Source of the DNA: Flavobacteriaceae bacterium | Lineage (GTDB): Bacteria > Bacteroidota > Bacteroidia > Flavobacteriales > Weeksellaceae | Length of the DNA: 42,915 nt | Assembly (NCBI GenBank): GCA_031276535.1 | Contig: JAISMV010000125.1 | Coordinates: 1-42,915, forward strand | Direction of reading: 5' to 3' | Shown: positions 1 through 42,915 of the stretch, piece after piece | Layout of the letters: the number at the start of each line of letters is the position of its first letter | How positions within the stretch are numbered: the first letter of the stretch is position 1 | Notes under the pieces: generated by a model | The model's input: the letters and a program-made list of their open reading frames with translations, nothing else | The model's database searches: none | What the model was told of the DNA's origin: nothing | Made by a program: the position numbers and the translations under genes

Positions 1-2037
1 CCTCATGCCGGTTCCCAATTGGCAAGTCTTGTTCAGGATAAAAGAATTATCATTTCGGAATTTTTGGTAGTTGTAGGTCATCTTTCAAATCCGTTTAAAG
101 GCCTTGATTTAGTTAAATATGAATCAAAAGGGCCGTTGACTATAGGCGAACTTTTTCGTTTTCCTGTTCCAAAAAATGATAGGAAATATAATTGGGGAGC
201 TAAAAACTTGATGGTTGTAAATGATGAAATTTCAGGATCTTATAATCCATATGAAACGAATTTTATTGAAAAAATTAATTCTGATGATAACCTTAAAGAG
301 TTTGAAAAAGCGAAAGTTCCTATCCATGCTATTACTACCAATTTTAGTGCATGCGAACTACATTCTTCTTTATGTACAGGTGAAATAATGTCATATCTTC
401 CTAGAAAAAAAGGAAAAGCAGCTATAGCAAAGGCTATATTAAAAGTTTTGATAAAAGAAGCTTTACCTAGAGGGGTAGATAGTTTTATGGAATATATATT
501 TAAGAGTAATGATAAGGACAAAGGTGAGAAAAATGATTTTATTGTACCACAAAGTAGTATGCAGGCAGGTTTAGGAGAAAAGTATATAAGTAGGTTTTCA
601 GGGAAAAACATTATGCACACAGATCCCAGTTTTAGTAAAATTGAGAATTTTATTCTTAAGGATCTTATTGGGGTAAAGGTGTCTGGAGTTATGGGTGATT
701 CTCAAGTACATGATAAAATAGGATCACTTTTAAGACAAAATCCTAACTCGAATACCAGTAACTTTACAACCAAACTATCTCCCCCTGAATTAACATATAA
801 CTTTTTATCCGGTTTCTCGGGATTTGCAAATAAGTCGGCCAGTTTTAGTGATCTAAAAGGGAAATTGTTTATTAATCCTGATTCTTTTACAGAATTAACT
901 TCTGGAAAACAAACGACATTTGATGTTTATCAGGAAGATTTGGATGAAATGATTGTTGCCTGCGAATTTCCTGATTTAGATATAATGTATTTAGAAACGA
1001 GAGATAAAGGTGAATTAGCATATAAAAATTCCTATACAGTTGAAATTCCTGAAGAAGCATTTGGAAAGGTAATAATTACGGCTTATGGATTTAGAGAAGG
1101 AAAGTTAGAAGTAATGCATACCATAGAGCCCGAAGTAAAACTTCCTCAGGGGGTAAGCTTACAAAGCATAAGATTTACTGAGGAAAGTGGTTCCGTATCA
1201 GAACAAACTACATATCATTATGACTTACTGGGAACGTTCAGCGATGGAGTAGAGCGTCGTATCAATGATATGGAGGGAATTAAATATACTATTTCAGATA
1301 CGAGTATTTTAGAGCAGATAGATAATGAAACTGTTAAAGGTTTAGCTAAAGGAAAGGCTACTTTAACGGCGAGTATAAATTCGTTAAAAGCGGAACTTAT
1401 TTTGGAAGTGGTGGAGAATCCTGTGTTGTCAAGCACCATAGTGACTGATTTTTATGCAGAATGTGAAGACGACGGATCAGTCATTGTAAAATGGAATACC
1501 TATAACGAATATCAGACTAAAAAATTTGTATTAGAGAGAAGTGAAGATAATGATCAGAATTTTGTAGAAATCAACCAGCAGCAGGCAAAGGGAATATCTC
1601 ACGATCCTGTTAGTTATTCATACACGGATAACCCGACCGGGAAAAAAGTATTTTATAAGTTAACTTTATATAACACGGAAGATAAAATACTATACTCACA
1701 AATAATAGAAGTAAATCGAGAAGAAGGAGGATTGGCTGTAGAAGAAAATCTTCCTGCGGGAGCGGTAAAAGACAAAAACCGGATCTATGTCTCTCCAAAC
1801 CCATTGACAGAGGCAAGCGGAAATTTATTCGTTCATTCGGATTCAAATGATGCGGCAGCTTCCCTGAATATTTATGATTTGACCGGAAAGTTAACTTTCA
1901 CAAAAAAATATGCAATCACTCAGGGGGAACAGAAAATAACCTTTACTCTTCCTTCGGAGATCAGTAACGGGGTGTATATTTTACAGTTAAAGACCAATCA
2001 TTTTACCAAGTCTGTAAAGTTGATTTTGAAGAGATAA
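1..2037 (+). CDS. Secreted lipase/esterase-like protein with T9SS sorting domain (5' truncated by window)
   Basis: The reading frame is open from base 1, so the gene starts outside the window and 678 codons are visible. The first visible residues, PHAGSQLA, match the segment (TPHxGS) that follows the nucleophile strand in PGAP1/lipase-type alpha/beta hydrolases; a later GDSQVHDKIG stretch near residue 235 may carry the catalytic His. Then come an Ig-like (Big-type) region at about 377-473, a fibronectin-III-like region at about 480-575, and a C-terminal type A sorting domain at about 595-678 with the SPNP start and the GVYILQL core typical of substrates of the type IX secretion system. I infer export and surface attachment or release, with lipid or ester hydrolysis as the likely activity. 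The nucleophile Ser is outside the window, so the enzyme class is moderately sure; the T9SS domain is very sure. It ends just before a strong terminator. Confidence 0.8.
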   Translation, partial: PHAGSQLASLVQDKRIIISEFLVVVGHLSNPFKGLDLVKYESKGPLTIGELFRFPVPKNDRKYNWGAKNLMVVNDEISGSYNPYETNFIEKINSDDNLKEFEKAKVPIHAITTNFSACELHSSLCTGEIMSYLPRKKGKAAIAKAILKVLIKEALPRGVDSFMEYIFKSNDKDKGEKNDFIVPQSSMQAGLGEKYISRFSGKNIMHTDPSFSKIENFILKDLIGVKVSGVMGDSQVHDKIGSLLRQNPNSNTSNFTTKLSPPELTYNFLSGFSGFANKSASFSDLKGKLFINPDSFTELTSGKQTTFDVYQEDLDEMIVACEFPDLDIMYLETRDKGELAYKNSYTVEIPEEAFGKVIITAYGFREGKLEVMHTIEPEVKLPQGVSLQSIRFTEESGSVSEQTTYHYDLLGTFSDGVERRINDMEGIKYTISDTSILEQIDNETVKGLAKGKATLTASINSLKAELILEVVENPVLSSTIVTDFYAECEDDGSVIVKWNTYNEYQTKKFVLERSEDNDQNFVEINQQQAKGISHDPVSYSYTDNPTGKKVFYKLTLYNTEDKILYSQIIEVNREEGGLAVEENLPAGAVKDKNRIYVSPNPLTEASGNLFVHSDSNDAAASLNIYDLTGKLTFTKKYAITQGEQKITFTLPSEISNGVYILQLKTNHFTKSVKLILKR

Positions 2038-2065
2038 CCTTTTAATGATAAACTGATTTATTTCA

Positions 2066-2106
2066 AGAGACTGCCCGGGTTTTTCCCGGGCAGTCTCTGT
2101 TTTTTA
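2066..2106 (+). terminator. Strong rho-independent terminator
   Basis: A perfect 14-bp stem (2066-2079 with 2085-2098, GC-rich core CTGCCCGGG) closes a 5-base T loop and is followed by GTTTTTT. It sits 28 bases after the stop codon of the T9SS-domain gene. Confidence 0.95.
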
Positions 2107-2137
2107 TAACCTTTCCAGGGGCATGCGGATATTTCCG

Positions 2138-2145
2138 TATATTTG
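2138..2145 (+). promoter_or_regulatory. Bacteroidota -7 box for the PspC-like gene
   Basis: TATATTTG matches TAnnTTTG. Transcription would begin near 2150, which excludes an upstream in-frame ATG at 2123 and selects ATG 2168 as the start. No good -33 TTG is visible at the usual distance. Confidence 0.65.
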
Positions 2146-2167
2146 TAGTGTAAATTATGGTTATTCT

Positions 2168-2389
2168 ATGATAGAAAGAATACGAACGGTTTTGGAGGCT
2201 AATGGTTTTGAAGTTATTTCCCGGGTTTCGGAAAAATTTGGAGTGCGGGCTTCTAAGCTGCGGTTGTTGTTTATTTATTTATCATTTGTGACTTTAGGGG
2301 GAATATTTGCCCTGTATCTTACCGGAGCTTTTTTTTTGTGGATAAAGGACAGCATCATTACCAAACGTCCTTCTGTGTTTGATTTATAA
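2168..2389 (+). CDS. PspC-domain small membrane protein
   Basis: A 73-residue protein. The segment SEKFGVRASKLRLLFIYLSF is the PspC signature (a short helix-turn-like stretch leading into a membrane helix), followed by a second hydrophobic helix and the ending KRPSVFDL, which is common in flavobacterial PspC homologues. The family is linked to envelope-stress sensing (phage-shock protein C), but a stand-alone flavobacterial copy has no proven role. Start chosen at 2168 because the -7 box at 2138-2145 lies inside the longer reading frame beginning at 2123. The last six bases overlap the 3' end of the convergent rhomboid gene. Confidence 0.8.
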   Translation: MIERIRTVLEANGFEVISRVSEKFGVRASKLRLLFIYLSFVTLGGIFALYLTGAFFLWIKDSIITKRPSVFDL

Positions 2390-3187
2390 ATTTTCTTTTC
2401 CGGAAGAACTTTCTCCTTTTTCTTTATATTCGTAGATGTAGTTGATTCTCTTTTTTGTATCGTCCTTTTTCTCATCTCCCGTTTTTTCCTCATGAAAATT
2501 TTCCGGAAACTCGTTCTTATATCGTTCCCAGAGTTCTTCGTCTTCAGAGGTATCGTATCCTTCTTTTTCCCAACGGACTTTCTCTTTTTGCCGTCCGAGC
2601 TTTCTCAGCATAAATGCCAGTATAAATCCGGTTGTTCCGCCTGAGAGATGACTTTCCCATGAAACACGGTTGTCTTCGGGAATTCCGAAAATTTCTCTCG
2701 GAAACATCCCCCAGACAATTCCTCCATATAAAAAGACAACGACCAGAGAAATAGCCATCAGGTTTTTTTCTTTTCTGAAAATGCCACTAAAAAACAAAAA
2801 AAATGCCAGAACATAGATAATCCCGCTTGCTCCGATATGGCAGGACAAAACGGAAGAATTCATAAAGGCAAAATCGGGGAGCATCCAAACCACGAATCCG
2901 GAGGCTAACCAGCCGTTAACCAATACAAAATAGGCTAACTTTTCATAAAATTGGAAAGACAGAAAGGTAAGAACGAAAAGAGGTACCGTATTATTTATAA
3001 TGTGCTGTAAATTTCCATGAAACAGAGGAGCTAGAACGATTCCCCTCAACCCTTTGAAACTGAGAGGTACAATACCGTAACATTCCCGTAATCCGATAAA
3101 AGCCTGAATAAGAAACACAAGCCAGATTACACCGATTAACAAGACAGGAACCAGAACAGCTTCCTTATGGATAGGAAATTTCTTCAC
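2384..3187 (-). CDS. Rhomboid family intramembrane serine protease
   Basis: A 267-residue polytopic membrane protein. The rhomboid hallmarks are present: HGNLQHIINN in helix 2 (HGxxxHxxxN, oxyanion side), HIGASGIIY near residue 115-123 with the nucleophile Ser in GASG, and the catalytic His in SHLSGG near residue 180. It should cleave single-pass membrane proteins within the inner membrane; its substrate is unknown. A charged cytoplasmic tail of about 65 residues (many Lys/Glu) follows the last helix. Convergent with, and overlapping by six bases, the PspC-like gene. The 173-bp MITE-like repeat lies 43 bases upstream of its start codon, so the promoter is either within or beyond that repeat. 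Confidence 0.9.
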   Translation of the reverse strand: MKKFPIHKEAVLVPVLLIGVIWLVFLIQAFIGLRECYGIVPLSFKGLRGIVLAPLFHGNLQHIINNTVPLFVLTFLSFQFYEKLAYFVLVNGWLASGFVVWMLPDFAFMNSSVLSCHIGASGIIYVLAFFLFFSGIFRKEKNLMAISLVVVFLYGGIVWGMFPREIFGIPEDNRVSWESHLSGGTTGFILAFMLRKLGRQKEKVRWEKEGYDTSEDEELWERYKNEFPENFHEEKTGDEKKDDTKKRINYIYEYKEKGESSSGKENL

Positions 3188-3230
3188 GTATTATTTTTTG
3201 TTGAAAATAAACAATTATCCGACCTTTTTA

Positions 3231-3403
3231 AGAGCCTGTTTAAATTTTATTGCGATTATATTTATTGCTATTTTTGAGATGGATTTTTTGCTTTTTATTT
3301 GAAGATTTAGCGGGCTAAATCAAGAAGAAAAAGTGAAAAAGACGCTCAAAAGAGCTTAAAAAGAATGCAAAATAAATATTTGAATAAAATTTAAACAGGC
3401 TCT
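3231..3403. repeat. MITE-like full-length palindromic repeat, copy 1 (173 bp)
   Basis: Terminal inverted repeats AGAGCCTGTTTAAATTTTAT at 3231 and its reverse complement ending at 3403. The centre carries the hairpin GATTTAGC-GG-GCTAAATC at 3304-3321, so almost the entire element can fold on itself. It carries no open reading frame. Same family at 27095-27285 and from 42804. No clear target-site duplication is seen; each copy is preceded by a run of T. Confidence 0.9.
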
Positions 3404-3450
3404 CAAATATACGGGTAATTTTTCTGAATTTGTATTGGGTTTACCGATAT

Positions 3451-3486
3451 AAAAAATGCGGCAGAGAGTCCTCTACCGCCTTTTTC
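3451..3486 (-). terminator. Rho-independent terminator of the glnS/DUF2911 unit
   Basis: Reading the reverse strand, GCGGTAGAG (3479-3471) pairs with CTCTGCCGC (3466-3458), nine pairs with one G-U wobble, four-base loop, followed by ATTTTTT. A T-run also exists on the forward side, so it may work in both directions. Confidence 0.8.
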
Positions 3487-3502
3487 TAATTTCCGGTTAA
3501 AA

Positions 3503-4363
3503 TTATAATACTTTCTTCCATTCTTTAATGGCTTCCGTATTTAATTTAATATACTCTTTATTCCCTTCTTTTTGTGCTTTCTCCAATGATTTTTCTGCGG
3601 AATCTATGGCGCCTTTCAGGTCTCCCAATTTTGCCTGAATTTGAGATTTTACACGGAAATACCAATAGGGAGGGTCTCCTTGTTTCAGATCTATCGCGCG
3701 GTTTATCCAGTTCAATGCTTTTTTCATATCTCCGTTGGATTGCAGGTAATAGTTTGCAGAAGCATAGTAAGCGTTTGCATCGGCATTCGGATTTGATAAA
3801 ATTCCTTCAATGCTTGCATTCGCTAGTTTCTGTGTAGGCACGTTAAATTTCATCTCCACCAGTGTTTGATCCCAGATGAATTGTAACTGGGCGGAATTGG
3901 CCGAAAGATTGTTAATCCCGATAGTGAACGATTCTATTGTGTCGGTCAGTTTTTTAACAGGTTTTGTACTTCGTAAAACCACCTTACTTTCGTCCCATTT
4001 TTCCGGGACGCCCCAGTTTTCGGAATCGGAATATAAAATAATGTCCCATTTATCTTGCTGAGGAATGGTATACAGGGCGTATTTCCCTTTGGGAATGGTT
4101 TTTCCGTCAATTTCCACATCGTCTCCAAACCGGATTGTGGTGTTTTCATTTGCTCCGGTTCTCCATATTTGTCCGTAGGGAACTAATCCCCCGAAGATCA
4201 CTCTTCCTTTTTTGTTAGGACGGGAATATACATATTCTACATCCGTCAAACCTACCATTTGTTCTGCTTTTGATTTGAGACTCGCTGCCGGAGTTTTTAT
4301 CTCCTGAGCTTCTCCCCAAAAAGAAAGAAAAACAAAAACAATTGTTGGAATTATCTTTCTCAT
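3503..4363 (-). CDS. DUF2911 family exported protein with TPR-like C-terminus
   Basis: A 286-residue protein with an N-terminal signal peptide (MRKIIPTIVFVFLSFWGEAQ). The body matches the DUF2911 family common in Bacteroidota: the block VEYVYSRPNKKGRVIFGGLV, then PYGQIWRTGANENT and PKGKYALYTIP. The last 90 residues (about 190-286) contain two or three helical hairpins of TPR type, with the pattern ALNWINRAIDLKQGDPPYWYFR. Periplasmic location is inferred from the signal peptide. The biochemical role of the family is unknown. It lies 22 bases downstream of glnS on the same strand and ahead of a terminator, so the two are probably co-transcribed. Confidence 0.85.
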   Translation of the reverse strand: MRKIIPTIVFVFLSFWGEAQEIKTPAASLKSKAEQMVGLTDVEYVYSRPNKKGRVIFGGLVPYGQIWRTGANENTTIRFGDDVEIDGKTIPKGKYALYTIPQQDKWDIILYSDSENWGVPEKWDESKVVLRSTKPVKKLTDTIESFTIGINNLSANSAQLQFIWDQTLVEMKFNVPTQKLANASIEGILSNPNADANAYYASANYYLQSNGDMKKALNWINRAIDLKQGDPPYWYFRVKSQIQAKLGDLKGAIDSAEKSLEKAQKEGNKEYIKLNTEAIKEWKKVL

Positions 4364-4385
4364 TAATCGATCTTTGTTATTTATG

Positions 4386-6068
4386 TTATTTGTTGTTGAT
4401 TACTTTTGCCCAGGTATCTTTTAAAGTTACGGTTCGGTTAAAAACCAACATACCTTCGGTAGAGTCGTCGTCTACCGTAAAATATCCCAATCTTTGGAAT
4501 TGATATTTATCCCCAACTTTTGTGCCAATTAGACCGGGTTCGGCATATCCTTGAATAATTTTTAATGAATCCGGATTTAAAAAATCAAGGAAATCTCCTT
4601 CTTTGGTGTCCGGAGATTCTTCTTTAAACAATCGGTCGTATATTCGTACTTCTATCGGTAATGCATGTTTCACGGAAACCCAGTGCAGGGTTCCTTTCAC
4701 CTTTCTCATGCTGGCTTCTGTTCCGCTTCCGCTGCGGCTTTCTTCATCATAGGTGCAATAAATGGTTGTGATGGTTCCCTCGGCATCCTTTTCTACGGAT
4801 TCCGCTCTGATTACATAGGCTCCTTTTAAGCGTACTTCTCCGCCGATAGTCAAACGGAAAAATTTCTTGGGAGCTTCTTCCATAAAATCTTCTCTTTCTA
4901 TATAGATTTCTCTTGAAAAGGGAACTTCTCTTTCTCCTGCGTCCTTATCTTCGGGGTTATTCTCTATGATAACTTTTTCTTCTTTGTTTTCCGGATAGTT
5001 GGTGATGATCACTTTTACGGGATTAATGACAGCCATTACTCTGGGGGCTATTTTATTTAAATGATCCCGAACGGTGAATTCTAATAGAGCAACGTCTATA
5101 ATGTTGTCTCTTTTGGCTACTCCGACCCTGTCCATAAAATTCCGGATTGCTTCCGGAGTATAGCCTCTTCTTCTCATTCCTGAGATTGTCGGCATGCGGG
5201 GATCATCCCATCCGGAAACATATCTGCCTTCGACCAGCCGGAGTAATTTTCTCTTGCTGGTAATGGTATAACTCAGATTCAGCCGGGCGAATTCCCGTTG
5301 TTTACTTTTAACATTTCCTGTATAAACCTGATCCAAAAACCATTCGTATAAAGGGCGGTGATTTTCAAATTCCAGAGAGCAAAGGGAATGAGATACCTGC
5401 TCTATATAATCGGATTCTCCGTGTGTCCAGTCGTATAGGGGATAAATGCACCATTCGTCTCCCGTACGTTGATGGTGTTTTTTCAAAATGCGGTACATGA
5501 CCGGATCTCTCATGTTCATATTGGGAGATCTCATGTCAATTTTTGCCCGAAGCACATGGGTTCCTTCTTCAAATTCTCCCGCTTTCATTTTTCGTAACAA
5601 ATACAGATTTTCTTCCACGCTTCTGTTTCGGTAAGGACTTTCCACTCCTTCTTCAAAAGGGGTCTTTTTTTGTTCGTTGATCTCTTCCGAGGTTTGGTCG
5701 TCTACATATGCTTTTCCTTCCTGAACCAATTTTTCAGCCCATTCGTACAATTGTTGAAAATAATCGGACGCGTAGCATTCTTTGTCCCAATGGTACCCTA
5801 ACCATTCTACATCTTTTTTTATAGCATTTACATATTCCTGCTCTTCTTTTGCCGGATTGGTGTCGTCAAAACGTAAGTTGACGGGAGCATTATATCGTTC
5901 TCCCAGTCCGAAATTTATCCATATAGCCTTGGTATGACCTATGTGTAAATATCCATTAGGCTCCGGAGGAAAACGGAATCGCAGGTCACTTCTTGGAAAT
6001 CCATTAGCAAGGTCGTCTTCTATTATCTGTTCTAAAAAATTCAACGGTTTTTTCTCTTCTTCGTGCAT
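4386..6068 (-). CDS. glnS: Glutamine--tRNA ligase
   Basis: Class I aminoacyl-tRNA synthetase charging tRNA-Gln. Visible: FPPEPNGYLHIGHTKAI (HIGH motif near residue 42), a class-Ic catalytic core with SHSLCSLEFENHRPLYEWFL, and the TSKRKL motif near residue 272 that takes the place of KMSKS, followed by the two beta-barrel anticodon-binding domains; it ends with FNRTVTLKDTW. 560 residues is normal. The frame can be extended to a TTG at 6089, but that codon lies inside the -7 box (6087-6094), so I chose ATG 6068 (MHEEEKKPLN). Presence of GlnRS agrees with a Bacteroidota lineage that charges Gln directly. The DUF2911 gene follows it. Confidence 0.97.
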   Translation of the reverse strand: MHEEEKKPLNFLEQIIEDDLANGFPRSDLRFRFPPEPNGYLHIGHTKAIWINFGLGERYNAPVNLRFDDTNPAKEEQEYVNAIKKDVEWLGYHWDKECYASDYFQQLYEWAEKLVQEGKAYVDDQTSEEINEQKKTPFEEGVESPYRNRSVEENLYLLRKMKAGEFEEGTHVLRAKIDMRSPNMNMRDPVMYRILKKHHQRTGDEWCIYPLYDWTHGESDYIEQVSHSLCSLEFENHRPLYEWFLDQVYTGNVKSKQREFARLNLSYTITSKRKLLRLVEGRYVSGWDDPRMPTISGMRRRGYTPEAIRNFMDRVGVAKRDNIIDVALLEFTVRDHLNKIAPRVMAVINPVKVIITNYPENKEEKVIIENNPEDKDAGEREVPFSREIYIEREDFMEEAPKKFFRLTIGGEVRLKGAYVIRAESVEKDAEGTITTIYCTYDEESRSGSGTEASMRKVKGTLHWVSVKHALPIEVRIYDRLFKEESPDTKEGDFLDFLNPDSLKIIQGYAEPGLIGTKVGDKYQFQRLGYFTVDDDSTEGMLVFNRTVTLKDTWAKVINNK

Positions 6069-6086
6069 AATGTAATTATTGGCAGA

Positions 6087-6094
6087 CAAATTTA
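6087..6094 (-). promoter_or_regulatory. -7 box of glnS
   Basis: Reverse strand reads TAAATTTG, a full TAnnTTTG match, 18 bases before ATG 6068. It decides the start of glnS. Confidence 0.7.
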
Positions 6095-6218
6095 GTTATT
6101 TTCAAATAAACGTACAGATTAAAATTTTGATTTATAAAATACAAATACTTTTGTGTGACAAAATAAAAATATAAACCTAAATAAAATAAAAATCCCCTTT
6201 TTTCGTTTTTAAAATGAT

Positions 6219-6226
6219 TATTTTTG
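6219..6226 (+). promoter_or_regulatory. -7 box of the two-component operon
   Basis: TATTTTTG (TAnnTTTG) ends four bases before ATG 6231, so the transcript would start at or next to the start codon. No clear -33 TTTG is seen. Confidence 0.55.
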
Positions 6227-6230
6227 TAGA

Positions 6231-7799
6231 ATGAAGGAACGTTTTATTCCTATTTTATCCGGATTGATGACCATATCCCTGATAATATTCATAGGGGTAC
6301 AGATTTTTTGGCTCAAGCAGGCTATTGATTCCGGAGAACAGGACTTTTCGTCGCGTGTTTATAAGGCTTTGAATAGTTCTGCCCAAAAGATCAATACTTT
6401 TGAGATCAATAAATTTTATAAACCTTTTACCAATTTTTATCGGGATATAAATAGTCAAAAGGATTCGAGCATCGTTCAGACAGCAATGAGTGTGATAGAC
6501 TCTCAATCTGTGAAATATATCGTGTATAAAAAGGTTATTGTAAACAGAAAACCTTTGGCCATTCCTTTTTCTCAAAAAGACACCCTGAAAATAACCAATC
6601 TTCTTACGGATGAAGGAGTTCTAAAAATAAAAAAAGATTCCAACGATCAGAATTTTAAACCTATTGAGGAAAATATTGAGAACAGCTTTGTAAGTCCGAA
6701 ATTCACCCTTGATGAATTTGCCAGACTGAGTGTCAATCAAATGAGTCTGGAATCAAGAGTAAATACAAAATTGATCGATTCCATAGTAAGCCGGGAGCTC
6801 AAAAAACAAAATATTGATACGGAGTTTAAATATGGAGTTCTTAACAATAAACTCAAATTAACCAAAGTACATAGTAAGGATTTCGGAATAGGCGACTCTC
6901 CCAGACATCATTATAATGTGATCTTGTTCTCGGATGGAAAAGACAATACACAATATTATCTTTCCGTTTATTTTCCTTCTAAACAATATTCGGTCTTAAA
7001 TCCTATTTTCGGAGCCATAGGGGTGACCATCGCTTCCACTTTGGTAATTATAGCTATTTACATCGCTTCTATCTACTACATGTCTCAACAGAAAAAAATC
7101 TCGGAGATAAAAACAGATTTTATAAATAACATGTCCCATGAATTTAAGACTCCTCTTGCAACCATAAACATAGCTACGGATACCCTGAACTCAGATAAGA
7201 TACAAGCCGATCCTGAAAAGATAAAATATTATACCTCTTTGATCAAACAGGAAAATGATCGAATGAAAAAACAGGTGGAAATGGTTTTAAGAATGTCTAA
7301 ACTGGAAAGAAATGCCCTTGAGCTTATCCGGAAAGAAACCAACATGCGTGAGGTTCTAAAGAACAGTGTCAAAACAGTCCGCATACAGGTAGAACAGCGA
7401 GGGGGAACCATTAAGGAAAATTATACGGCTGAAAAACATACTGCAAACGCGGACGGATTCCATCTTACCAATGCTTTTGTAAACATTCTGGATAATGCCA
7501 ACAAATACTCTCCCGATAAACCTGAAATTTCCGTCAGAACATATAACGATAAGAATGATTATGTAGTGGAAATTTCCGATAAAGGGAAAGGAATGCCGGA
7601 AAATGTGATAAAGAAAATATTTGAAAAATTTTATAGAGAAGAAACCGGAAATATACACAATGTCAAAGGTCATGGATTGGGTTTGACTTATGTTAAAAAT
7701 ATTATTAACTTACACGGCGGTAATATCAAAGTTGTAAGCAAGTTACATAACGGTACTACTTTTATTATACGAATCCCTCTAAAATCAAAAACGTCATGA
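6231..7799 (+). CDS. Sensor histidine kinase (RprX-like)
   Basis: A 522-residue membrane kinase. Helix 1 at about residues 8-27, a periplasmic sensor region of about 230 residues without a recognised fold, helix 2 at about 258-283, then the kinase core: H-box NNMSHEFKTPLA with phospho-acceptor His303, N-box NILDNANKYS, G1 DKGKGMP, F-box KFYRE, G2 GHGLGLTYV. All ATP-binding motifs are intact, so it should be active. It overlaps the response regulator by four bases (ATGA), so the pair is translationally coupled. The pairing and architecture resemble the Bacteroides RprX/RprY pair; the signal is unknown. ATG 6231 is kept although the -7 box is only four bases away, because the first residues complete a normal membrane anchor. 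Confidence 0.93.
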   Translation: MKERFIPILSGLMTISLIIFIGVQIFWLKQAIDSGEQDFSSRVYKALNSSAQKINTFEINKFYKPFTNFYRDINSQKDSSIVQTAMSVIDSQSVKYIVYKKVIVNRKPLAIPFSQKDTLKITNLLTDEGVLKIKKDSNDQNFKPIEENIENSFVSPKFTLDEFARLSVNQMSLESRVNTKLIDSIVSRELKKQNIDTEFKYGVLNNKLKLTKVHSKDFGIGDSPRHHYNVILFSDGKDNTQYYLSVYFPSKQYSVLNPIFGAIGVTIASTLVIIAIYIASIYYMSQQKKISEIKTDFINNMSHEFKTPLATINIATDTLNSDKIQADPEKIKYYTSLIKQENDRMKKQVEMVLRMSKLERNALELIRKETNMREVLKNSVKTVRIQVEQRGGTIKENYTAEKHTANADGFHLTNAFVNILDNANKYSPDKPEISVRTYNDKNDYVVEISDKGKGMPENVIKKIFEKFYREETGNIHNVKGHGLGLTYVKNIINLHGGNIKVVSKLHNGTTFIIRIPLKSKTS

Positions 7800-8497
7800 A
7801 TAAGAAAATAAAATTATTATTAGTAGAAGATGACCCAAGTTTCGGGGCTGTATTAAAAGATTATCTTTCGCTCAACGATTACAACGTCACTCTTGCCGTA
7901 AATGGGGAAGACGGTGTGGAGAAGTTTAAATCAGATACTTTTGACATCTGCATCTCCGATGTCATGATGCCTAAAAAAGACGGATTTACCTTTGCTAAAG
8001 AGATCATAGACATAAATCCGGATGTTCCCATTATATTTTTAACGGCTAAGAATATGCGTGAAGATATTTTGACCGGATACAAATTAGGGGCTAATGATTA
8101 TATTACCAAACCTTTTGATTCCGAGGTGTTGCTTTATAAGATCAATGCCATCCTGCAAAGAAATTCAAACAATACTAATAATAACCATGAGGACAAAGAT
8201 GTCTATGAATTTTCCAATTTTAAATTCAGTCCCAAATTGAGAGATCTGGAAGTGAATGATGTCACATATAAATTATCTCCAAAAGAAAATGAGCTCCTCA
8301 AACTTTTGTGTAAGTATAAAAATGATTTAATGCCGAGAGAAGAAGCGCTTCTTAAAATATGGCATAAGGACAATTACTTTACTTCGAGAAGCATGGATGT
8401 CTATATTGCCAAGATACGAAAATTATTAAAGGATGACGAAAATGTAGAAATCGTTAACATTCACGGAGAAGGATTCCGTTTGTTGGTGAAGAACTGA
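7796..8497 (+). CDS. OmpR/PhoB-family response regulator (RprY-like)
   Basis: A 233-residue regulator. Receiver domain at about 1-120: acidic pair in LLVEDDPSF, phospho-acceptor Asp55 in ISDVMMPKKDG, switch Thr in FLTAKN, and Lys105 in ITKPF. A winged-helix DNA-binding domain follows at about 135-233, with the pattern LSPKENELLKLLCKY and the recognition region TSRSMDVYIAKIRKLL. Start codon overlaps the kinase stop. The kinase is its clear partner. Targets cannot be told from the window; the MATE gene 107 bases downstream is on the same strand and is a possible but unproved target. Confidence 0.95.
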   Translation: MNKKIKLLLVEDDPSFGAVLKDYLSLNDYNVTLAVNGEDGVEKFKSDTFDICISDVMMPKKDGFTFAKEIIDINPDVPIIFLTAKNMREDILTGYKLGANDYITKPFDSEVLLYKINAILQRNSNNTNNNHEDKDVYEFSNFKFSPKLRDLEVNDVTYKLSPKENELLKLLCKYKNDLMPREEALLKIWHKDNYFTSRSMDVYIAKIRKLLKDDENVEIVNIHGEGFRLLVKN

Positions 8498-8540
8498 TTT
8501 TCCTCCTATCGTTAAGCTCAGGATTAATTCATAGGTCTGA

Positions 8541-8573
8541 CCGGATAGTAGTATCTGGGAAGGGCTTTTTTTT
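8541..8573 (+). terminator. Possible weak terminator
   Basis: CCGGATA-GTAG-TATCTGG forms a seven-pair stem (one G-U), with a T8-9 run beginning about seven bases later. The spacer between stem and T-run makes it a weak candidate. Confidence 0.35.
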
Positions 8574-8604
8574 AAAAAATTATAGTGGATCTTATTCTTA
8601 TTGC

Positions 8605-9981
8605 ATGGAAATTGTACAGAAAACGCAAAATACGGAAGAGTTGGAAACCCGGGAACCCGGAAAGCTCCTTTGGAAATACGCTATTCCTTCGATCATAGGA
8701 ACTGTAGTAATCGCTTTGTATAACATTATTGACAGTATTTACATCGGACATGGTCCCGGTTTGGGAGACCATGCTATCGGAGGTTTGGGAGTTCTTCTCC
8801 CTGTCATGACCTTTATTTCAGGAATAGGTATGTTGGTCGGAGCAGGGGCGGCTACACGCACTTCCATTTATTTAGGGCAAAAGGATAAAGAATCCGTTGA
8901 AAAAGTATTGGGAAATTCCGTTTCATTGGCATGTCTTCTTACCCTGATCATTGTTGTGATCGCTTATATCTTTACGGATTACATCCTTTTATCCGTAGGA
9001 GCCACACCGGAAACCTTTCCTTTCGCCAAAGAATTTTTATATTATTATTTACCCGGAAACTTTCTTTTAACGGTTAATTTTGCCCTTAGCAGTGTTATGC
9101 GGGCATCCGGTTATCCTAAAAAATCCATGTATATCATGCTGATAGGAGTTTCCGCCAATATTGTTCTGGCTCCTTTTTTCATATTCATTTTGGAGTGGGG
9201 AATGAAAGGCGCAGCAATGGCTTCCAACCTGTCTATGTTTATAGCATCCTGCATAATGGTTGAACATTTCTTAAATAAAAAAAGCACGATTTTATTACAA
9301 TGGAGTAAGTTAAAATTAGAGTCTAAGGTCACATGGTCTATCATAAATATAGGCTTTGCTCCTTTTTTCATGCTGATTACCGCTGCCATTGTCGTTTTCT
9401 TTGTCAATAACCGCCTCAACGAGTATGGAGGAAGCACGGCAATAGAAGCATACGCCATAGCTAACCGCCTGATAATGGTTATCATTATGATATTGGTAGG
9501 GCTTACCCAAGGTATGCAGCCCATTGTAGGGTATAATTTCGGAGCGAAAAAAATAGATCGGGTGAAAAAAACTCTCAATTATACTCTTAAAGTGGGAGTC
9601 TCTGTAGGTGCCGTAGGATTGGTTTTCGGTTTTTTTCTCCCCCATCTGATTATTCAGCCGTTTAATCCCTCCCCTGTTCTTGCCAAGGAGGCAACCTGGG
9701 CTATACGAATTATGACCATTACACTTCCTTTAAGTGGATTTCAAATGGTTGTTTCCGGCTTTTTTCAATGCATAGGAAAAGCAGTACATGCATTCTTTCT
9801 GAGTATGATCCGCCAATTTGTTACCCTTGTTCCTATGTTGTATATACTCCCCGGTTATTTTGGTTTAGATGGCATTTGGTATTCTGTTCCCATATCCGAT
9901 TCCGTATCCACTCTTTTAACCTCAGTAATATTTTTTCTCCAAATACGCCAATTTAAGAGATATGTGACAAAAAACACCTGA
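8605..9981 (+). CDS. MATE family efflux transporter
   Basis: A 458-residue protein with twelve expected membrane helices. MATE features: KYAIPSIIGTVVIALYNIIDSIYIG at the first helix (split here only for reading), GIGMLVGAGAATRTS in the second, and the mirrored second half with TQGMQPIVGYNFGA. It belongs to the bacterial NorM/DinF-like branch that exports cationic or amphipathic compounds by Na+ or H+ antiport. It is the last gene before the lipid-synthase cluster, but 503 non-coding bases and a separate promoter lie between them, so I do not count it as part of that operon. A role in exporting the cluster product cannot be excluded. Confidence 0.93.
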   Translation: MEIVQKTQNTEELETREPGKLLWKYAIPSIIGTVVIALYNIIDSIYIGHGPGLGDHAIGGLGVLLPVMTFISGIGMLVGAGAATRTSIYLGQKDKESVEKVLGNSVSLACLLTLIIVVIAYIFTDYILLSVGATPETFPFAKEFLYYYLPGNFLLTVNFALSSVMRASGYPKKSMYIMLIGVSANIVLAPFFIFILEWGMKGAAMASNLSMFIASCIMVEHFLNKKSTILLQWSKLKLESKVTWSIINIGFAPFFMLITAAIVVFFVNNRLNEYGGSTAIEAYAIANRLIMVIIMILVGLTQGMQPIVGYNFGAKKIDRVKKTLNYTLKVGVSVGAVGLVFGFFLPHLIIQPFNPSPVLAKEATWAIRIMTITLPLSGFQMVVSGFFQCIGKAVHAFFLSMIRQFVTLVPMLYILPGYFGLDGIWYSVPISDSVSTLLTSVIFFLQIRQFKRYVTKNT

Positions 9982-10185
9982 GTTCCGATAAATAATTTAA
10001 AAACCGAATAAAATCAGTATAAATAATCACTAATTGACGTATTTTGTGCTAGATATCAAATATATAGTCAAATTTATTGTCCATGGGTTTAAAATACAGA
10101 ATCGAAATAATTTTTTTTAGATGCAGAAAACTTTTGCAAAGAATTAAAAAAAAAGGAAATAATTAAAATTTTATAAAGTTTAGGC

Positions 10186-10207
10186 TTATAAAAAATATTT
10201 TTTATAA
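10186..10207. promoter_or_regulatory. 22-bp perfect palindrome (possible operator)
   Basis: The sequence is its own reverse complement over 22 bases, all A/T. It lies about 135 bases upstream of the -7 box. It could be a regulator site or simply an AT-rich chance palindrome. Confidence 0.35.
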
Positions 10208-10313
10208 ATATTGAAAAAAGTATATGATAATCAACCTCTTTTAGCTCATGTTTTACTTCAATTTAGACAAAGTCAATACCTTACGGTACATTTATTTTTT
10301 TGAAAAAATAATT

Positions 10314-10349
10314 TTTGTTTATTTAGTTGTTATTTTTTATATACATTTG
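10314..10349 (+). promoter_or_regulatory. Promoter of the lipid-synthase operon
   Basis: TTTG at 10314-10317 and TACATTTG at 10342-10349 match the -33 and -7 elements of Bacteroidota promoters, with 24 bases between (slightly long). It is the only full -7 match I found in the 503-base region. Transcription would start near 10355. Confidence 0.6.
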
Positions 10350-10484
10350 CACCTAGTCAGTGGTGTGAGCTCATTCAATTAGGGGTGTTCATTTTTATTG
10401 CGGTTAGATATTAGATAGCAGTATCAGCCATTGTTTTTTCATAATTAATAACATTTTACAATAGATCTAAGAGTATTTTAAATT

Positions 10485-13400
10485 ATGTCAAAAGAAAAAA
10501 AATTATTTGTTCTTTCGCCTTTTGAATTGACAGACGTAGGTTTAGCTTTAAAAACAATAGAAGCGGGAGCTTTCCCAATAGTACACTTGGGAAGGGATAA
10601 AAACGAAGCGGTACAGAACCTGAAAAACTTAACGGAAAAAACAAAAGAATCTTTTGGAGTATGTTTCGCTTCAGAGTCAATGACAGACATTAAACTCCCC
10701 GAAAACGTCACCAAAGTATTTTTACCCTATGGTTATACCTTTCCTGTTAAAAAAGGTATAAAAGTTTACCATCAGGTTCATTCTTTTCAGGAAGCTGAAG
10801 ACGCCGTCAATCAAGGGGCAAAAGCTATTGTTTTAAAAGGGAATGAAGGTGCCGGAAAGGTAGCTTACGAGTCTTCTTTTGTCTTTTTTCAAGGCATAAA
10901 AAATAAATATCCCCAACTGAAAACCGAGATTTATCTTCAGGGAGGAATGGGAATACATACTTCCGCTGCCGCACTGGCAATGGGAGCTCAAGGCATTATC
11001 TTTGACAGTCAGGTAGCTCTGTTCCCTGAATGCAATATACCTAAAGAACTCAAAAACATTTTAAATAAACTAAGTGGAAGTGAAACCGTTTTAGTTGACA
11101 ATTTCCGATTTTTATTAAGGAAAAATTCACCCGTTCTGCCTGCTCAGGCCAAATACGAAGATATAGTTCCTTTCATGGGAGGATTAGACCTCTCTAAAAA
11201 TATTATTCCCGTGGGGCAGGATATATCCCTGTCAATAGATTTTGTAGAACGGTATAAGAATCTGGAAAATTTAGTATATGCTTTCCATGAAGCAGCATAC
11301 GGACACTTACAGCAAGCCCGGTCTTTGAATACAATAGGAGAAAACAGTCCTTTAGCCAAAGATCTGGGATTAAAATATCCTATCGCACAAGGTCCGATGG
11401 CGAGAGTCAGCGATATTCCCGAATTTGCGGAAAAAGTCACCGATGAAGGAGGGCTGCCGTTTATTGCTTTGAGCCTTATGATAGGAAAAGCAGCAAAAGA
11501 TACCCTGTCAGGAACACGAGAGCTCCTGAAAGAAAAACCTTGGGGAGTAGGAATTTTAGGATTTGCTCCGGCACAATTACGTGAGGAACAAATGAAACAT
11601 ATTTTGGAAAACAAACCTCCCGTACTACTTATTGCCGGAGGTCGTCCTTCTCAGGCTAAACCCTACGAAAAAGAAGGAATTAAAGTATTCTTGCACGTTC
11701 CTTCCGTTGCCTTGCTGGATATGTTTTTAAAAGAAGGAGCTAAAGACTTTATTTTCGAAGGACGAGAAAGCGGAGGACATGTAGGACCTCTTTCCAGCAT
11801 GGTTTTATGGGAAAAACAAATAAGCCGCTTATTAAAAGAAGATAACCTTACCTCCTTACGTGTATTCTTTGCCGGAGGCATTCACGATGCCTTTTCCTCT
11901 GCGTTCACCTCTATTATGTCCGCGACCTTAGCCGCTAAAGGGGCGAAAATAGGGGTTCTGATGGGGACTTCTTATTTATTTACCGAAGAAGCCGTTGAAA
12001 CAGGAGCCATCTCTGATGAATATCAAAAACTATCTATTTCTCACAATAAAACAGTTCTATTAGAATCCGCTCCGGGACAGGAAACAAGAGCTTTACCCAC
12101 TCCTTTCACGGACTATTTCAGCCGGGAAAAAGAACGATTGTTCTCCGAAGGACTGGATTCTAAAGAAGTGTGGATGAAACTGGAGGAAATGAATATGGGG
12201 CGGCAGAGAATTGCGGCAAAAGGAATAGAAAGACGGGGCAAAGAGCTTGTCAAACTGGAAAAAGAAGAGCAGATAGAAAAAGGGGTATACATGATCGGAC
12301 AGGTTGCGGCATTACGAAATGAAGCCACAACCATCAAAGAACTACATACCCGGGTTGCAGTCGATAACAACAAGCTGATTTCCCAATTGGAAAAAATTCC
12401 GGCACCGACCATAAAAGAAACCGCTCCAAAGCTGGCTATTGTCGGAATGGCAGGTATATTTCCCCAATCGAGATCATTAGAAGAATATTGGAGAAATATC
12501 CTAATGGGAAAAGATTGTGTAACGGAAGTTCCCGATACCCGATGGAATAAAGAGCTGTTTTTTAATCCGAATACAAGAGATACCGATTATGTATATTCGA
12601 AATGGGGAGGCTTTATCCCCGCTATTGACTTTGACCCGTTGGAATTTGGTATTCCGCCGCAGTCACTTGCCTCTATAGAACCCGTACAATTATTAAGCCT
12701 TTTAGTAGCCAAACGGGCTTTGGAAGACGCCGGTTATGATATGAAAACTTTTGATGGAGAAAATACCTCCGTCGTTGTAGGAGTAGAAGGGTCTACGGAA
12801 TTAGCTTTTGGTTATGGTTTCCGTGGATATGGAAAACAGGTATTCGGAGAACTGCCTAAAGAACTAAAAGATGCTTTGCCGATACTAAATGAAGATTCGT
12901 TTCCGGGCATCCTGTCAAATGTTGTTGCCGGAAGAATCGCTAACCGGCTGAATCTGGGAGGACGTAACTATACTGTTGACGCAGCATGTGCCTCCTCTTT
13001 GGCAGCAATGGATATTGCCTGTCAGGAATTACAAAATAAACGATCCGATATTGTCATTTTCGGAGGATCCGACTTACATAACGGATTATACGACTTTTTA
13101 ATGTTCTCGTCAACTTATGCGCTTTCCAGACAAGGCAGATGCGCTTCTTTCGATGCTTCTGCCGACGGTATCACGTTAGGGGAAGGAATAGGAATGATCG
13201 TTTTAAAAAGACTGGAAGATGCCGAACGGGACGGAGACAGAATATACGCTGTGATCAGAGGTTCCGGAGGCAGTAGCGACGGTAAAAGCCTCGGAATGAC
13301 CGCACCTAATAAGAAGGGGCAGATGAGAGCTTTACAAAGAGCCTATAAAAATTCCGGAACTTTACCTTCTGAAGTGGAATTAATAGAAGCACACGGTACC

Positions 13401-16400
13401 GGAACGGCTGTTGGCGACAAAACGGAACTAAATGCATTAACGGATATGTTTTTAGAATCCGGAGCTGTAACGGGACAAACCTGTTTAAGTTCCGTAAAAT
13501 CTCAAATCGGGCATGCGAAATGTGCTGCCGGTGTATCCGGAGTGATAAAGGCAGTTCTATCCACCTATTACGGTATTAAACCTCCGATCATTAAATTATC
13601 TACTCCTACTTCTTCCTACAAGAAAGAAACCAGTCCTTTTGTATTTAACACAAAAGCGACTATCTGGGGAAGTGAAAAAAGAATTGTCGGGGTGAGTGCT
13701 TTCGGTTTTGGTGGAACAAACTTCCATGTGGTAATGGAAAATTACCAGCCGGAAATTCCTTTTTTGAGCACTATGAATCTGTTGCCGTCAGAACTATTTG
13801 TGTTTAAAGGAGATAACCCGAACGAAGCTAAGCAAATAGCGCTAAAAGTTAAAAATCTTTTAGCTATAAATAATTCTTTTAGCATAAAAAACATAGCCTA
13901 CAGCCTGGCTCTGTACAATGAAAAAGAAGTTCAAATTTCCATAATTGCAGGAGACGTAAAAGAACTGGAGGATAAAATAGATGCCGTGCTTGCCGATAAA
14001 GAAGGAGAAGGTATTTATATCAGAGATCCGAAAGAAGGAAAAGTAGCCTTTTTATTCTCAGGGCAGGGAAGCCAAAGAATTGATATGGCTCGTGAACTTT
14101 TTGTTGCATTTCCTTCCATGAGGAAGTTATTAGTTCAGAATAAGGAATACGAAAATATTCTCCTCCCTCATGCTGTTTTTGATGACGAAAGTAAGGTACA
14201 ACAACAAAAGGCACTGAGAGCGACTCAGAACGCTCAGCCTTCTCTGGGTATAGTTGACTTTGCTATAGCTGATTTCCTTCGCTCTTTGGGAATAGAACCG
14301 GATATGGTTGCAGGACATAGCTACGGGGAACTCCCTGCTTTGTGTTTTGCAGGTGTTTTTGAACCGGAAGAACTCGTTCCTTTAAGCAGAAAAAGGGCAG
14401 ATGCAATTCTGGAAGCTGTAGGAGATGATAAGGGAAAGATGATCGCCGTTAATCTTCCGGATACGGAATTAAATTCCATACTGGCAGGAGAAAAAGATAT
14501 ATGGGCGGTAAACTTTAATTCTCATAAGCAAACCGTACTTGCAGGTTCTACGGCCGCTATGACCGAGTTTATAAAAAAATTAGGACAGCAGAATATCGTT
14601 TATAGAGAGCTTGTTGTTGACTGCGCATTCCACAGTCCTTTGTTAAGCCGTTCAAAAGAACTGTACGCAGAAGAGTTGAAAAGCGTTAAATTCAACGCTC
14701 CCACACTTCCTGTATGGTCAAATACAACAGCTGAAATCTACCCGTCAAAAGCAAACGAAATCAAAAAACGTCTTGCGGAACATTTAGTAAAACCCGTATT
14801 TTTCAGTAAAGAAGTGGATAATATGTATGCCGACGGAGCACGGATATTCATCGAAACCGGTCCGGGAAGAGTATTACTCAACCTCGTTCAGTCCATATTG
14901 GATACGGATGATATTACCACCATCCAGACCGAAGAGAGAGAAAAAGAAGGAACAAGTTTTCTGCTTAATGCCATAGCTAAATATATAGCGACAGGAAGAA
15001 ACATAAATATTAAAAAATTATTTGAAGGAAGAAATGTTTCCGTAATAAACATTGACGCTCCCGAACAATATAAAAAGAAACTTACCAATTGGGTGATTGA
15101 CGGGCATTATGCCATTCCTATAACCGGAATACTTCCTCCACACGGGGCTTTGCCAATAACAAAACCTATGAACTTACTTAAAACCGGAACTTCTTCCGAA
15201 AACCACAATGGAAATCTCACTCAGTCTGATCATGCGATATTGGAATATCTGGATAATATGAAAAACCTGATTCAAAACCAAAGAGACGTCATGCTGACTT
15301 ATCTTGGTCAGAATCCGGCTACTGCTATTGCAGCGCCGCAGACCCGAAATACAACCATTGAAGTCCCGGCTCATGAAGTTCCTGCCCGAAGAAATCTACA
15401 GGTAAACACTCAACAACAAACCATACAGAGTCCGACGGCTGTTCCACAACCCGTCCAGCAAACAACATCAGCTCCTGGGTTATCCGTAGAAGCAATAAAA
15501 GAAACTCTACTGGGAATCGTTAGTGAAAAAACCGGTTATCCGATGGAGATGTTAGAACTGGATCTGGATTTGGAAGCAGATTTAAGTATAGATTCCATTA
15601 AAAGAATGGAGATCATAGGAACCCTAAAAGATAAGTTGGATATCACCATTGACTTTGAAGAGTCTGAAGATGCCATTGAGAAAATAGCTTCCATCAAAAC
15701 GCTTAATGGCTTTATCAACTGGATTGAAGAATTGGCAAATTCCAAACAAGCCGCGAAAATGGTTAAAGATATTGCTAATCCGGTGATCTCCGAATCCGAT
15801 ACTTCGGTTGCGGCTGCTCCGGCTCCTCAAAACAGTGTGCTTTCCATAGAAGAAATCAAAACCTCTTTATTAGAAACCGTTAGTGAAAAAACCGGTTATC
15901 CGATAGAGATGTTGGAACTGGATCTGGACTTGGAAGCGGATTTAAGTATAGACTCCATAAAAAGAATGGAAATCATAGGGGTCTTACGGGAAAAATTAAA
16001 TATTCCTATTGATTTTGAAGAATCTGAGGGAGCTATTGAAAAAATGGCTTCTATCAAAACCCTTAATGGTGTTATCAGCTGGATTGAAGAAGTGACCAAC
16101 GGAAATTCCAACCAGTCCAAACCTGCCCCTAAAACAGAAAATCATGCAAAATCCGCGGCAATAGAGGCTTTCTCTCTTGATCCCGAATTGATATCCGATT
16201 TAGAAGGAAGTTTAGCAGTTGAAAAGAAGGAAGAACCTCTTTTCCGTACCCTTTTCGAACTGGAAAGCTATCCCATCCGCTCATCGGAAAAACTATCCAT
16301 AAGCGGAAAACGTTTCGCTCTTACAAATGATGGGAAGTTGGCCGAAGCCATAAAAAAAACATTGGAAGCCGAAGGTGCTGAAGTAGATATAATTTCAGGA

Positions 16401-17675
16401 AATGAAACCGATTTTTCTTCGTATGACGGATTACTGATTTTAGATGCTTCCGAGTCGCCTAAACAATATACCATAAAAGAAGCCTTCACAATGATCAAGC
16501 AGGCAGATACGGATCGAGTAAAATGGATCTATTTCTTCGGTGACATCGTGGGGAGTTTAGAGGGAAAAGAAGTCATCACGGGAGGAATAAGAAAGATACA
16601 GGGATTTTCAGGGCTGGTAAAAAGTCTTGCTCGTGAATATTCAAGAATAAATTGCAGAGCCATAGTTTCACATTCCGTATTTGAAGTGGAACAATTGTCT
16701 CAAATTGTTTTGAATGAGTTGCAAACTGCCGATATTTCCATAGAAGTGGTGTATAAAGGTTCCGAACGTTTTCGTTATAACCTGGTGCCGGAAACGATTA
16801 CCCTTAACGGACATTCGAATATAAGCCTGACTAAGGATTCCGTGGTGGTGGTTCTGGGAGGAGCTCAGGGAATCACGGCTGAGCTGGTAACTCAGTTATC
16901 CGCAGAATATCCCTGCCATTACATTCTTGTAGGACGTTCTGCAAAGCCTACGGAAGAAGACTATAAATATCTTTCACTAAAAGATAGAAGCGCAATGCGT
17001 AAATATCTGATCAGTGAAGAACATATGAAGAACCTTTCTGAAATTGAGAAAAAAGTTCAGAAAATAGACAAAACCAATCACATCATCAATACGATTTCCA
17101 ATATTGAACGTTCCGGTTCCAAGGTTACCTATGTATCTCTGGATGTAACGGACGAAGAAAATCTGAGAAAGTTCATCAAAGATACCTATAAACAATACGG
17201 GAAAATTGACGGATTTATTCATGCCGCCGGTCTATTGGTAGACAAATTATTTGTCCATAAAACCATAGACGCTTTCGAACAGGTATATTCGACAAAAATA
17301 AATCCGTTGCACGTTATATTGGAAGAACTTCGTCCGGATGTCAGGTTTGTGGTTCTTTTCAGTAGTATTGCTTCGGTATACGGAAGCAGAGGACAATCCG
17401 ATTATGCCGCGGCAAACAGCGTACTGGATTTAACCGCTCAGGTGCTGAACGGAAAGACGGAAACCCGAATATTAACCATTAACTGGGGTCCGTGGAAAGG
17501 CGCCGGAATGGTATCAAGTGCATTGGAAAGTGAATATGTTAAACGAGGAATTGCTCTTATTCCGTTAAAACAAGGTGCTCGTGAGTTCATAAATGAATTA
17601 AAATTCGGGAAAGACCATCAGGTTTTAATCATGGGAGGAGACGATAGCGGAGTGAAACAATTTTTCGGAATTTGA
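10485..17675 (+). CDS. Pfa-like megasynthase 1: NMO-NMO(ER)-KS-AT-ACP-ACP-KR
   Basis: A 2396-residue iterative type I synthase. Residues 1-250: a TIM-barrel-like copy of the nitronate monooxygenase fold, degenerate (GNEGAGKVA near 118 where the partner has ESGGHVG). Residues 290-620: a second such domain of the PfaD enoyl-reductase type, with PIAQGPMARVS, His432 in ESGGHVG, and AGGIHD. KS 648-1075: Cys835 in DAACASS, His970 in EAHGTGT, His1010 in IGHAKCAAG, all intact. AT about 1185-1490: FSGQGSQ and Ser1279 in GHSYGE. Two carrier domains with DLSIDSIKRMEIIG, Ser1704 and Ser1824. KR about 1890-2396: GGAQGIT and Tyr2307 in SDYAAAN. This equals PfaD plus PfaA of omega-3 synthases in one chain; no DH is present, that is on the next protein. 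Cytosolic. It should build an acyl chain from malonyl units; chain length and unsaturation unknown. Confidence 0.93.
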   Translation: MSKEKKLFVLSPFELTDVGLALKTIEAGAFPIVHLGRDKNEAVQNLKNLTEKTKESFGVCFASESMTDIKLPENVTKVFLPYGYTFPVKKGIKVYHQVHSFQEAEDAVNQGAKAIVLKGNEGAGKVAYESSFVFFQGIKNKYPQLKTEIYLQGGMGIHTSAAALAMGAQGIIFDSQVALFPECNIPKELKNILNKLSGSETVLVDNFRFLLRKNSPVLPAQAKYEDIVPFMGGLDLSKNIIPVGQDISLSIDFVERYKNLENLVYAFHEAAYGHLQQARSLNTIGENSPLAKDLGLKYPIAQGPMARVSDIPEFAEKVTDEGGLPFIALSLMIGKAAKDTLSGTRELLKEKPWGVGILGFAPAQLREEQMKHILENKPPVLLIAGGRPSQAKPYEKEGIKVFLHVPSVALLDMFLKEGAKDFIFEGRESGGHVGPLSSMVLWEKQISRLLKEDNLTSLRVFFAGGIHDAFSSAFTSIMSATLAAKGAKIGVLMGTSYLFTEEAVETGAISDEYQKLSISHNKTVLLESAPGQETRALPTPFTDYFSREKERLFSEGLDSKEVWMKLEEMNMGRQRIAAKGIERRGKELVKLEKEEQIEKGVYMIGQVAALRNEATTIKELHTRVAVDNNKLISQLEKIPAPTIKETAPKLAIVGMAGIFPQSRSLEEYWRNILMGKDCVTEVPDTRWNKELFFNPNTRDTDYVYSKWGGFIPAIDFDPLEFGIPPQSLASIEPVQLLSLLVAKRALEDAGYDMKTFDGENTSVVVGVEGSTELAFGYGFRGYGKQVFGELPKELKDALPILNEDSFPGILSNVVAGRIANRLNLGGRNYTVDAACASSLAAMDIACQELQNKRSDIVIFGGSDLHNGLYDFLMFSSTYALSRQGRCASFDASADGITLGEGIGMIVLKRLEDAERDGDRIYAVIRGSGGSSDGKSLGMTAPNKKGQMRALQRAYKNSGTLPSEVELIEAHGTGTAVGDKTELNALTDMFLESGAVTGQTCLSSVKSQIGHAKCAAGVSGVIKAVLSTYYGIKPPIIKLSTPTSSYKKETSPFVFNTKATIWGSEKRIVGVSAFGFGGTNFHVVMENYQPEIPFLSTMNLLPSELFVFKGDNPNEAKQIALKVKNLLAINNSFSIKNIAYSLALYNEKEVQISIIAGDVKELEDKIDAVLADKEGEGIYIRDPKEGKVAFLFSGQGSQRIDMARELFVAFPSMRKLLVQNKEYENILLPHAVFDDESKVQQQKALRATQNAQPSLGIVDFAIADFLRSLGIEPDMVAGHSYGELPALCFAGVFEPEELVPLSRKRADAILEAVGDDKGKMIAVNLPDTELNSILAGEKDIWAVNFNSHKQTVLAGSTAAMTEFIKKLGQQNIVYRELVVDCAFHSPLLSRSKELYAEELKSVKFNAPTLPVWSNTTAEIYPSKANEIKKRLAEHLVKPVFFSKEVDNMYADGARIFIETGPGRVLLNLVQSILDTDDITTIQTEEREKEGTSFLLNAIAKYIATGRNINIKKLFEGRNVSVINIDAPEQYKKKLTNWVIDGHYAIPITGILPPHGALPITKPMNLLKTGTSSENHNGNLTQSDHAILEYLDNMKNLIQNQRDVMLTYLGQNPATAIAAPQTRNTTIEVPAHEVPARRNLQVNTQQQTIQSPTAVPQPVQQTTSAPGLSVEAIKETLLGIVSEKTGYPMEMLELDLDLEADLSIDSIKRMEIIGTLKDKLDITIDFEESEDAIEKIASIKTLNGFINWIEELANSKQAAKMVKDIANPVISESDTSVAAAPAPQNSVLSIEEIKTSLLETVSEKTGYPIEMLELDLDLEADLSIDSIKRMEIIGVLREKLNIPIDFEESEGAIEKMASIKTLNGVISWIEEVTNGNSNQSKPAPKTENHAKSAAIEAFSLDPELISDLEGSLAVEKKEEPLFRTLFELESYPIRSSEKLSISGKRFALTNDGKLAEAIKKTLEAEGAEVDIISGNETDFSSYDGLLILDASESPKQYTIKEAFTMIKQADTDRVKWIYFFGDIVGSLEGKEVITGGIRKIQGFSGLVKSLAREYSRINCRAIVSHSVFEVEQLSQIVLNELQTADISIEVVYKGSERFRYNLVPETITLNGHSNISLTKDSVVVVLGGAQGITAELVTQLSAEYPCHYILVGRSAKPTEEDYKYLSLKDRSAMRKYLISEEHMKNLSEIEKKVQKIDKTNHIINTISNIERSGSKVTYVSLDVTDEENLRKFIKDTYKQYGKIDGFIHAAGLLVDKLFVHKTIDAFEQVYSTKINPLHVILEELRPDVRFVVLFSSIASVYGSRGQSDYAAANSVLDLTAQVLNGKTETRILTINWGPWKGAGMVSSALESEYVKRGIALIPLKQGAREFINELKFGKDHQVLIMGGDDSGVKQFFGI
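15484..16104 (+). repeat. Tandem acyl-carrier-domain repeat (period 360 bp)
   Basis: Two carrier domains inside megasynthase 1, with phosphopantetheine Ser codons at 15594 and 15954, exactly 360 bases apart. The DNA is nearly identical around the attachment site (for example GTTAGTGAAAAAACCGGTTA at 15519 and 15879), pointing to recent duplication or gene conversion. Tandem ACPs raise flux in Pfa-type synthases. Confidence 0.9.
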
Positions 17676-17684
17676 TTTTAAATT

Positions 17685-20600
17685 ATGAAAAATACAGATA
17701 TTGCAATTGTAGGGATGTCTTGTTTCTTACCGGGAGCTGATAACATTGGTGATTTCTGGGATAATTTGGTAAAAGGTATTGATTCTATTACAGATGTTCC
17801 AAAAAACAGAATAGATTCCCTTTATTTTAGAGATGAGATAAAGAAAATAGACCGTTTTTGTTGTCATAAAGGAGGATTTACTTCAACCATAACCGTTAAT
17901 CCTGAACTACTTGAAATATCTCCTCAGGAGGCGAAAGAACTGGATCCCGTTCACTTACTAGCCCTCAAATTGGTTTATCAGGCGCTGGAAGATGCTTCCG
18001 TTTTCGAAAGAAACAGATCTCTCAAAAAGACTTCCGTAATTATCGGAAAAGAAAATTACATCGGAGCTAACGATCTTCGTCTTATAGATATAATACATAC
18101 CGGAGAACAAATAACTCAGGCATTGAAAAATGCCCTTCCGAATCTCTCGGATAAAGATATTGAAAAAGTAAAGGAAGCTTTTCAAAAAGACAAAGGAGCC
18201 GATCAGACCAAAACCTCTTTGGAAAAGGCGCCCAAGTCTATCACCGATATTATAGCAGGTAAGTTAAATATCGAAGGAGCGGCTTATACCATTGATGCTT
18301 CTTGTGCCAGTTCTCTGATCGCCGTGGAACATTCCATACAGGAATTATTAAATGACAGGGCAGATGTGGCTATTGCCGGAGGCATTCATTTTAGCCAGAA
18401 TTCACTTTGTTGGAGCATCTTTTCACAATCCGGAATGCTATCTCAGGAGCAACAAATACGTCCGTTCAGCGAAGATGCTGACGGATTTTTATTAGGAGAA
18501 GGCGCCGGTTTTGTAGTCCTCAGGAGATTAGAAGACGCTCTTTTTGATAATGATAAAATTTATGCCATTATCAAAGGTGTCGGAATAAGCTCTTCCGGAA
18601 CGGAAACAGGTAAGGGTCAAAAGAAAGCTATTCTGGAAGCTTGGGAAAAAGCAAACGTGAAAGCTTCGGATATTGGCTACATAGAGGCAAACGGAATTGC
18701 TGTCAAAAAAGAAGACGAAACGGAATTAGACACGTTGTATCAACTTTTTAAAGATAATTCCAACGATCAAAAAGTTTTGCTGGGTACGGTAAAGCCTAAC
18801 ATAGGACACACCCTTTCCACTTCCGGAATTGCCGGATTGATCAAAACGGCTTTATCCTTATATAACCGGCAGATCCCGGCTACCTTACACTGTGAAAAAC
18901 CCCTTAAACTAATTCAGGAATCTCCTTTTTCACCTGTGCGGAAAACCATAAATTGGAATGAGAAGGAAACTCCTCTTGTAGCGGGAATTAATGCTTTTGG
19001 CTTTGGGGGAATTAACGCCCATGCCGTTTTACAAGCCTCTGACGGAGGGAACAAAGTTCAACCTCCTGTTTTTGAAGAAGAAGTCATCGCAATATCGGCA
19101 TCTTCCAAAGATGCCTTATTGGAAGCCTTAGATAAAAGAAATTTTTCTATTTCCGATTTGAAAGGGAAGTATCGTTTAGTTCTTTTCAACCCTACTTCAG
19201 AACGAATAGAAAAAGCAAAAAAACTTATTGCAAAAGATAAGCCATGGAGAGGAAGGCAAGACATCTGGTTCTCTAATGCCCCTTTATTAAAAGACAATGG
19301 AAAACTGGTTTTTGTTTTTCCCGGATTAGACCCTGCTGCAGGCGCTGAAATTGAAAGTGTTGCCAAGTATTTCGGATATGTCATTCCTGAAGGAATTACG
19401 GAAAAGCATCTGTTGCTTAACACAGCTTCCAGACAATATAATCAGGGAGAAGTTATAGATAACTCATTGAAAAAACTGGGTGTAATTCCGGATATGAATG
19501 CCGGTCACAGTTTAGGGGAATGGTTTGCTTTAAAATCGGGAGATCTGACCTCAAGCACCACAATAAAAGCCTTGTTGGAATCCTTGAATTTTGAAGATTT
19601 TCAAATGGAGGATATACATTTCATCGCAGTGGGAGCCGGAAAAGAAAAAATAACTCCTATATTGAATAAAATCCCGGATCTTTATCTTTCCAATGATAAT
19701 TGTCCCAACCAGACATTGCTCTGCGGTACGGGAGTAGCAAAGGACGCTTTAATAAAAGTTTTAAAGTCGGAACAAATTTTCCATCAGGTATTAGCTTTCC
19801 AATCCGGATTTCATTCTCCGTTTATAAAAGGTAAACTTCATCTTTTAGATGAGGCTTTGGAATGTCTTGATATTAAAAAACATAAAATTCCGATATGGTC
19901 GGCAACTACTTTGGAGCTTTATCCTTCTACTTTTCAGGAGTTCAGAGAACTGACCATAAAACATATGACTCAAACGGTTCGTTTCCGTGAGTTAATAGAA
20001 AAATTACACCTTGAGGAAAATGCACGGGTTTTCATACAGATAGGAGGAGGCAGTCTGGTAGGATTCATAGATGACATTCTTAAAGATCGGGAATATGCAG
20101 CCATATCCGCATGCGTATCGACAAGGAATTCATTAGAGCAACTAAGACGTGTTCTAGCGCTTTTATTTATTGAAGGAAGAAAAATAAATACTTCTTTTCT
20201 GGGATTAAAAGAAGATACCCGGGTATCTTCCCCCGAAATGGAATTTCCGGTGGATTCTTCTCTTGTAAAAACATTTCCTTTACTAAAAGAACTGTCAAAA
20301 AAACAGGTTGAAACTCCAACAGAATCAAAATCTTTGGACTCGTTGTTCATCAAATCCAATCATCCTGTTATTCAGGCAATGAATGACAATATGAAGGAAT
20401 TAATTTTCATGCAAAAAGAATTTTCCGAAATCGTTCAAAAGAAAAAAACATTTGCAGATACAACCTTCAGTTCATACACATTCAATAACGGAACAGCCCC
20501 AAATCAGCCCTATGAACCCTATCCGCAGTCTTTTTCTGTTCCCGAAGACGAAAAACCTGTAACAAGGAAAGGTCTTTCTTTTGAAGAACCCCTATACATC

Positions 20601-22034
20601 GATGTAGAAGACCATCCTTATCTGAAAGATCATTCCCTGATACAACAACCGGAACATTGGACAATTCTGGAAGATATGAGACCGGTTGTTCCGATGACTA
20701 TGACATTTGAACTGCTGGTTGAAGCGGCTCATAGACAAGACTTGAGCAAAAAAGTAATACAAGCGGGACCTGTCAGTGTTTTCCAATGGATGCCGGTACA
20801 TGTTCCATTCCATAAAAAAATTGAAGGAAGATGGATATCTGAAGATAAGATTTTGGTGAAAATTAAAAGTTTTGCCAGCAGTGAAGTCATATTAGGCGAT
20901 TCCTATCCGGAACCCCTTCCTGAGCATCTTCAGGAACTTGATTTAGGTGAGAGTGTGTTGGAACCTCCTACCCGCGAGATAATTTATAAAGATAAACTAT
21001 TTCACGGACCTAGTTATCATGGAATAATAGAAATAAAAGAAATTACACAAAAAGGACTTCGTTGTTTCGTCAAAAAAGCTGCCGGGAAAGGCTCTCTTTT
21101 GGATAATATAGGACAAGTCTTCGGATTGTATTTACAACTGATCTCCGGGGATGAAAATCTCCATATTAGTTTCCCTGTGAAAATTGACGAAGTGAACTTC
21201 TATCAGGATATGCAGGATCAGCAGGGGATATTCGAATGTATATGCCTCACTACATCTATGACAGATAAATTTACTACTGCGGATGTTATTCTCAAAAGAG
21301 AAGGAAAGATCTGGTGTATCATAAAAGGATGGAAGAATCAAATATTTGAGGGATTTGATAAAAAATTGTGGAATATAACCCTGTCTCCGACAAAAGTTCT
21401 TTTATCCAGAATAGTAGCTCCTAATGTTTATTTCTTTGATAATTGTTACAGTACTTATCTGAATTGGAATTTCATACTGAGTATATACCTGAATTCGGAG
21501 GAAAAACACCATCATGAAACCCTTCAATTAAAAAAGAGAAAAGAATATCTGATCAGCCGTATCGCGATAAAAGATGCAGTACGTAATTATATACAGACTA
21601 ATTTTGACAAAGGATATTACCCTGTTGAACTCAAAATCCGATATGATTCCAATAACAAACCCTCTGTATATGGAGTTCCGGAAGCTCAGAAAGTAGAAAT
21701 ATCTTTAGCTCATAAAGGAACCAATTCGGTATGTATAGCCTCTGACAAGCCGGTAGGAATAGACATTGAAACCATTGAAGAACGTGGAACGGGTTTTGTG
21801 GAGTTGACTTTTACGGAAAAAGAATTAAATTTGCTGAAAAACAGGGATTTGTCTGAATGGAGCACCCGTTTTTGGGTAGCTAAGGAAGCCTATGGGAAAA
21901 TGCTCGGTACAGGCTTGAAAGGAAATCCTAAACAATTTGAGGTGGAGGTAATTGAAGGAGAAAATCTGGTAATTCGTGACACAACAATAACCACAATTAA
22001 GTATACTAATTTTATAATAGGATGGACTCAGTAG
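17685..22034 (+). CDS. Pfa-like megasynthase 2: KS(His to Asn)-AT-DH-PPTase
   Basis: A 1449-residue partner starting nine bases after the first. KS-like 1-430: Cys207 in DASCASS and His375 in NIGHTLSTSG are kept, but the HGTGT motif reads EANGIAV, with Asn336 in place of the first His, so condensation is doubtful; it may act as a chain-length or gatekeeping subunit like the CLF of PfaC. AT-like about 540-850: FPGLDP, Ser609 in GHSLGE and FHSPF. Double-hotdog DH about 970-1230: His983 in KDHSLIQQP and Asp1140 in DNIGQ (DxxxQ), preceded by LFHGPSYHG. C-terminal Sfp-type PPTase about 1300-1449: Asp1360 and Glu1362 in GIDIE, and WVAKEAYGK at 1397. The PPTase should load the ACPs of this cluster, as fused PPTases do in enediyne synthases. 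The ACP gene overlaps its end by 13 bases. Confidence 0.92.
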   Translation: MKNTDIAIVGMSCFLPGADNIGDFWDNLVKGIDSITDVPKNRIDSLYFRDEIKKIDRFCCHKGGFTSTITVNPELLEISPQEAKELDPVHLLALKLVYQALEDASVFERNRSLKKTSVIIGKENYIGANDLRLIDIIHTGEQITQALKNALPNLSDKDIEKVKEAFQKDKGADQTKTSLEKAPKSITDIIAGKLNIEGAAYTIDASCASSLIAVEHSIQELLNDRADVAIAGGIHFSQNSLCWSIFSQSGMLSQEQQIRPFSEDADGFLLGEGAGFVVLRRLEDALFDNDKIYAIIKGVGISSSGTETGKGQKKAILEAWEKANVKASDIGYIEANGIAVKKEDETELDTLYQLFKDNSNDQKVLLGTVKPNIGHTLSTSGIAGLIKTALSLYNRQIPATLHCEKPLKLIQESPFSPVRKTINWNEKETPLVAGINAFGFGGINAHAVLQASDGGNKVQPPVFEEEVIAISASSKDALLEALDKRNFSISDLKGKYRLVLFNPTSERIEKAKKLIAKDKPWRGRQDIWFSNAPLLKDNGKLVFVFPGLDPAAGAEIESVAKYFGYVIPEGITEKHLLLNTASRQYNQGEVIDNSLKKLGVIPDMNAGHSLGEWFALKSGDLTSSTTIKALLESLNFEDFQMEDIHFIAVGAGKEKITPILNKIPDLYLSNDNCPNQTLLCGTGVAKDALIKVLKSEQIFHQVLAFQSGFHSPFIKGKLHLLDEALECLDIKKHKIPIWSATTLELYPSTFQEFRELTIKHMTQTVRFRELIEKLHLEENARVFIQIGGGSLVGFIDDILKDREYAAISACVSTRNSLEQLRRVLALLFIEGRKINTSFLGLKEDTRVSSPEMEFPVDSSLVKTFPLLKELSKKQVETPTESKSLDSLFIKSNHPVIQAMNDNMKELIFMQKEFSEIVQKKKTFADTTFSSYTFNNGTAPNQPYEPYPQSFSVPEDEKPVTRKGLSFEEPLYIDVEDHPYLKDHSLIQQPEHWTILEDMRPVVPMTMTFELLVEAAHRQDLSKKVIQAGPVSVFQWMPVHVPFHKKIEGRWISEDKILVKIKSFASSEVILGDSYPEPLPEHLQELDLGESVLEPPTREIIYKDKLFHGPSYHGIIEIKEITQKGLRCFVKKAAGKGSLLDNIGQVFGLYLQLISGDENLHISFPVKIDEVNFYQDMQDQQGIFECICLTTSMTDKFTTADVILKREGKIWCIIKGWKNQIFEGFDKKLWNITLSPTKVLLSRIVAPNVYFFDNCYSTYLNWNFILSIYLNSEEKHHHETLQLKKRKEYLISRIAIKDAVRNYIQTNFDKGYYPVELKIRYDSNNKPSVYGVPEAQKVEISLAHKGTNSVCIASDKPVGIDIETIEERGTGFVELTFTEKELNLLKNRDLSEWSTRFWVAKEAYGKMLGTGLKGNPKQFEVEVIEGENLVIRDTTITTIKYTNFIIGWTQ

Positions 22035-22321
22035 AAAAACAAAAAGAAAAGATATATGAATTACTCAAGCAATTCATAACAGAGATAATAGGGGAAGACA
22101 TTGCCAAAGAACTGGACATCACCCCGGATAGTATTTTTACCAAAGATTTGGAAATGGACAGTATAGAAATTGTTTCTTTTGCAGAAAAGGTAAAAGCTGA
22201 ATATGGTAATGGTATTGATTTTAACGGATGGTTGTCCGAAATGGGGATGGATAAAATAATCAGCCTTTCTATAAAAGATATTGTCAATTTTATTGTAGAT
22301 GCCACTAATTCCGATAAATAA
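22022..22321 (+). CDS. Stand-alone acyl carrier protein
   Basis: A 99-residue carrier with the attachment motif DLEMDSIEIVSFAEKV; Ser47 is the expected phosphopantetheine site. It differs from the integrated carriers (DLSIDSIKR), so it should serve a different partner, for instance loading of a starter acyl chain or transfer of the finished chain to the hydrolase or to an acceptor. It overlaps the 3' end of megasynthase 2 by 13 bases and the next gene by 23 bases, so translation is probably coupled. Length is somewhat above a normal AcpP (about 80), with extra residues at the N-terminus and in the loop YGNGIDFNGWLSEMG. Confidence 0.88.
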   Translation: MDSVEKQKEKIYELLKQFITEIIGEDIAKELDITPDSIFTKDLEMDSIEIVSFAEKVKAEYGNGIDFNGWLSEMGMDKIISLSIKDIVNFIVDATNSDK

Positions 22322-23063
22322 TAAAAAAGTTTTTGTATTAGAATTAAATCCGGAAGCTTCCGAGGCAATAGTATTGATCCATGGAATGTTTACCAACATG
22401 TCTATATTTTACTTTAATATAGCCCCCAAACTGGCAGAAAAGTATCATGTGGTATTATACGACTTACGCAGCCATGGTATGAGCGAAAAAGTTGATCATG
22501 GATACAGTCTGAAAGCATTGTCTCAGGATCTTCTTGATTTAATGGATGTTCTTAATTTATCGAAAGTTGATCTGGTTGGATATAGTTTTGGAGGATTAAT
22601 TTCATTGTACACTGCCATTCATTTTCCTGAAAAAATAAAAAAAATAGCTATAATTGATACACCCACTACCAATAAGGATGGGGATATAGAAAATATTCTT
22701 GAAAAGTACGCAGATGTATATTTAGGAAATTATGTGGGAGATTATACGGCTTCTACCAATATAATCCCTAATAACAAACAGTTGCAAAAAAGCAAAAAAT
22801 TATTTGATTATCTTCTTTACACATCTTCTCTGCCTCAGGATTCAGTTCTTGATAAAAATTTCTCTTCCAAAGAAAACATGAATTTGGTAAAGCATGAAAC
22901 TTTACTTTTATATGGAAATAAATCCGATTGTCTGCCCGATGGGGAGTTTCTTAATGCCCATATTCCCAATTCCATTTTACAAGTAGGAGAGGGAGATCAT
23001 AATATTCCTATCCAAAATTTTGAATGGATTATTGAAAAATTGCATACATTTTTTATTATATAA
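22299..23063 (+). CDS. Alpha/beta hydrolase (thioesterase- or acyltransferase-like)
   Basis: A 254-residue alpha/beta-fold enzyme. Visible: oxyanion loop LIHGMFTN, nucleophile elbow GYSFGG with Ser96, acid in LLYGNKSDC, and the catalytic His in GEGDHNIP near the C-terminus. It has no signal peptide, so it is cytosolic. Placed directly after the free ACP and overlapping it by 23 bases, it is a good candidate for hydrolysing or transferring the finished acyl chain from the carrier. Start ATG 22299 is in the overlap; there is no later Met before the first strand, which supports it. The specific reaction is inferred from position only. Confidence 0.85.
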   Translation: MPLIPINNKKVFVLELNPEASEAIVLIHGMFTNMSIFYFNIAPKLAEKYHVVLYDLRSHGMSEKVDHGYSLKALSQDLLDLMDVLNLSKVDLVGYSFGGLISLYTAIHFPEKIKKIAIIDTPTTNKDGDIENILEKYADVYLGNYVGDYTASTNIIPNNKQLQKSKKLFDYLLYTSSLPQDSVLDKNFSSKENMNLVKHETLLLYGNKSDCLPDGEFLNAHIPNSILQVGEGDHNIPIQNFEWIIEKLHTFFII

Positions 23064-23064
23064 T

Positions 23065-24252
23065 ATGGCTAAATTTTCATTTATAGTTCCTCCTTTCACA
23101 GGACATATCAATCCTACTTTAAGCTTGGGCAATGAACTTCTGAGAAGAAAACATTCCGTTTCTTGGATTAGTCCGGATCCCGGGCTCAAAAGCCAGCTTC
23201 CTTCCGGAGGAGAATTACAGGTTCTTTCCTTTAAACTGGAAGAAGAAGAAAAAAACAAATTGCTCGAACAGGCACAAGAGCTTCAGAAGAAAAAAACATA
23301 CGGTATAGACAGCCTTAAATTCTTATACGAAGAAGTATTAACTCCCATGAATACGTATATGCTTGAGGGAATTGAAGAAATACTAAGTGAATCCCGTCCG
23401 GATGTGGTCATTACCGACCATCAGGTTTTTGCCGGAGCAGTGGCTTCTCTTAAAAAGAATATCCCTTACGCAACCTCTGTCACTGCTCCTGCTTCCATAA
23501 AGGTAAATCCTTTTTTCCCTAAAATACACGAATGGGAAGGAGAACAGGTAATCTCTTTTCAAAAAAAATTCGGAATTTCCGGCAACAAACGTATGGATTG
23601 CTCTTCTTTACTTACTTTAGTTTATGTTTCGAAAGAGTTTTTCGGAGAAACCGACTTATCTTCGAACTATAAATTTATAGGTCCTGTGATAACTCCCCGT
23701 GCTCAAAAAGCAGATTTTGACTGGGAAAAATTGGAAACCGCAGGAGAACAGCGACCTAAGATATTGGTGAGCATAGGTACCACCTTTGATCTTTCTCAGA
23801 AAAAACAGTTTTTCAAAAAAGTTTTTGAAGCTTTTGAAAATGAAAATGTAACGGTAATTGCAGTTTCCGATCCGGAATTATTTGATTCTATCCCGGATAA
23901 TTTCATCATTCAGAAACAGATACCCCAGTTAGACCTGATTCCCCATATGCAGACCGTGATCTGTCATGGAGGCAACAACACCGTTTGTGAGACCCTGTCC
24001 CACGGAATTCCTTTGATTGTTATACCCATTGCGTATGACCAATCCTTTGTTTCAGAATGTGTAACAAACAAAAAGGCAGGAATCCGTCTCAATTTCAACC
24101 GTTTTAACCCTTCGCAGCTGAAGGAGGCTTTTAGTTCTGTTTTAAATGAAACGGAATACAGGCAGAATGCGCAAGCCATTAAAAGATCTTTTGAGGAATC
24201 CGGAGGAGCAGTCAAAGGAGTGGATTATTTAGAAGTTTTATTGAAAAAATAA
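23065..24252 (+). CDS. UDP-glycosyltransferase, GT1/MGT family (first of a tandem pair)
   Basis: A 395-residue GT-B enzyme. The N-terminus MAKFSFIVPPFTGHINPT carries the catalytic-type His14 of GT1 enzymes; the C-terminal sugar-nucleotide site is CHGGNNTVCETLSHGIP followed by PIAYDQ. The family (macrolide glycosyltransferases, CrtX zeaxanthin glucosyltransferases) moves glucose or a similar sugar from UDP to hydroxyls of lipophilic acceptors. An earlier in-frame ATG at 23020 lies inside the hydrolase gene; ATG 23065, one base after that gene's stop, gives the canonical N-terminus and was chosen. It probably glycosylates a hydroxyl of the synthase product. Confidence 0.9.
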   Translation: MAKFSFIVPPFTGHINPTLSLGNELLRRKHSVSWISPDPGLKSQLPSGGELQVLSFKLEEEEKNKLLEQAQELQKKKTYGIDSLKFLYEEVLTPMNTYMLEGIEEILSESRPDVVITDHQVFAGAVASLKKNIPYATSVTAPASIKVNPFFPKIHEWEGEQVISFQKKFGISGNKRMDCSSLLTLVYVSKEFFGETDLSSNYKFIGPVITPRAQKADFDWEKLETAGEQRPKILVSIGTTFDLSQKKQFFKKVFEAFENENVTVIAVSDPELFDSIPDNFIIQKQIPQLDLIPHMQTVICHGGNNTVCETLSHGIPLIVIPIAYDQSFVSECVTNKKAGIRLNFNRFNPSQLKEAFSSVLNETEYRQNAQAIKRSFEESGGAVKGVDYLEVLLKK

Positions 24253-24256
24253 CAGT

Positions 24257-25468
24257 ATGGCAAAATTTGTATTTGTAGTTCCTCCCTTTCTTGGGCATAT
24301 TAACCCCTCTCTCAGCATTGGCAGAACTCTTTTGGAAAGAGGACATGAAGTGGTTTGGGCAGGGTTAACGGAGATAAACTCCGAACTTATTCCTTCAGGG
24401 GGATATTATCATGTATTGGAACAATCGTATAAAGAGAACAAAAAAGAAATAGAGGATATTATCCAGCTGCAAAACAAAGGAGCGGGTATGTCAGCGCTGG
24501 AAGCTTTAAAACTAGGATTACAAGACACCTACATTCCTTTTGCCAAAATAATGTTTGATGAGTTCACCACGTGGGTTGGCAGCTATAATCCGGATGTGAT
24601 AGTTAACGATTGCATTTCTTTTGTCGGAGGATTGACCGCTCATATTAAGAAAATTCCGTTGGCTACTCTTACTCCCATCACTCCCAATGCGCTCCATGAC
24701 CCGGGTGTAGCTCCTGAAATTACCAAATGGGTACATAATTCCATAATCGGATTACAACGATCGGTGGGAATTTCCGGGGATGAGGAATTGGTTTTTTCCA
24801 AAAAGTTAAATATGTATTACACGTCCCAAAAATTTGTAAGATATAAAGATAACGACTGTCCTCCTTATATGAAGTTTATAGGAGCTTTAACCGGACGCCC
24901 CGATAATACCCCCTTTGACTGGGAAAGATTAAAAAAAATAAAGACCCCAAAAGTCTATATTTCTGTGGGAACCGTATTGGTAGATGTCCGCAAGGAATTC
25001 TTTCATCGTATGATTCAGGCTCTGGGCAATAAAGAAATAACCGTCATTGCGGCTGCAGACCCCTACATTATAGAAGATTGGCCGGATAATTTCATAGTAC
25101 AAAGATATGTCCCCCAATTCGAGCTTTTAAAACACGTGGACGTGGTTATCGGTCATGGAGGATTAAATACAGTCTGTGACACTTATATAAACGGAATCCC
25201 CATGCTCGTTATCCCTATGGCTTTTGACCAATTCCATACAGCGTCTTTGATTGAGCAGTGCGGATGCGGCATACGAATACGGTATAAACGTATGAGAATT
25301 CAGGATGTAGAACATGCTGTTGAGGAATTGTTATATAATCCTAAATATAAAACAGCGGCAGAGGAAATTCGGCAATCTTTCATTGAGGCAGGAGGAAACG
25401 AAAGGGCGGCAAATTTACTGGAAGAACTTTCCGTGACAAAGAATATCGTAAAATATCATAAGTTATAA
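24257..25468 (+). CDS. UDP-glycosyltransferase, GT1/MGT family (second of a tandem pair)
   Basis: A 403-residue GT-B enzyme that starts four bases after its neighbour's stop. It opens with MAKFVFVVPPFLGHINPS (His14) and has the donor motif GHGGLNTVCDTYINGIP and PMAFDQ. It is visibly a paralogue of the preceding gene, from tandem duplication, but with differing middle regions, so the acceptor or sugar order may differ. Two sequential transferases would give a diglycosylated product, or one on each of two hydroxyls. No membrane helix; it is cytosolic or membrane-peripheral. Confidence 0.9.
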   Translation: MAKFVFVVPPFLGHINPSLSIGRTLLERGHEVVWAGLTEINSELIPSGGYYHVLEQSYKENKKEIEDIIQLQNKGAGMSALEALKLGLQDTYIPFAKIMFDEFTTWVGSYNPDVIVNDCISFVGGLTAHIKKIPLATLTPITPNALHDPGVAPEITKWVHNSIIGLQRSVGISGDEELVFSKKLNMYYTSQKFVRYKDNDCPPYMKFIGALTGRPDNTPFDWERLKKIKTPKVYISVGTVLVDVRKEFFHRMIQALGNKEITVIAAADPYIIEDWPDNFIVQRYVPQFELLKHVDVVIGHGGLNTVCDTYINGIPMLVIPMAFDQFHTASLIEQCGCGIRIRYKRMRIQDVEHAVEELLYNPKYKTAAEEIRQSFIEAGGNERAANLLEELSVTKNIVKYHKL

Positions 25469-25510
25469 GATTATATTTCAATTTTTTATGGAATTTAAAA
25501 GCACATCAAC

Positions 25511-27085
25511 ATGAATAAAAATTTGTTTTCCACAGTAACGGATAAAAAATGTCTTTTATTGATTTTCATCTATATAATTTCCTTGTTAATAGGATCTTCT
25601 AAGATGTCTCCGCTTTATGCCGCCAATGAATGGTCAGACCCGAACATTTATTTTAACGTGGGGAAAGCAATGGTACACGGAAAAACCCTGTATACGGAAG
25701 TTTTCGACCATAAAGGACCTCTGATTTTCTTTATCTACGCTGCCGGTTATCTTATTTCCAATGATTCCTTTTTCGGAATGTTTATCATTGAATTGTCTTT
25801 CTGGCTGGTACTGGCTTATTCTCTGTACTTTACCGCGCGTATTTATTTGGGAAAGGCTGCTTCTTGCATTGTCAGCATAAGTTTCTTCCTTTTTCTTGTA
25901 GAGTTAATGAAAGCAGGAGGCTCCGCGGAGGAATTCATATTGTGTTTTGAATCGGTCAGCTTATACTTTTTTCTGAAATATTTCAATAGTGGTTCTACGC
26001 CCCATAAACCCGGATATATGCTGTTACACGGTGCAATGGTCACAGCAACTCTTTTGATCAAAATAAACCTTATTATTTTTTGGTTTTTTCCTTTACTGTT
26101 TATTTTTATAAAACTTCTTTTACAAAAAGAATTTAAGAATTTTATTTTAAACGTTTTAGCCTATATAGCCGGAACCGTTATTGTCAGTATGCCCATATTA
26201 GGGTATCTTTGGACGCATGATGCACTGGAAGAAGCGTATAATATTTACATTGTGCTTAATAAATCCTATGCAAAACTACAGTCTTTACCAAAAATCATAT
26301 CATTGCTCCTGTTCCGAACCATGTACTTATTCCTCACCCCAATGTCCTTGCTGCTGTTTGCCCCTATAGGAATATTCTATTTCCCGATAAAGTGCATGAA
26401 GAACAAAATAGAAAAATGGAGTATCGTGCTATCCGGTATTAGCTTATATAGTTCCATATTCATAGGAAAATTTCAATACTACTACCCTATTCCTTTTATT
26501 ATTTTCAGCGCTTTAGGTCTGATAGGAGTATCTTTATATTTAAGAAAATATGTCTCATTACAATTAACTACAAAATCTCTCAGCTTAGTTTGTTGTATAT
26601 GTTTATTTGCAGGATTAAGCATCTATCCTCCCGGAAATACACTTATTGACGAATATTTCCTGAGAGAACCCGAAAACCGATCATTAGCCTTACAAACCGA
26701 CAGGTTGAAAAAAGAAATTACAAAAGAAAAAAATCCTACCCTTCTAAACTTAGGTTTCGGTATGGGAAATAGTTTGTTCTCTACCTGTAATATTGTTCCT
26801 AATGTAAAATATTTTATACGTCCTAACCTGTCGTATGATTTTTACCCGGAACTAAGAAAAGAACAATTCGAGTATATAAAAAATAAAAAAACGCAATTTG
26901 TTATAATACAAGAATTTGTAGCTATAAAAGAGCTGTATAAAGGAGATAACCCTGTAGACAGGCCGGATTTTCTGAAAAGACTTCCTGCCCTTGCCGAAAA
27001 CTACAGGCTGGTCCTTTCGGATACCATCGTTAATAAAATAGACGAAAATTCTACGGAGGTTTATTTTTTATATAAAAGAAAATAA
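25511..27085 (+). CDS. Polytopic GT-C-type glycosyltransferase (ArnT/PMT-like)
   Basis: A 524-residue protein with about ten hydrophobic segments in residues 10-370 and a C-terminal soluble part of about 140 residues. The first periplasmic loop, NEWSDPNIYFNVGKAMVHGK and TLYTEVFDHKGPLIFF, fits the GT39/GT83-like pattern (acidic residue after helix 1, then DHKGPL). Members take sugars from polyprenyl-phosphate carriers on the outer face of the inner membrane. It ends the operon: 42 bases after the second GT1 gene and nine bases before a MITE-like repeat. I infer that it adds a sugar to the lipid after flipping. The exact family is uncertain because the hallmark is short. Confidence 0.75.
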   Translation: MNKNLFSTVTDKKCLLLIFIYIISLLIGSSKMSPLYAANEWSDPNIYFNVGKAMVHGKTLYTEVFDHKGPLIFFIYAAGYLISNDSFFGMFIIELSFWLVLAYSLYFTARIYLGKAASCIVSISFFLFLVELMKAGGSAEEFILCFESVSLYFFLKYFNSGSTPHKPGYMLLHGAMVTATLLIKINLIIFWFFPLLFIFIKLLLQKEFKNFILNVLAYIAGTVIVSMPILGYLWTHDALEEAYNIYIVLNKSYAKLQSLPKIISLLLFRTMYLFLTPMSLLLFAPIGIFYFPIKCMKNKIEKWSIVLSGISLYSSIFIGKFQYYYPIPFIIFSALGLIGVSLYLRKYVSLQLTTKSLSLVCCICLFAGLSIYPPGNTLIDEYFLREPENRSLALQTDRLKKEITKEKNPTLLNLGFGMGNSLFSTCNIVPNVKYFIRPNLSYDFYPELRKEQFEYIKNKKTQFVIIQEFVAIKELYKGDNPVDRPDFLKRLPALAENYRLVLSDTIVNKIDENSTEVYFLYKRK

Positions 27086-27094
27086 CCCCTTTTT

Positions 27095-27285
27095 AGAGCC
27101 TGTTTAAATTTTATTGCGATTATATTTTATTGCTATTTTAGAGATGGATTTTTTGCTTTTTATTTGAAGATTTAGCGAGCTAAATCAAGAAGAAAAAGTG
27201 AAAAAGCCGCTCAAAAGAGCTTAAAAAGAATGCAAAATATATAGAACCTAAAAATAAATATTTGAATAAAATTTAAACAGGCTCT
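27095..27285. repeat. MITE-like full-length palindromic repeat, copy 2 (191 bp)
   Basis: Same terminal inverted repeats as copy 1 (starts AGAGCCTGTTTAAATTTTAT, ends with its reverse complement) and the same central hairpin GATTTAGCGAGCTAAATC. It has an extra 18 bases (around ATATAGAACCTAAA at 27238) near the right end. It begins nine bases after the stop codon of the last cluster gene, behind a T-run, so as RNA it could act as a 3' stem. Confidence 0.9.
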
Positions 27286-27361
27286 TATATATACACCGGT
27301 TATCTCCGAAATTTTCTGTTAACCCGAATCTGGTTATTTTTTAGGGAGCAGGTCTGTGTTT

Positions 27362-29953
27362 TTATCCTCCGATCATTTTTTTAATCTGATTGAGTTTCAT
27401 TAGTGCTTCTATAGGAGTCAAGGTATTAATATCTGTTTTTAAAATTTCTTCGCGGATGTTTTCCAGAACAGGATCGTCTAACTGAAAGAAACTGAGTTGC
27501 ATATTTTCTTCCGTTAGCGTTTTGGTTCTGTCTTTTAGTTCGTTCCGTTGATTGTTCTTTTCCAGTGTTTTTAATATTTTTTCTGCCCGTTGAGTCAGTT
27601 TTACGGGCATTCCCGCTAATTTTGCCACATGAATACCAAAGCTGTGCTCGCTTCCTCCGGGGACGAGTTTTCTTAGAAAAACAATAGTTCCTTTCAATTC
27701 TTTGATGCTTACATTAAAATTTTTTATTCTGGTGAAAGAATTGGTCATTTCATTCAGTTCATGGTAGTGGGTGGCAAAAAGTGTTTTCGGACGGGTGGGG
27801 TGTTCGTGCAGATATTCGGCAATAGCCCAGGCAATGGAAACTCCGTCGTAGGTGCTGGTTCCTCTTCCGATTTCATCCAGTAGAATCAGGCTTCGGTCAG
27901 AAATGTTATTCAGGATACTTGCCGTTTCATTCATTTCCACCATAAATGTAGATTCTCCCCGGGAAAGATTATCCGAGGCTCCCACTCGGGTAAAAATCCT
28001 GTCTACAATCCCTATATTAGCATTTTTGGCAGGAACAAAACTTCCGATTTGAGCCATAAGGATGATTAAAGCCGTTTGACGAAGTAAAGCGGATTTCCCC
28101 GCCATATTCGGTCCGGTGATCATCAAAATTTGTTGTTTTTCGTTATCCAGATACACGGAATTCGCCACATAAGACTCTCCTAATGGTAGTTGTTTTTCAA
28201 TCACCGGATGTCTTCCGTCGGTAATATCAATGACTTTAGAGTTATTAAGATGCGGATGGGTATAGGAATTTTCCTGCGCAACATTGGCAAAAGAAAGTAA
28301 ACAGTCCAGCACGGCTATAATCCGGGTATTATGTTGTATCTCCACCAATCTCTCTTTGATCTTCTGACAAATGCCTTTATATAATTCAGATTCCAGTAAA
28401 GAGATCTTTTCTTCCGCTCCCAAAATCTGAGTTTCATATTCTTTCAGTTCTTCGGTGATGTATCGTTCTGCATTTACCAAAGTTTGTTTCCGTATCCATT
28501 CCTCCGGCACTTTATTTTTATGAGTGTTCCGCACTTCCAAATAATATCCGAATACATTATTAAAATCGATCTTCAGACTGGGAATTCCGGTTCTTTCCGA
28601 TTCACGCAGACATAAGTTATCCAGATATTCCTTTCCGTTATCTTTTAAAGAACGAAGCCTGTCAAGTTCTTCGGAAACTCCTTTTTTGATCACATTTCCT
28701 TTGGCTAATGCCACTGGAAGTTCTTCCTGTAATTGTTTTTCTAATAAAACCATCACTTCATTCAATTCTTTAAACTCCCCAAAATGTTCCGCCACCTTAT
28801 TATCTTCCTCTTTCAGAATTGTTTCAATGGTTTTGTATCGGATCAGGGAATCTCTCAGATACCCCAGTTCCTTTGGGGATATGCGTTCTCCTGCAAGTTT
28901 TCCCAATAATCGTTCTACATCGGATATGCCGTTGAGTTCTTCTTCTATCTTATAGGAAATATCCGGAAACCGCAGCAGGAAGTCGACCACGCTGAGTCTC
29001 CGGTTAATGATCTCTATGTCTTTTAAGGGCATAAGTACCCATCGGCGAAGCATTCGTCCTGCCATACCGGTACGGGTTCTGTCTACTATTTTAAGCAAGG
29101 AGACCGATTGGGAATCGGGAGCGCCCACCAGTTCCAGATTACGAATGGTAAAATCGTCCATCCAGACAAAAGTATCTTGTGGCAGCCGCTGAATATTGGA
29201 AATATGATCGAGCAATTTATGATGGGTATCTTCCACCAGATAAGCAAATACCGCCCCTGCCGCCGTGATTGCCAGTTTCATATCTTCTATGCCAAAACCT
29301 TTTAATGATTGGGTATTAAAATGTTTGGTCAGTTTTTCATAAGCATAATCATACTGGAAAGCCCAGTCCTCCAGTTGAAAAGAATAGGACTGATGCTCAA
29401 AAGGCAGGGCATTTCTCCTTTGATGAATAATTTCTGTAGGTTTAAAATTATCGATCAAATGACGCAGTTTGGAAGTATCTCCTTCCGTTACTAAAAACTC
29501 TCCGGTAGAAATATCCAGCAATGCCATTCCATACAGGTTTTTCTCCTGATGCACGGACAGTAAAAAGTTATTGCTTTTTGCTTCCAACACCTTATCGTTA
29601 AAAGTAACTCCGGGAGTGACCAGTTCCGTAACTCCCCGTTTTACGATTCCCTTAGCCATTGCCGGATCTTCCAGCTGGTCACAAATGGCTACCCGCAAAC
29701 CGGAACGAACAAGTTTGGGCAAATAAATATCCAAAGAATGATGAGGAAATCCCGCCAGTTCTATGTGAGAAGCCTGTCCGTTTGCCCGTTTGGTTAAAAC
29801 AATTCCCAAGATCTTCGATGCTTTGATGGCATCCTCTCCGAAAGTTTCGTAAAAATCTCCAACTCTGAACAATAACATCGCATCCGGGTATCGGGATTTA
29901 ATAGCGTTATATTGTTTCATCAACGGGGTTTCCTTGGTATTATTTTTACTCAT
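27362..29953 (-). CDS. mutS: DNA mismatch repair protein MutS
   Basis: An 863-residue MutS1. N-terminal mismatch-reading domain with RVGDFYETFGEDA (Phe-x-Glu motif), the connector, lever and clamp domains, then the ABC-type ATPase: Walker A GPNMAGKS near residue 614, GRGTSTYDG following the Walker B LILLDEI, and FATHYHEL. It recognises mispaired bases and recruits MutL. Length and motifs are normal, so functional. It stands alone on its strand, divergent from the M1 peptidase gene over a 373-base spacer and convergent to the lipid cluster. Confidence 0.98.
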   Translation of the reverse strand: MSKNNTKETPLMKQYNAIKSRYPDAMLLFRVGDFYETFGEDAIKASKILGIVLTKRANGQASHIELAGFPHHSLDIYLPKLVRSGLRVAICDQLEDPAMAKGIVKRGVTELVTPGVTFNDKVLEAKSNNFLLSVHQEKNLYGMALLDISTGEFLVTEGDTSKLRHLIDNFKPTEIIHQRRNALPFEHQSYSFQLEDWAFQYDYAYEKLTKHFNTQSLKGFGIEDMKLAITAAGAVFAYLVEDTHHKLLDHISNIQRLPQDTFVWMDDFTIRNLELVGAPDSQSVSLLKIVDRTRTGMAGRMLRRWVLMPLKDIEIINRRLSVVDFLLRFPDISYKIEEELNGISDVERLLGKLAGERISPKELGYLRDSLIRYKTIETILKEEDNKVAEHFGEFKELNEVMVLLEKQLQEELPVALAKGNVIKKGVSEELDRLRSLKDNGKEYLDNLCLRESERTGIPSLKIDFNNVFGYYLEVRNTHKNKVPEEWIRKQTLVNAERYITEELKEYETQILGAEEKISLLESELYKGICQKIKERLVEIQHNTRIIAVLDCLLSFANVAQENSYTHPHLNNSKVIDITDGRHPVIEKQLPLGESYVANSVYLDNEKQQILMITGPNMAGKSALLRQTALIILMAQIGSFVPAKNANIGIVDRIFTRVGASDNLSRGESTFMVEMNETASILNNISDRSLILLDEIGRGTSTYDGVSIAWAIAEYLHEHPTRPKTLFATHYHELNEMTNSFTRIKNFNVSIKELKGTIVFLRKLVPGGSEHSFGIHVAKLAGMPVKLTQRAEKILKTLEKNNQRNELKDRTKTLTEENMQLSFFQLDDPVLENIREEILKTDINTLTPIEALMKLNQIKKMIGG

Positions 29954-30326
29954 CCTTTATTTTTTATCTTTTACAAATTGGTAAAACCGTATTATTTTCT
30001 GCTAAGTTAACCTGAGTTTGGGTTAAGTGGTTAAAAAACCGCAAAAAAAAACAAAAGTTAGTAAATTTATTGTTAATCAAATATTTAACTAAACTTTTGC
30101 CTGTACAACTTAAAAGACTAAGTTACGAAAATTTTTGTAAAAGTAGATGAATTTTATAAAAATTTTAAACAAAAAACCGAACGATTCGAATTTTTAAAAC
30201 TTTCTTCCGGTGAAAAAACCGTCCTTAAACATTGAAAAAATATATGATGAGCCACTGTTTTCAACTTGTGCTTATCCCGAATTCCGGTTATTGTAAAAGG
30301 AATGTTATTTTTTTATAAATTTGAAT
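29954..30326. other. Divergent spacer between mutS and the M1 peptidase gene
   Basis: 373 bases with no gene. The promoter of the peptidase is at 30291-30323. Near mutS there is TTAACC (30007) facing GGTTAA (30019) and another GGTTAA (30028), which could be a small operator. No full -7 match for mutS was found. Confidence 0.5.
30291..30323 (+). promoter_or_regulatory. Promoter of the M1 peptidase gene
   Basis: TTG at 30291-30293 and TAAATTTG at 30316-30323 are 22 bases apart, a good Bacteroidota promoter. The -7 box ends three bases before ATG 30327, suggesting a leaderless message. Confidence 0.65.
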
Positions 30327-31979
30327 ATGAGAATTTTTAAACTTTTACTGTTGTTGTCCTCAATAACGCTATGGGCGCAACCTTTTTCATCCCGTAAAAA
30401 TTATTCGGAGACGGATACTTTGAGAGGGAGCAATACGGAATATAGAAAGGGATGGGATGTAAGACATTACGATCTTGTAATTGAGCCGGATTTTAATACA
30501 CAATCCATTAAAGGGATTAATGTGATAAAGTTTGATGTGGATGAGTCGCCTGTCATACAGATCGACCTTCAGCATCCGATGGCGATAGACAGCATTTTTA
30601 CTTCAGATTCAATATCTGTACCGTTTATAAAAAAAGGAAATTTTTATTACCTTACCTTAACCGGATATTTTAAAAATAATACCAAAAATAACGAACTCAG
30701 GATTTATTTTAGCGGAAAGCCGGTTGTTGCGAAAAAAGCGCCCTGGGATGGAGGGTGGATCTTCACCCGGGATGAGAATAACAATCATTGGATGACCGTT
30801 GCGTGTGAAGGCGAGGGAGCCAGTATATGGTTTCCCTGTAAAGATTATCTGGGGGATGAACCGGAAGAGGGCGCCACGATAACGATCTGTACAGACAGGA
30901 ATTTAAAAGGAGTAGGAAACGGAAAACTAATTAAAACCACGGAAGATAAAGAAAAAACCTATTACACATGGCAGGTGGTAAATCCGATAAACAACTATAA
31001 TATTATTCCTTACATAGGAGATTATGTTAACTTTTCGGACACTTATATAGGCGAAAAGGGAACTTTACAACTAGAGTATTGGGTATTGCCGTATAATTTA
31101 GACAAAGCTAAAGATCAGTTTAAGCAGGTAAAAGAGATGCTGCAGGCATTAGAATACTGGTTTGGTCCTTATCCTTTCTATGAAGACGGGTATAAGTTGG
31201 TGGAAGCTCCGCATTTGGGAATGGAACATCAAAGCGCTATTGCTTACGGGAACGGATACATAAACGGATATTCAGGGTACGACCGCAGCGGAACGGGAGT
31301 GGGTTTAAACTGGGATTTTATTATCGTACATGAATCGGGGCATGAATGGTTTGGAAACAGCATTTCAAATGCAGACGTGGCGGATATGTGGATACATGAA
31401 GCTTTTGCGACTTATTCCGAAACCTTGTTTGTGGAATATCATTATGGAAAAAAGGCGGCGGATGAATATATTGTAGGACAAAGAAAGAATATACAGAACG
31501 ATATTCCGATTATAGGTCTTTACGGAGTACATCAGGAAGGAAGTTCCGATATGTATGATAAAGGCGCTAACATGCTGCATACTATACGGCAGATCATTGA
31601 CGATGATGATAAATTCAGAGACATTCTGAGAGGATTAAATAAAGAGTTCTATCATCAAACCGTGACGACCCGGCAGATAGAAAATTATATTTCTCAAAAG
31701 TCGGGGATGGATCTTTCTAAAATTTTTGATCAATATTTAAGAACGCCCCGGATACCTACATTGATATATTACATAGACAAGGGGATAAGCTATCAATGGG
31801 TAAATGTGATCCCGGATTTCACCATGGAGATCAACACTTCCATCGGAAAAATAAAGCCGACCACACAATGGAAATCAGCTAAAATTACGCAAGGCACCTG
31901 CTTTTCCGTGGATAAAAACTATTATATAGATGTGAGAAATATCAATAAAACAGGAGACCGCTGCAAAAGTCAAAGATAA
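30327..31979 (+). CDS. M1 family zinc aminopeptidase, exported
   Basis: A 550-residue metallopeptidase with an N-terminal signal peptide (MRIFKLLLLLSSITLWAQ). Gluzincin motif: His335, Glu336 and His339 in HESGHEWFGN, and the third zinc ligand Glu358 in HEAFATYSE, 18 residues after the second His, as in M1. The substrate N-terminus motif is GMEHQ (in place of GAMEN). The M1 beta-saddle domain precedes it. It is shorter than full-length M1 enzymes: the ARM-repeat C-terminal domain is missing, as in many Bacteroidota M1 proteins. Start at ATG 30327 rather than TTG 30321, because the TTG lies inside the -7 box. Confidence 0.93.
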   Translation: MRIFKLLLLLSSITLWAQPFSSRKNYSETDTLRGSNTEYRKGWDVRHYDLVIEPDFNTQSIKGINVIKFDVDESPVIQIDLQHPMAIDSIFTSDSISVPFIKKGNFYYLTLTGYFKNNTKNNELRIYFSGKPVVAKKAPWDGGWIFTRDENNNHWMTVACEGEGASIWFPCKDYLGDEPEEGATITICTDRNLKGVGNGKLIKTTEDKEKTYYTWQVVNPINNYNIIPYIGDYVNFSDTYIGEKGTLQLEYWVLPYNLDKAKDQFKQVKEMLQALEYWFGPYPFYEDGYKLVEAPHLGMEHQSAIAYGNGYINGYSGYDRSGTGVGLNWDFIIVHESGHEWFGNSISNADVADMWIHEAFATYSETLFVEYHYGKKAADEYIVGQRKNIQNDIPIIGLYGVHQEGSSDMYDKGANMLHTIRQIIDDDDKFRDILRGLNKEFYHQTVTTRQIENYISQKSGMDLSKIFDQYLRTPRIPTLIYYIDKGISYQWVNVIPDFTMEINTSIGKIKPTTQWKSAKITQGTCFSVDKNYYIDVRNINKTGDRCKSQR

Positions 31980-31981
31980 AC

Positions 31982-32272
31982 TTATTTCTTTTTTAATTTT
32001 TTGACCGTAATGATGGCAACGCTTAAAAAACCCACCATGGTAGCCAAAAGGTAAACCAGAAACATAAAGTTTGTTTCTTCGGGAGAAACCTGCTTGTAAA
32101 AAAGAGTTATCAGTTTTTCCATTCCCTGAAATACGATGAGGATTCCTACAATGTACAGCAGGATGTAAAACATGTATTTCATTATATCCGTAGCTTTCAG
32201 CAGGAATTTATATATCCTGAAAGAAATGATTATAAATAGAATGAGGGCGATGCTGTAAATGGTGTAGATCAT
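31982..32272 (-). CDS. Small three-helix membrane protein
   Basis: A 96-residue hydrophobic protein with three predicted helices (about 3-20, 33-52, 68-88) and a basic tail KKLKKK. I do not recognise the family. It lies 18 bases downstream of the CNNM/CBS gene on the same strand and probably ends that operon. It is convergent with the M1 gene, two bases apart. Confidence 0.65.
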   Translation of the reverse strand: MIYTIYSIALILFIIISFRIYKFLLKATDIMKYMFYILLYIVGILIVFQGMEKLITLFYKQVSPEETNFMFLVYLLATMVGFLSVAIITVKKLKKK

Positions 32273-32290
32273 GGCTTGGAGGGTATTTAT

Positions 32291-33622
32291 TTAAGGTTCT
32301 TTATCTTCTTCTGCATCAGGTTTTTTTTCTTTTTTTTCTTTTTTCTCTTCGAGCCGGGTCATCAGCACTTTGTCTATCCGGTTTGAATCTTTGTCCATTA
32401 TCTCAAATGTGAATCCGTTATGATTAAACTTTTCCGCTACTTCGGGAATGTATTCCATGTGAAAAATAATAAATCCGGCTAAAGTTACGTATTCATCGTC
32501 ATCCAGTTCTATAACGACATCGTCAAAGAAAGAATTCAAATCCCGGATACTTATGTTTCCGTTTACCAGATAGGAATCATCCGTACGTTTTATGATTTCG
32601 GTTTCTTCCTCATCGCTTTCAGGCATGTCTCCTACAATTCCTTCAATCAGATCCTGTAAAGTAATTATTCCCTGAAAAGTACCGTATTCATCCACAACAA
32701 ATCCCATATGCTGCTTATTTTCCCGAAATTCCTGCAATATATCCACAGAATGCATATTCTCAGGAATAAAGATAGGAGTTTTTAGTATAGATTTGATGTC
32801 AAAATCAGGGGTATTTACATTTTCATAAAATTCCTTGATAGCCAGATAAGCATTTGCTTCGTCTAAATTTCCGTCACACACGGGGAATTTCGTAAAATTA
32901 CTTTCTTTAATTTGTTTTTCAATATCGGAAAAATTACTCTTGAGGTTGATCCATTCTACTTTTTTGCGATAGGTCATCAGGCTTTTGGCTTTTTGTTCCG
33001 AGAAGGCAAAAACATTTTGGTGCAGTTCACTTTCTTCCTTTTCCAAAACTCCCTGAAGGCTGGCGGTTTTAAGCATGTAGATCAATTCGTCTTCGGAAAT
33101 TTTTTCTCCCTCCACATCCGATATTTTGAATATTTTATTGCATAAATGAGTAGAGAAAGAAAGTATTTTAACAAAAGGAAAAACAGCCGTAGAAAATACC
33201 TTGATTACAGGTGCGACAAATAAGGCTATTTTTTCAGGATTCCTCATTCCGAAAGTTTTGGGAATTAATTCTCCCCAGACGATGGAAAAATAAGTAATGG
33301 CAGCGATAATTATCAGGTAGGACAATTCTGAAGCGTGAGCCTGTATAGATGAGAATTGTTCGAAGAAAGGAGAGAGGTATTTGACCAAAGTGGCTCCTCC
33401 GTATGCTCCGGAAATAATACCGATAAGGGTGATGCCTACCTGAATGGAAGACAGAAAGTCTTCCGGCTTCTCAAGCAGACTTAAAACCGTTTGTGCCTTT
33501 TTATTTCCTTTTTTTGCTTTGTTTTCAATTTTCTGCCTTTTCACCGAGACCAGAGAAATTTCCGATATGGCAAAAAAACCATTTAAAAGAATTAATAATA
33601 AGAGTATTCCTATTTCTAACAT
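32291..33622 (-). CDS. CNNM/CBS-pair membrane protein (HlyC/CorC family)
   Basis: A 443-residue protein: CNNM membrane domain at about 1-190 (NGFFAISEISLVSVKRQKIE, GITLIGIISGAYGG), a CBS pair at about 210-340 (FVVDEYGTFQGIITLQDLIE), and a C-terminal CorC/HlyC domain at about 350-420. It ends in a run of Glu/Lys. CNNM proteins are Mg2+/Na+ transporters or regulators; the old name hemolysin is misleading. In many flavobacteria the gliding gene gldE, a distant member of this superfamily, sits next to gldD. This protein has the ordinary HlyC-type N-terminus (FFAISEISLVS), so I do not call it GldE, though position makes that worth a test. It starts 21 bases after gldD. Confidence 0.88.
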   Translation of the reverse strand: MLEIGILLLLILLNGFFAISEISLVSVKRQKIENKAKKGNKKAQTVLSLLEKPEDFLSSIQVGITLIGIISGAYGGATLVKYLSPFFEQFSSIQAHASELSYLIIIAAITYFSIVWGELIPKTFGMRNPEKIALFVAPVIKVFSTAVFPFVKILSFSTHLCNKIFKISDVEGEKISEDELIYMLKTASLQGVLEKEESELHQNVFAFSEQKAKSLMTYRKKVEWINLKSNFSDIEKQIKESNFTKFPVCDGNLDEANAYLAIKEFYENVNTPDFDIKSILKTPIFIPENMHSVDILQEFRENKQHMGFVVDEYGTFQGIITLQDLIEGIVGDMPESDEEETEIIKRTDDSYLVNGNISIRDLNSFFDDVVIELDDDEYVTLAGFIIFHMEYIPEVAEKFNHNGFTFEIMDKDSNRIDKVLMTRLEEKKEKKEKKPDAEEDKEP

Positions 33623-33643
33623 TTTTATAAATACGAATTTAAT

Positions 33644-34225
33644 TTATTTCCAAGTGGTGGATTCTATCATTCTAATTACATCTTTTTCCAGATATTCAAC
33701 TGCGGGACGCAAAGAATCCGGTTGAGGGCGGACTTTAAAATATACATTTCCGGAAAGGAAATGTTTAACGCTGTCTGTTACATAAAACTGAATGTTGGAG
33801 GCAGATTCTCCACCTAAACGATACAGATTTCCATATATGTTTTTTTCGGGATAGGAAAATGATTTCGCTCTGATGGAATTAGCCTTTATAGTGTGCTCAT
33901 ATACCAGTTTTTGAGCTTCCCGAAGTAAGCTGGGTAAATTTCCGTTTATATTTGAATAGGTTATGTATATGGTTCCTTTCATTTCCGGGTAATTGAAATT
34001 ATACCAGCAATTTTTGTTCCGGTCTTTAATTTTAGCCCGATAAGAATATTCAAACTCGAAAGGACAATTTTCAGGCTGGAAAAGAACATATTTTGCCGCC
34101 GGATATTCCAACCGTACCTGTCCTTCAGGTTTTGGTATTTGGTCTTCCTCGCTGCAACTTGTAATAAGAAAGAAAGAAAGCGCATATAAAAAGCGTAACG
34201 AAGTTATTTTCGCTATCTTTTTAAT
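33644..34225 (-). CDS. gldD: Gliding motility lipoprotein GldD, apparently with an ATT start
   Basis: GldD is an outer-envelope lipoprotein needed for flavobacterial gliding and linked to T9SS function. The body matches: KPEGQVRLEYPAAKYV, CPFEFEYS, NFNYPEMKGTIYITY, QFYVTDSVKHFLSGNVYFKV and a closing DVIRMIESTTWK. A lipoprotein signal peptide is present (KKIAKITSLRFLYALSFF, lipobox ITSC). No ATG, GTG or TTG exists in the right place. ATT at 34225 gives 193 residues, the usual length; the frame can instead be extended to ATG 34498, adding 91 residues with no GldD similarity and the look of non-coding sequence. So either ATT is used, or the start codon is lost. The gene is otherwise intact. Confidence 0.8.
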   Translation of the reverse strand: MKKIAKITSLRFLYALSFFLITSCSEEDQIPKPEGQVRLEYPAAKYVLFQPENCPFEFEYSYRAKIKDRNKNCWYNFNYPEMKGTIYITYSNINGNLPSLLREAQKLVYEHTIKANSIRAKSFSYPEKNIYGNLYRLGGESASNIQFYVTDSVKHFLSGNVYFKVRPQPDSLRPAVEYLEKDVIRMIESTTWK

Positions 34226-34551
34226 GTCCGTTCCGTTACATGTATCTATTGGGGAGACAGAATCTTCCTGATGTCCAATACCTGCTTGCGGGATTTGAAA
34301 GACATTCAATCCCGAATATTTGTTTTGGACATGATGAAAAGCACCCGGCAAAAAAAACTTTTTCCGATCTGATTTTACAGACGATGGAAAAATTAAAGAT
34401 GACAAAGAATAAACAGGCTTTCTCCAAATTGAATATAAATTAAGAAAGAACTGTGAAAAAGCAGTTGTTAAAAAACTCGTGGGTTCGGGATCGTCCATAT
34501 TTAGTTATAAAAAATTTTAAAGTTGAATTTTTCACATAAAATTAATAAAAA
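34226..34551. other. gldD-ssb spacer
   Basis: 326 bases between two genes that are otherwise in one direction. It holds only the small forward ORF at 34240-34443. No -7 box for gldD was found on the reverse strand. Confidence 0.5.
34240..34443 (+). CDS. Uncharacterised small ORF opposite the gldD upstream region
   Basis: 67 residues starting MYLLGRQNLPDVQYLLAG and ending in FSKLNIN. Codon use is like real genes of this window (GAA, AAA, GAT rich), and the sequence is balanced with few Cys, Ser or Phe runs, unlike the opposite strand. An in-frame stop lies 18 bases before the ATG. I do not recognise the family; it could be a small gene or the leftover tail of a lost one. It starts 15 bases from the proposed gldD start, on the other strand. 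Confidence 0.35.
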   Translation: MYLLGRQNLPDVQYLLAGFERHSIPNICFGHDEKHPAKKTFSDLILQTMEKLKMTKNKQAFSKLNIN

Positions 34552-34935
34552 TTAGGGTTCTTCATTGCTTACTTCTTCATTATCGTCGGGTTGTTTTCCC
34601 AATAAATTTGAAAGGAATAAAATATTATCGGCAATAACTTCCGTGATGTGCTTGGTAATACCGTTATCGTCAAATTTACGGGTTTTTAATTTTCCCTCAA
34701 TATACACTTTGCTTCCTTTCTTCAGAAATTTTTCACAAAGCTCAGCCAACTTGTTTCGTGCAGTAATATTGTGCCAGTCAGTAACATCTACTTTTTCTCC
34801 TGTCTCTTTATTAATATAGCTTTCAGATGTTGCCACAGGGAAATTTACAACTACATTGCCATCACTAAACCTATGAGATTTTACGTCAGTACCTAAATTC
34901 CCAACTAAAATTACTTTGTTAACAGATGTACTCAT
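34552..34935 (-). CDS. ssb: Single-stranded DNA-binding protein
   Basis: A 127-residue SSB. OB fold with MSTSVNKVILVGNLGTDVK, FPVATSESY, DWHNITARNKLAELCEKFLKKGS and VYIEGKLKTRKFDDN; an acidic C-terminal tip (DDNEEVSNEEP) replaces the usual DDDIPF. It binds ssDNA as a tetramer in replication and repair. It follows mutY on the same strand, with its own -7 box in the 50-base gap; the mutY-ssb pair next to gld genes is common in flavobacteria. Confidence 0.96.
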   Translation of the reverse strand: MSTSVNKVILVGNLGTDVKSHRFSDGNVVVNFPVATSESYINKETGEKVDVTDWHNITARNKLAELCEKFLKKGSKVYIEGKLKTRKFDDNGITKHITEVIADNILFLSNLLGKQPDDNEEVSNEEP

Positions 34936-34965
34936 TTATTGTCTATAATTATTCGCATTATTAAG

Positions 34966-34973
34966 CAAAAATA
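34966..34973 (-). promoter_or_regulatory. -7 box of ssb
   Basis: The reverse strand reads TATTTTTG (TAnnTTTG), 30 bases upstream of the ssb ATG at 34935. No clear -33 motif. Confidence 0.5.
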
Positions 34974-34985
34974 GTAAAAAATTAA

Positions 34986-35975
34986 TTATAAAATAAAAAA
35001 TTTTTTTAAAGGTTTTGGAAAAGCATAGTTTTTTAATTCGTTTTTAGTTAAAATTATGGCGTTCGTCTTGCGGGCAATATTATAAAATTCTTCTGATTTT
35101 ATACGTATTTCAGATATAGTGATAAGCAAAAGTTTGTGGCTGAGTTTGTGTTTTATCAGGTGCGTGTGAATTATCTCAAATTTTTTAAAATAATTTTCAA
35201 ATTCAGGGAATTCATACAATCCTTTCCATATGGATTTGTGGTCTCTTTTTTTTATTAGAAGCTGATCGGAATGAGTTACATAGACGTAATGTAGTTTTTC
35301 TTCCTTTATTTTCAGAGAAGATGTTTTTACGGGCAGCCGGTTTTGTGTGTTTTCTTTGTATGCGGAGCAATCTGTATTTACGGGGCACTGTCCGCATTTC
35401 GGATTGGTCGGAGAGCATATCAAAGCGCCCAGATCCATTACAGCCTGATTAAAATCTCCGGGATCATCGGGCATCATGGGCTTTAGCAAATTGAAAAAGT
35501 AGTTAAATGTAGAGGCTTTGCTTATATCTCTGTCGGAGTTGAAGATTCTGGAATATACCCGAAAAGCATTTCCATCTATGGCGGGCACTTTTTCATCAAA
35601 AGAGATGGAAGCAATGGCAGCGGCAGTATATTTCCCTATACCTTTTAACTGTACTATTTCGGAATAGGAGGAAGGGAAGACCCCGTTCAGGTCGTTAGAA
35701 ACATATTTGGCTGTAAAGTGTAGGTTGTGCGCTCTGGAATAATACCCCAATCCCTGCCAGGCTTGTAATATTTCATCCTCGGAAGCCTCTGCCAGGGTCT
35801 TTATATCAGGAAATTTTTTAATAAAATTGAGATAGTAATTATGTCCCTGATTAATTCGGGTTTGTTGGAATATAATTTCCGAAACCCATATATTATAAGG
35901 ATTTGAAGTTTCCCGCCAGGGCAGAGAACGAGCGTTGATTTTATACCATTTTCGCAATAGACTAATAAAATTCAC
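34986..35975 (-). CDS. mutY: A/G-specific adenine glycosylase
   Basis: A 329-residue MutY. LPWRETSNPYNIWVSEIIFQQT includes the catalytic Glu (SEIIFQQT), LKGIGKYTAAAIAS is the helix-hairpin-helix, and VPAIDGNAFRVYSRIF holds the catalytic Asp. The 4Fe-4S cluster ligands are in CSPTNPKCGQCPVNTDC (C-x6-C-x2-C-x5-C). A C-terminal NUDIX-like 8-oxoG-reading domain follows. It removes A opposite 8-oxoG. The start is GTG at 35975; the overlapping ATG is out of frame and followed at once by TGA. Its promoter interleaves with that of the HU gene. Confidence 0.96.
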   Translation of the reverse strand: MNFISLLRKWYKINARSLPWRETSNPYNIWVSEIIFQQTRINQGHNYYLNFIKKFPDIKTLAEASEDEILQAWQGLGYYSRAHNLHFTAKYVSNDLNGVFPSSYSEIVQLKGIGKYTAAAIASISFDEKVPAIDGNAFRVYSRIFNSDRDISKASTFNYFFNLLKPMMPDDPGDFNQAVMDLGALICSPTNPKCGQCPVNTDCSAYKENTQNRLPVKTSSLKIKEEKLHYVYVTHSDQLLIKKRDHKSIWKGLYEFPEFENYFKKFEIIHTHLIKHKLSHKLLLITISEIRIKSEEFYNIARKTNAIILTKNELKNYAFPKPLKKFFIL

Positions 35976-36004
35976 ATTTTTAAATGTTTATAAATTTTTC
36001 TTTC

Positions 36005-36034
36005 CAAAAATAATATTATATTTGCAATCTCAAA
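36005..36034 (-). promoter_or_regulatory. Promoter of mutY
   Basis: Reverse strand: TTTG (36034-36031), 18 bases, TATTTTTG (36012-36005). This is a full -33/-7 match. It overlaps the HU promoter. Confidence 0.65.
36017..36024 (+). promoter_or_regulatory. -7 box of the HU gene
   Basis: TATATTTG (TAnnTTTG) followed by GCA, a frequent context in this phylum; the start would be near 36030 and the leader about 40 bases. Lies inside the mutY promoter. Confidence 0.65.
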
Positions 36035-36070
36035 ATTCAATGAAAGTATAATAAAAATAATATTACAAGT

Positions 36071-36355
36071 ATGACAAAAGCAGATATCGTAAACTCAATT
36101 TCAAATAAACTTGGTCTTGAGAAGGTTGAAACTCAAAAAGTTGTTGAGGTATTTATGGATGAAGTAAAAACCGCAATGACTAAAGGAGAAAATGTCTATT
36201 TAAGAGGTTTTGGAACTTTCTTAATTAAGAAAAGAGCCGCTAAGACAGGAAGAAATATCTCTAAAAACACAACAATAAAAATACCTGCCCATAATGTTCC
36301 GGCGTTCAAACCGGCAAAATCTTTTGTGGAGAATGTGAAAACTAATGTGAAATAA
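36071..36355 (+). CDS. HU-type histone-like DNA-binding protein
   Basis: A 94-residue HU/IHF-family protein. MTKADIVNSISNKLGLEKVE is the usual N-terminal helix pair, VYLRGFGTFLIKKRAAKTGRN the conserved GFGxF core, and NVPAFKPAKSF the ending. It bends and packs DNA as a dimer. It is followed 25 bases later by the 31-residue basic gene and then by a terminator, so the two form a small operon. Confidence 0.96.
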   Translation: MTKADIVNSISNKLGLEKVETQKVVEVFMDEVKTAMTKGENVYLRGFGTFLIKKRAAKTGRNISKNTTIKIPAHNVPAFKPAKSFVENVKTNVK

Positions 36356-36380
36356 TAATTAAAAACAATCTAGAAGTATT

Positions 36381-36476
36381 ATGCCAAGCGGAAAAAAAAG
36401 AAAACGCCACAAGGTAGCGACTCACAAAAGAAAAAAGAGAAGAAGATTAAATCGCCATAAGAAGAAAAACAGATAG
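36381..36476 (+). CDS. 31-residue very basic protein, ribosomal AURKAIP1/COX24-like
   Basis: MPSGKKRKRHKVATHKRKKR followed by RRLNRHKKKNR: 31 residues, about two thirds Lys, Arg or His. The pattern KKRKRHKxxTHKRKKRRR matches the AURKAIP1/COX24 (mS38-type) short ribosomal protein that is conserved next to HU and RNase G in Bacteroidota. It should bind rRNA. It is too short for most gene finders. Between HU and a clean terminator, on the same strand. The family is recognised from pattern, not from a search. Confidence 0.75.
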   Translation: MPSGKKRKRHKVATHKRKKRRRLNRHKKKNR

Positions 36477-36526
36477 TTTTCTTTGCAACATAATAAAACT
36501 TAGTTTTTTTAAGAATAAAATAATTC

Positions 36527-36574
36527 AAACATTCTTTACCAAGGTTTAATAAAACAAGGTAAAGAATGTTTTTG
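36527..36574 (+). terminator. Rho-independent terminator after the HU/basic-protein operon
   Basis: AAACATTCTTTACC (36527-36540) pairs perfectly with GGTAAAGAATGTTT (36558-36571), 14 bp, 17-base loop, then a T-run. It lies 42 bases before rng, so it could also lower read-through into rng. Confidence 0.8.
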
Positions 36575-36615
36575 TTCAAAAAAGAGTATTCAGGAAGGTT
36601 AATCAGCGATGAAAA

Positions 36616-38175
36616 ATGAGTAAAGAATTAATAATATCATACGAAGAAGGTAAGGTAAGGATTGTAATATTAGAAGGAGGAAGGATTCAGGAACTGCATG
36701 ATGACGAAGTAGGAAATAATTTTACAGTCGGGGATATCATTTTAGGGAAGGTGAAAAAATTAGCGCCCAGCCTCAATGCCTGTTTTGTGAATATAGGGTA
36801 TGAAAAAGATGCGTTTTTACATTATCACGATCTGGGACCGCAGATACGCTCATCTTTAAAGTACAGCAAAGGAGTATCTTCAGGGAAAATAAACTCGCCT
36901 AAGCTTACTTCTTTTTCTTTTGAAGAAGATATAAACAAAGACGGAGTAATTCAGGATGTTTTATCTTCCAATCAGGAAATTTTGGTTCAAATAACCAAAG
37001 AACCTATTTCAACCAAAGGTCCTCGCTTATCGTCGGAAATTTCTTTAGCCGGAAGATATCTGGTACTCATTCCATTTGCCTCTAAAACCTCTATTTCAAG
37101 AAATATTTCCACTTCTGCAGAAAAAGAACGATTGAAAAAAGTCGGCGAACAAATACGGCCTAAAGGATTCGGACTTATCATCAGAACGGTGGCAGACGGA
37201 AAAACAGTGGAAGAATTGCAGTCGGATCTTCGTTATTTACTTAACAAGTGGAATAATATCTGTTTTAGAAATATAAAGAAAGGAAGACCTCCGATGAAAA
37301 TTCTAGGGGAACTGGACAAAGCTTCATCGATTCTCAGGGATAATTTTAACGAGGATTTCCTGAGCATTGTTTGTGATGATGAAGATCTGGTTCGGGAAAT
37401 AAAAGATTATCTGGATGTAATTGCTCCTGAAAAATCCAAAATAGTAAAATATTATAATTCTCATATCCCTATTTTTGAATATTATAATATAGATAAGCAA
37501 ATAAAACAATTGTTCGGAAAACACGTCAACATTTATCAGTCCAAAGGAGCGTATCTGATTATAGAACACACAGAAGCCCTGCATGTTATAGATGTGAATT
37601 CAGGAAACGTTACAGCCAACCAGAAATCACAGGAAGATGCAGCCTTACATGTAAATAAACTAGCCGCAGCGGAAATTTCCCGTCAATTGAGACTTCGCGA
37701 TATTGGAGGGATAATCGTCGTGGATTTCATCGACTTAACCTCTTCTCAGCATAAAAAGGAATTGTATGAATACCTGAAAGCGATGATGAAAGACGATAAA
37801 GCAAAGCATAAAATATTACCTCCAAGTAAATTCGGATTGGTTCAGATTACCCGACAAAGGGTCAGACCTCAGAAACAGCTGAATACCACAGAAGACAATC
37901 CGAATTTTAACGGAAAAATAGAATCTCCTATTATTCTGATAGACAGAATTCAGGAGTATATGACAAATATTCTGGGCTCTTATAAAGGAAAGGTATATTT
38001 ACATACTCATCCGTTTGTTGCAGCCTATCTGACAAAAGGGCTTAAGAGCATCAGGAATGAATGGTTCCTTACCTACAAAAGATGGGTGAAAGTAGTTTCC
38101 AGAGACAGTTTCAAGTACCTTGAGTTTCAAATACTGAACGAAAAAAAAGAAATTCTGTATAAACATTCGAACTAA
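36616..38175 (+). CDS. rng: Ribonuclease E/G family protein
   Basis: A 519-residue RNase G-like endoribonuclease. S1 domain at about 35-125 (VGDIILGKVKKLAPSLNACFVNIGYEKDAFL is the region), then the RNase H-like/DNase I-like catalytic part, with the two metal-binding Asp motifs LHVIDVNSGN and GGIIVVDFIDL, and KFGLVQITRQRVRP. The Zn-link Cys pair of E. coli RNase E is not obvious. It processes rRNA and degrades mRNA. No separate -7 box was found; it may be reached by read-through from the HU operon. Confidence 0.95.
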   Translation: MSKELIISYEEGKVRIVILEGGRIQELHDDEVGNNFTVGDIILGKVKKLAPSLNACFVNIGYEKDAFLHYHDLGPQIRSSLKYSKGVSSGKINSPKLTSFSFEEDINKDGVIQDVLSSNQEILVQITKEPISTKGPRLSSEISLAGRYLVLIPFASKTSISRNISTSAEKERLKKVGEQIRPKGFGLIIRTVADGKTVEELQSDLRYLLNKWNNICFRNIKKGRPPMKILGELDKASSILRDNFNEDFLSIVCDDEDLVREIKDYLDVIAPEKSKIVKYYNSHIPIFEYYNIDKQIKQLFGKHVNIYQSKGAYLIIEHTEALHVIDVNSGNVTANQKSQEDAALHVNKLAAAEISRQLRLRDIGGIIVVDFIDLTSSQHKKELYEYLKAMMKDDKAKHKILPPSKFGLVQITRQRVRPQKQLNTTEDNPNFNGKIESPIILIDRIQEYMTNILGSYKGKVYLHTHPFVAAYLTKGLKSIRNEWFLTYKRWVKVVSRDSFKYLEFQILNEKKEILYKHSN

Positions 38176-38179
38176 GGAA

Positions 38180-38203
38180 TCCGGATGTAAAACCGGACTT
38201 TTT
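38180..38203 (+). terminator. Short terminator after rng
   Basis: TCCGG-ATGTAAAA-CCGGA hairpin (five pairs, eight-base loop) followed by CTTTTT, four bases after the stop codon. Confidence 0.5.
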
Positions 38204-38286
38204 GCCGTAATAAACTTTCCTGCTCTAAAATACTGATTAAGCTGAATTTAGTTAATGCAATAGTTGCAAAAAGGCAGCATAACTTA

Positions 38287-38421
38287 CACGGCAGTCCTTA
38301 TTTGCATATCCGGATGTGAGTAAAGCCGTTTCCCTTTTAGAAAAAAATAAACCTGTGTTTTTTCGTGACCATGCTCTAATACATAAAGATACGAAAAAAT
38401 TTCTTTTTCACCTAATCTTTT
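38287..38421 (-). pseudogene. Possible gene remnant
   Basis: 45 codons between two stops, reading FSYLYVLEHGHEKTQVYFFL and then KGKRLYSHPDMQIRTAV. It has no start codon at its beginning and no recognised family. Codon choice resembles real genes, but the stretch is short enough to be chance. Confidence 0.2.
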
Positions 38422-38488
38422 TTATCTCTTCAGATTCCGGCTTAAGTTAAGTTACACGCTAATTTTCCGAAGATTCCTTTTACCGGAA

Positions 38489-38522
38489 TTGCCGATGATC
38501 TGACAAAATAATGTTAGTTTTG
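38489..38522 (+). promoter_or_regulatory. Promoter of the binding-protein gene
   Basis: TTG (38489-38491), 23 bases, TAGTTTTG (38515-38522): a -33/-7 pair at the upper spacing limit. The expected leader is about 95 bases. Confidence 0.55.
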
Positions 38523-38626
38523 TAACAAGAGGATTGTTTTTGATGAGTTTCTCAAAGCTGATTTGAAATACGAATTATACGATCTCTTTTACATTTATAA
38601 TTTATTTTAGGAGAGTAATAAAAATC

Positions 38627-39673
38627 ATGAAAAAAATATTTCTTTTTTTAGTTTTTGCGTCTGTTGTTTTTTCCTGTAAGAAGCCTTCCGAAGCTTTCCT
38701 TATCCGGCAAAATGAATATGCGAAAAATTTTTCCATAGAAATAACCAACAATCAGCAAAAGGTCTCATCGGCAGGCACTACCGTTTATTTCCCTCAGGAT
38801 TTCCATGCGGAAAGGTGCATTATTACCGGCACATCTTCATCTGCCTATATAGATGCTTTGGGTAAGATAAATACTATTGTCGGAGTTTGTTCCTCCGAAT
38901 ATTTTTACAATCCCGGTATTGCGGAAGGAATAAAAAACAAAACCATTCAAAATGTAGGAAATGACGCGATTCTGAATTTTGAAAAGATACTGGCTTTAAA
39001 ACCCGACATAATCATCACAAGTCATAATTCAAATTATGAAAAAGTATTAGATCAACTTTCCCAACAGGGAATTAAGATACTTTACGTAGAAGAATACATG
39101 GAGCCTCACCCCTTAGGGAAAACGGAATATCTTAAACTATTCGGAGTTCTGTTTCAGGAGAATCAAAAAGCGGATAGTTTATATACTTCCATTAAAAAAG
39201 AATATCTCTCATTGAAAGAAAAAACGCAGAACAGTAAGGTTAAACCGACTGTTTTCACCAATGTCATGTATGGAGATTCCTGGTATATGGCAGGAGGAAA
39301 AAGTTTTATTGCAACTTTATTCGCTGATGCGGGAGCCGATTTTTTATGGAAAGATAATCCGGATGCAGGTTCTGTCGTGTTGAGCTGGGAAGAAGTTTTC
39401 AGCAAAGCCCAACATGCGGATCATTGGATTGGCGCCAGTAATTTTAATTCAAGAAACGAATTGTTAAATGTCAATTCCCATTACAATTGGTTTGATGCGT
39501 ATAAACAAGGGGAAGTATACGCCATGAACCGTAGAGAAAACCAATTGAAAGCTAATGATTATTATGAATCCGGCAGCATTTATGCGGATAAAGTACTGGC
39601 AGATGTAATTAAGATCGTCCACCCTGAAGTGATTCCGGATCATGAGTGGGTTTATCTTAAAAAGCTGCAATAG
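38627..39673 (+). CDS. ABC transporter substrate-binding lipoprotein (FecB/BtuF-like)
   Basis: A 348-residue lipoprotein: signal peptide MKKIFLFLVFASVVFSC with the lipid-anchoring Cys17. The fold is the two-lobed class III binding protein: RCIITGTSSSAYIDALGKIN, then NFEKILALKPDIIITSHNSN, the long linker helix, and EEVFSKAQHADHWIG. This family binds cobalamin, heme or ferric siderophores. No permease or ATPase lies next to it here, so the ligand cannot be assigned and the partner must be elsewhere. It is convergent with mgtE. Confidence 0.88.
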   Translation: MKKIFLFLVFASVVFSCKKPSEAFLIRQNEYAKNFSIEITNNQQKVSSAGTTVYFPQDFHAERCIITGTSSSAYIDALGKINTIVGVCSSEYFYNPGIAEGIKNKTIQNVGNDAILNFEKILALKPDIIITSHNSNYEKVLDQLSQQGIKILYVEEYMEPHPLGKTEYLKLFGVLFQENQKADSLYTSIKKEYLSLKEKTQNSKVKPTVFTNVMYGDSWYMAGGKSFIATLFADAGADFLWKDNPDAGSVVLSWEEVFSKAQHADHWIGASNFNSRNELLNVNSHYNWFDAYKQGEVYAMNRRENQLKANDYYESGSIYADKVLADVIKIVHPEVIPDHEWVYLKKLQ

Positions 39674-39717
39674 TGCGGCTTGTTGCTTTAATCTCTGTTT
39701 TGGGAAAATCCTTTAAT

Positions 39718-41055
39718 TTACAGTAAAACCTCTTTTAAAAGAAAAGAGGAAATCGTAAAATAGATAATCAGTCCGGTGACATCTACCATAGTTGCGACAA
39801 AAGGTGCGGAAGAGGTGGCAGGGTCTAATTTAAATGATCTGAGAACAAAAGGAATCATGGATCCGGAAAGTGTTCCCCATAAAACAATACCAATCAGAGA
39901 GGTGGCAACGGTTAAACCGATTAAAAACCAATGAGGTCCATAATCATAAAAATCCAGATTCTGCCACACCATGATTCGGATAAAACCGATGATTCCGAGG
40001 GTTAAACCCAACAGTATTCCTGAAAATATTTCCTTTCTCATTACGTACCACCAATCCCTTAACCCTATTTCTTTCAAAGCCATGGCACGGATGATCAGAG
40101 TAGCCGCCTGAGATCCTGAATTTCCCCCACTGGAAATGATCAGAGGAACAAAAAGGGCTAGAACCACTGCTTTTTCAATTTCCTGTTCAAAATGCCCCAT
40201 GGCGCTGGCAGTGAGCATTTCTCCCAAAAACAGGACAATCAGCCATCCGGCACGTTTTCTGAACAAAGTAATCAGAGGGGTGTCCCTGTAGGGAATATCC
40301 AATGCCTCTACCCCCCCGAATTTTTGAATATCTTCGGTATCCCGTTCTTTTACAATATCCAGAATATCATCTACCGTTACGATTCCTACGAGAACTCCGG
40401 TTTCGGAAACCACCGGCAGGGCAGTCCGGTCATAATCCTCAAAAACATGAATGGCTTCTTCTTGGTTCATCATGCTTTTTAGAGCGATAAAATTGTCGTC
40501 TCCCAGTTCTTCCAGCTTTGTGTCATCATCTGCCAGAAGTAGTTTTCCTATTTTGATGTCATCCAGTAGTTTATCGTTTTGGTCGACAATATAGATGAAG
40601 TTCAGCGTTTCCGCCTTTCTTCCGAATTTTTTTATATGTTGAAGCGTATGCTTAACAGTCCAGTATTTTTTAGCCTGTATGTAGTTGGGAGTCATCAAAC
40701 GCCCTACACTGTCTTCCGGGTACCCTAAAAGCTGTAAGGCTATTTTTCGTTCACTTTCATCTAACAGATTGATGGTGTTTTTAATAAGATTATCCGGCAG
40801 ATCTACGAAAAAATCCGTCCGGTCGTCCGGCGCCATTCCATTCAATAATTCAGCGATGTCTTTCTTCCCTAATCCATGTAAAAGTTCCTGTTGGATTTTA
40901 GGATCCAAATAAGTAAAAACCTCGGTTTTTTGTGTGCGGGGGAGCAAAAAGAAATTTAAAATCCTGTCTTTTTCATTAAATTCTGTAAGTTGCTCCGCTA
41001 TGTCATTTGGGTGAAGATCTTCTACAGGAGTGCCTTCAAAGATGTTTTTTTCCAT
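39718..41055 (-). CDS. mgtE: Magnesium transporter MgtE
   Basis: A 445-residue MgtE. N-terminal superhelical domain (GKKDIAELLNGMAPDDRTDFFVDLP region), tandem CBS domains at about 130-250 (LPVVSETGVLVGIVTVDDIL), a connecting helix with DTEDIQKFGGVEALDIPY, then five membrane helices with GGNSGSQAATLIIRAMAL and, at the end, DPATSSAPFVATMVDVTGL (the Mg2+ pore signature). Dimeric Mg2+ channel gated by internal Mg2+. It has its own -7 box at 41094-41101. Confidence 0.96.
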   Translation of the reverse strand: MEKNIFEGTPVEDLHPNDIAEQLTEFNEKDRILNFFLLPRTQKTEVFTYLDPKIQQELLHGLGKKDIAELLNGMAPDDRTDFFVDLPDNLIKNTINLLDESERKIALQLLGYPEDSVGRLMTPNYIQAKKYWTVKHTLQHIKKFGRKAETLNFIYIVDQNDKLLDDIKIGKLLLADDDTKLEELGDDNFIALKSMMNQEEAIHVFEDYDRTALPVVSETGVLVGIVTVDDILDIVKERDTEDIQKFGGVEALDIPYRDTPLITLFRKRAGWLIVLFLGEMLTASAMGHFEQEIEKAVVLALFVPLIISSGGNSGSQAATLIIRAMALKEIGLRDWWYVMRKEIFSGILLGLTLGIIGFIRIMVWQNLDFYDYGPHWFLIGLTVATSLIGIVLWGTLSGSMIPFVLRSFKLDPATSSAPFVATMVDVTGLIIYFTISSFLLKEVLL

Positions 41056-41059
41056 AGAC

Positions 41060-41329
41060 TTACATTTTTAGGTTCGTATTCCGAAGAGTTGTGCAAATAT
41101 AAGCCTTTATTGTTAAAAGCCTGTTATGATCAGGAGATAAACTTTGGGATAGATCGGGATCTTTTAACTGTTTTTCAGGTATTAAACGTTCATTCACGAT
41201 ATAATTTGCTGCTTTGTATTGGTCTCCGGAAAAGTATTCCGTTTTCTTTTTTGAAGCAAAACCGAAATCGGCAGATACGGACAAAAGCCCTTGTGCAGAC
41301 GGGTTTTCATATAAATCATAGGGAAACAA
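41060..41329 (-). other. Coding-like open stretch upstream of mgtE (possible gene remnant)
   Basis: The reverse frame is open for about 90 codons from a TTG, reading PYDLYENPSAQGLLSVSADF, later KTEYFSGDQYKAANYIVNER and LSPDHNRLLTIKAYIC. Codon use is like real genes here, but there is no ATG start, no family is recognised, and the mgtE -7 box lies inside its 3' part. A decayed gene whose 3' end became the promoter region is my best guess. Confidence 0.3.
41094..41101 (-). promoter_or_regulatory. -7 box of mgtE
   Basis: The reverse strand reads TATATTTG followed by CAC, 38 bases before ATG 41055. Confidence 0.65.
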
Positions 41330-41405
41330 AAAATTTGAGAAAAAATCAGGATTATCAAAAAACGAAAGAAATAAAAAATTACACCGTGAATTATTGTTTT
41401 TAAAT

Positions 41406-41437
41406 TTTGCGTATCAGAGAGATTAATTTTATATTTG
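41406..41437 (+). promoter_or_regulatory. Promoter of the DUF3822-rsmD operon
   Basis: TTTG (41406-41409), 20 bases, TATATTTG (41430-41437): the best promoter match in the window. The -7 box ends seven bases before ATG 41445, so the leader is almost absent. Confidence 0.75.
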
Positions 41438-41444
41438 CCTGTAC

Positions 41445-42236
41445 ATGAAGAATTATCCGGCTTTGAAAACAAAGAAACGATCATATAGCTCTCTCGTAAC
41501 TTCAGCTTCTTTTTTGTTTGAAAATAAAAAAGTTTCCTGCATTAAAAAGCAGGAAAAAGAATATCTGGAAAAAGAAGTTTTTCATACAGAGAGCATGTTC
41601 GCTGTTTTTGATAAGGAAAAAATTCTTCAAAAATTAAAAGAAAATAAATTTTTCGAGCAAAAATATACTTTCATTGACGTTTCTGTTCTCAATGACAAGT
41701 TTACTCTGATTCCCACCGAATATTTCGATGAAGATACGGCAGAAGTATTTTTAAATTATAATGTTCCCTTTTTTAAGAATGTGGGAATTCGTTTTAATTT
41801 GGTTCCACAGTTTGATTTGGTTCTGGTTTTTTATTATCCGGAAGAATTGGAAAATATTTTTACGGAATTTTCCGACAAGATACGAATAACCCATACCGGA
41901 TTTAAATTTCTTTCCAAGATTAAAAGCAATCCTGAAAAAAACGGATTTTTTATTACTACTTATGATGACTGTTTCGAAGCGGCTCTCATTGAAAATGAAA
42001 AGTTGCTGCTTTATAATATTTACCCGTACAAAATTGCAGAAGATATTGTGTATTTTTTACGGCTGATTTTTAAAAACACAAACCGTGAACTTTCCCAAAC
42101 CTCCATGTATTATTATGGCAGATTGGGAAGAGACGGAGAGATCCTTACTATGCTTTCTCAACATTTTAAAAGTGCTAATCCGGGAGTAGAAGATAGTTTT
42201 GAAAGGGAAAATTATACAATTTTAGATGTATTATGA
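41445..42236 (+). CDS. DUF3822 family protein
   Basis: A 263-residue protein. DUF3822 proteins are found in Bacteroidota directly before rsmD, and this one fits in length and position: N-terminal SYSSLVTSASFLFENKKVS, middle NVPFFKNVGIRFNLVPQFDL, and the ending YYYGRLGRDGEIL before a short tail. The fold is thought to resemble the actin-like ATPase superfamily; I see no intact nucleotide-binding motif and the role is unknown. It overlaps rsmD by four bases (ATGA), so the two are translated together. Confidence 0.8.
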   Translation: MKNYPALKTKKRSYSSLVTSASFLFENKKVSCIKKQEKEYLEKEVFHTESMFAVFDKEKILQKLKENKFFEQKYTFIDVSVLNDKFTLIPTEYFDEDTAEVFLNYNVPFFKNVGIRFNLVPQFDLVLVFYYPEELENIFTEFSDKIRITHTGFKFLSKIKSNPEKNGFFITTYDDCFEAALIENEKLLLYNIYPYKIAEDIVYFLRLIFKNTNRELSQTSMYYYGRLGRDGEILTMLSQHFKSANPGVEDSFERENYTILDVL

Positions 42237-42790
42237 TACGAATTATTGCAGGAGAATTAAAAGGAAAAAAAATTTCAGCACCCAGACATTTTGAGGTACG
42301 ACCAACTACTGATTTCGCAAAGGAAGCTTTTTTTAGTATTATCAATCATCAATATGCCTTTCATGAAATATCGGTACTGGATTTGTTTGCAGGAATAGGT
42401 TCCATGGATTATGAATTTGCTTCCCGGGGATGTAACGATATTACCTCCGTAGAAATTAACGGAAAACATGTACGGTTTATCTCGGACACCTTAAAAACGT
42501 TAAATATTCAGGACAAGGTAACTGTAGTGAAACAGGATGCGTTTTCCTTTACGGAAAAGGAAAGTTATAAAACCTATGACATTGTCTTTGCAGATCCTCC
42601 TTTTGACTTGGAAGATGAAAAATACGAAAAATTACTCACTTTCGTTCTCTCGCATAATTTTTTATCAAAGGAAGGGAAATTTATACTGGAACATAATCCC
42701 CGTAGAAGTTTTTCCGCTCACCCTGACTTTATAGAATCCCGAAGGTATGGAAACATAAGTTTTTCCTTTTTCGGACTTACAAAGGAATAA
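42233..42790 (+). CDS. rsmD: 16S rRNA (guanine(966)-N(2))-methyltransferase
   Basis: A 185-residue SAM-dependent methyltransferase. MIRIIAGELKGKKI and RPTTDFAKEAFFSII are RsmD signatures; motif I is VLDLFAGIGSMDYEFASRG, motif IV is the catalytic ADPPF, and FILEHNPR lies near the end. It methylates G966 in 16S rRNA during 30S assembly. Length is normal. It ends 13 bases before the third MITE-like repeat. Confidence 0.95.
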   Translation: MIRIIAGELKGKKISAPRHFEVRPTTDFAKEAFFSIINHQYAFHEISVLDLFAGIGSMDYEFASRGCNDITSVEINGKHVRFISDTLKTLNIQDKVTVVKQDAFSFTEKESYKTYDIVFADPPFDLEDEKYEKLLTFVLSHNFLSKEGKFILEHNPRRSFSAHPDFIESRRYGNISFSFFGLTKE

Positions 42791-42803
42791 ACGCGGATTT
42801 TTT

Positions 42804-42915
42804 AGAGCCTGTTTAAATTTTATTGCGATTATTTTTTAATGCTATTTTAGAGATGGATTTTTTGCTTTTTATTTGAAGATTTAGCGGGCTAAATCAAGAA
42901 GAAAAAGTGAAAAAG
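42804..42915. repeat. MITE-like palindromic repeat, copy 3 (cut by window end)
   Basis: The left end AGAGCCTGTTTAAATTTTAT and the internal sequence up to the central hairpin GATTTAGCGGGCTAAATC and beyond match copy 1 almost base for base. The right end lies outside the window. It follows a T-run 13 bases behind the rsmD stop. Confidence 0.88.

Follow-up and report, generated by a model that had tools for sequence, protein, structure and literature searches.

Described systems related to the operon

The described systems that come closest to the operon presented here are lipid synthases of several kinds. ArsA, encoded with ArsD in the ars operon of Azotobacter and Beijerinckia, is said in the available excerpt of PMC4824345 to produce C23-C25 fatty acids. 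In the accessible part of the work by Shulse & Allen (2011, PMC3098273), Type P is associated with phenolic-lipid alkyl chains, C22 among them, Beijerinckia is a "Type P" phenolic-lipid species, and the Type N genera are Chitinophaga and Chryseobacterium. More recently, a 2026 paper, available in excerpt, presents a layout of fused pfaDA and pfaBC-PPTase in Renibacterium, Aquimarina, and Flavobacterium (PMC13291983). A limited literature search returned no report of a polyketide or glycolipid pathway in Apibacter.

The window analysed here, i.e., the whole stretch of 42,915 nucleotides, belongs to the genome of an Apibacter, an insect-gut bacterium. With a probability of about 0.6, its operon encodes a glycolipid (secondary-lipid) pathway whose core is an ArsA/ArsD-like synthase, an iterative type I fatty acid synthase made up of two chains that are referred to as P1 and P2. 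To our knowledge, no glycosyltransferase-bearing member of the P1-P2 family has a known product.

Organization and conservation of the operon

Seven genes on the + strand (10485-27085), the strand of all features given below unless stated, code for P1 (10485-17675), P2 (17685-22034), a discrete ACP (22022-22321), an alpha/beta hydrolase (22299-23063), the glycosyltransferases GT1a (23065-24252) and GT1b (24257-25468), and a GT-C enzyme (25511-27085). The preliminary description had read seven genes in one direction, with P1 as NMO-NMO-KS-AT-ACP-ACP-KR and P2 as KS-AT-DH-PPTase; every ORF was recovered at its position and strand, and the domain reading is correct. The listed frame of GT1a begins at TTG 23020, and the ATG at 23065, which leaves a 1-base gap after the hydrolase and gives MAKFSFIVPP (compare MAKFAFIVPP in a relative), is preferred as the start. 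Pfam profiles match NMO, KS, AT, two ACP stretches, and KR on P1, KS, AT, and PPTase on P2, and ACP, abhydrolase, two UDPGT/EryCIII-like glycosyltransferases, and PMT_2 on the downstream genes. The Rfam search of the window gave 0 matches. The Bacteroidota-type promoter pattern is -33/-7, and its scan returned one match against 1.12 expected, with none near P1; a promoter scan of 9900-10600 on both strands gave 6 sites where shuffled sequence averages 4.4 (sd 1.9), and a single terminator-like site (shuffle mean 0.1) lies on the minus strand inside P1.

The order of the parts is identical in six other Apibacter genomes, one of which lacks KS2. Under a strict filter, a full P1 stands beside a full P2 in 64 of the 80 relatives retrieved, and 18 of the 19 regions read from relatives contain P1-P2-ACP-hydrolase, the 19th being a 2.6-kb region without ACP or hydrolase. 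The complete order MATE-P1-P2-ACP-hydrolase-GT1-GT1-GTC is also found in Dysgonomonas mossii and in a Prevotella MAG, two Streptomyces plasmids carry P1-P2-ACP-hydrolase-GT, and the core occurs without glycosyltransferases in three Tannerellaceae/Parabacteroides clusters and one Bacteroidales cluster. Since the same order is kept in six other Apibacter genomes and the core recurs in other taxonomic orders, the arrangement is not due to chance. It is common to many related bacteria and partly known already; the "unusual domain order" of the preliminary description therefore does not stand, given the 64 of 80 loci that share it and the fused pfaDA/pfaBC-PPTase layout in print, as excerpted (PMC13291983).

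The two megasynthases

P1 opens with a first NMO-like barrel (about residues 1-285; 10485-11339) that has no score by itself in the window and is assigned from the two NMO stretches shown by relatives. Its GGH is mostly lost: by motif count, KGNEAGGH occurs in 2 of 78 P1 rows and the second-barrel EGRE-x-GGH in 78 of 78, these rows including four genomes twice. An NMO-NMO query was covered to at least 80% in 5 of 64 plasmid records, all five within large synthase genes; the remaining 25 plasmid rows listed match the second barrel only. The second barrel is a FabK-like FMN enoyl reductase (ER; residues 286-640; 11340-12404), since the TIGR03151 FabK profile matches 18 of 18 alignment members (137.3 bits in the window, under the equivalog cut-off of 453.1) and the PDB FabK profile matches at E 5.5e-24. 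It is followed by KS1 (residues 646-1095; 12420-13769; PF00109/PF02801), with Cys-His-His intact and kept by motif in 78 of 78 P1 rows, AT1 (residues 1189-1504; 14049-14996; PF00698, GHSYG), a tandem pair of ACPs (LSIDSIKR near residues 1700 and 1820; 15504-16070, end approximate; two PF00550 stretches), and KR (residues 2120-2338; 16842-17498; PF08659).

P2 comprises KS2 (residues 1-457; 17685-19055), AT2 (about residues 535-830; approximately 19287-20174; PF00698, GHSLG kept), a PS-DH type dehydratase (about residues 965-1240; approximately 20577-21404), and an Sfp-like PPTase (about residues 1270-1449; approximately 21492-22031; PF01648, Sfp profile E 5.2e-7). The window dehydratase has no Pfam match, and PS-DH matches 14 of the 16 relatives in a 17-row alignment at E up to 0.1 (best 1.8e-5); one His and one Asp, which we take to be the catalytic residues, are invariant across the 17 rows.

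The preliminary description had considered the omega-3 Pfa synthase as closest kin and a polyene among the products, and had proposed a tree of the KS domains. P1 scores above the PfaA subfamily cut-off (TIGR02813, 1045.6 against 1010.1 bits) and, in a KS-only tree (61 rows), the KS2 clade and the KS of PfaC-like proteins are sister groups (98/94, long branches), as would suit a repacked Pfa synthase making a polyunsaturated chain that is then glycosylated; in the same tree the ArsA-type KS is not joined to KS1, and its placement is weak (forks 80/69 and 88/85). However, a search of the genome with the PfaD family TIGR02814 (E up to 0.001) found no match in the window and one weak match elsewhere, Pfam found no FabA-like DH in the operon, KS2 is followed by AT and not by CLF, and the DH of the relatives is PS-DH. 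Moreover, a KS-AT tree (19 rows) places 14 double-NMO synthases including P1 and the ArsA type on one side (100/99), apart from PfaA-like proteins without NMO. The FabK-like ER and the PS-DH make an omega-3 PUFA synthase unlikely, and the repacked Pfa synthase is accordingly a very doubtful reading; the same families, the lack of PfaD, FabA-like DH, and CLF matches, and the KS-AT tree do not favour a polyene, and a mainly saturated long chain appears likelier than an omega-3 PUFA.

Degeneration of KS2 in Apibacter

In the window, KS2 is degenerate: the Cys is kept and Asn takes the place of the first His, with EANGIAV where the paralogue KS1 reads EAHGTGT. A conserved active-site His, or the whole domain, is lost in 7 of 7 Apibacter operons examined, against an intact Cys-His-His in 74 of 74 non-Apibacter domains (66/66 rows plus 8/8); one further Bacteroidales MAG, outside the 74, lacks the domain. 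The decay of KS2 in Apibacter is a new observation. The window KS2 retains the most, A. adventoris has no KS2 domain, and the tree suggests a series from loss of the His to loss of the Cys to deletion of the domain. Across three close pairs, the dN/dS ranges are KS1 0.01-0.02, AT2 0.03-0.09, DH 0.05-0.08, PPTase 0.06-0.10, and KS2 0.11-0.19, the last domain being relaxed yet still constrained. The lesion had been invisible to the reader behind the preliminary description.

An alteration of KS2 in all seven operons, together with the absence of the operon from 2 of 8 other Apibacter genomes (one of the two 83% complete), might be the first sign that the whole operon is decaying and yields little or no product, yet the remaining motifs checked are intact in all seven operons, the long frames are uninterrupted in all of them, and by dN/dS even KS2 is still constrained, so that such general decay is highly improbable.

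Candidate release, glycosylation, and transport genes

The discrete ACP (DLEMDSIE; PF00550) was recovered in 18 of the 19 regions from relatives and in each of 6 Apibacter genomes, and the hydrolase (PF00561; 18 of 19 regions) is a candidate thioesterase or transferase. GT1a and GT1b are MGT-type glycosyltransferases that score 189.9 and 181.3 bits with TIGR01426, under its cut-off of 260; YjiC is among the best PDB matches of GT1a, and GT1b adjoins GT1a in relatives. The core has GT1-type genes behind it in 14 of the 19 regions read from relatives, GT1b being uncalled in one of the 14, perhaps through an ORF-filter effect. The GT-C enzyme (PF13231 PMT_2, 31.1 bits against a cut-off of 26.1) has 8 hydrophobic segments by a simple count and no relative detectable by sequence among solved structures; it was found in 5 of 23 genomes searched (three Apibacter, D. 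mossii, and a Prevotella MAG), while 12 of 19 regions carry PapA-like acyltransferases instead.

A MATE-family transporter (8605-9981; PF01554), a candidate exporter or flippase of the product, directly precedes P1 in Apibacter, D. mossii, and a Prevotella MAG, at 53-69% identity, and a homologue (44-46%) lies downstream of the hydrolase in three Tannerellaceae/Parabacteroides clusters. Its identity is 62-69% in six operon-bearing Apibacter, against 40-41% for the homologues in two operon-free ones. MATE was matched in 9 of 99 loci and in none of the examined stretches of other clusters, including the 12 PapA-type clusters, and is therefore not general. The HK/RR genes (6231-8497) were dropped as operon parts and treated as neighbours: in the operon-free Apibacter G005 they are adjacent to gltX, with a different gene after them, and in the operon-free G004 they are on a contig of 5.6 kb that stops directly behind RR and has no gltX match.

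MATE proteins typically export small molecules, soluble compounds included. The operon might accordingly make a glycosylated polyketide that is bioactive and exported (a glycoside with an antibiotic-like or signalling role) in place of a structural lipid, with MATE as exporter and the GT1s as macrolide-type decorators; the latter have the MGT/YjiC macrolide-type family as their closest match, though under cut-off, and clusters of branch 3 bear permease-, adaptor-, and outer-membrane-factor-like genes (labelled by eye). Such a product is unlikely, as the fully reducing domains, the tandem ACPs, and the kinship with ArsA speak for a long alkyl chain, GT-C implies that more sugar is added at the membrane, and the PapA-like acyltransferases fit acylated glycolipids.

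Proposed glycolipid pathway and its significance

The GT1-type genes after the core make a glycosylated long-chain product the best reading, and this part of the preliminary description, a self-contained synthase coupled to glycosyltransferases, is upheld, the polyene part being disfavoured. The full set of synthase activities spread over two chains, the recurrence of the core with GT1-type genes, the MATE that accompanies the synthase in two arrangements and its lower identity in operon-free Apibacter, the Beijerinckia locus, and the KS-AT tree count for the glycolipid pathway; on the other side are the limited occurrence of MATE and the export of soluble compounds by such proteins, the glycosyltransferase-free cores, the GT1 scores, the GT-C enzyme's lack of a solved relative by sequence, and the KS-only tree.

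In the proposed pathway, the P2 PPTase would arm the ACPs, KS1 and AT1 would build up an acyl chain on the tandem ACPs out of malonyl units, and KR, PS-DH, and the FabK-type ER would reduce it. Since the Apibacter KS2 lacks a canonical active site, elongation is expected on KS1 alone. The finished chain, probably of more than 18 carbons, mostly saturated, and perhaps retaining a hydroxyl of the last cycle, would pass through the discrete ACP before the hydrolase releases or transfers it. GT1a and GT1b may then add sugars on the cytosolic side, MATE may move the glycolipid across the inner membrane, and GT-C may add one more sugar in the periplasm, taken from a polyprenyl-phosphate donor, presumably yielding an envelope glycolipid.

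A bolder proposal, held tentatively and with the odds somewhat against it, is that a lipid megasynthase with two KS domains has become a one-KS machine in Apibacter: KS2, intact in almost all other lineages looked at, would now be a constrained non-catalytic scaffold (gone in A. adventoris), and chain length would be reset, to make a host-gut-specific three-sugar envelope glycolipid shared horizontally with gut Bacteroidales such as Dysgonomonas.

The analysis ties a large uncharacterised Bacteroidota synthase family to the characterised ArsA/ArsD and to few tailoring modules (GT-C, PapA-like, or transporter), which makes its products predictable and testable. The Apibacter KS2 series offers a natural experiment on the role of the second condensing domain in secondary-lipid synthases, and a glycolipid of an insect-gut symbiont could bear on colonization or host interaction.

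Comparison with known systems

ArsA/ArsD, compared through the Beijerinckia and Methylosinus loci, shares with the window the P1 order NMO-NMO-KS-AT-ACP-ACP-KR and a second protein with PS-DH and PPTase (Beijerinckia locus); the second proteins of both genera match PS-DH and ACPS above cut-off. P1 is 37-39% identical to its Beijerinckia counterpart in NMO and KS-AT, and P2 is 26% identical to the Beijerinckia DH-PPTase protein over 530 aa. In contrast to P2, that protein has no KS2 or AT2, and the ArsA/ArsD partners are type III-PKS-like genes, none of which is found by Pfam among the 27 window proteins, where the operon has glycosyltransferases. Because loci of the ArsA/ArsD type supply type III PKSs and contain neither KS2 nor AT2, their chain length may not carry over.

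The omega-3 Pfa synthase (PfaA-E) shares the PfaA-like KS-AT-ACPn-KR chain (TIGR02813) and differs in its ER family and in having two FabA-like DHs and a CLF where the window has PS-DH. The heterocyst glycolipid (hgl) synthase is likewise a secondary-lipid synthase clustered with a glycosyltransferase and is a possible functional analogue only; no fatty-alcohol-forming-reductase-like gene was noticed in the window operon. Types M and N of Shulse & Allen (2011), uncharacterised secondary-lipid synthases, are possible counterparts of the operon. Type N is the cluster of Chitinophaga pinensis and Chryseobacterium gleum; C. pinensis YS-16 and many Chryseobacterium carry the P1-P2 family, C. gleum falling outside the 80 loci kept. 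The pfaDA/pfaBC-PPTase layout, as excerpted, also has two chains, with the ER fused to the PfaA-like chain and the PPTase on the second; compared with it and with Types M/N, the Apibacter operon adds GT-C and MATE, and its KS2 is degenerate.

Architecture of the synthase operon

The seven plus-strand genes between positions 10485 and 27085 of the window, proposed in the preliminary description to form one operon, and the domain order read for them are borne out by the reading of open frames and by Pfam. P1 (10485-17675; 2396 aa) has the order NMO-NMO-KS-AT-ACP-ACP-KR and P2 (17685-22034; 1449 aa) the order KS-AT-DH-PPTase, followed by genes for an ACP, an alpha/beta hydrolase, GT1a (for which the ATG at 23065 is the better start), GT1b, and a PMT_2-type GT-C. 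The DH belongs to the PS-DH family in 14 of 16 relatives, and that of the window itself gives no Pfam match. The second NMO barrel of P1 is FabK-like: all 18 alignment members match at E-values up to 0.001, and in the window the score lies below the FabK equivalog cut-off and a PDB FabK profile also matches. The first barrel is weaker, with the GGH motif kept in just 2/78 rows; since TIM-barrel ERs need dimerisation, as stated in PMC13311796, this barrel might be a built-in dimerisation partner for the ER. The NMO-NMO query matches 64 plasmid records; among the matches listed, five cover at least 80% of the query, all of them within large synthase genes, and 25 further rows match the FabK part only.

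Loss of the KS2 active site in Apibacter

The new element here is the genus-specific loss, in Apibacter, of the active site of the second condensing domain, KS2. The motif table comprises 77 rows, 11 of which are Apibacter operons from seven genomes (four counted twice). The Cys-His-His triad is intact in the other 66/66 rows, which are related and hence not independent, and in 8/8 further loci, and it is altered in 7/7 Apibacter operons; KS2 is readable in all but four of 80 loci (L053, L054, L099, L114). The triad positions are occupied by Cys, Asn, and His in the window, by Glu, Asn, and His in three Apibacter operons, by Thr, Asn, and His in one more, and by Tyr, Ser, and Asn in A. muscae, and A. 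adventoris has a P2 of 969 aa from which KS2 is absent. Across three close pairs, dN/dS is 0.11-0.19 for KS2 against 0.01-0.02 for KS1, from simple NG86 counts that are saturated in distant pairs. A second loss of KS2, independent of that in Apibacter, occurs in the Bacteroidales MAG Md513 (L141, same genome as L114), where P2 has 971 aa.

The source genome (2.29 Mb, 152 contigs, 93.5% complete) and eight others form one genus, Apibacter. P2 is matched at E-values up to 1e-30 in six of these eight and in 0/51 further relatives. The operon parts are all present and collinear in the six bearers, with KS2 of A. adventoris the one exception. In the two genomes lacking P2, one of them 83% complete, the KS of P1 finds no match beyond an AT-like stretch, the best homologues of the MATE gene (8605-9981) are just 40-41% identical, and the HK/RR genes (6231-8497) are still present. 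One Apibacter genome (G006) has two tandem response-regulator genes between the HK and MATE genes, and the window has one.

The source genome also carries a second P1-P2 pair on another contig (C54, L004:2622-13891, minus strand), 61% identical to the window in P1 and 42% in P2, with an intact KS2 and one ACP by Pfam; no GT1, ACP, or hydrolase gene is found in the stretch read.

Tailoring branches

Among the regions of 19 relatives, ACP and hydrolase genes follow P2 in 18, and the nineteenth (L138) is a 2.6 kb contig end with neither. The first branch, GT1a-GT1b-GTC, comprises Apibacter and 2/19 regions (D. mossii and a Prevotella MAG), in which the next gene codes for a 3-hydroxyacyl-CoA dehydrogenase, by Pfam in Prevotella and by eye in D. 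mossii. In the second (12/19; Chryseobacterium, Flavobacterium, Pedobacter, Mucilaginibacter, Chitinophaga, Dyadobacter), two or three PapA/condensation-like acyltransferases accompany GT1a-GT1b. The two GT1 genes are fused in Chryseobacterium and Flavobacterium; in D. jiangsuensis, GT1a alone is called. The third (3/19; two Tannerellaceae and Parabacteroides) has two permease-like genes, two further genes labelled by eye, and a MATE gene, with no GT in these regions. One Bacteroidales region consists of nothing but the core. Of 23 genomes searched, 5 have a GT-C homologue, all of them members of the first branch. MATE homologues are found at 9/99 loci. In Apibacter, Prevotella, and D. mossii they directly precede P1, in the third branch they lie downstream, and none is present in the second-branch stretches read. 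In L141, P2 without KS2 is followed by ACP and hydrolase genes only.

Distribution and phylogeny

Among 395 genomes of the phylum, the source genome included, three others have the full NMO-NMO stretch and two more match the FabK part only. A scan of named genomes returned at least 569 relatives of this stretch, the best 80 of which were kept. A closed P1 of at least 2200 aa is present in 67/80, 64 of them with an adjoining P2 of at least 1380 aa; the remaining 13 comprise four with a broken or open P1 and nine missed by this motif filter. Eight of these nine contain a long P1 frame of 2184-2350 aa, open at its start in one; for the ninth, L054, a 3.4-kb contig yields 864 aa. Interrupted P1 frames, in C. 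pinensis YS-16 (L111), Dyadobacter frigoris (L065), and Chryseobacterium sp. CH25 (L120), reflect sequencing error or decay. As labelled, Bacteroidota account for 78/80 loci (Chryseobacterium, Flavobacterium, Pedobacter, Mucilaginibacter, Chitinophaga, Dyadobacter, Dysgonomonas, Parabacteroides, Apibacter, and MAGs). L057 and L062 make up the remainder; they are MAGs labelled Clostridiales Family XIII with the same synthase, either through transfer to Firmicutes or through misbinning.

The PfaA-like reference is a Persicobacter locus with a KS-AT-ACPn and a KS-KS protein, and four more proteins, whose KS starts at most 20 residues from the start, are also classed as PfaA-like, all these labels being read from domains. 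In the KS-AT tree (19 rows, NMO left out), the 14 double-NMO synthases lie on one side (100/99), a Rhodobacteraceae plasmid member on a long branch. In the KS-alone tree (61 rows), Bacteroidota and Streptomyces unite both in KS1 (97/98) and in KS2 (100/98), the KS2 clade is sister to PfaC-like KS (98/94, long branches), and weak forks place ArsA-type KS. Apibacter P1 falls in a group (100/99) with rows from Dysgonomonas, Prevotella, and Bacteroidales, apart from Chryseobacterium, although a genome of the same family (probably C. contaminans) is among the bearers, which suggests transfer among gut lineages.

Comparison with known systems

Two Streptomyces plasmids (L144, L145) carry P1-P2-ACP-hydrolase-GT-methyltransferase, one of them with 46% identity to the window P1 in KS-AT and 39% in NMO; transposase genes lie near both clusters. 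In Beijerinckia indica ATCC 9039, a plasmid carries genes for a 2674-aa NMO-NMO-KS-AT-ACP-ACP-KR protein and a PS-DH-PPTase protein, together with two genes interpreted as type III PKSs; a Methylosinus locus is similar, with one such gene. PMC3098273 lists this Beijerinckia strain as Type P and states that production of phenolic lipids by Beijerinckia has not been observed; further related literature includes PMC13291983, PMC4824345, PMC6274091, and PMC11804610. The operon of the window probably encodes a glycolipid-type secondary-lipid pathway, built on a synthase like ArsA/ArsD, the type I fatty acid synthase of the ars phenolic-lipid operon. This type of pathway is already known, and the Apibacter operon is a variant thereof.

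Follow-up and report, generated by a model that had tools for sequence, protein, structure and literature searches.

The window analysed here, a 42,915-nt stretch of Flavobacteriaceae DNA, carries a seven-gene operon that is best read as a glycolipid pathway built around a single-KS long-chain synthase, whose product would be released, given two sugars, exported and then glycosylated once more; we assign this reading a probability of roughly 0.6. The carrier is an Apibacter species and the product most likely an unusual sugar-bearing long-chain lipid. A broader proposition stands at about even odds in our judgement, namely that this is a mobile Bacteroidota pathway with interchangeable tailoring (PapA, or MATE plus GT-C), whose second KS domain (KS2) has in Apibacter been turning into a non-catalytic, CLF-like element and is gone in one genome.

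ORF calling on the window gave seven same-strand (+) frames at 10485–27085, separated by gaps of 9, 1, 4 and 42 nt, or overlapping in two cases, when GT1a is started at 23065 (MAKFSF), its most likely start. This bears out the tightly packed, unidirectional gene set (gaps of 1–42 nt or overlaps) described in the sequence-only reading. The domain content listed there likewise proved essentially right according to Pfam calls on the seven proteins (hits at E ≤ 0.001), supplemented by remote evidence for the NMO1 and DH domains. Since full-length homologues were found at 44–61% identity, the operon is not a chance arrangement. Upstream lie a MATE family gene (8605–9981, +) and a histidine kinase plus response regulator (6231–8497, +); the latter pair, also found upstream in three named Apibacter loci, is a possible regulator of the operon. 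A promoter scan of 9900–10600 returned 6 matches, within the spread of shuffled sequence (4.4, sd 1.9).

Synthase A (2396 aa; 10485–17675, +) opens with NMO1 (aa 1–284; 10485–11336, +), a degenerate NMO-like domain that lacks a Pfam call in the window protein and whose profile aligns to that of NMO2 (hhalign probability 90, E 1.6e-6); two NMO stretches are called by Pfam in the Beijerinckia homologue of A. NMO2 (aa 285–640; 11337–12404, +; Pfam NMO) is a FabK-like enoyl reductase with His432 present in 85/85 copies. There follow, all by Pfam and on the same strand, KS1 with an intact C835-H970-H1010 triad (aa 645–1090; 12417–13754), AT1 (about aa 1186–1510; 14040–15014), tandem ACP1 and ACP2 with Ser1704 and Ser1824 (two PP-binding stretches; 15477–16064) and KR with Y2307/N2311 (aa 2120–2338; 16842–17498). 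The proposal of a Pfa-type synthase is supported by the score of A as a whole protein against the PfaA family TIGR02813 (1045.6 bits, cut-off 1010.1), although no single piece of A exceeded this cut-off in a six-frame search. In a KS tree rooted at the midpoint, with no outgroup, KS1 groups with a PfaA KS and with relatives from Type P and Streptomyces, the values at the deep fork being 91/87 (unstarred).

Synthase C (1449 aa; 17685–22034, +) is arranged as KS2-AT2-DH-PPTase. AT2 is called by Pfam with S609/H710 intact (19302–20204, +). The PS-DH-like DH (20562–21404, +) has no Pfam call in the window's C, and is identified from H983 and D1140, kept in 85/85 copies, and from the Streptomyces homologue of C, in which Pfam does call it. 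The PPTase (21522–22031, +; Pfam ACPS) carries the hShxH (P1b') motif in 85/85 copies, where the L058 match may be due to chance, while the (F/S)NxSH motif occurs in 0/85 and the P0 pattern in 1/85; the P1a motif x(G/D)xP is not matched in the window, which reads NNKP, and at least 52 of the 85 copies have the G form. Besides the KS2 triad, all other catalytic residues checked on C are conserved in every one of the 85 copies. Between them the two proteins hold the domains needed for a full fatty-acid cycle, catalytic residues included: A supplies AT, KS1, KR and the FabK-like reductase, and C the DH and PPTase. We infer that A and C work together as a single iterative complex, with KS1 as the only domain that would elongate malonyl units and the DH acting in trans, yielding a long saturated or hydroxylated chain.

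The remaining genes encode a stand-alone ACP (LEMDSIE; 22022–22321, +; Pfam PP-binding), an alpha/beta hydrolase that is a candidate off-loading enzyme (22299–23063, +; Abhydrolase_1), the MGT/UGT-like glycosyltransferase GT1a (23065–24252, +) and the 35% identical GT1b (24257–25468, +), both UDPGT/EryCIII-like by Pfam, and a PMT_2-like GT-C membrane glycosyltransferase (25511–27085, +) with a weak Pfam match (31.1 bits, cut-off 26.1) and a poor predicted structure model (pLDDT 45.9). Glycolipid formation, as first proposed, is the best reading because the ACP, the hydrolase and the two GT1 genes lie next to the synthase in an unchanged order in 79/80 Bacteroidota loci, the six-gene core (with both synthases) being cut by a contig edge in the 80th. 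Many related bacteria, both soil-dwelling and host-associated, share this core; GT1a and GT1b are fused as one protein of ~800 aa in 39 of the 80 loci, and a Streptomyces plasmid carries five of the six genes (A, C, ACP, hydrolase and one GT1), again in this order.

The tailoring genes differ between carriers. One to three PapA-like acyltransferases (PapA/condensation-type; PF16911) are found in 74/75 loci of the non-GT-C type and in 0/5 GT-C loci; conversely, MATE and GT-C accompany the core in all five loci from Apibacter, Dysgonomonas and one Prevotella-labelled MAG, and occur together in three more Apibacter regions. Among the 80 loci the MATE gene is confined to the GT-C type. Within the stretches examined, no PapA-like acyltransferase was seen beside the Apibacter operons, and a single PapA search of the window's genome, run with no positive control, gave no match. 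In the proposed pathway the ACP and hydrolase would remove the chain from the synthase, and GT1a and GT1b would then, still in the cytosol, attach two sugars. The MATE protein, a member of a family that usually exports drugs, could then export the glycolipid, to which GT-C may add a further sugar outside the cell from a polyprenyl-phosphate donor, as used by the GT-C fold; in most other Bacteroidota carriers PapA-like acylation would take the place of these final steps. Release by reduction to a fatty alcohol, the route of heterocyst glycolipids, is not supported, no thioester-reductase domain being detected by Pfam in the seven proteins.

A special case of this pathway, which we regard as plausible yet somewhat short of even odds, is that the hydrolase frees a beta-hydroxy fatty acid or a dimer of it, which, in place of some other head group, the GT1 enzymes would glycosylate to give a rhamnolipid-like glycoside. 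The precedent is the pair RhlA, an alpha/beta hydrolase, and RhlB, a GT1, and the corresponding genes follow the synthase in all loci but the truncated one; moreover, as the KR is intact, a 3-OH group is available. However, with DH and ER residues also intact, full reduction is equally possible. The hydrolase resembles many different esterases in PDB comparisons by sequence and fold; RhlA is absent from the listed matches of either kind, which neither supports nor excludes membership. Ser96 and His234 are invariant among 14 aligned hydrolases, whereas position 210, where the acid would be expected, varies between D and N.

The KS2 domain (17685–19049, +) reads C-N-H in the window instead of the Cys-His-His of a catalytic KS: C207 and H375 are present, and because Asn336 replaces the first catalytic His, KS2 is probably not a working KS and is predicted, from its residues, to be very probably inactive. 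The KS-AT-DH-PPTase assignment of C in the sequence-only reading therefore holds for the domains themselves, though not for KS2 as a functional KS. The triad is lost in 7/7 Apibacter operons, one of which lacks the domain, and in 0/78 other copies. Of ten domains compared within Apibacter, KS2 has the lowest conservation (mean identity 0.56), whereas outside the genus it is the second or third most conserved. The window's KS2 is nevertheless no faster than its surroundings, with 0.60 identity to A. mensalis vs 0.59–0.61 for the other domains of C. In the midpoint-rooted tree KS2 groups (81/92, unstarred) with the first of the two KS domains in a Persicobacter protein. KS2 is missing from the partner proteins of Beijerinckia Type P and of SC52.

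In the six of seven Apibacter operons that keep it, KS2 may serve as a structural, CLF-like part. Plain slow decay, or a new non-condensing activity, would be the alternative to such a role. It is suggested by the different triad residues in different lineages (C, E, S, T, Y; N, S), the loss of the domain in one genome and the persistence of Cys207 in the window, but appears less likely given that KS2 is full-length and free of stops in 6/7 genomes and that omega, at 0.11–0.20 in the three pairs tested, lies well below 1. These values compare with 0.011–0.018 for KS1 and are only modestly higher than those of AT2 (0.07–0.12). Loss of the triad and the MATE/GT-C swap are not tied to each other, since in Dysgonomonas an intact KS2 accompanies MATE and GT-C. 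The window's own assembly also contains a putative paralogue, the C54 synthase, in which the KS2 triad is kept; a 530-aa neighbour of the C54 pair, considered as a glycosyltransferase, was rejected because it is PEP carboxykinase.

Two further readings concern the product. A glycosylated polyketide or antibiotic, with the GT1 enzymes acting like macrolide glycosyltransferases, is improbable: GT1a and GT1b both have the MGT family as their best NCBIfam match, albeit below its cut-off (189.9 and 181.3 vs 260 bits), and among solved chains GT1a comes closest to a glycosyl transferase (10zg) and YjiC, but the PfaA-family score, the tandem ACPs and the PapA-like acyltransferases of sister loci argue against it. 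Least probable by far is a synthase of free long-chain or polyunsaturated fatty acids beside unrelated GT genes, as, despite the PfaA-family score, the ACP, hydrolase and two GT1 genes keep their order beside the synthase in nearly all loci and C has neither a second KS/CLF nor a FabA-like DH at the Pfam threshold.

Retention of the gene set across common Bacteroidota points to a diglycosylated long-chain lipid with exchangeable final steps. The loss of the KS2 triad in Apibacter, together with the triad-bearing C54, offers a handle on the role of the second KS in Pfa-type synthases. If the CLF-like interpretation of KS2 is true, one KS is enough for this synthase class, and the operons form a natural series for the origin of chain-length factors.

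Among known systems, the mycobacterial PapA pathways pair a polyketide-type synthase with a PapA-type transferase, as do the non-GT-C loci, unlike the Apibacter operons. The hgl islands similarly couple a Pfa-type synthase to a glycosyltransferase (PMC11804610); however, HglC is KS-CLF-AT (PMC3098273), whereas the window has no CLF, a KS-AT-DH-PPTase partner, and two GT1 plus a GT-C. The suggested resemblance to heterocyst glycolipids is loose, since neither CLF, thioester-reductase domain nor ABC exporter was detected by Pfam in the seven proteins. Relative to PUFA (Pfa) synthases, the PfaA score is shared and the KS-CLF and two DH of PfaC are missing.

The domain order first considered unusual is not so: it is Type N-like, a class already in print, and it recurs in a Type P protein. 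In Type P (ArsA–ArsD, Azotobacter/Beijerinckia), whose Azotobacter product is given as a long saturated acyl phenolic lipid (PMC3098273; PMC4824345), the Beijerinckia A protein has the same NMO-NMO-KS-AT-ACP2-KR order, and A thus shows the NMO-KS-AT-ACP-KR order of that type. In the Beijerinckia partner, however, Pfam calls only a DH and a PPTase; A and partner are separated by two KAS III-like (type III PKS-like) genes, whereas no type III PKS was found by Pfam in the seven operon proteins; and the annotated features listed for that locus, in an incomplete gene table, include one glycosyltransferase and no alpha/beta hydrolase.

The T1PKS.hglE-KS cluster family reported in 2023 as Apibacter-specific (PMC10673953) is very probably the window's cluster, judging by genus and class label, the accessible part of that report giving no genes, domains or product. 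In a literature search with thin coverage of subscription journals, no characterisation of the cluster and no named Type N product were found. Type N itself comprises secondary lipid synthases of Bacteroidetes, whose product was listed as uncharacterised in 2011, with Chryseobacterium gleum and Chitinophaga pinensis as named strains (Shulse & Allen, PMC3098273); "glycosyl" does not appear in the main text of that paper. The window shares with it a PfaA-like synthase with a Pfa-type proximal KS and an adjacent hShxH PPTase devoid of P0 and (F/S)NxSH. Both genera are among our loci; the two named strains are not, and C. gleum is absent by name from the homologues listed. Apibacter departs from Type N in its altered KS2 and its MATE/GT-C neighbours. 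Because the P1a motif, said to occur in all types (PMC3098273), is unmatched, the window synthase appears from its motifs to be a Type N-like secondary lipid synthase, rather than a filed member of the class.

An ORF check of the window confirmed the seven genes of the sequence-only reading in the order it gave, with gaps of 9 nt between the two synthases, A (10485..17675) and C (17685..22034), 1 nt between the hydrolase and the first glycosyltransferase gene GT1a (assuming that GT1a starts at the ATG at 23065), 4 nt between GT1a and GT1b and 42 nt between GT1b and GT-C (25511..27085); the C–ACP and ACP–hydrolase pairs overlap. Its domain reading (NMO1-NMO2-KS1-AT1-ACP1-ACP2-KR in A, KS2-AT2-DH-PPTase in C) was likewise upheld, by Pfam for every label but NMO1 and DH, which lacked Pfam support in the window proteins and were recovered through remote evidence. 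NMO1 matches NMO2 in profile-profile alignment, and DH is detected in a Streptomyces homologue of C, its catalytic His and Asp being retained in 85/85 copies of C. The domain order, previously thought unusual, proved not to be so, as the operon is of a known kind and the order of A is found also in a Beijerinckia Type P protein. The operon is real, widely shared and of a specialised-lipid type, belonging to a known but uncharacterised kind.

In a species collection, 205 stretches were verified as C relatives; the best 80 of the 205 were all analysed, the window's proteins being searched against them by tblastn. A, C, ACP and hydrolase were each found in 80/80 loci and GT1a plus GT1b in 79/80, in a set which, being chosen for encoding C, is uninformative on GT1 or hydrolase genes elsewhere. 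All six core genes lie on one strand in identical order in 79/80 loci, the sole exception being L054, whose contig ends there. The carriers are Chryseobacterium (33), Pedobacter (22), Mucilaginibacter and Sphingobacterium (6 each), Apibacter and Chitinophaga (3 each), with single loci in Dysgonomonas, a Prevotella-labelled MAG, Taibaiella, Flavobacterium, Niabella, Dyadobacter and a Sphingobacteriaceae MAG. GT1a and GT1b are fused into one protein of ~800 aa in 39/80 loci (Chryseobacterium, Sphingobacterium and Flavobacterium; e.g. L043 15298-17700). In Streptomyces sp. NBC_01243 a plasmid encodes A, C, ACP, hydrolase and a single GT1, arranged as in the window and followed by a methyltransferase; another Streptomyces plasmid has sequence matches to A and C. 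Because the core crosses phyla in fixed order, it likely encodes a single pathway; as a conserved glycolipid gene set it is new as far as literature and database searches show.

A midpoint-rooted tree of 27 A proteins, built by a quick method with SH-aLRT as its only support measure, groups Apibacter with Dysgonomonas, the Prevotella-labelled MAG and a second A copy on contig C54 of the window's assembly on one side (100), and places Chryseobacterium among Sphingobacteriaceae, though it belongs to Weeksellaceae like Apibacter. KS1 agrees with this grouping (100/99) in a tree of 29 KS domains (bootstrap, midpoint root, no outgroup), where the Streptomyces A protein groups with KS1 (99/99) and the Streptomyces C protein with KS2 (98/94). 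Deep, unstarred links in this outgroup-free tree connect KS1 to Beijerinckia and to a Persicobacter PfaA of 2170 bits (91/87); a Persicobacter protein with two KS domains is linked in the same way, through its first KS, to KS2 (81/92). Transfer between orders, in either direction, is the simplest reading of these trees. The operon is present in 7/9 genomes of an Apibacter genus sample (A. mensalis L031, the Apibacter MAG L032 and A. muscae L058 included); it is missing from two assemblies that are 97% and 83% complete, each in about 230 contigs. No comparable full-length C protein was found in 51 genomes outside the genus among the matches listed, best first, of a relatives search, and C was matched at E<=1e-150 in 4/395 genomes of a phylum sample, its own included.

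Contig C24, which makes up the window, comes from a 2.29 Mb assembly (152 contigs, 93.5% complete). The second A+C pair (L009/L010, G000:C54:10624-21890; 2277 and 1470 aa, KS2 residues intact) has 61% identity to A over aa 4-1750 and 42% to C, and adjoins pckA; PapA, MATE and GT-C queries gave no match near it. At E<=1e-150 none of the other eight genomes of the genus matches this pair, GC is equal (0.372 vs 0.373), and C54 may have entered the assembly through a binning error. Behind the operon lies a MITE-like element (window 27095-27285) of 191 bp with 21-nt perfect terminal inverted repeats. In the assembly, 40 near-full-length copies including this one were scored (94-100% identity; 237 first-look candidates), and at least 4 of them begin no more than 25 bases from where a contig starts.

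Active-site residues were surveyed in 85 copies (the window, the C54 paralogue, the Apibacter regions L136-L138 and the 80 loci). The checked AT2, DH and PPTase residues of C and KS1 and NMO2 residues of A are retained in 85/85, and gaps in AT1, ACP and KR residues occur only in L107 (AT1, both ACPs, KR), L089 (ACP2, KR) and C54 (ACP1), whose A protein may have one ACP. The KS2 triad C-H-H is intact in 78/78 copies outside the Apibacter operon, including Dysgonomonas and C54. The seven Apibacter operons read C-N-H (window), E-N-H (three), T-N-H (L138) and Y-S-N (A. muscae, L058), and L136 lacks the KS2 domain, a 969-aa AT-DH-PPTase protein remaining. Among 120 matches listed of 6331, the triad is C-H-H in 109 and altered in 11, the window included. 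KS activity needs the Cys-His-His triad, and since it is lost, the Apibacter KS2 is predicted to be inactive; this loss is new as far as literature and database searches show. KS2 is also the least conserved of ten domains within Apibacter (mean identity 0.56 vs 0.86 for KS1; six genomes, 15 pairs), but is the second most conserved in Chryseobacterium, in Pedobacter and in comparisons between environmental genera (82 pairs, every twentieth), and the third most conserved in Mucilaginibacter. The divergence is uneven: between the window and A. mensalis KS2 (0.60) is not lower than AT2 (0.61), DH (0.60) or PPTase (0.59), and L138 (0.49) and L058 (0.44) are far off. Pairwise NG86 omega for three close Apibacter genomes (three pairs, KS2 dS 0.58-0.92) is 0.11-0.20 for KS2, 0.07-0.12 for AT2 and 0.011-0.018 for KS1, and 0.010-0.042 for KS2 in three control pairs from other genera, which points to a constraint on KS2 that is relaxed, not absent. 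Partner proteins without KS2 occur in kin, namely in Beijerinckia (Type P; DH and PPTase only, by Pfam) and in Rhodobacteraceae SC52, whose partner protein shows AT-DH-PPTase and no KS2 by alignment.

The flanking genes differ between carriers. In 74/75 loci outside the GT-C group, the remaining one being a cut contig, 1-3 condensation/PapA-type proteins of about 425 aa follow the GT1 genes (PF00668, PF16911 and PF07247 in two members scanned; HxxxDG in 151/154 members). A small protein of ~180 aa follows these genes in 65/80 loci (e.g. L043 20311-20862), with no Pfam family above cut-off in two members scanned. The five GT-C-group loci (three Apibacter, Dysgonomonas mossii and the Prevotella-labelled MAG) have no PapA-type protein (0/5), and all five have a MATE gene upstream of the core (8605..9981 in the window) and GT-C downstream. 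L136-L138 gave MATE and GT-C matches and no PapA match, although in two of them the stretch stops inside the MATE gene, and coverage beyond GT-C is limited to 1.6-3.8 kb; a PapA query found no match in the window's genome in a search without positive control. The MATE–core–GT-C layout suggests that cytosolic glycosylation would be followed by export and attachment of an extra sugar outside. The swap between PapA-type genes and MATE/GT-C is new as far as literature and database searches show. Dysgonomonas is host-associated. A 3-hydroxyacyl-CoA dehydrogenase family gene lies 3' of GT-C in Dysgonomonas (L034 19341-20207), with a homologue at that place in the Prevotella-labelled MAG (L033 19434-20306) and none in the A. 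mensalis locus L031.

Apibacter are bee gut bacteria, and T1PKS.hglE-KS is described as specific to them among such bacteria in the accessible part of PMC10673953. From similarly partial texts, ArsA is a C23-C25 fatty acid synthase and ArsD a PPTase (PMC4824345), hgl islands are related to PUFA synthases, some of these in Bacteroidetes (PMC11804610), and Bacteroidota go unmentioned in the available portion of PMC13291983. Glycosyltransferase genes and an ABC export system stand alongside the Beijerinckia (Type P, L139) and Methylosinus (L150) clusters. In the available part of Shulse & Allen 2011 (PMC3098273), Beijerinckia and Azotobacter represent Type P, a synthase for phenolic lipid chains, C. 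pinensis and C. gleum represent Type N, of unknown product, and the PPTase motif x(G/D)xP is said to be present in all types. The window PPTase lacks this motif and reads NNKP where Type N would have x(G/D)xP, and the operon is therefore called Type N-like.
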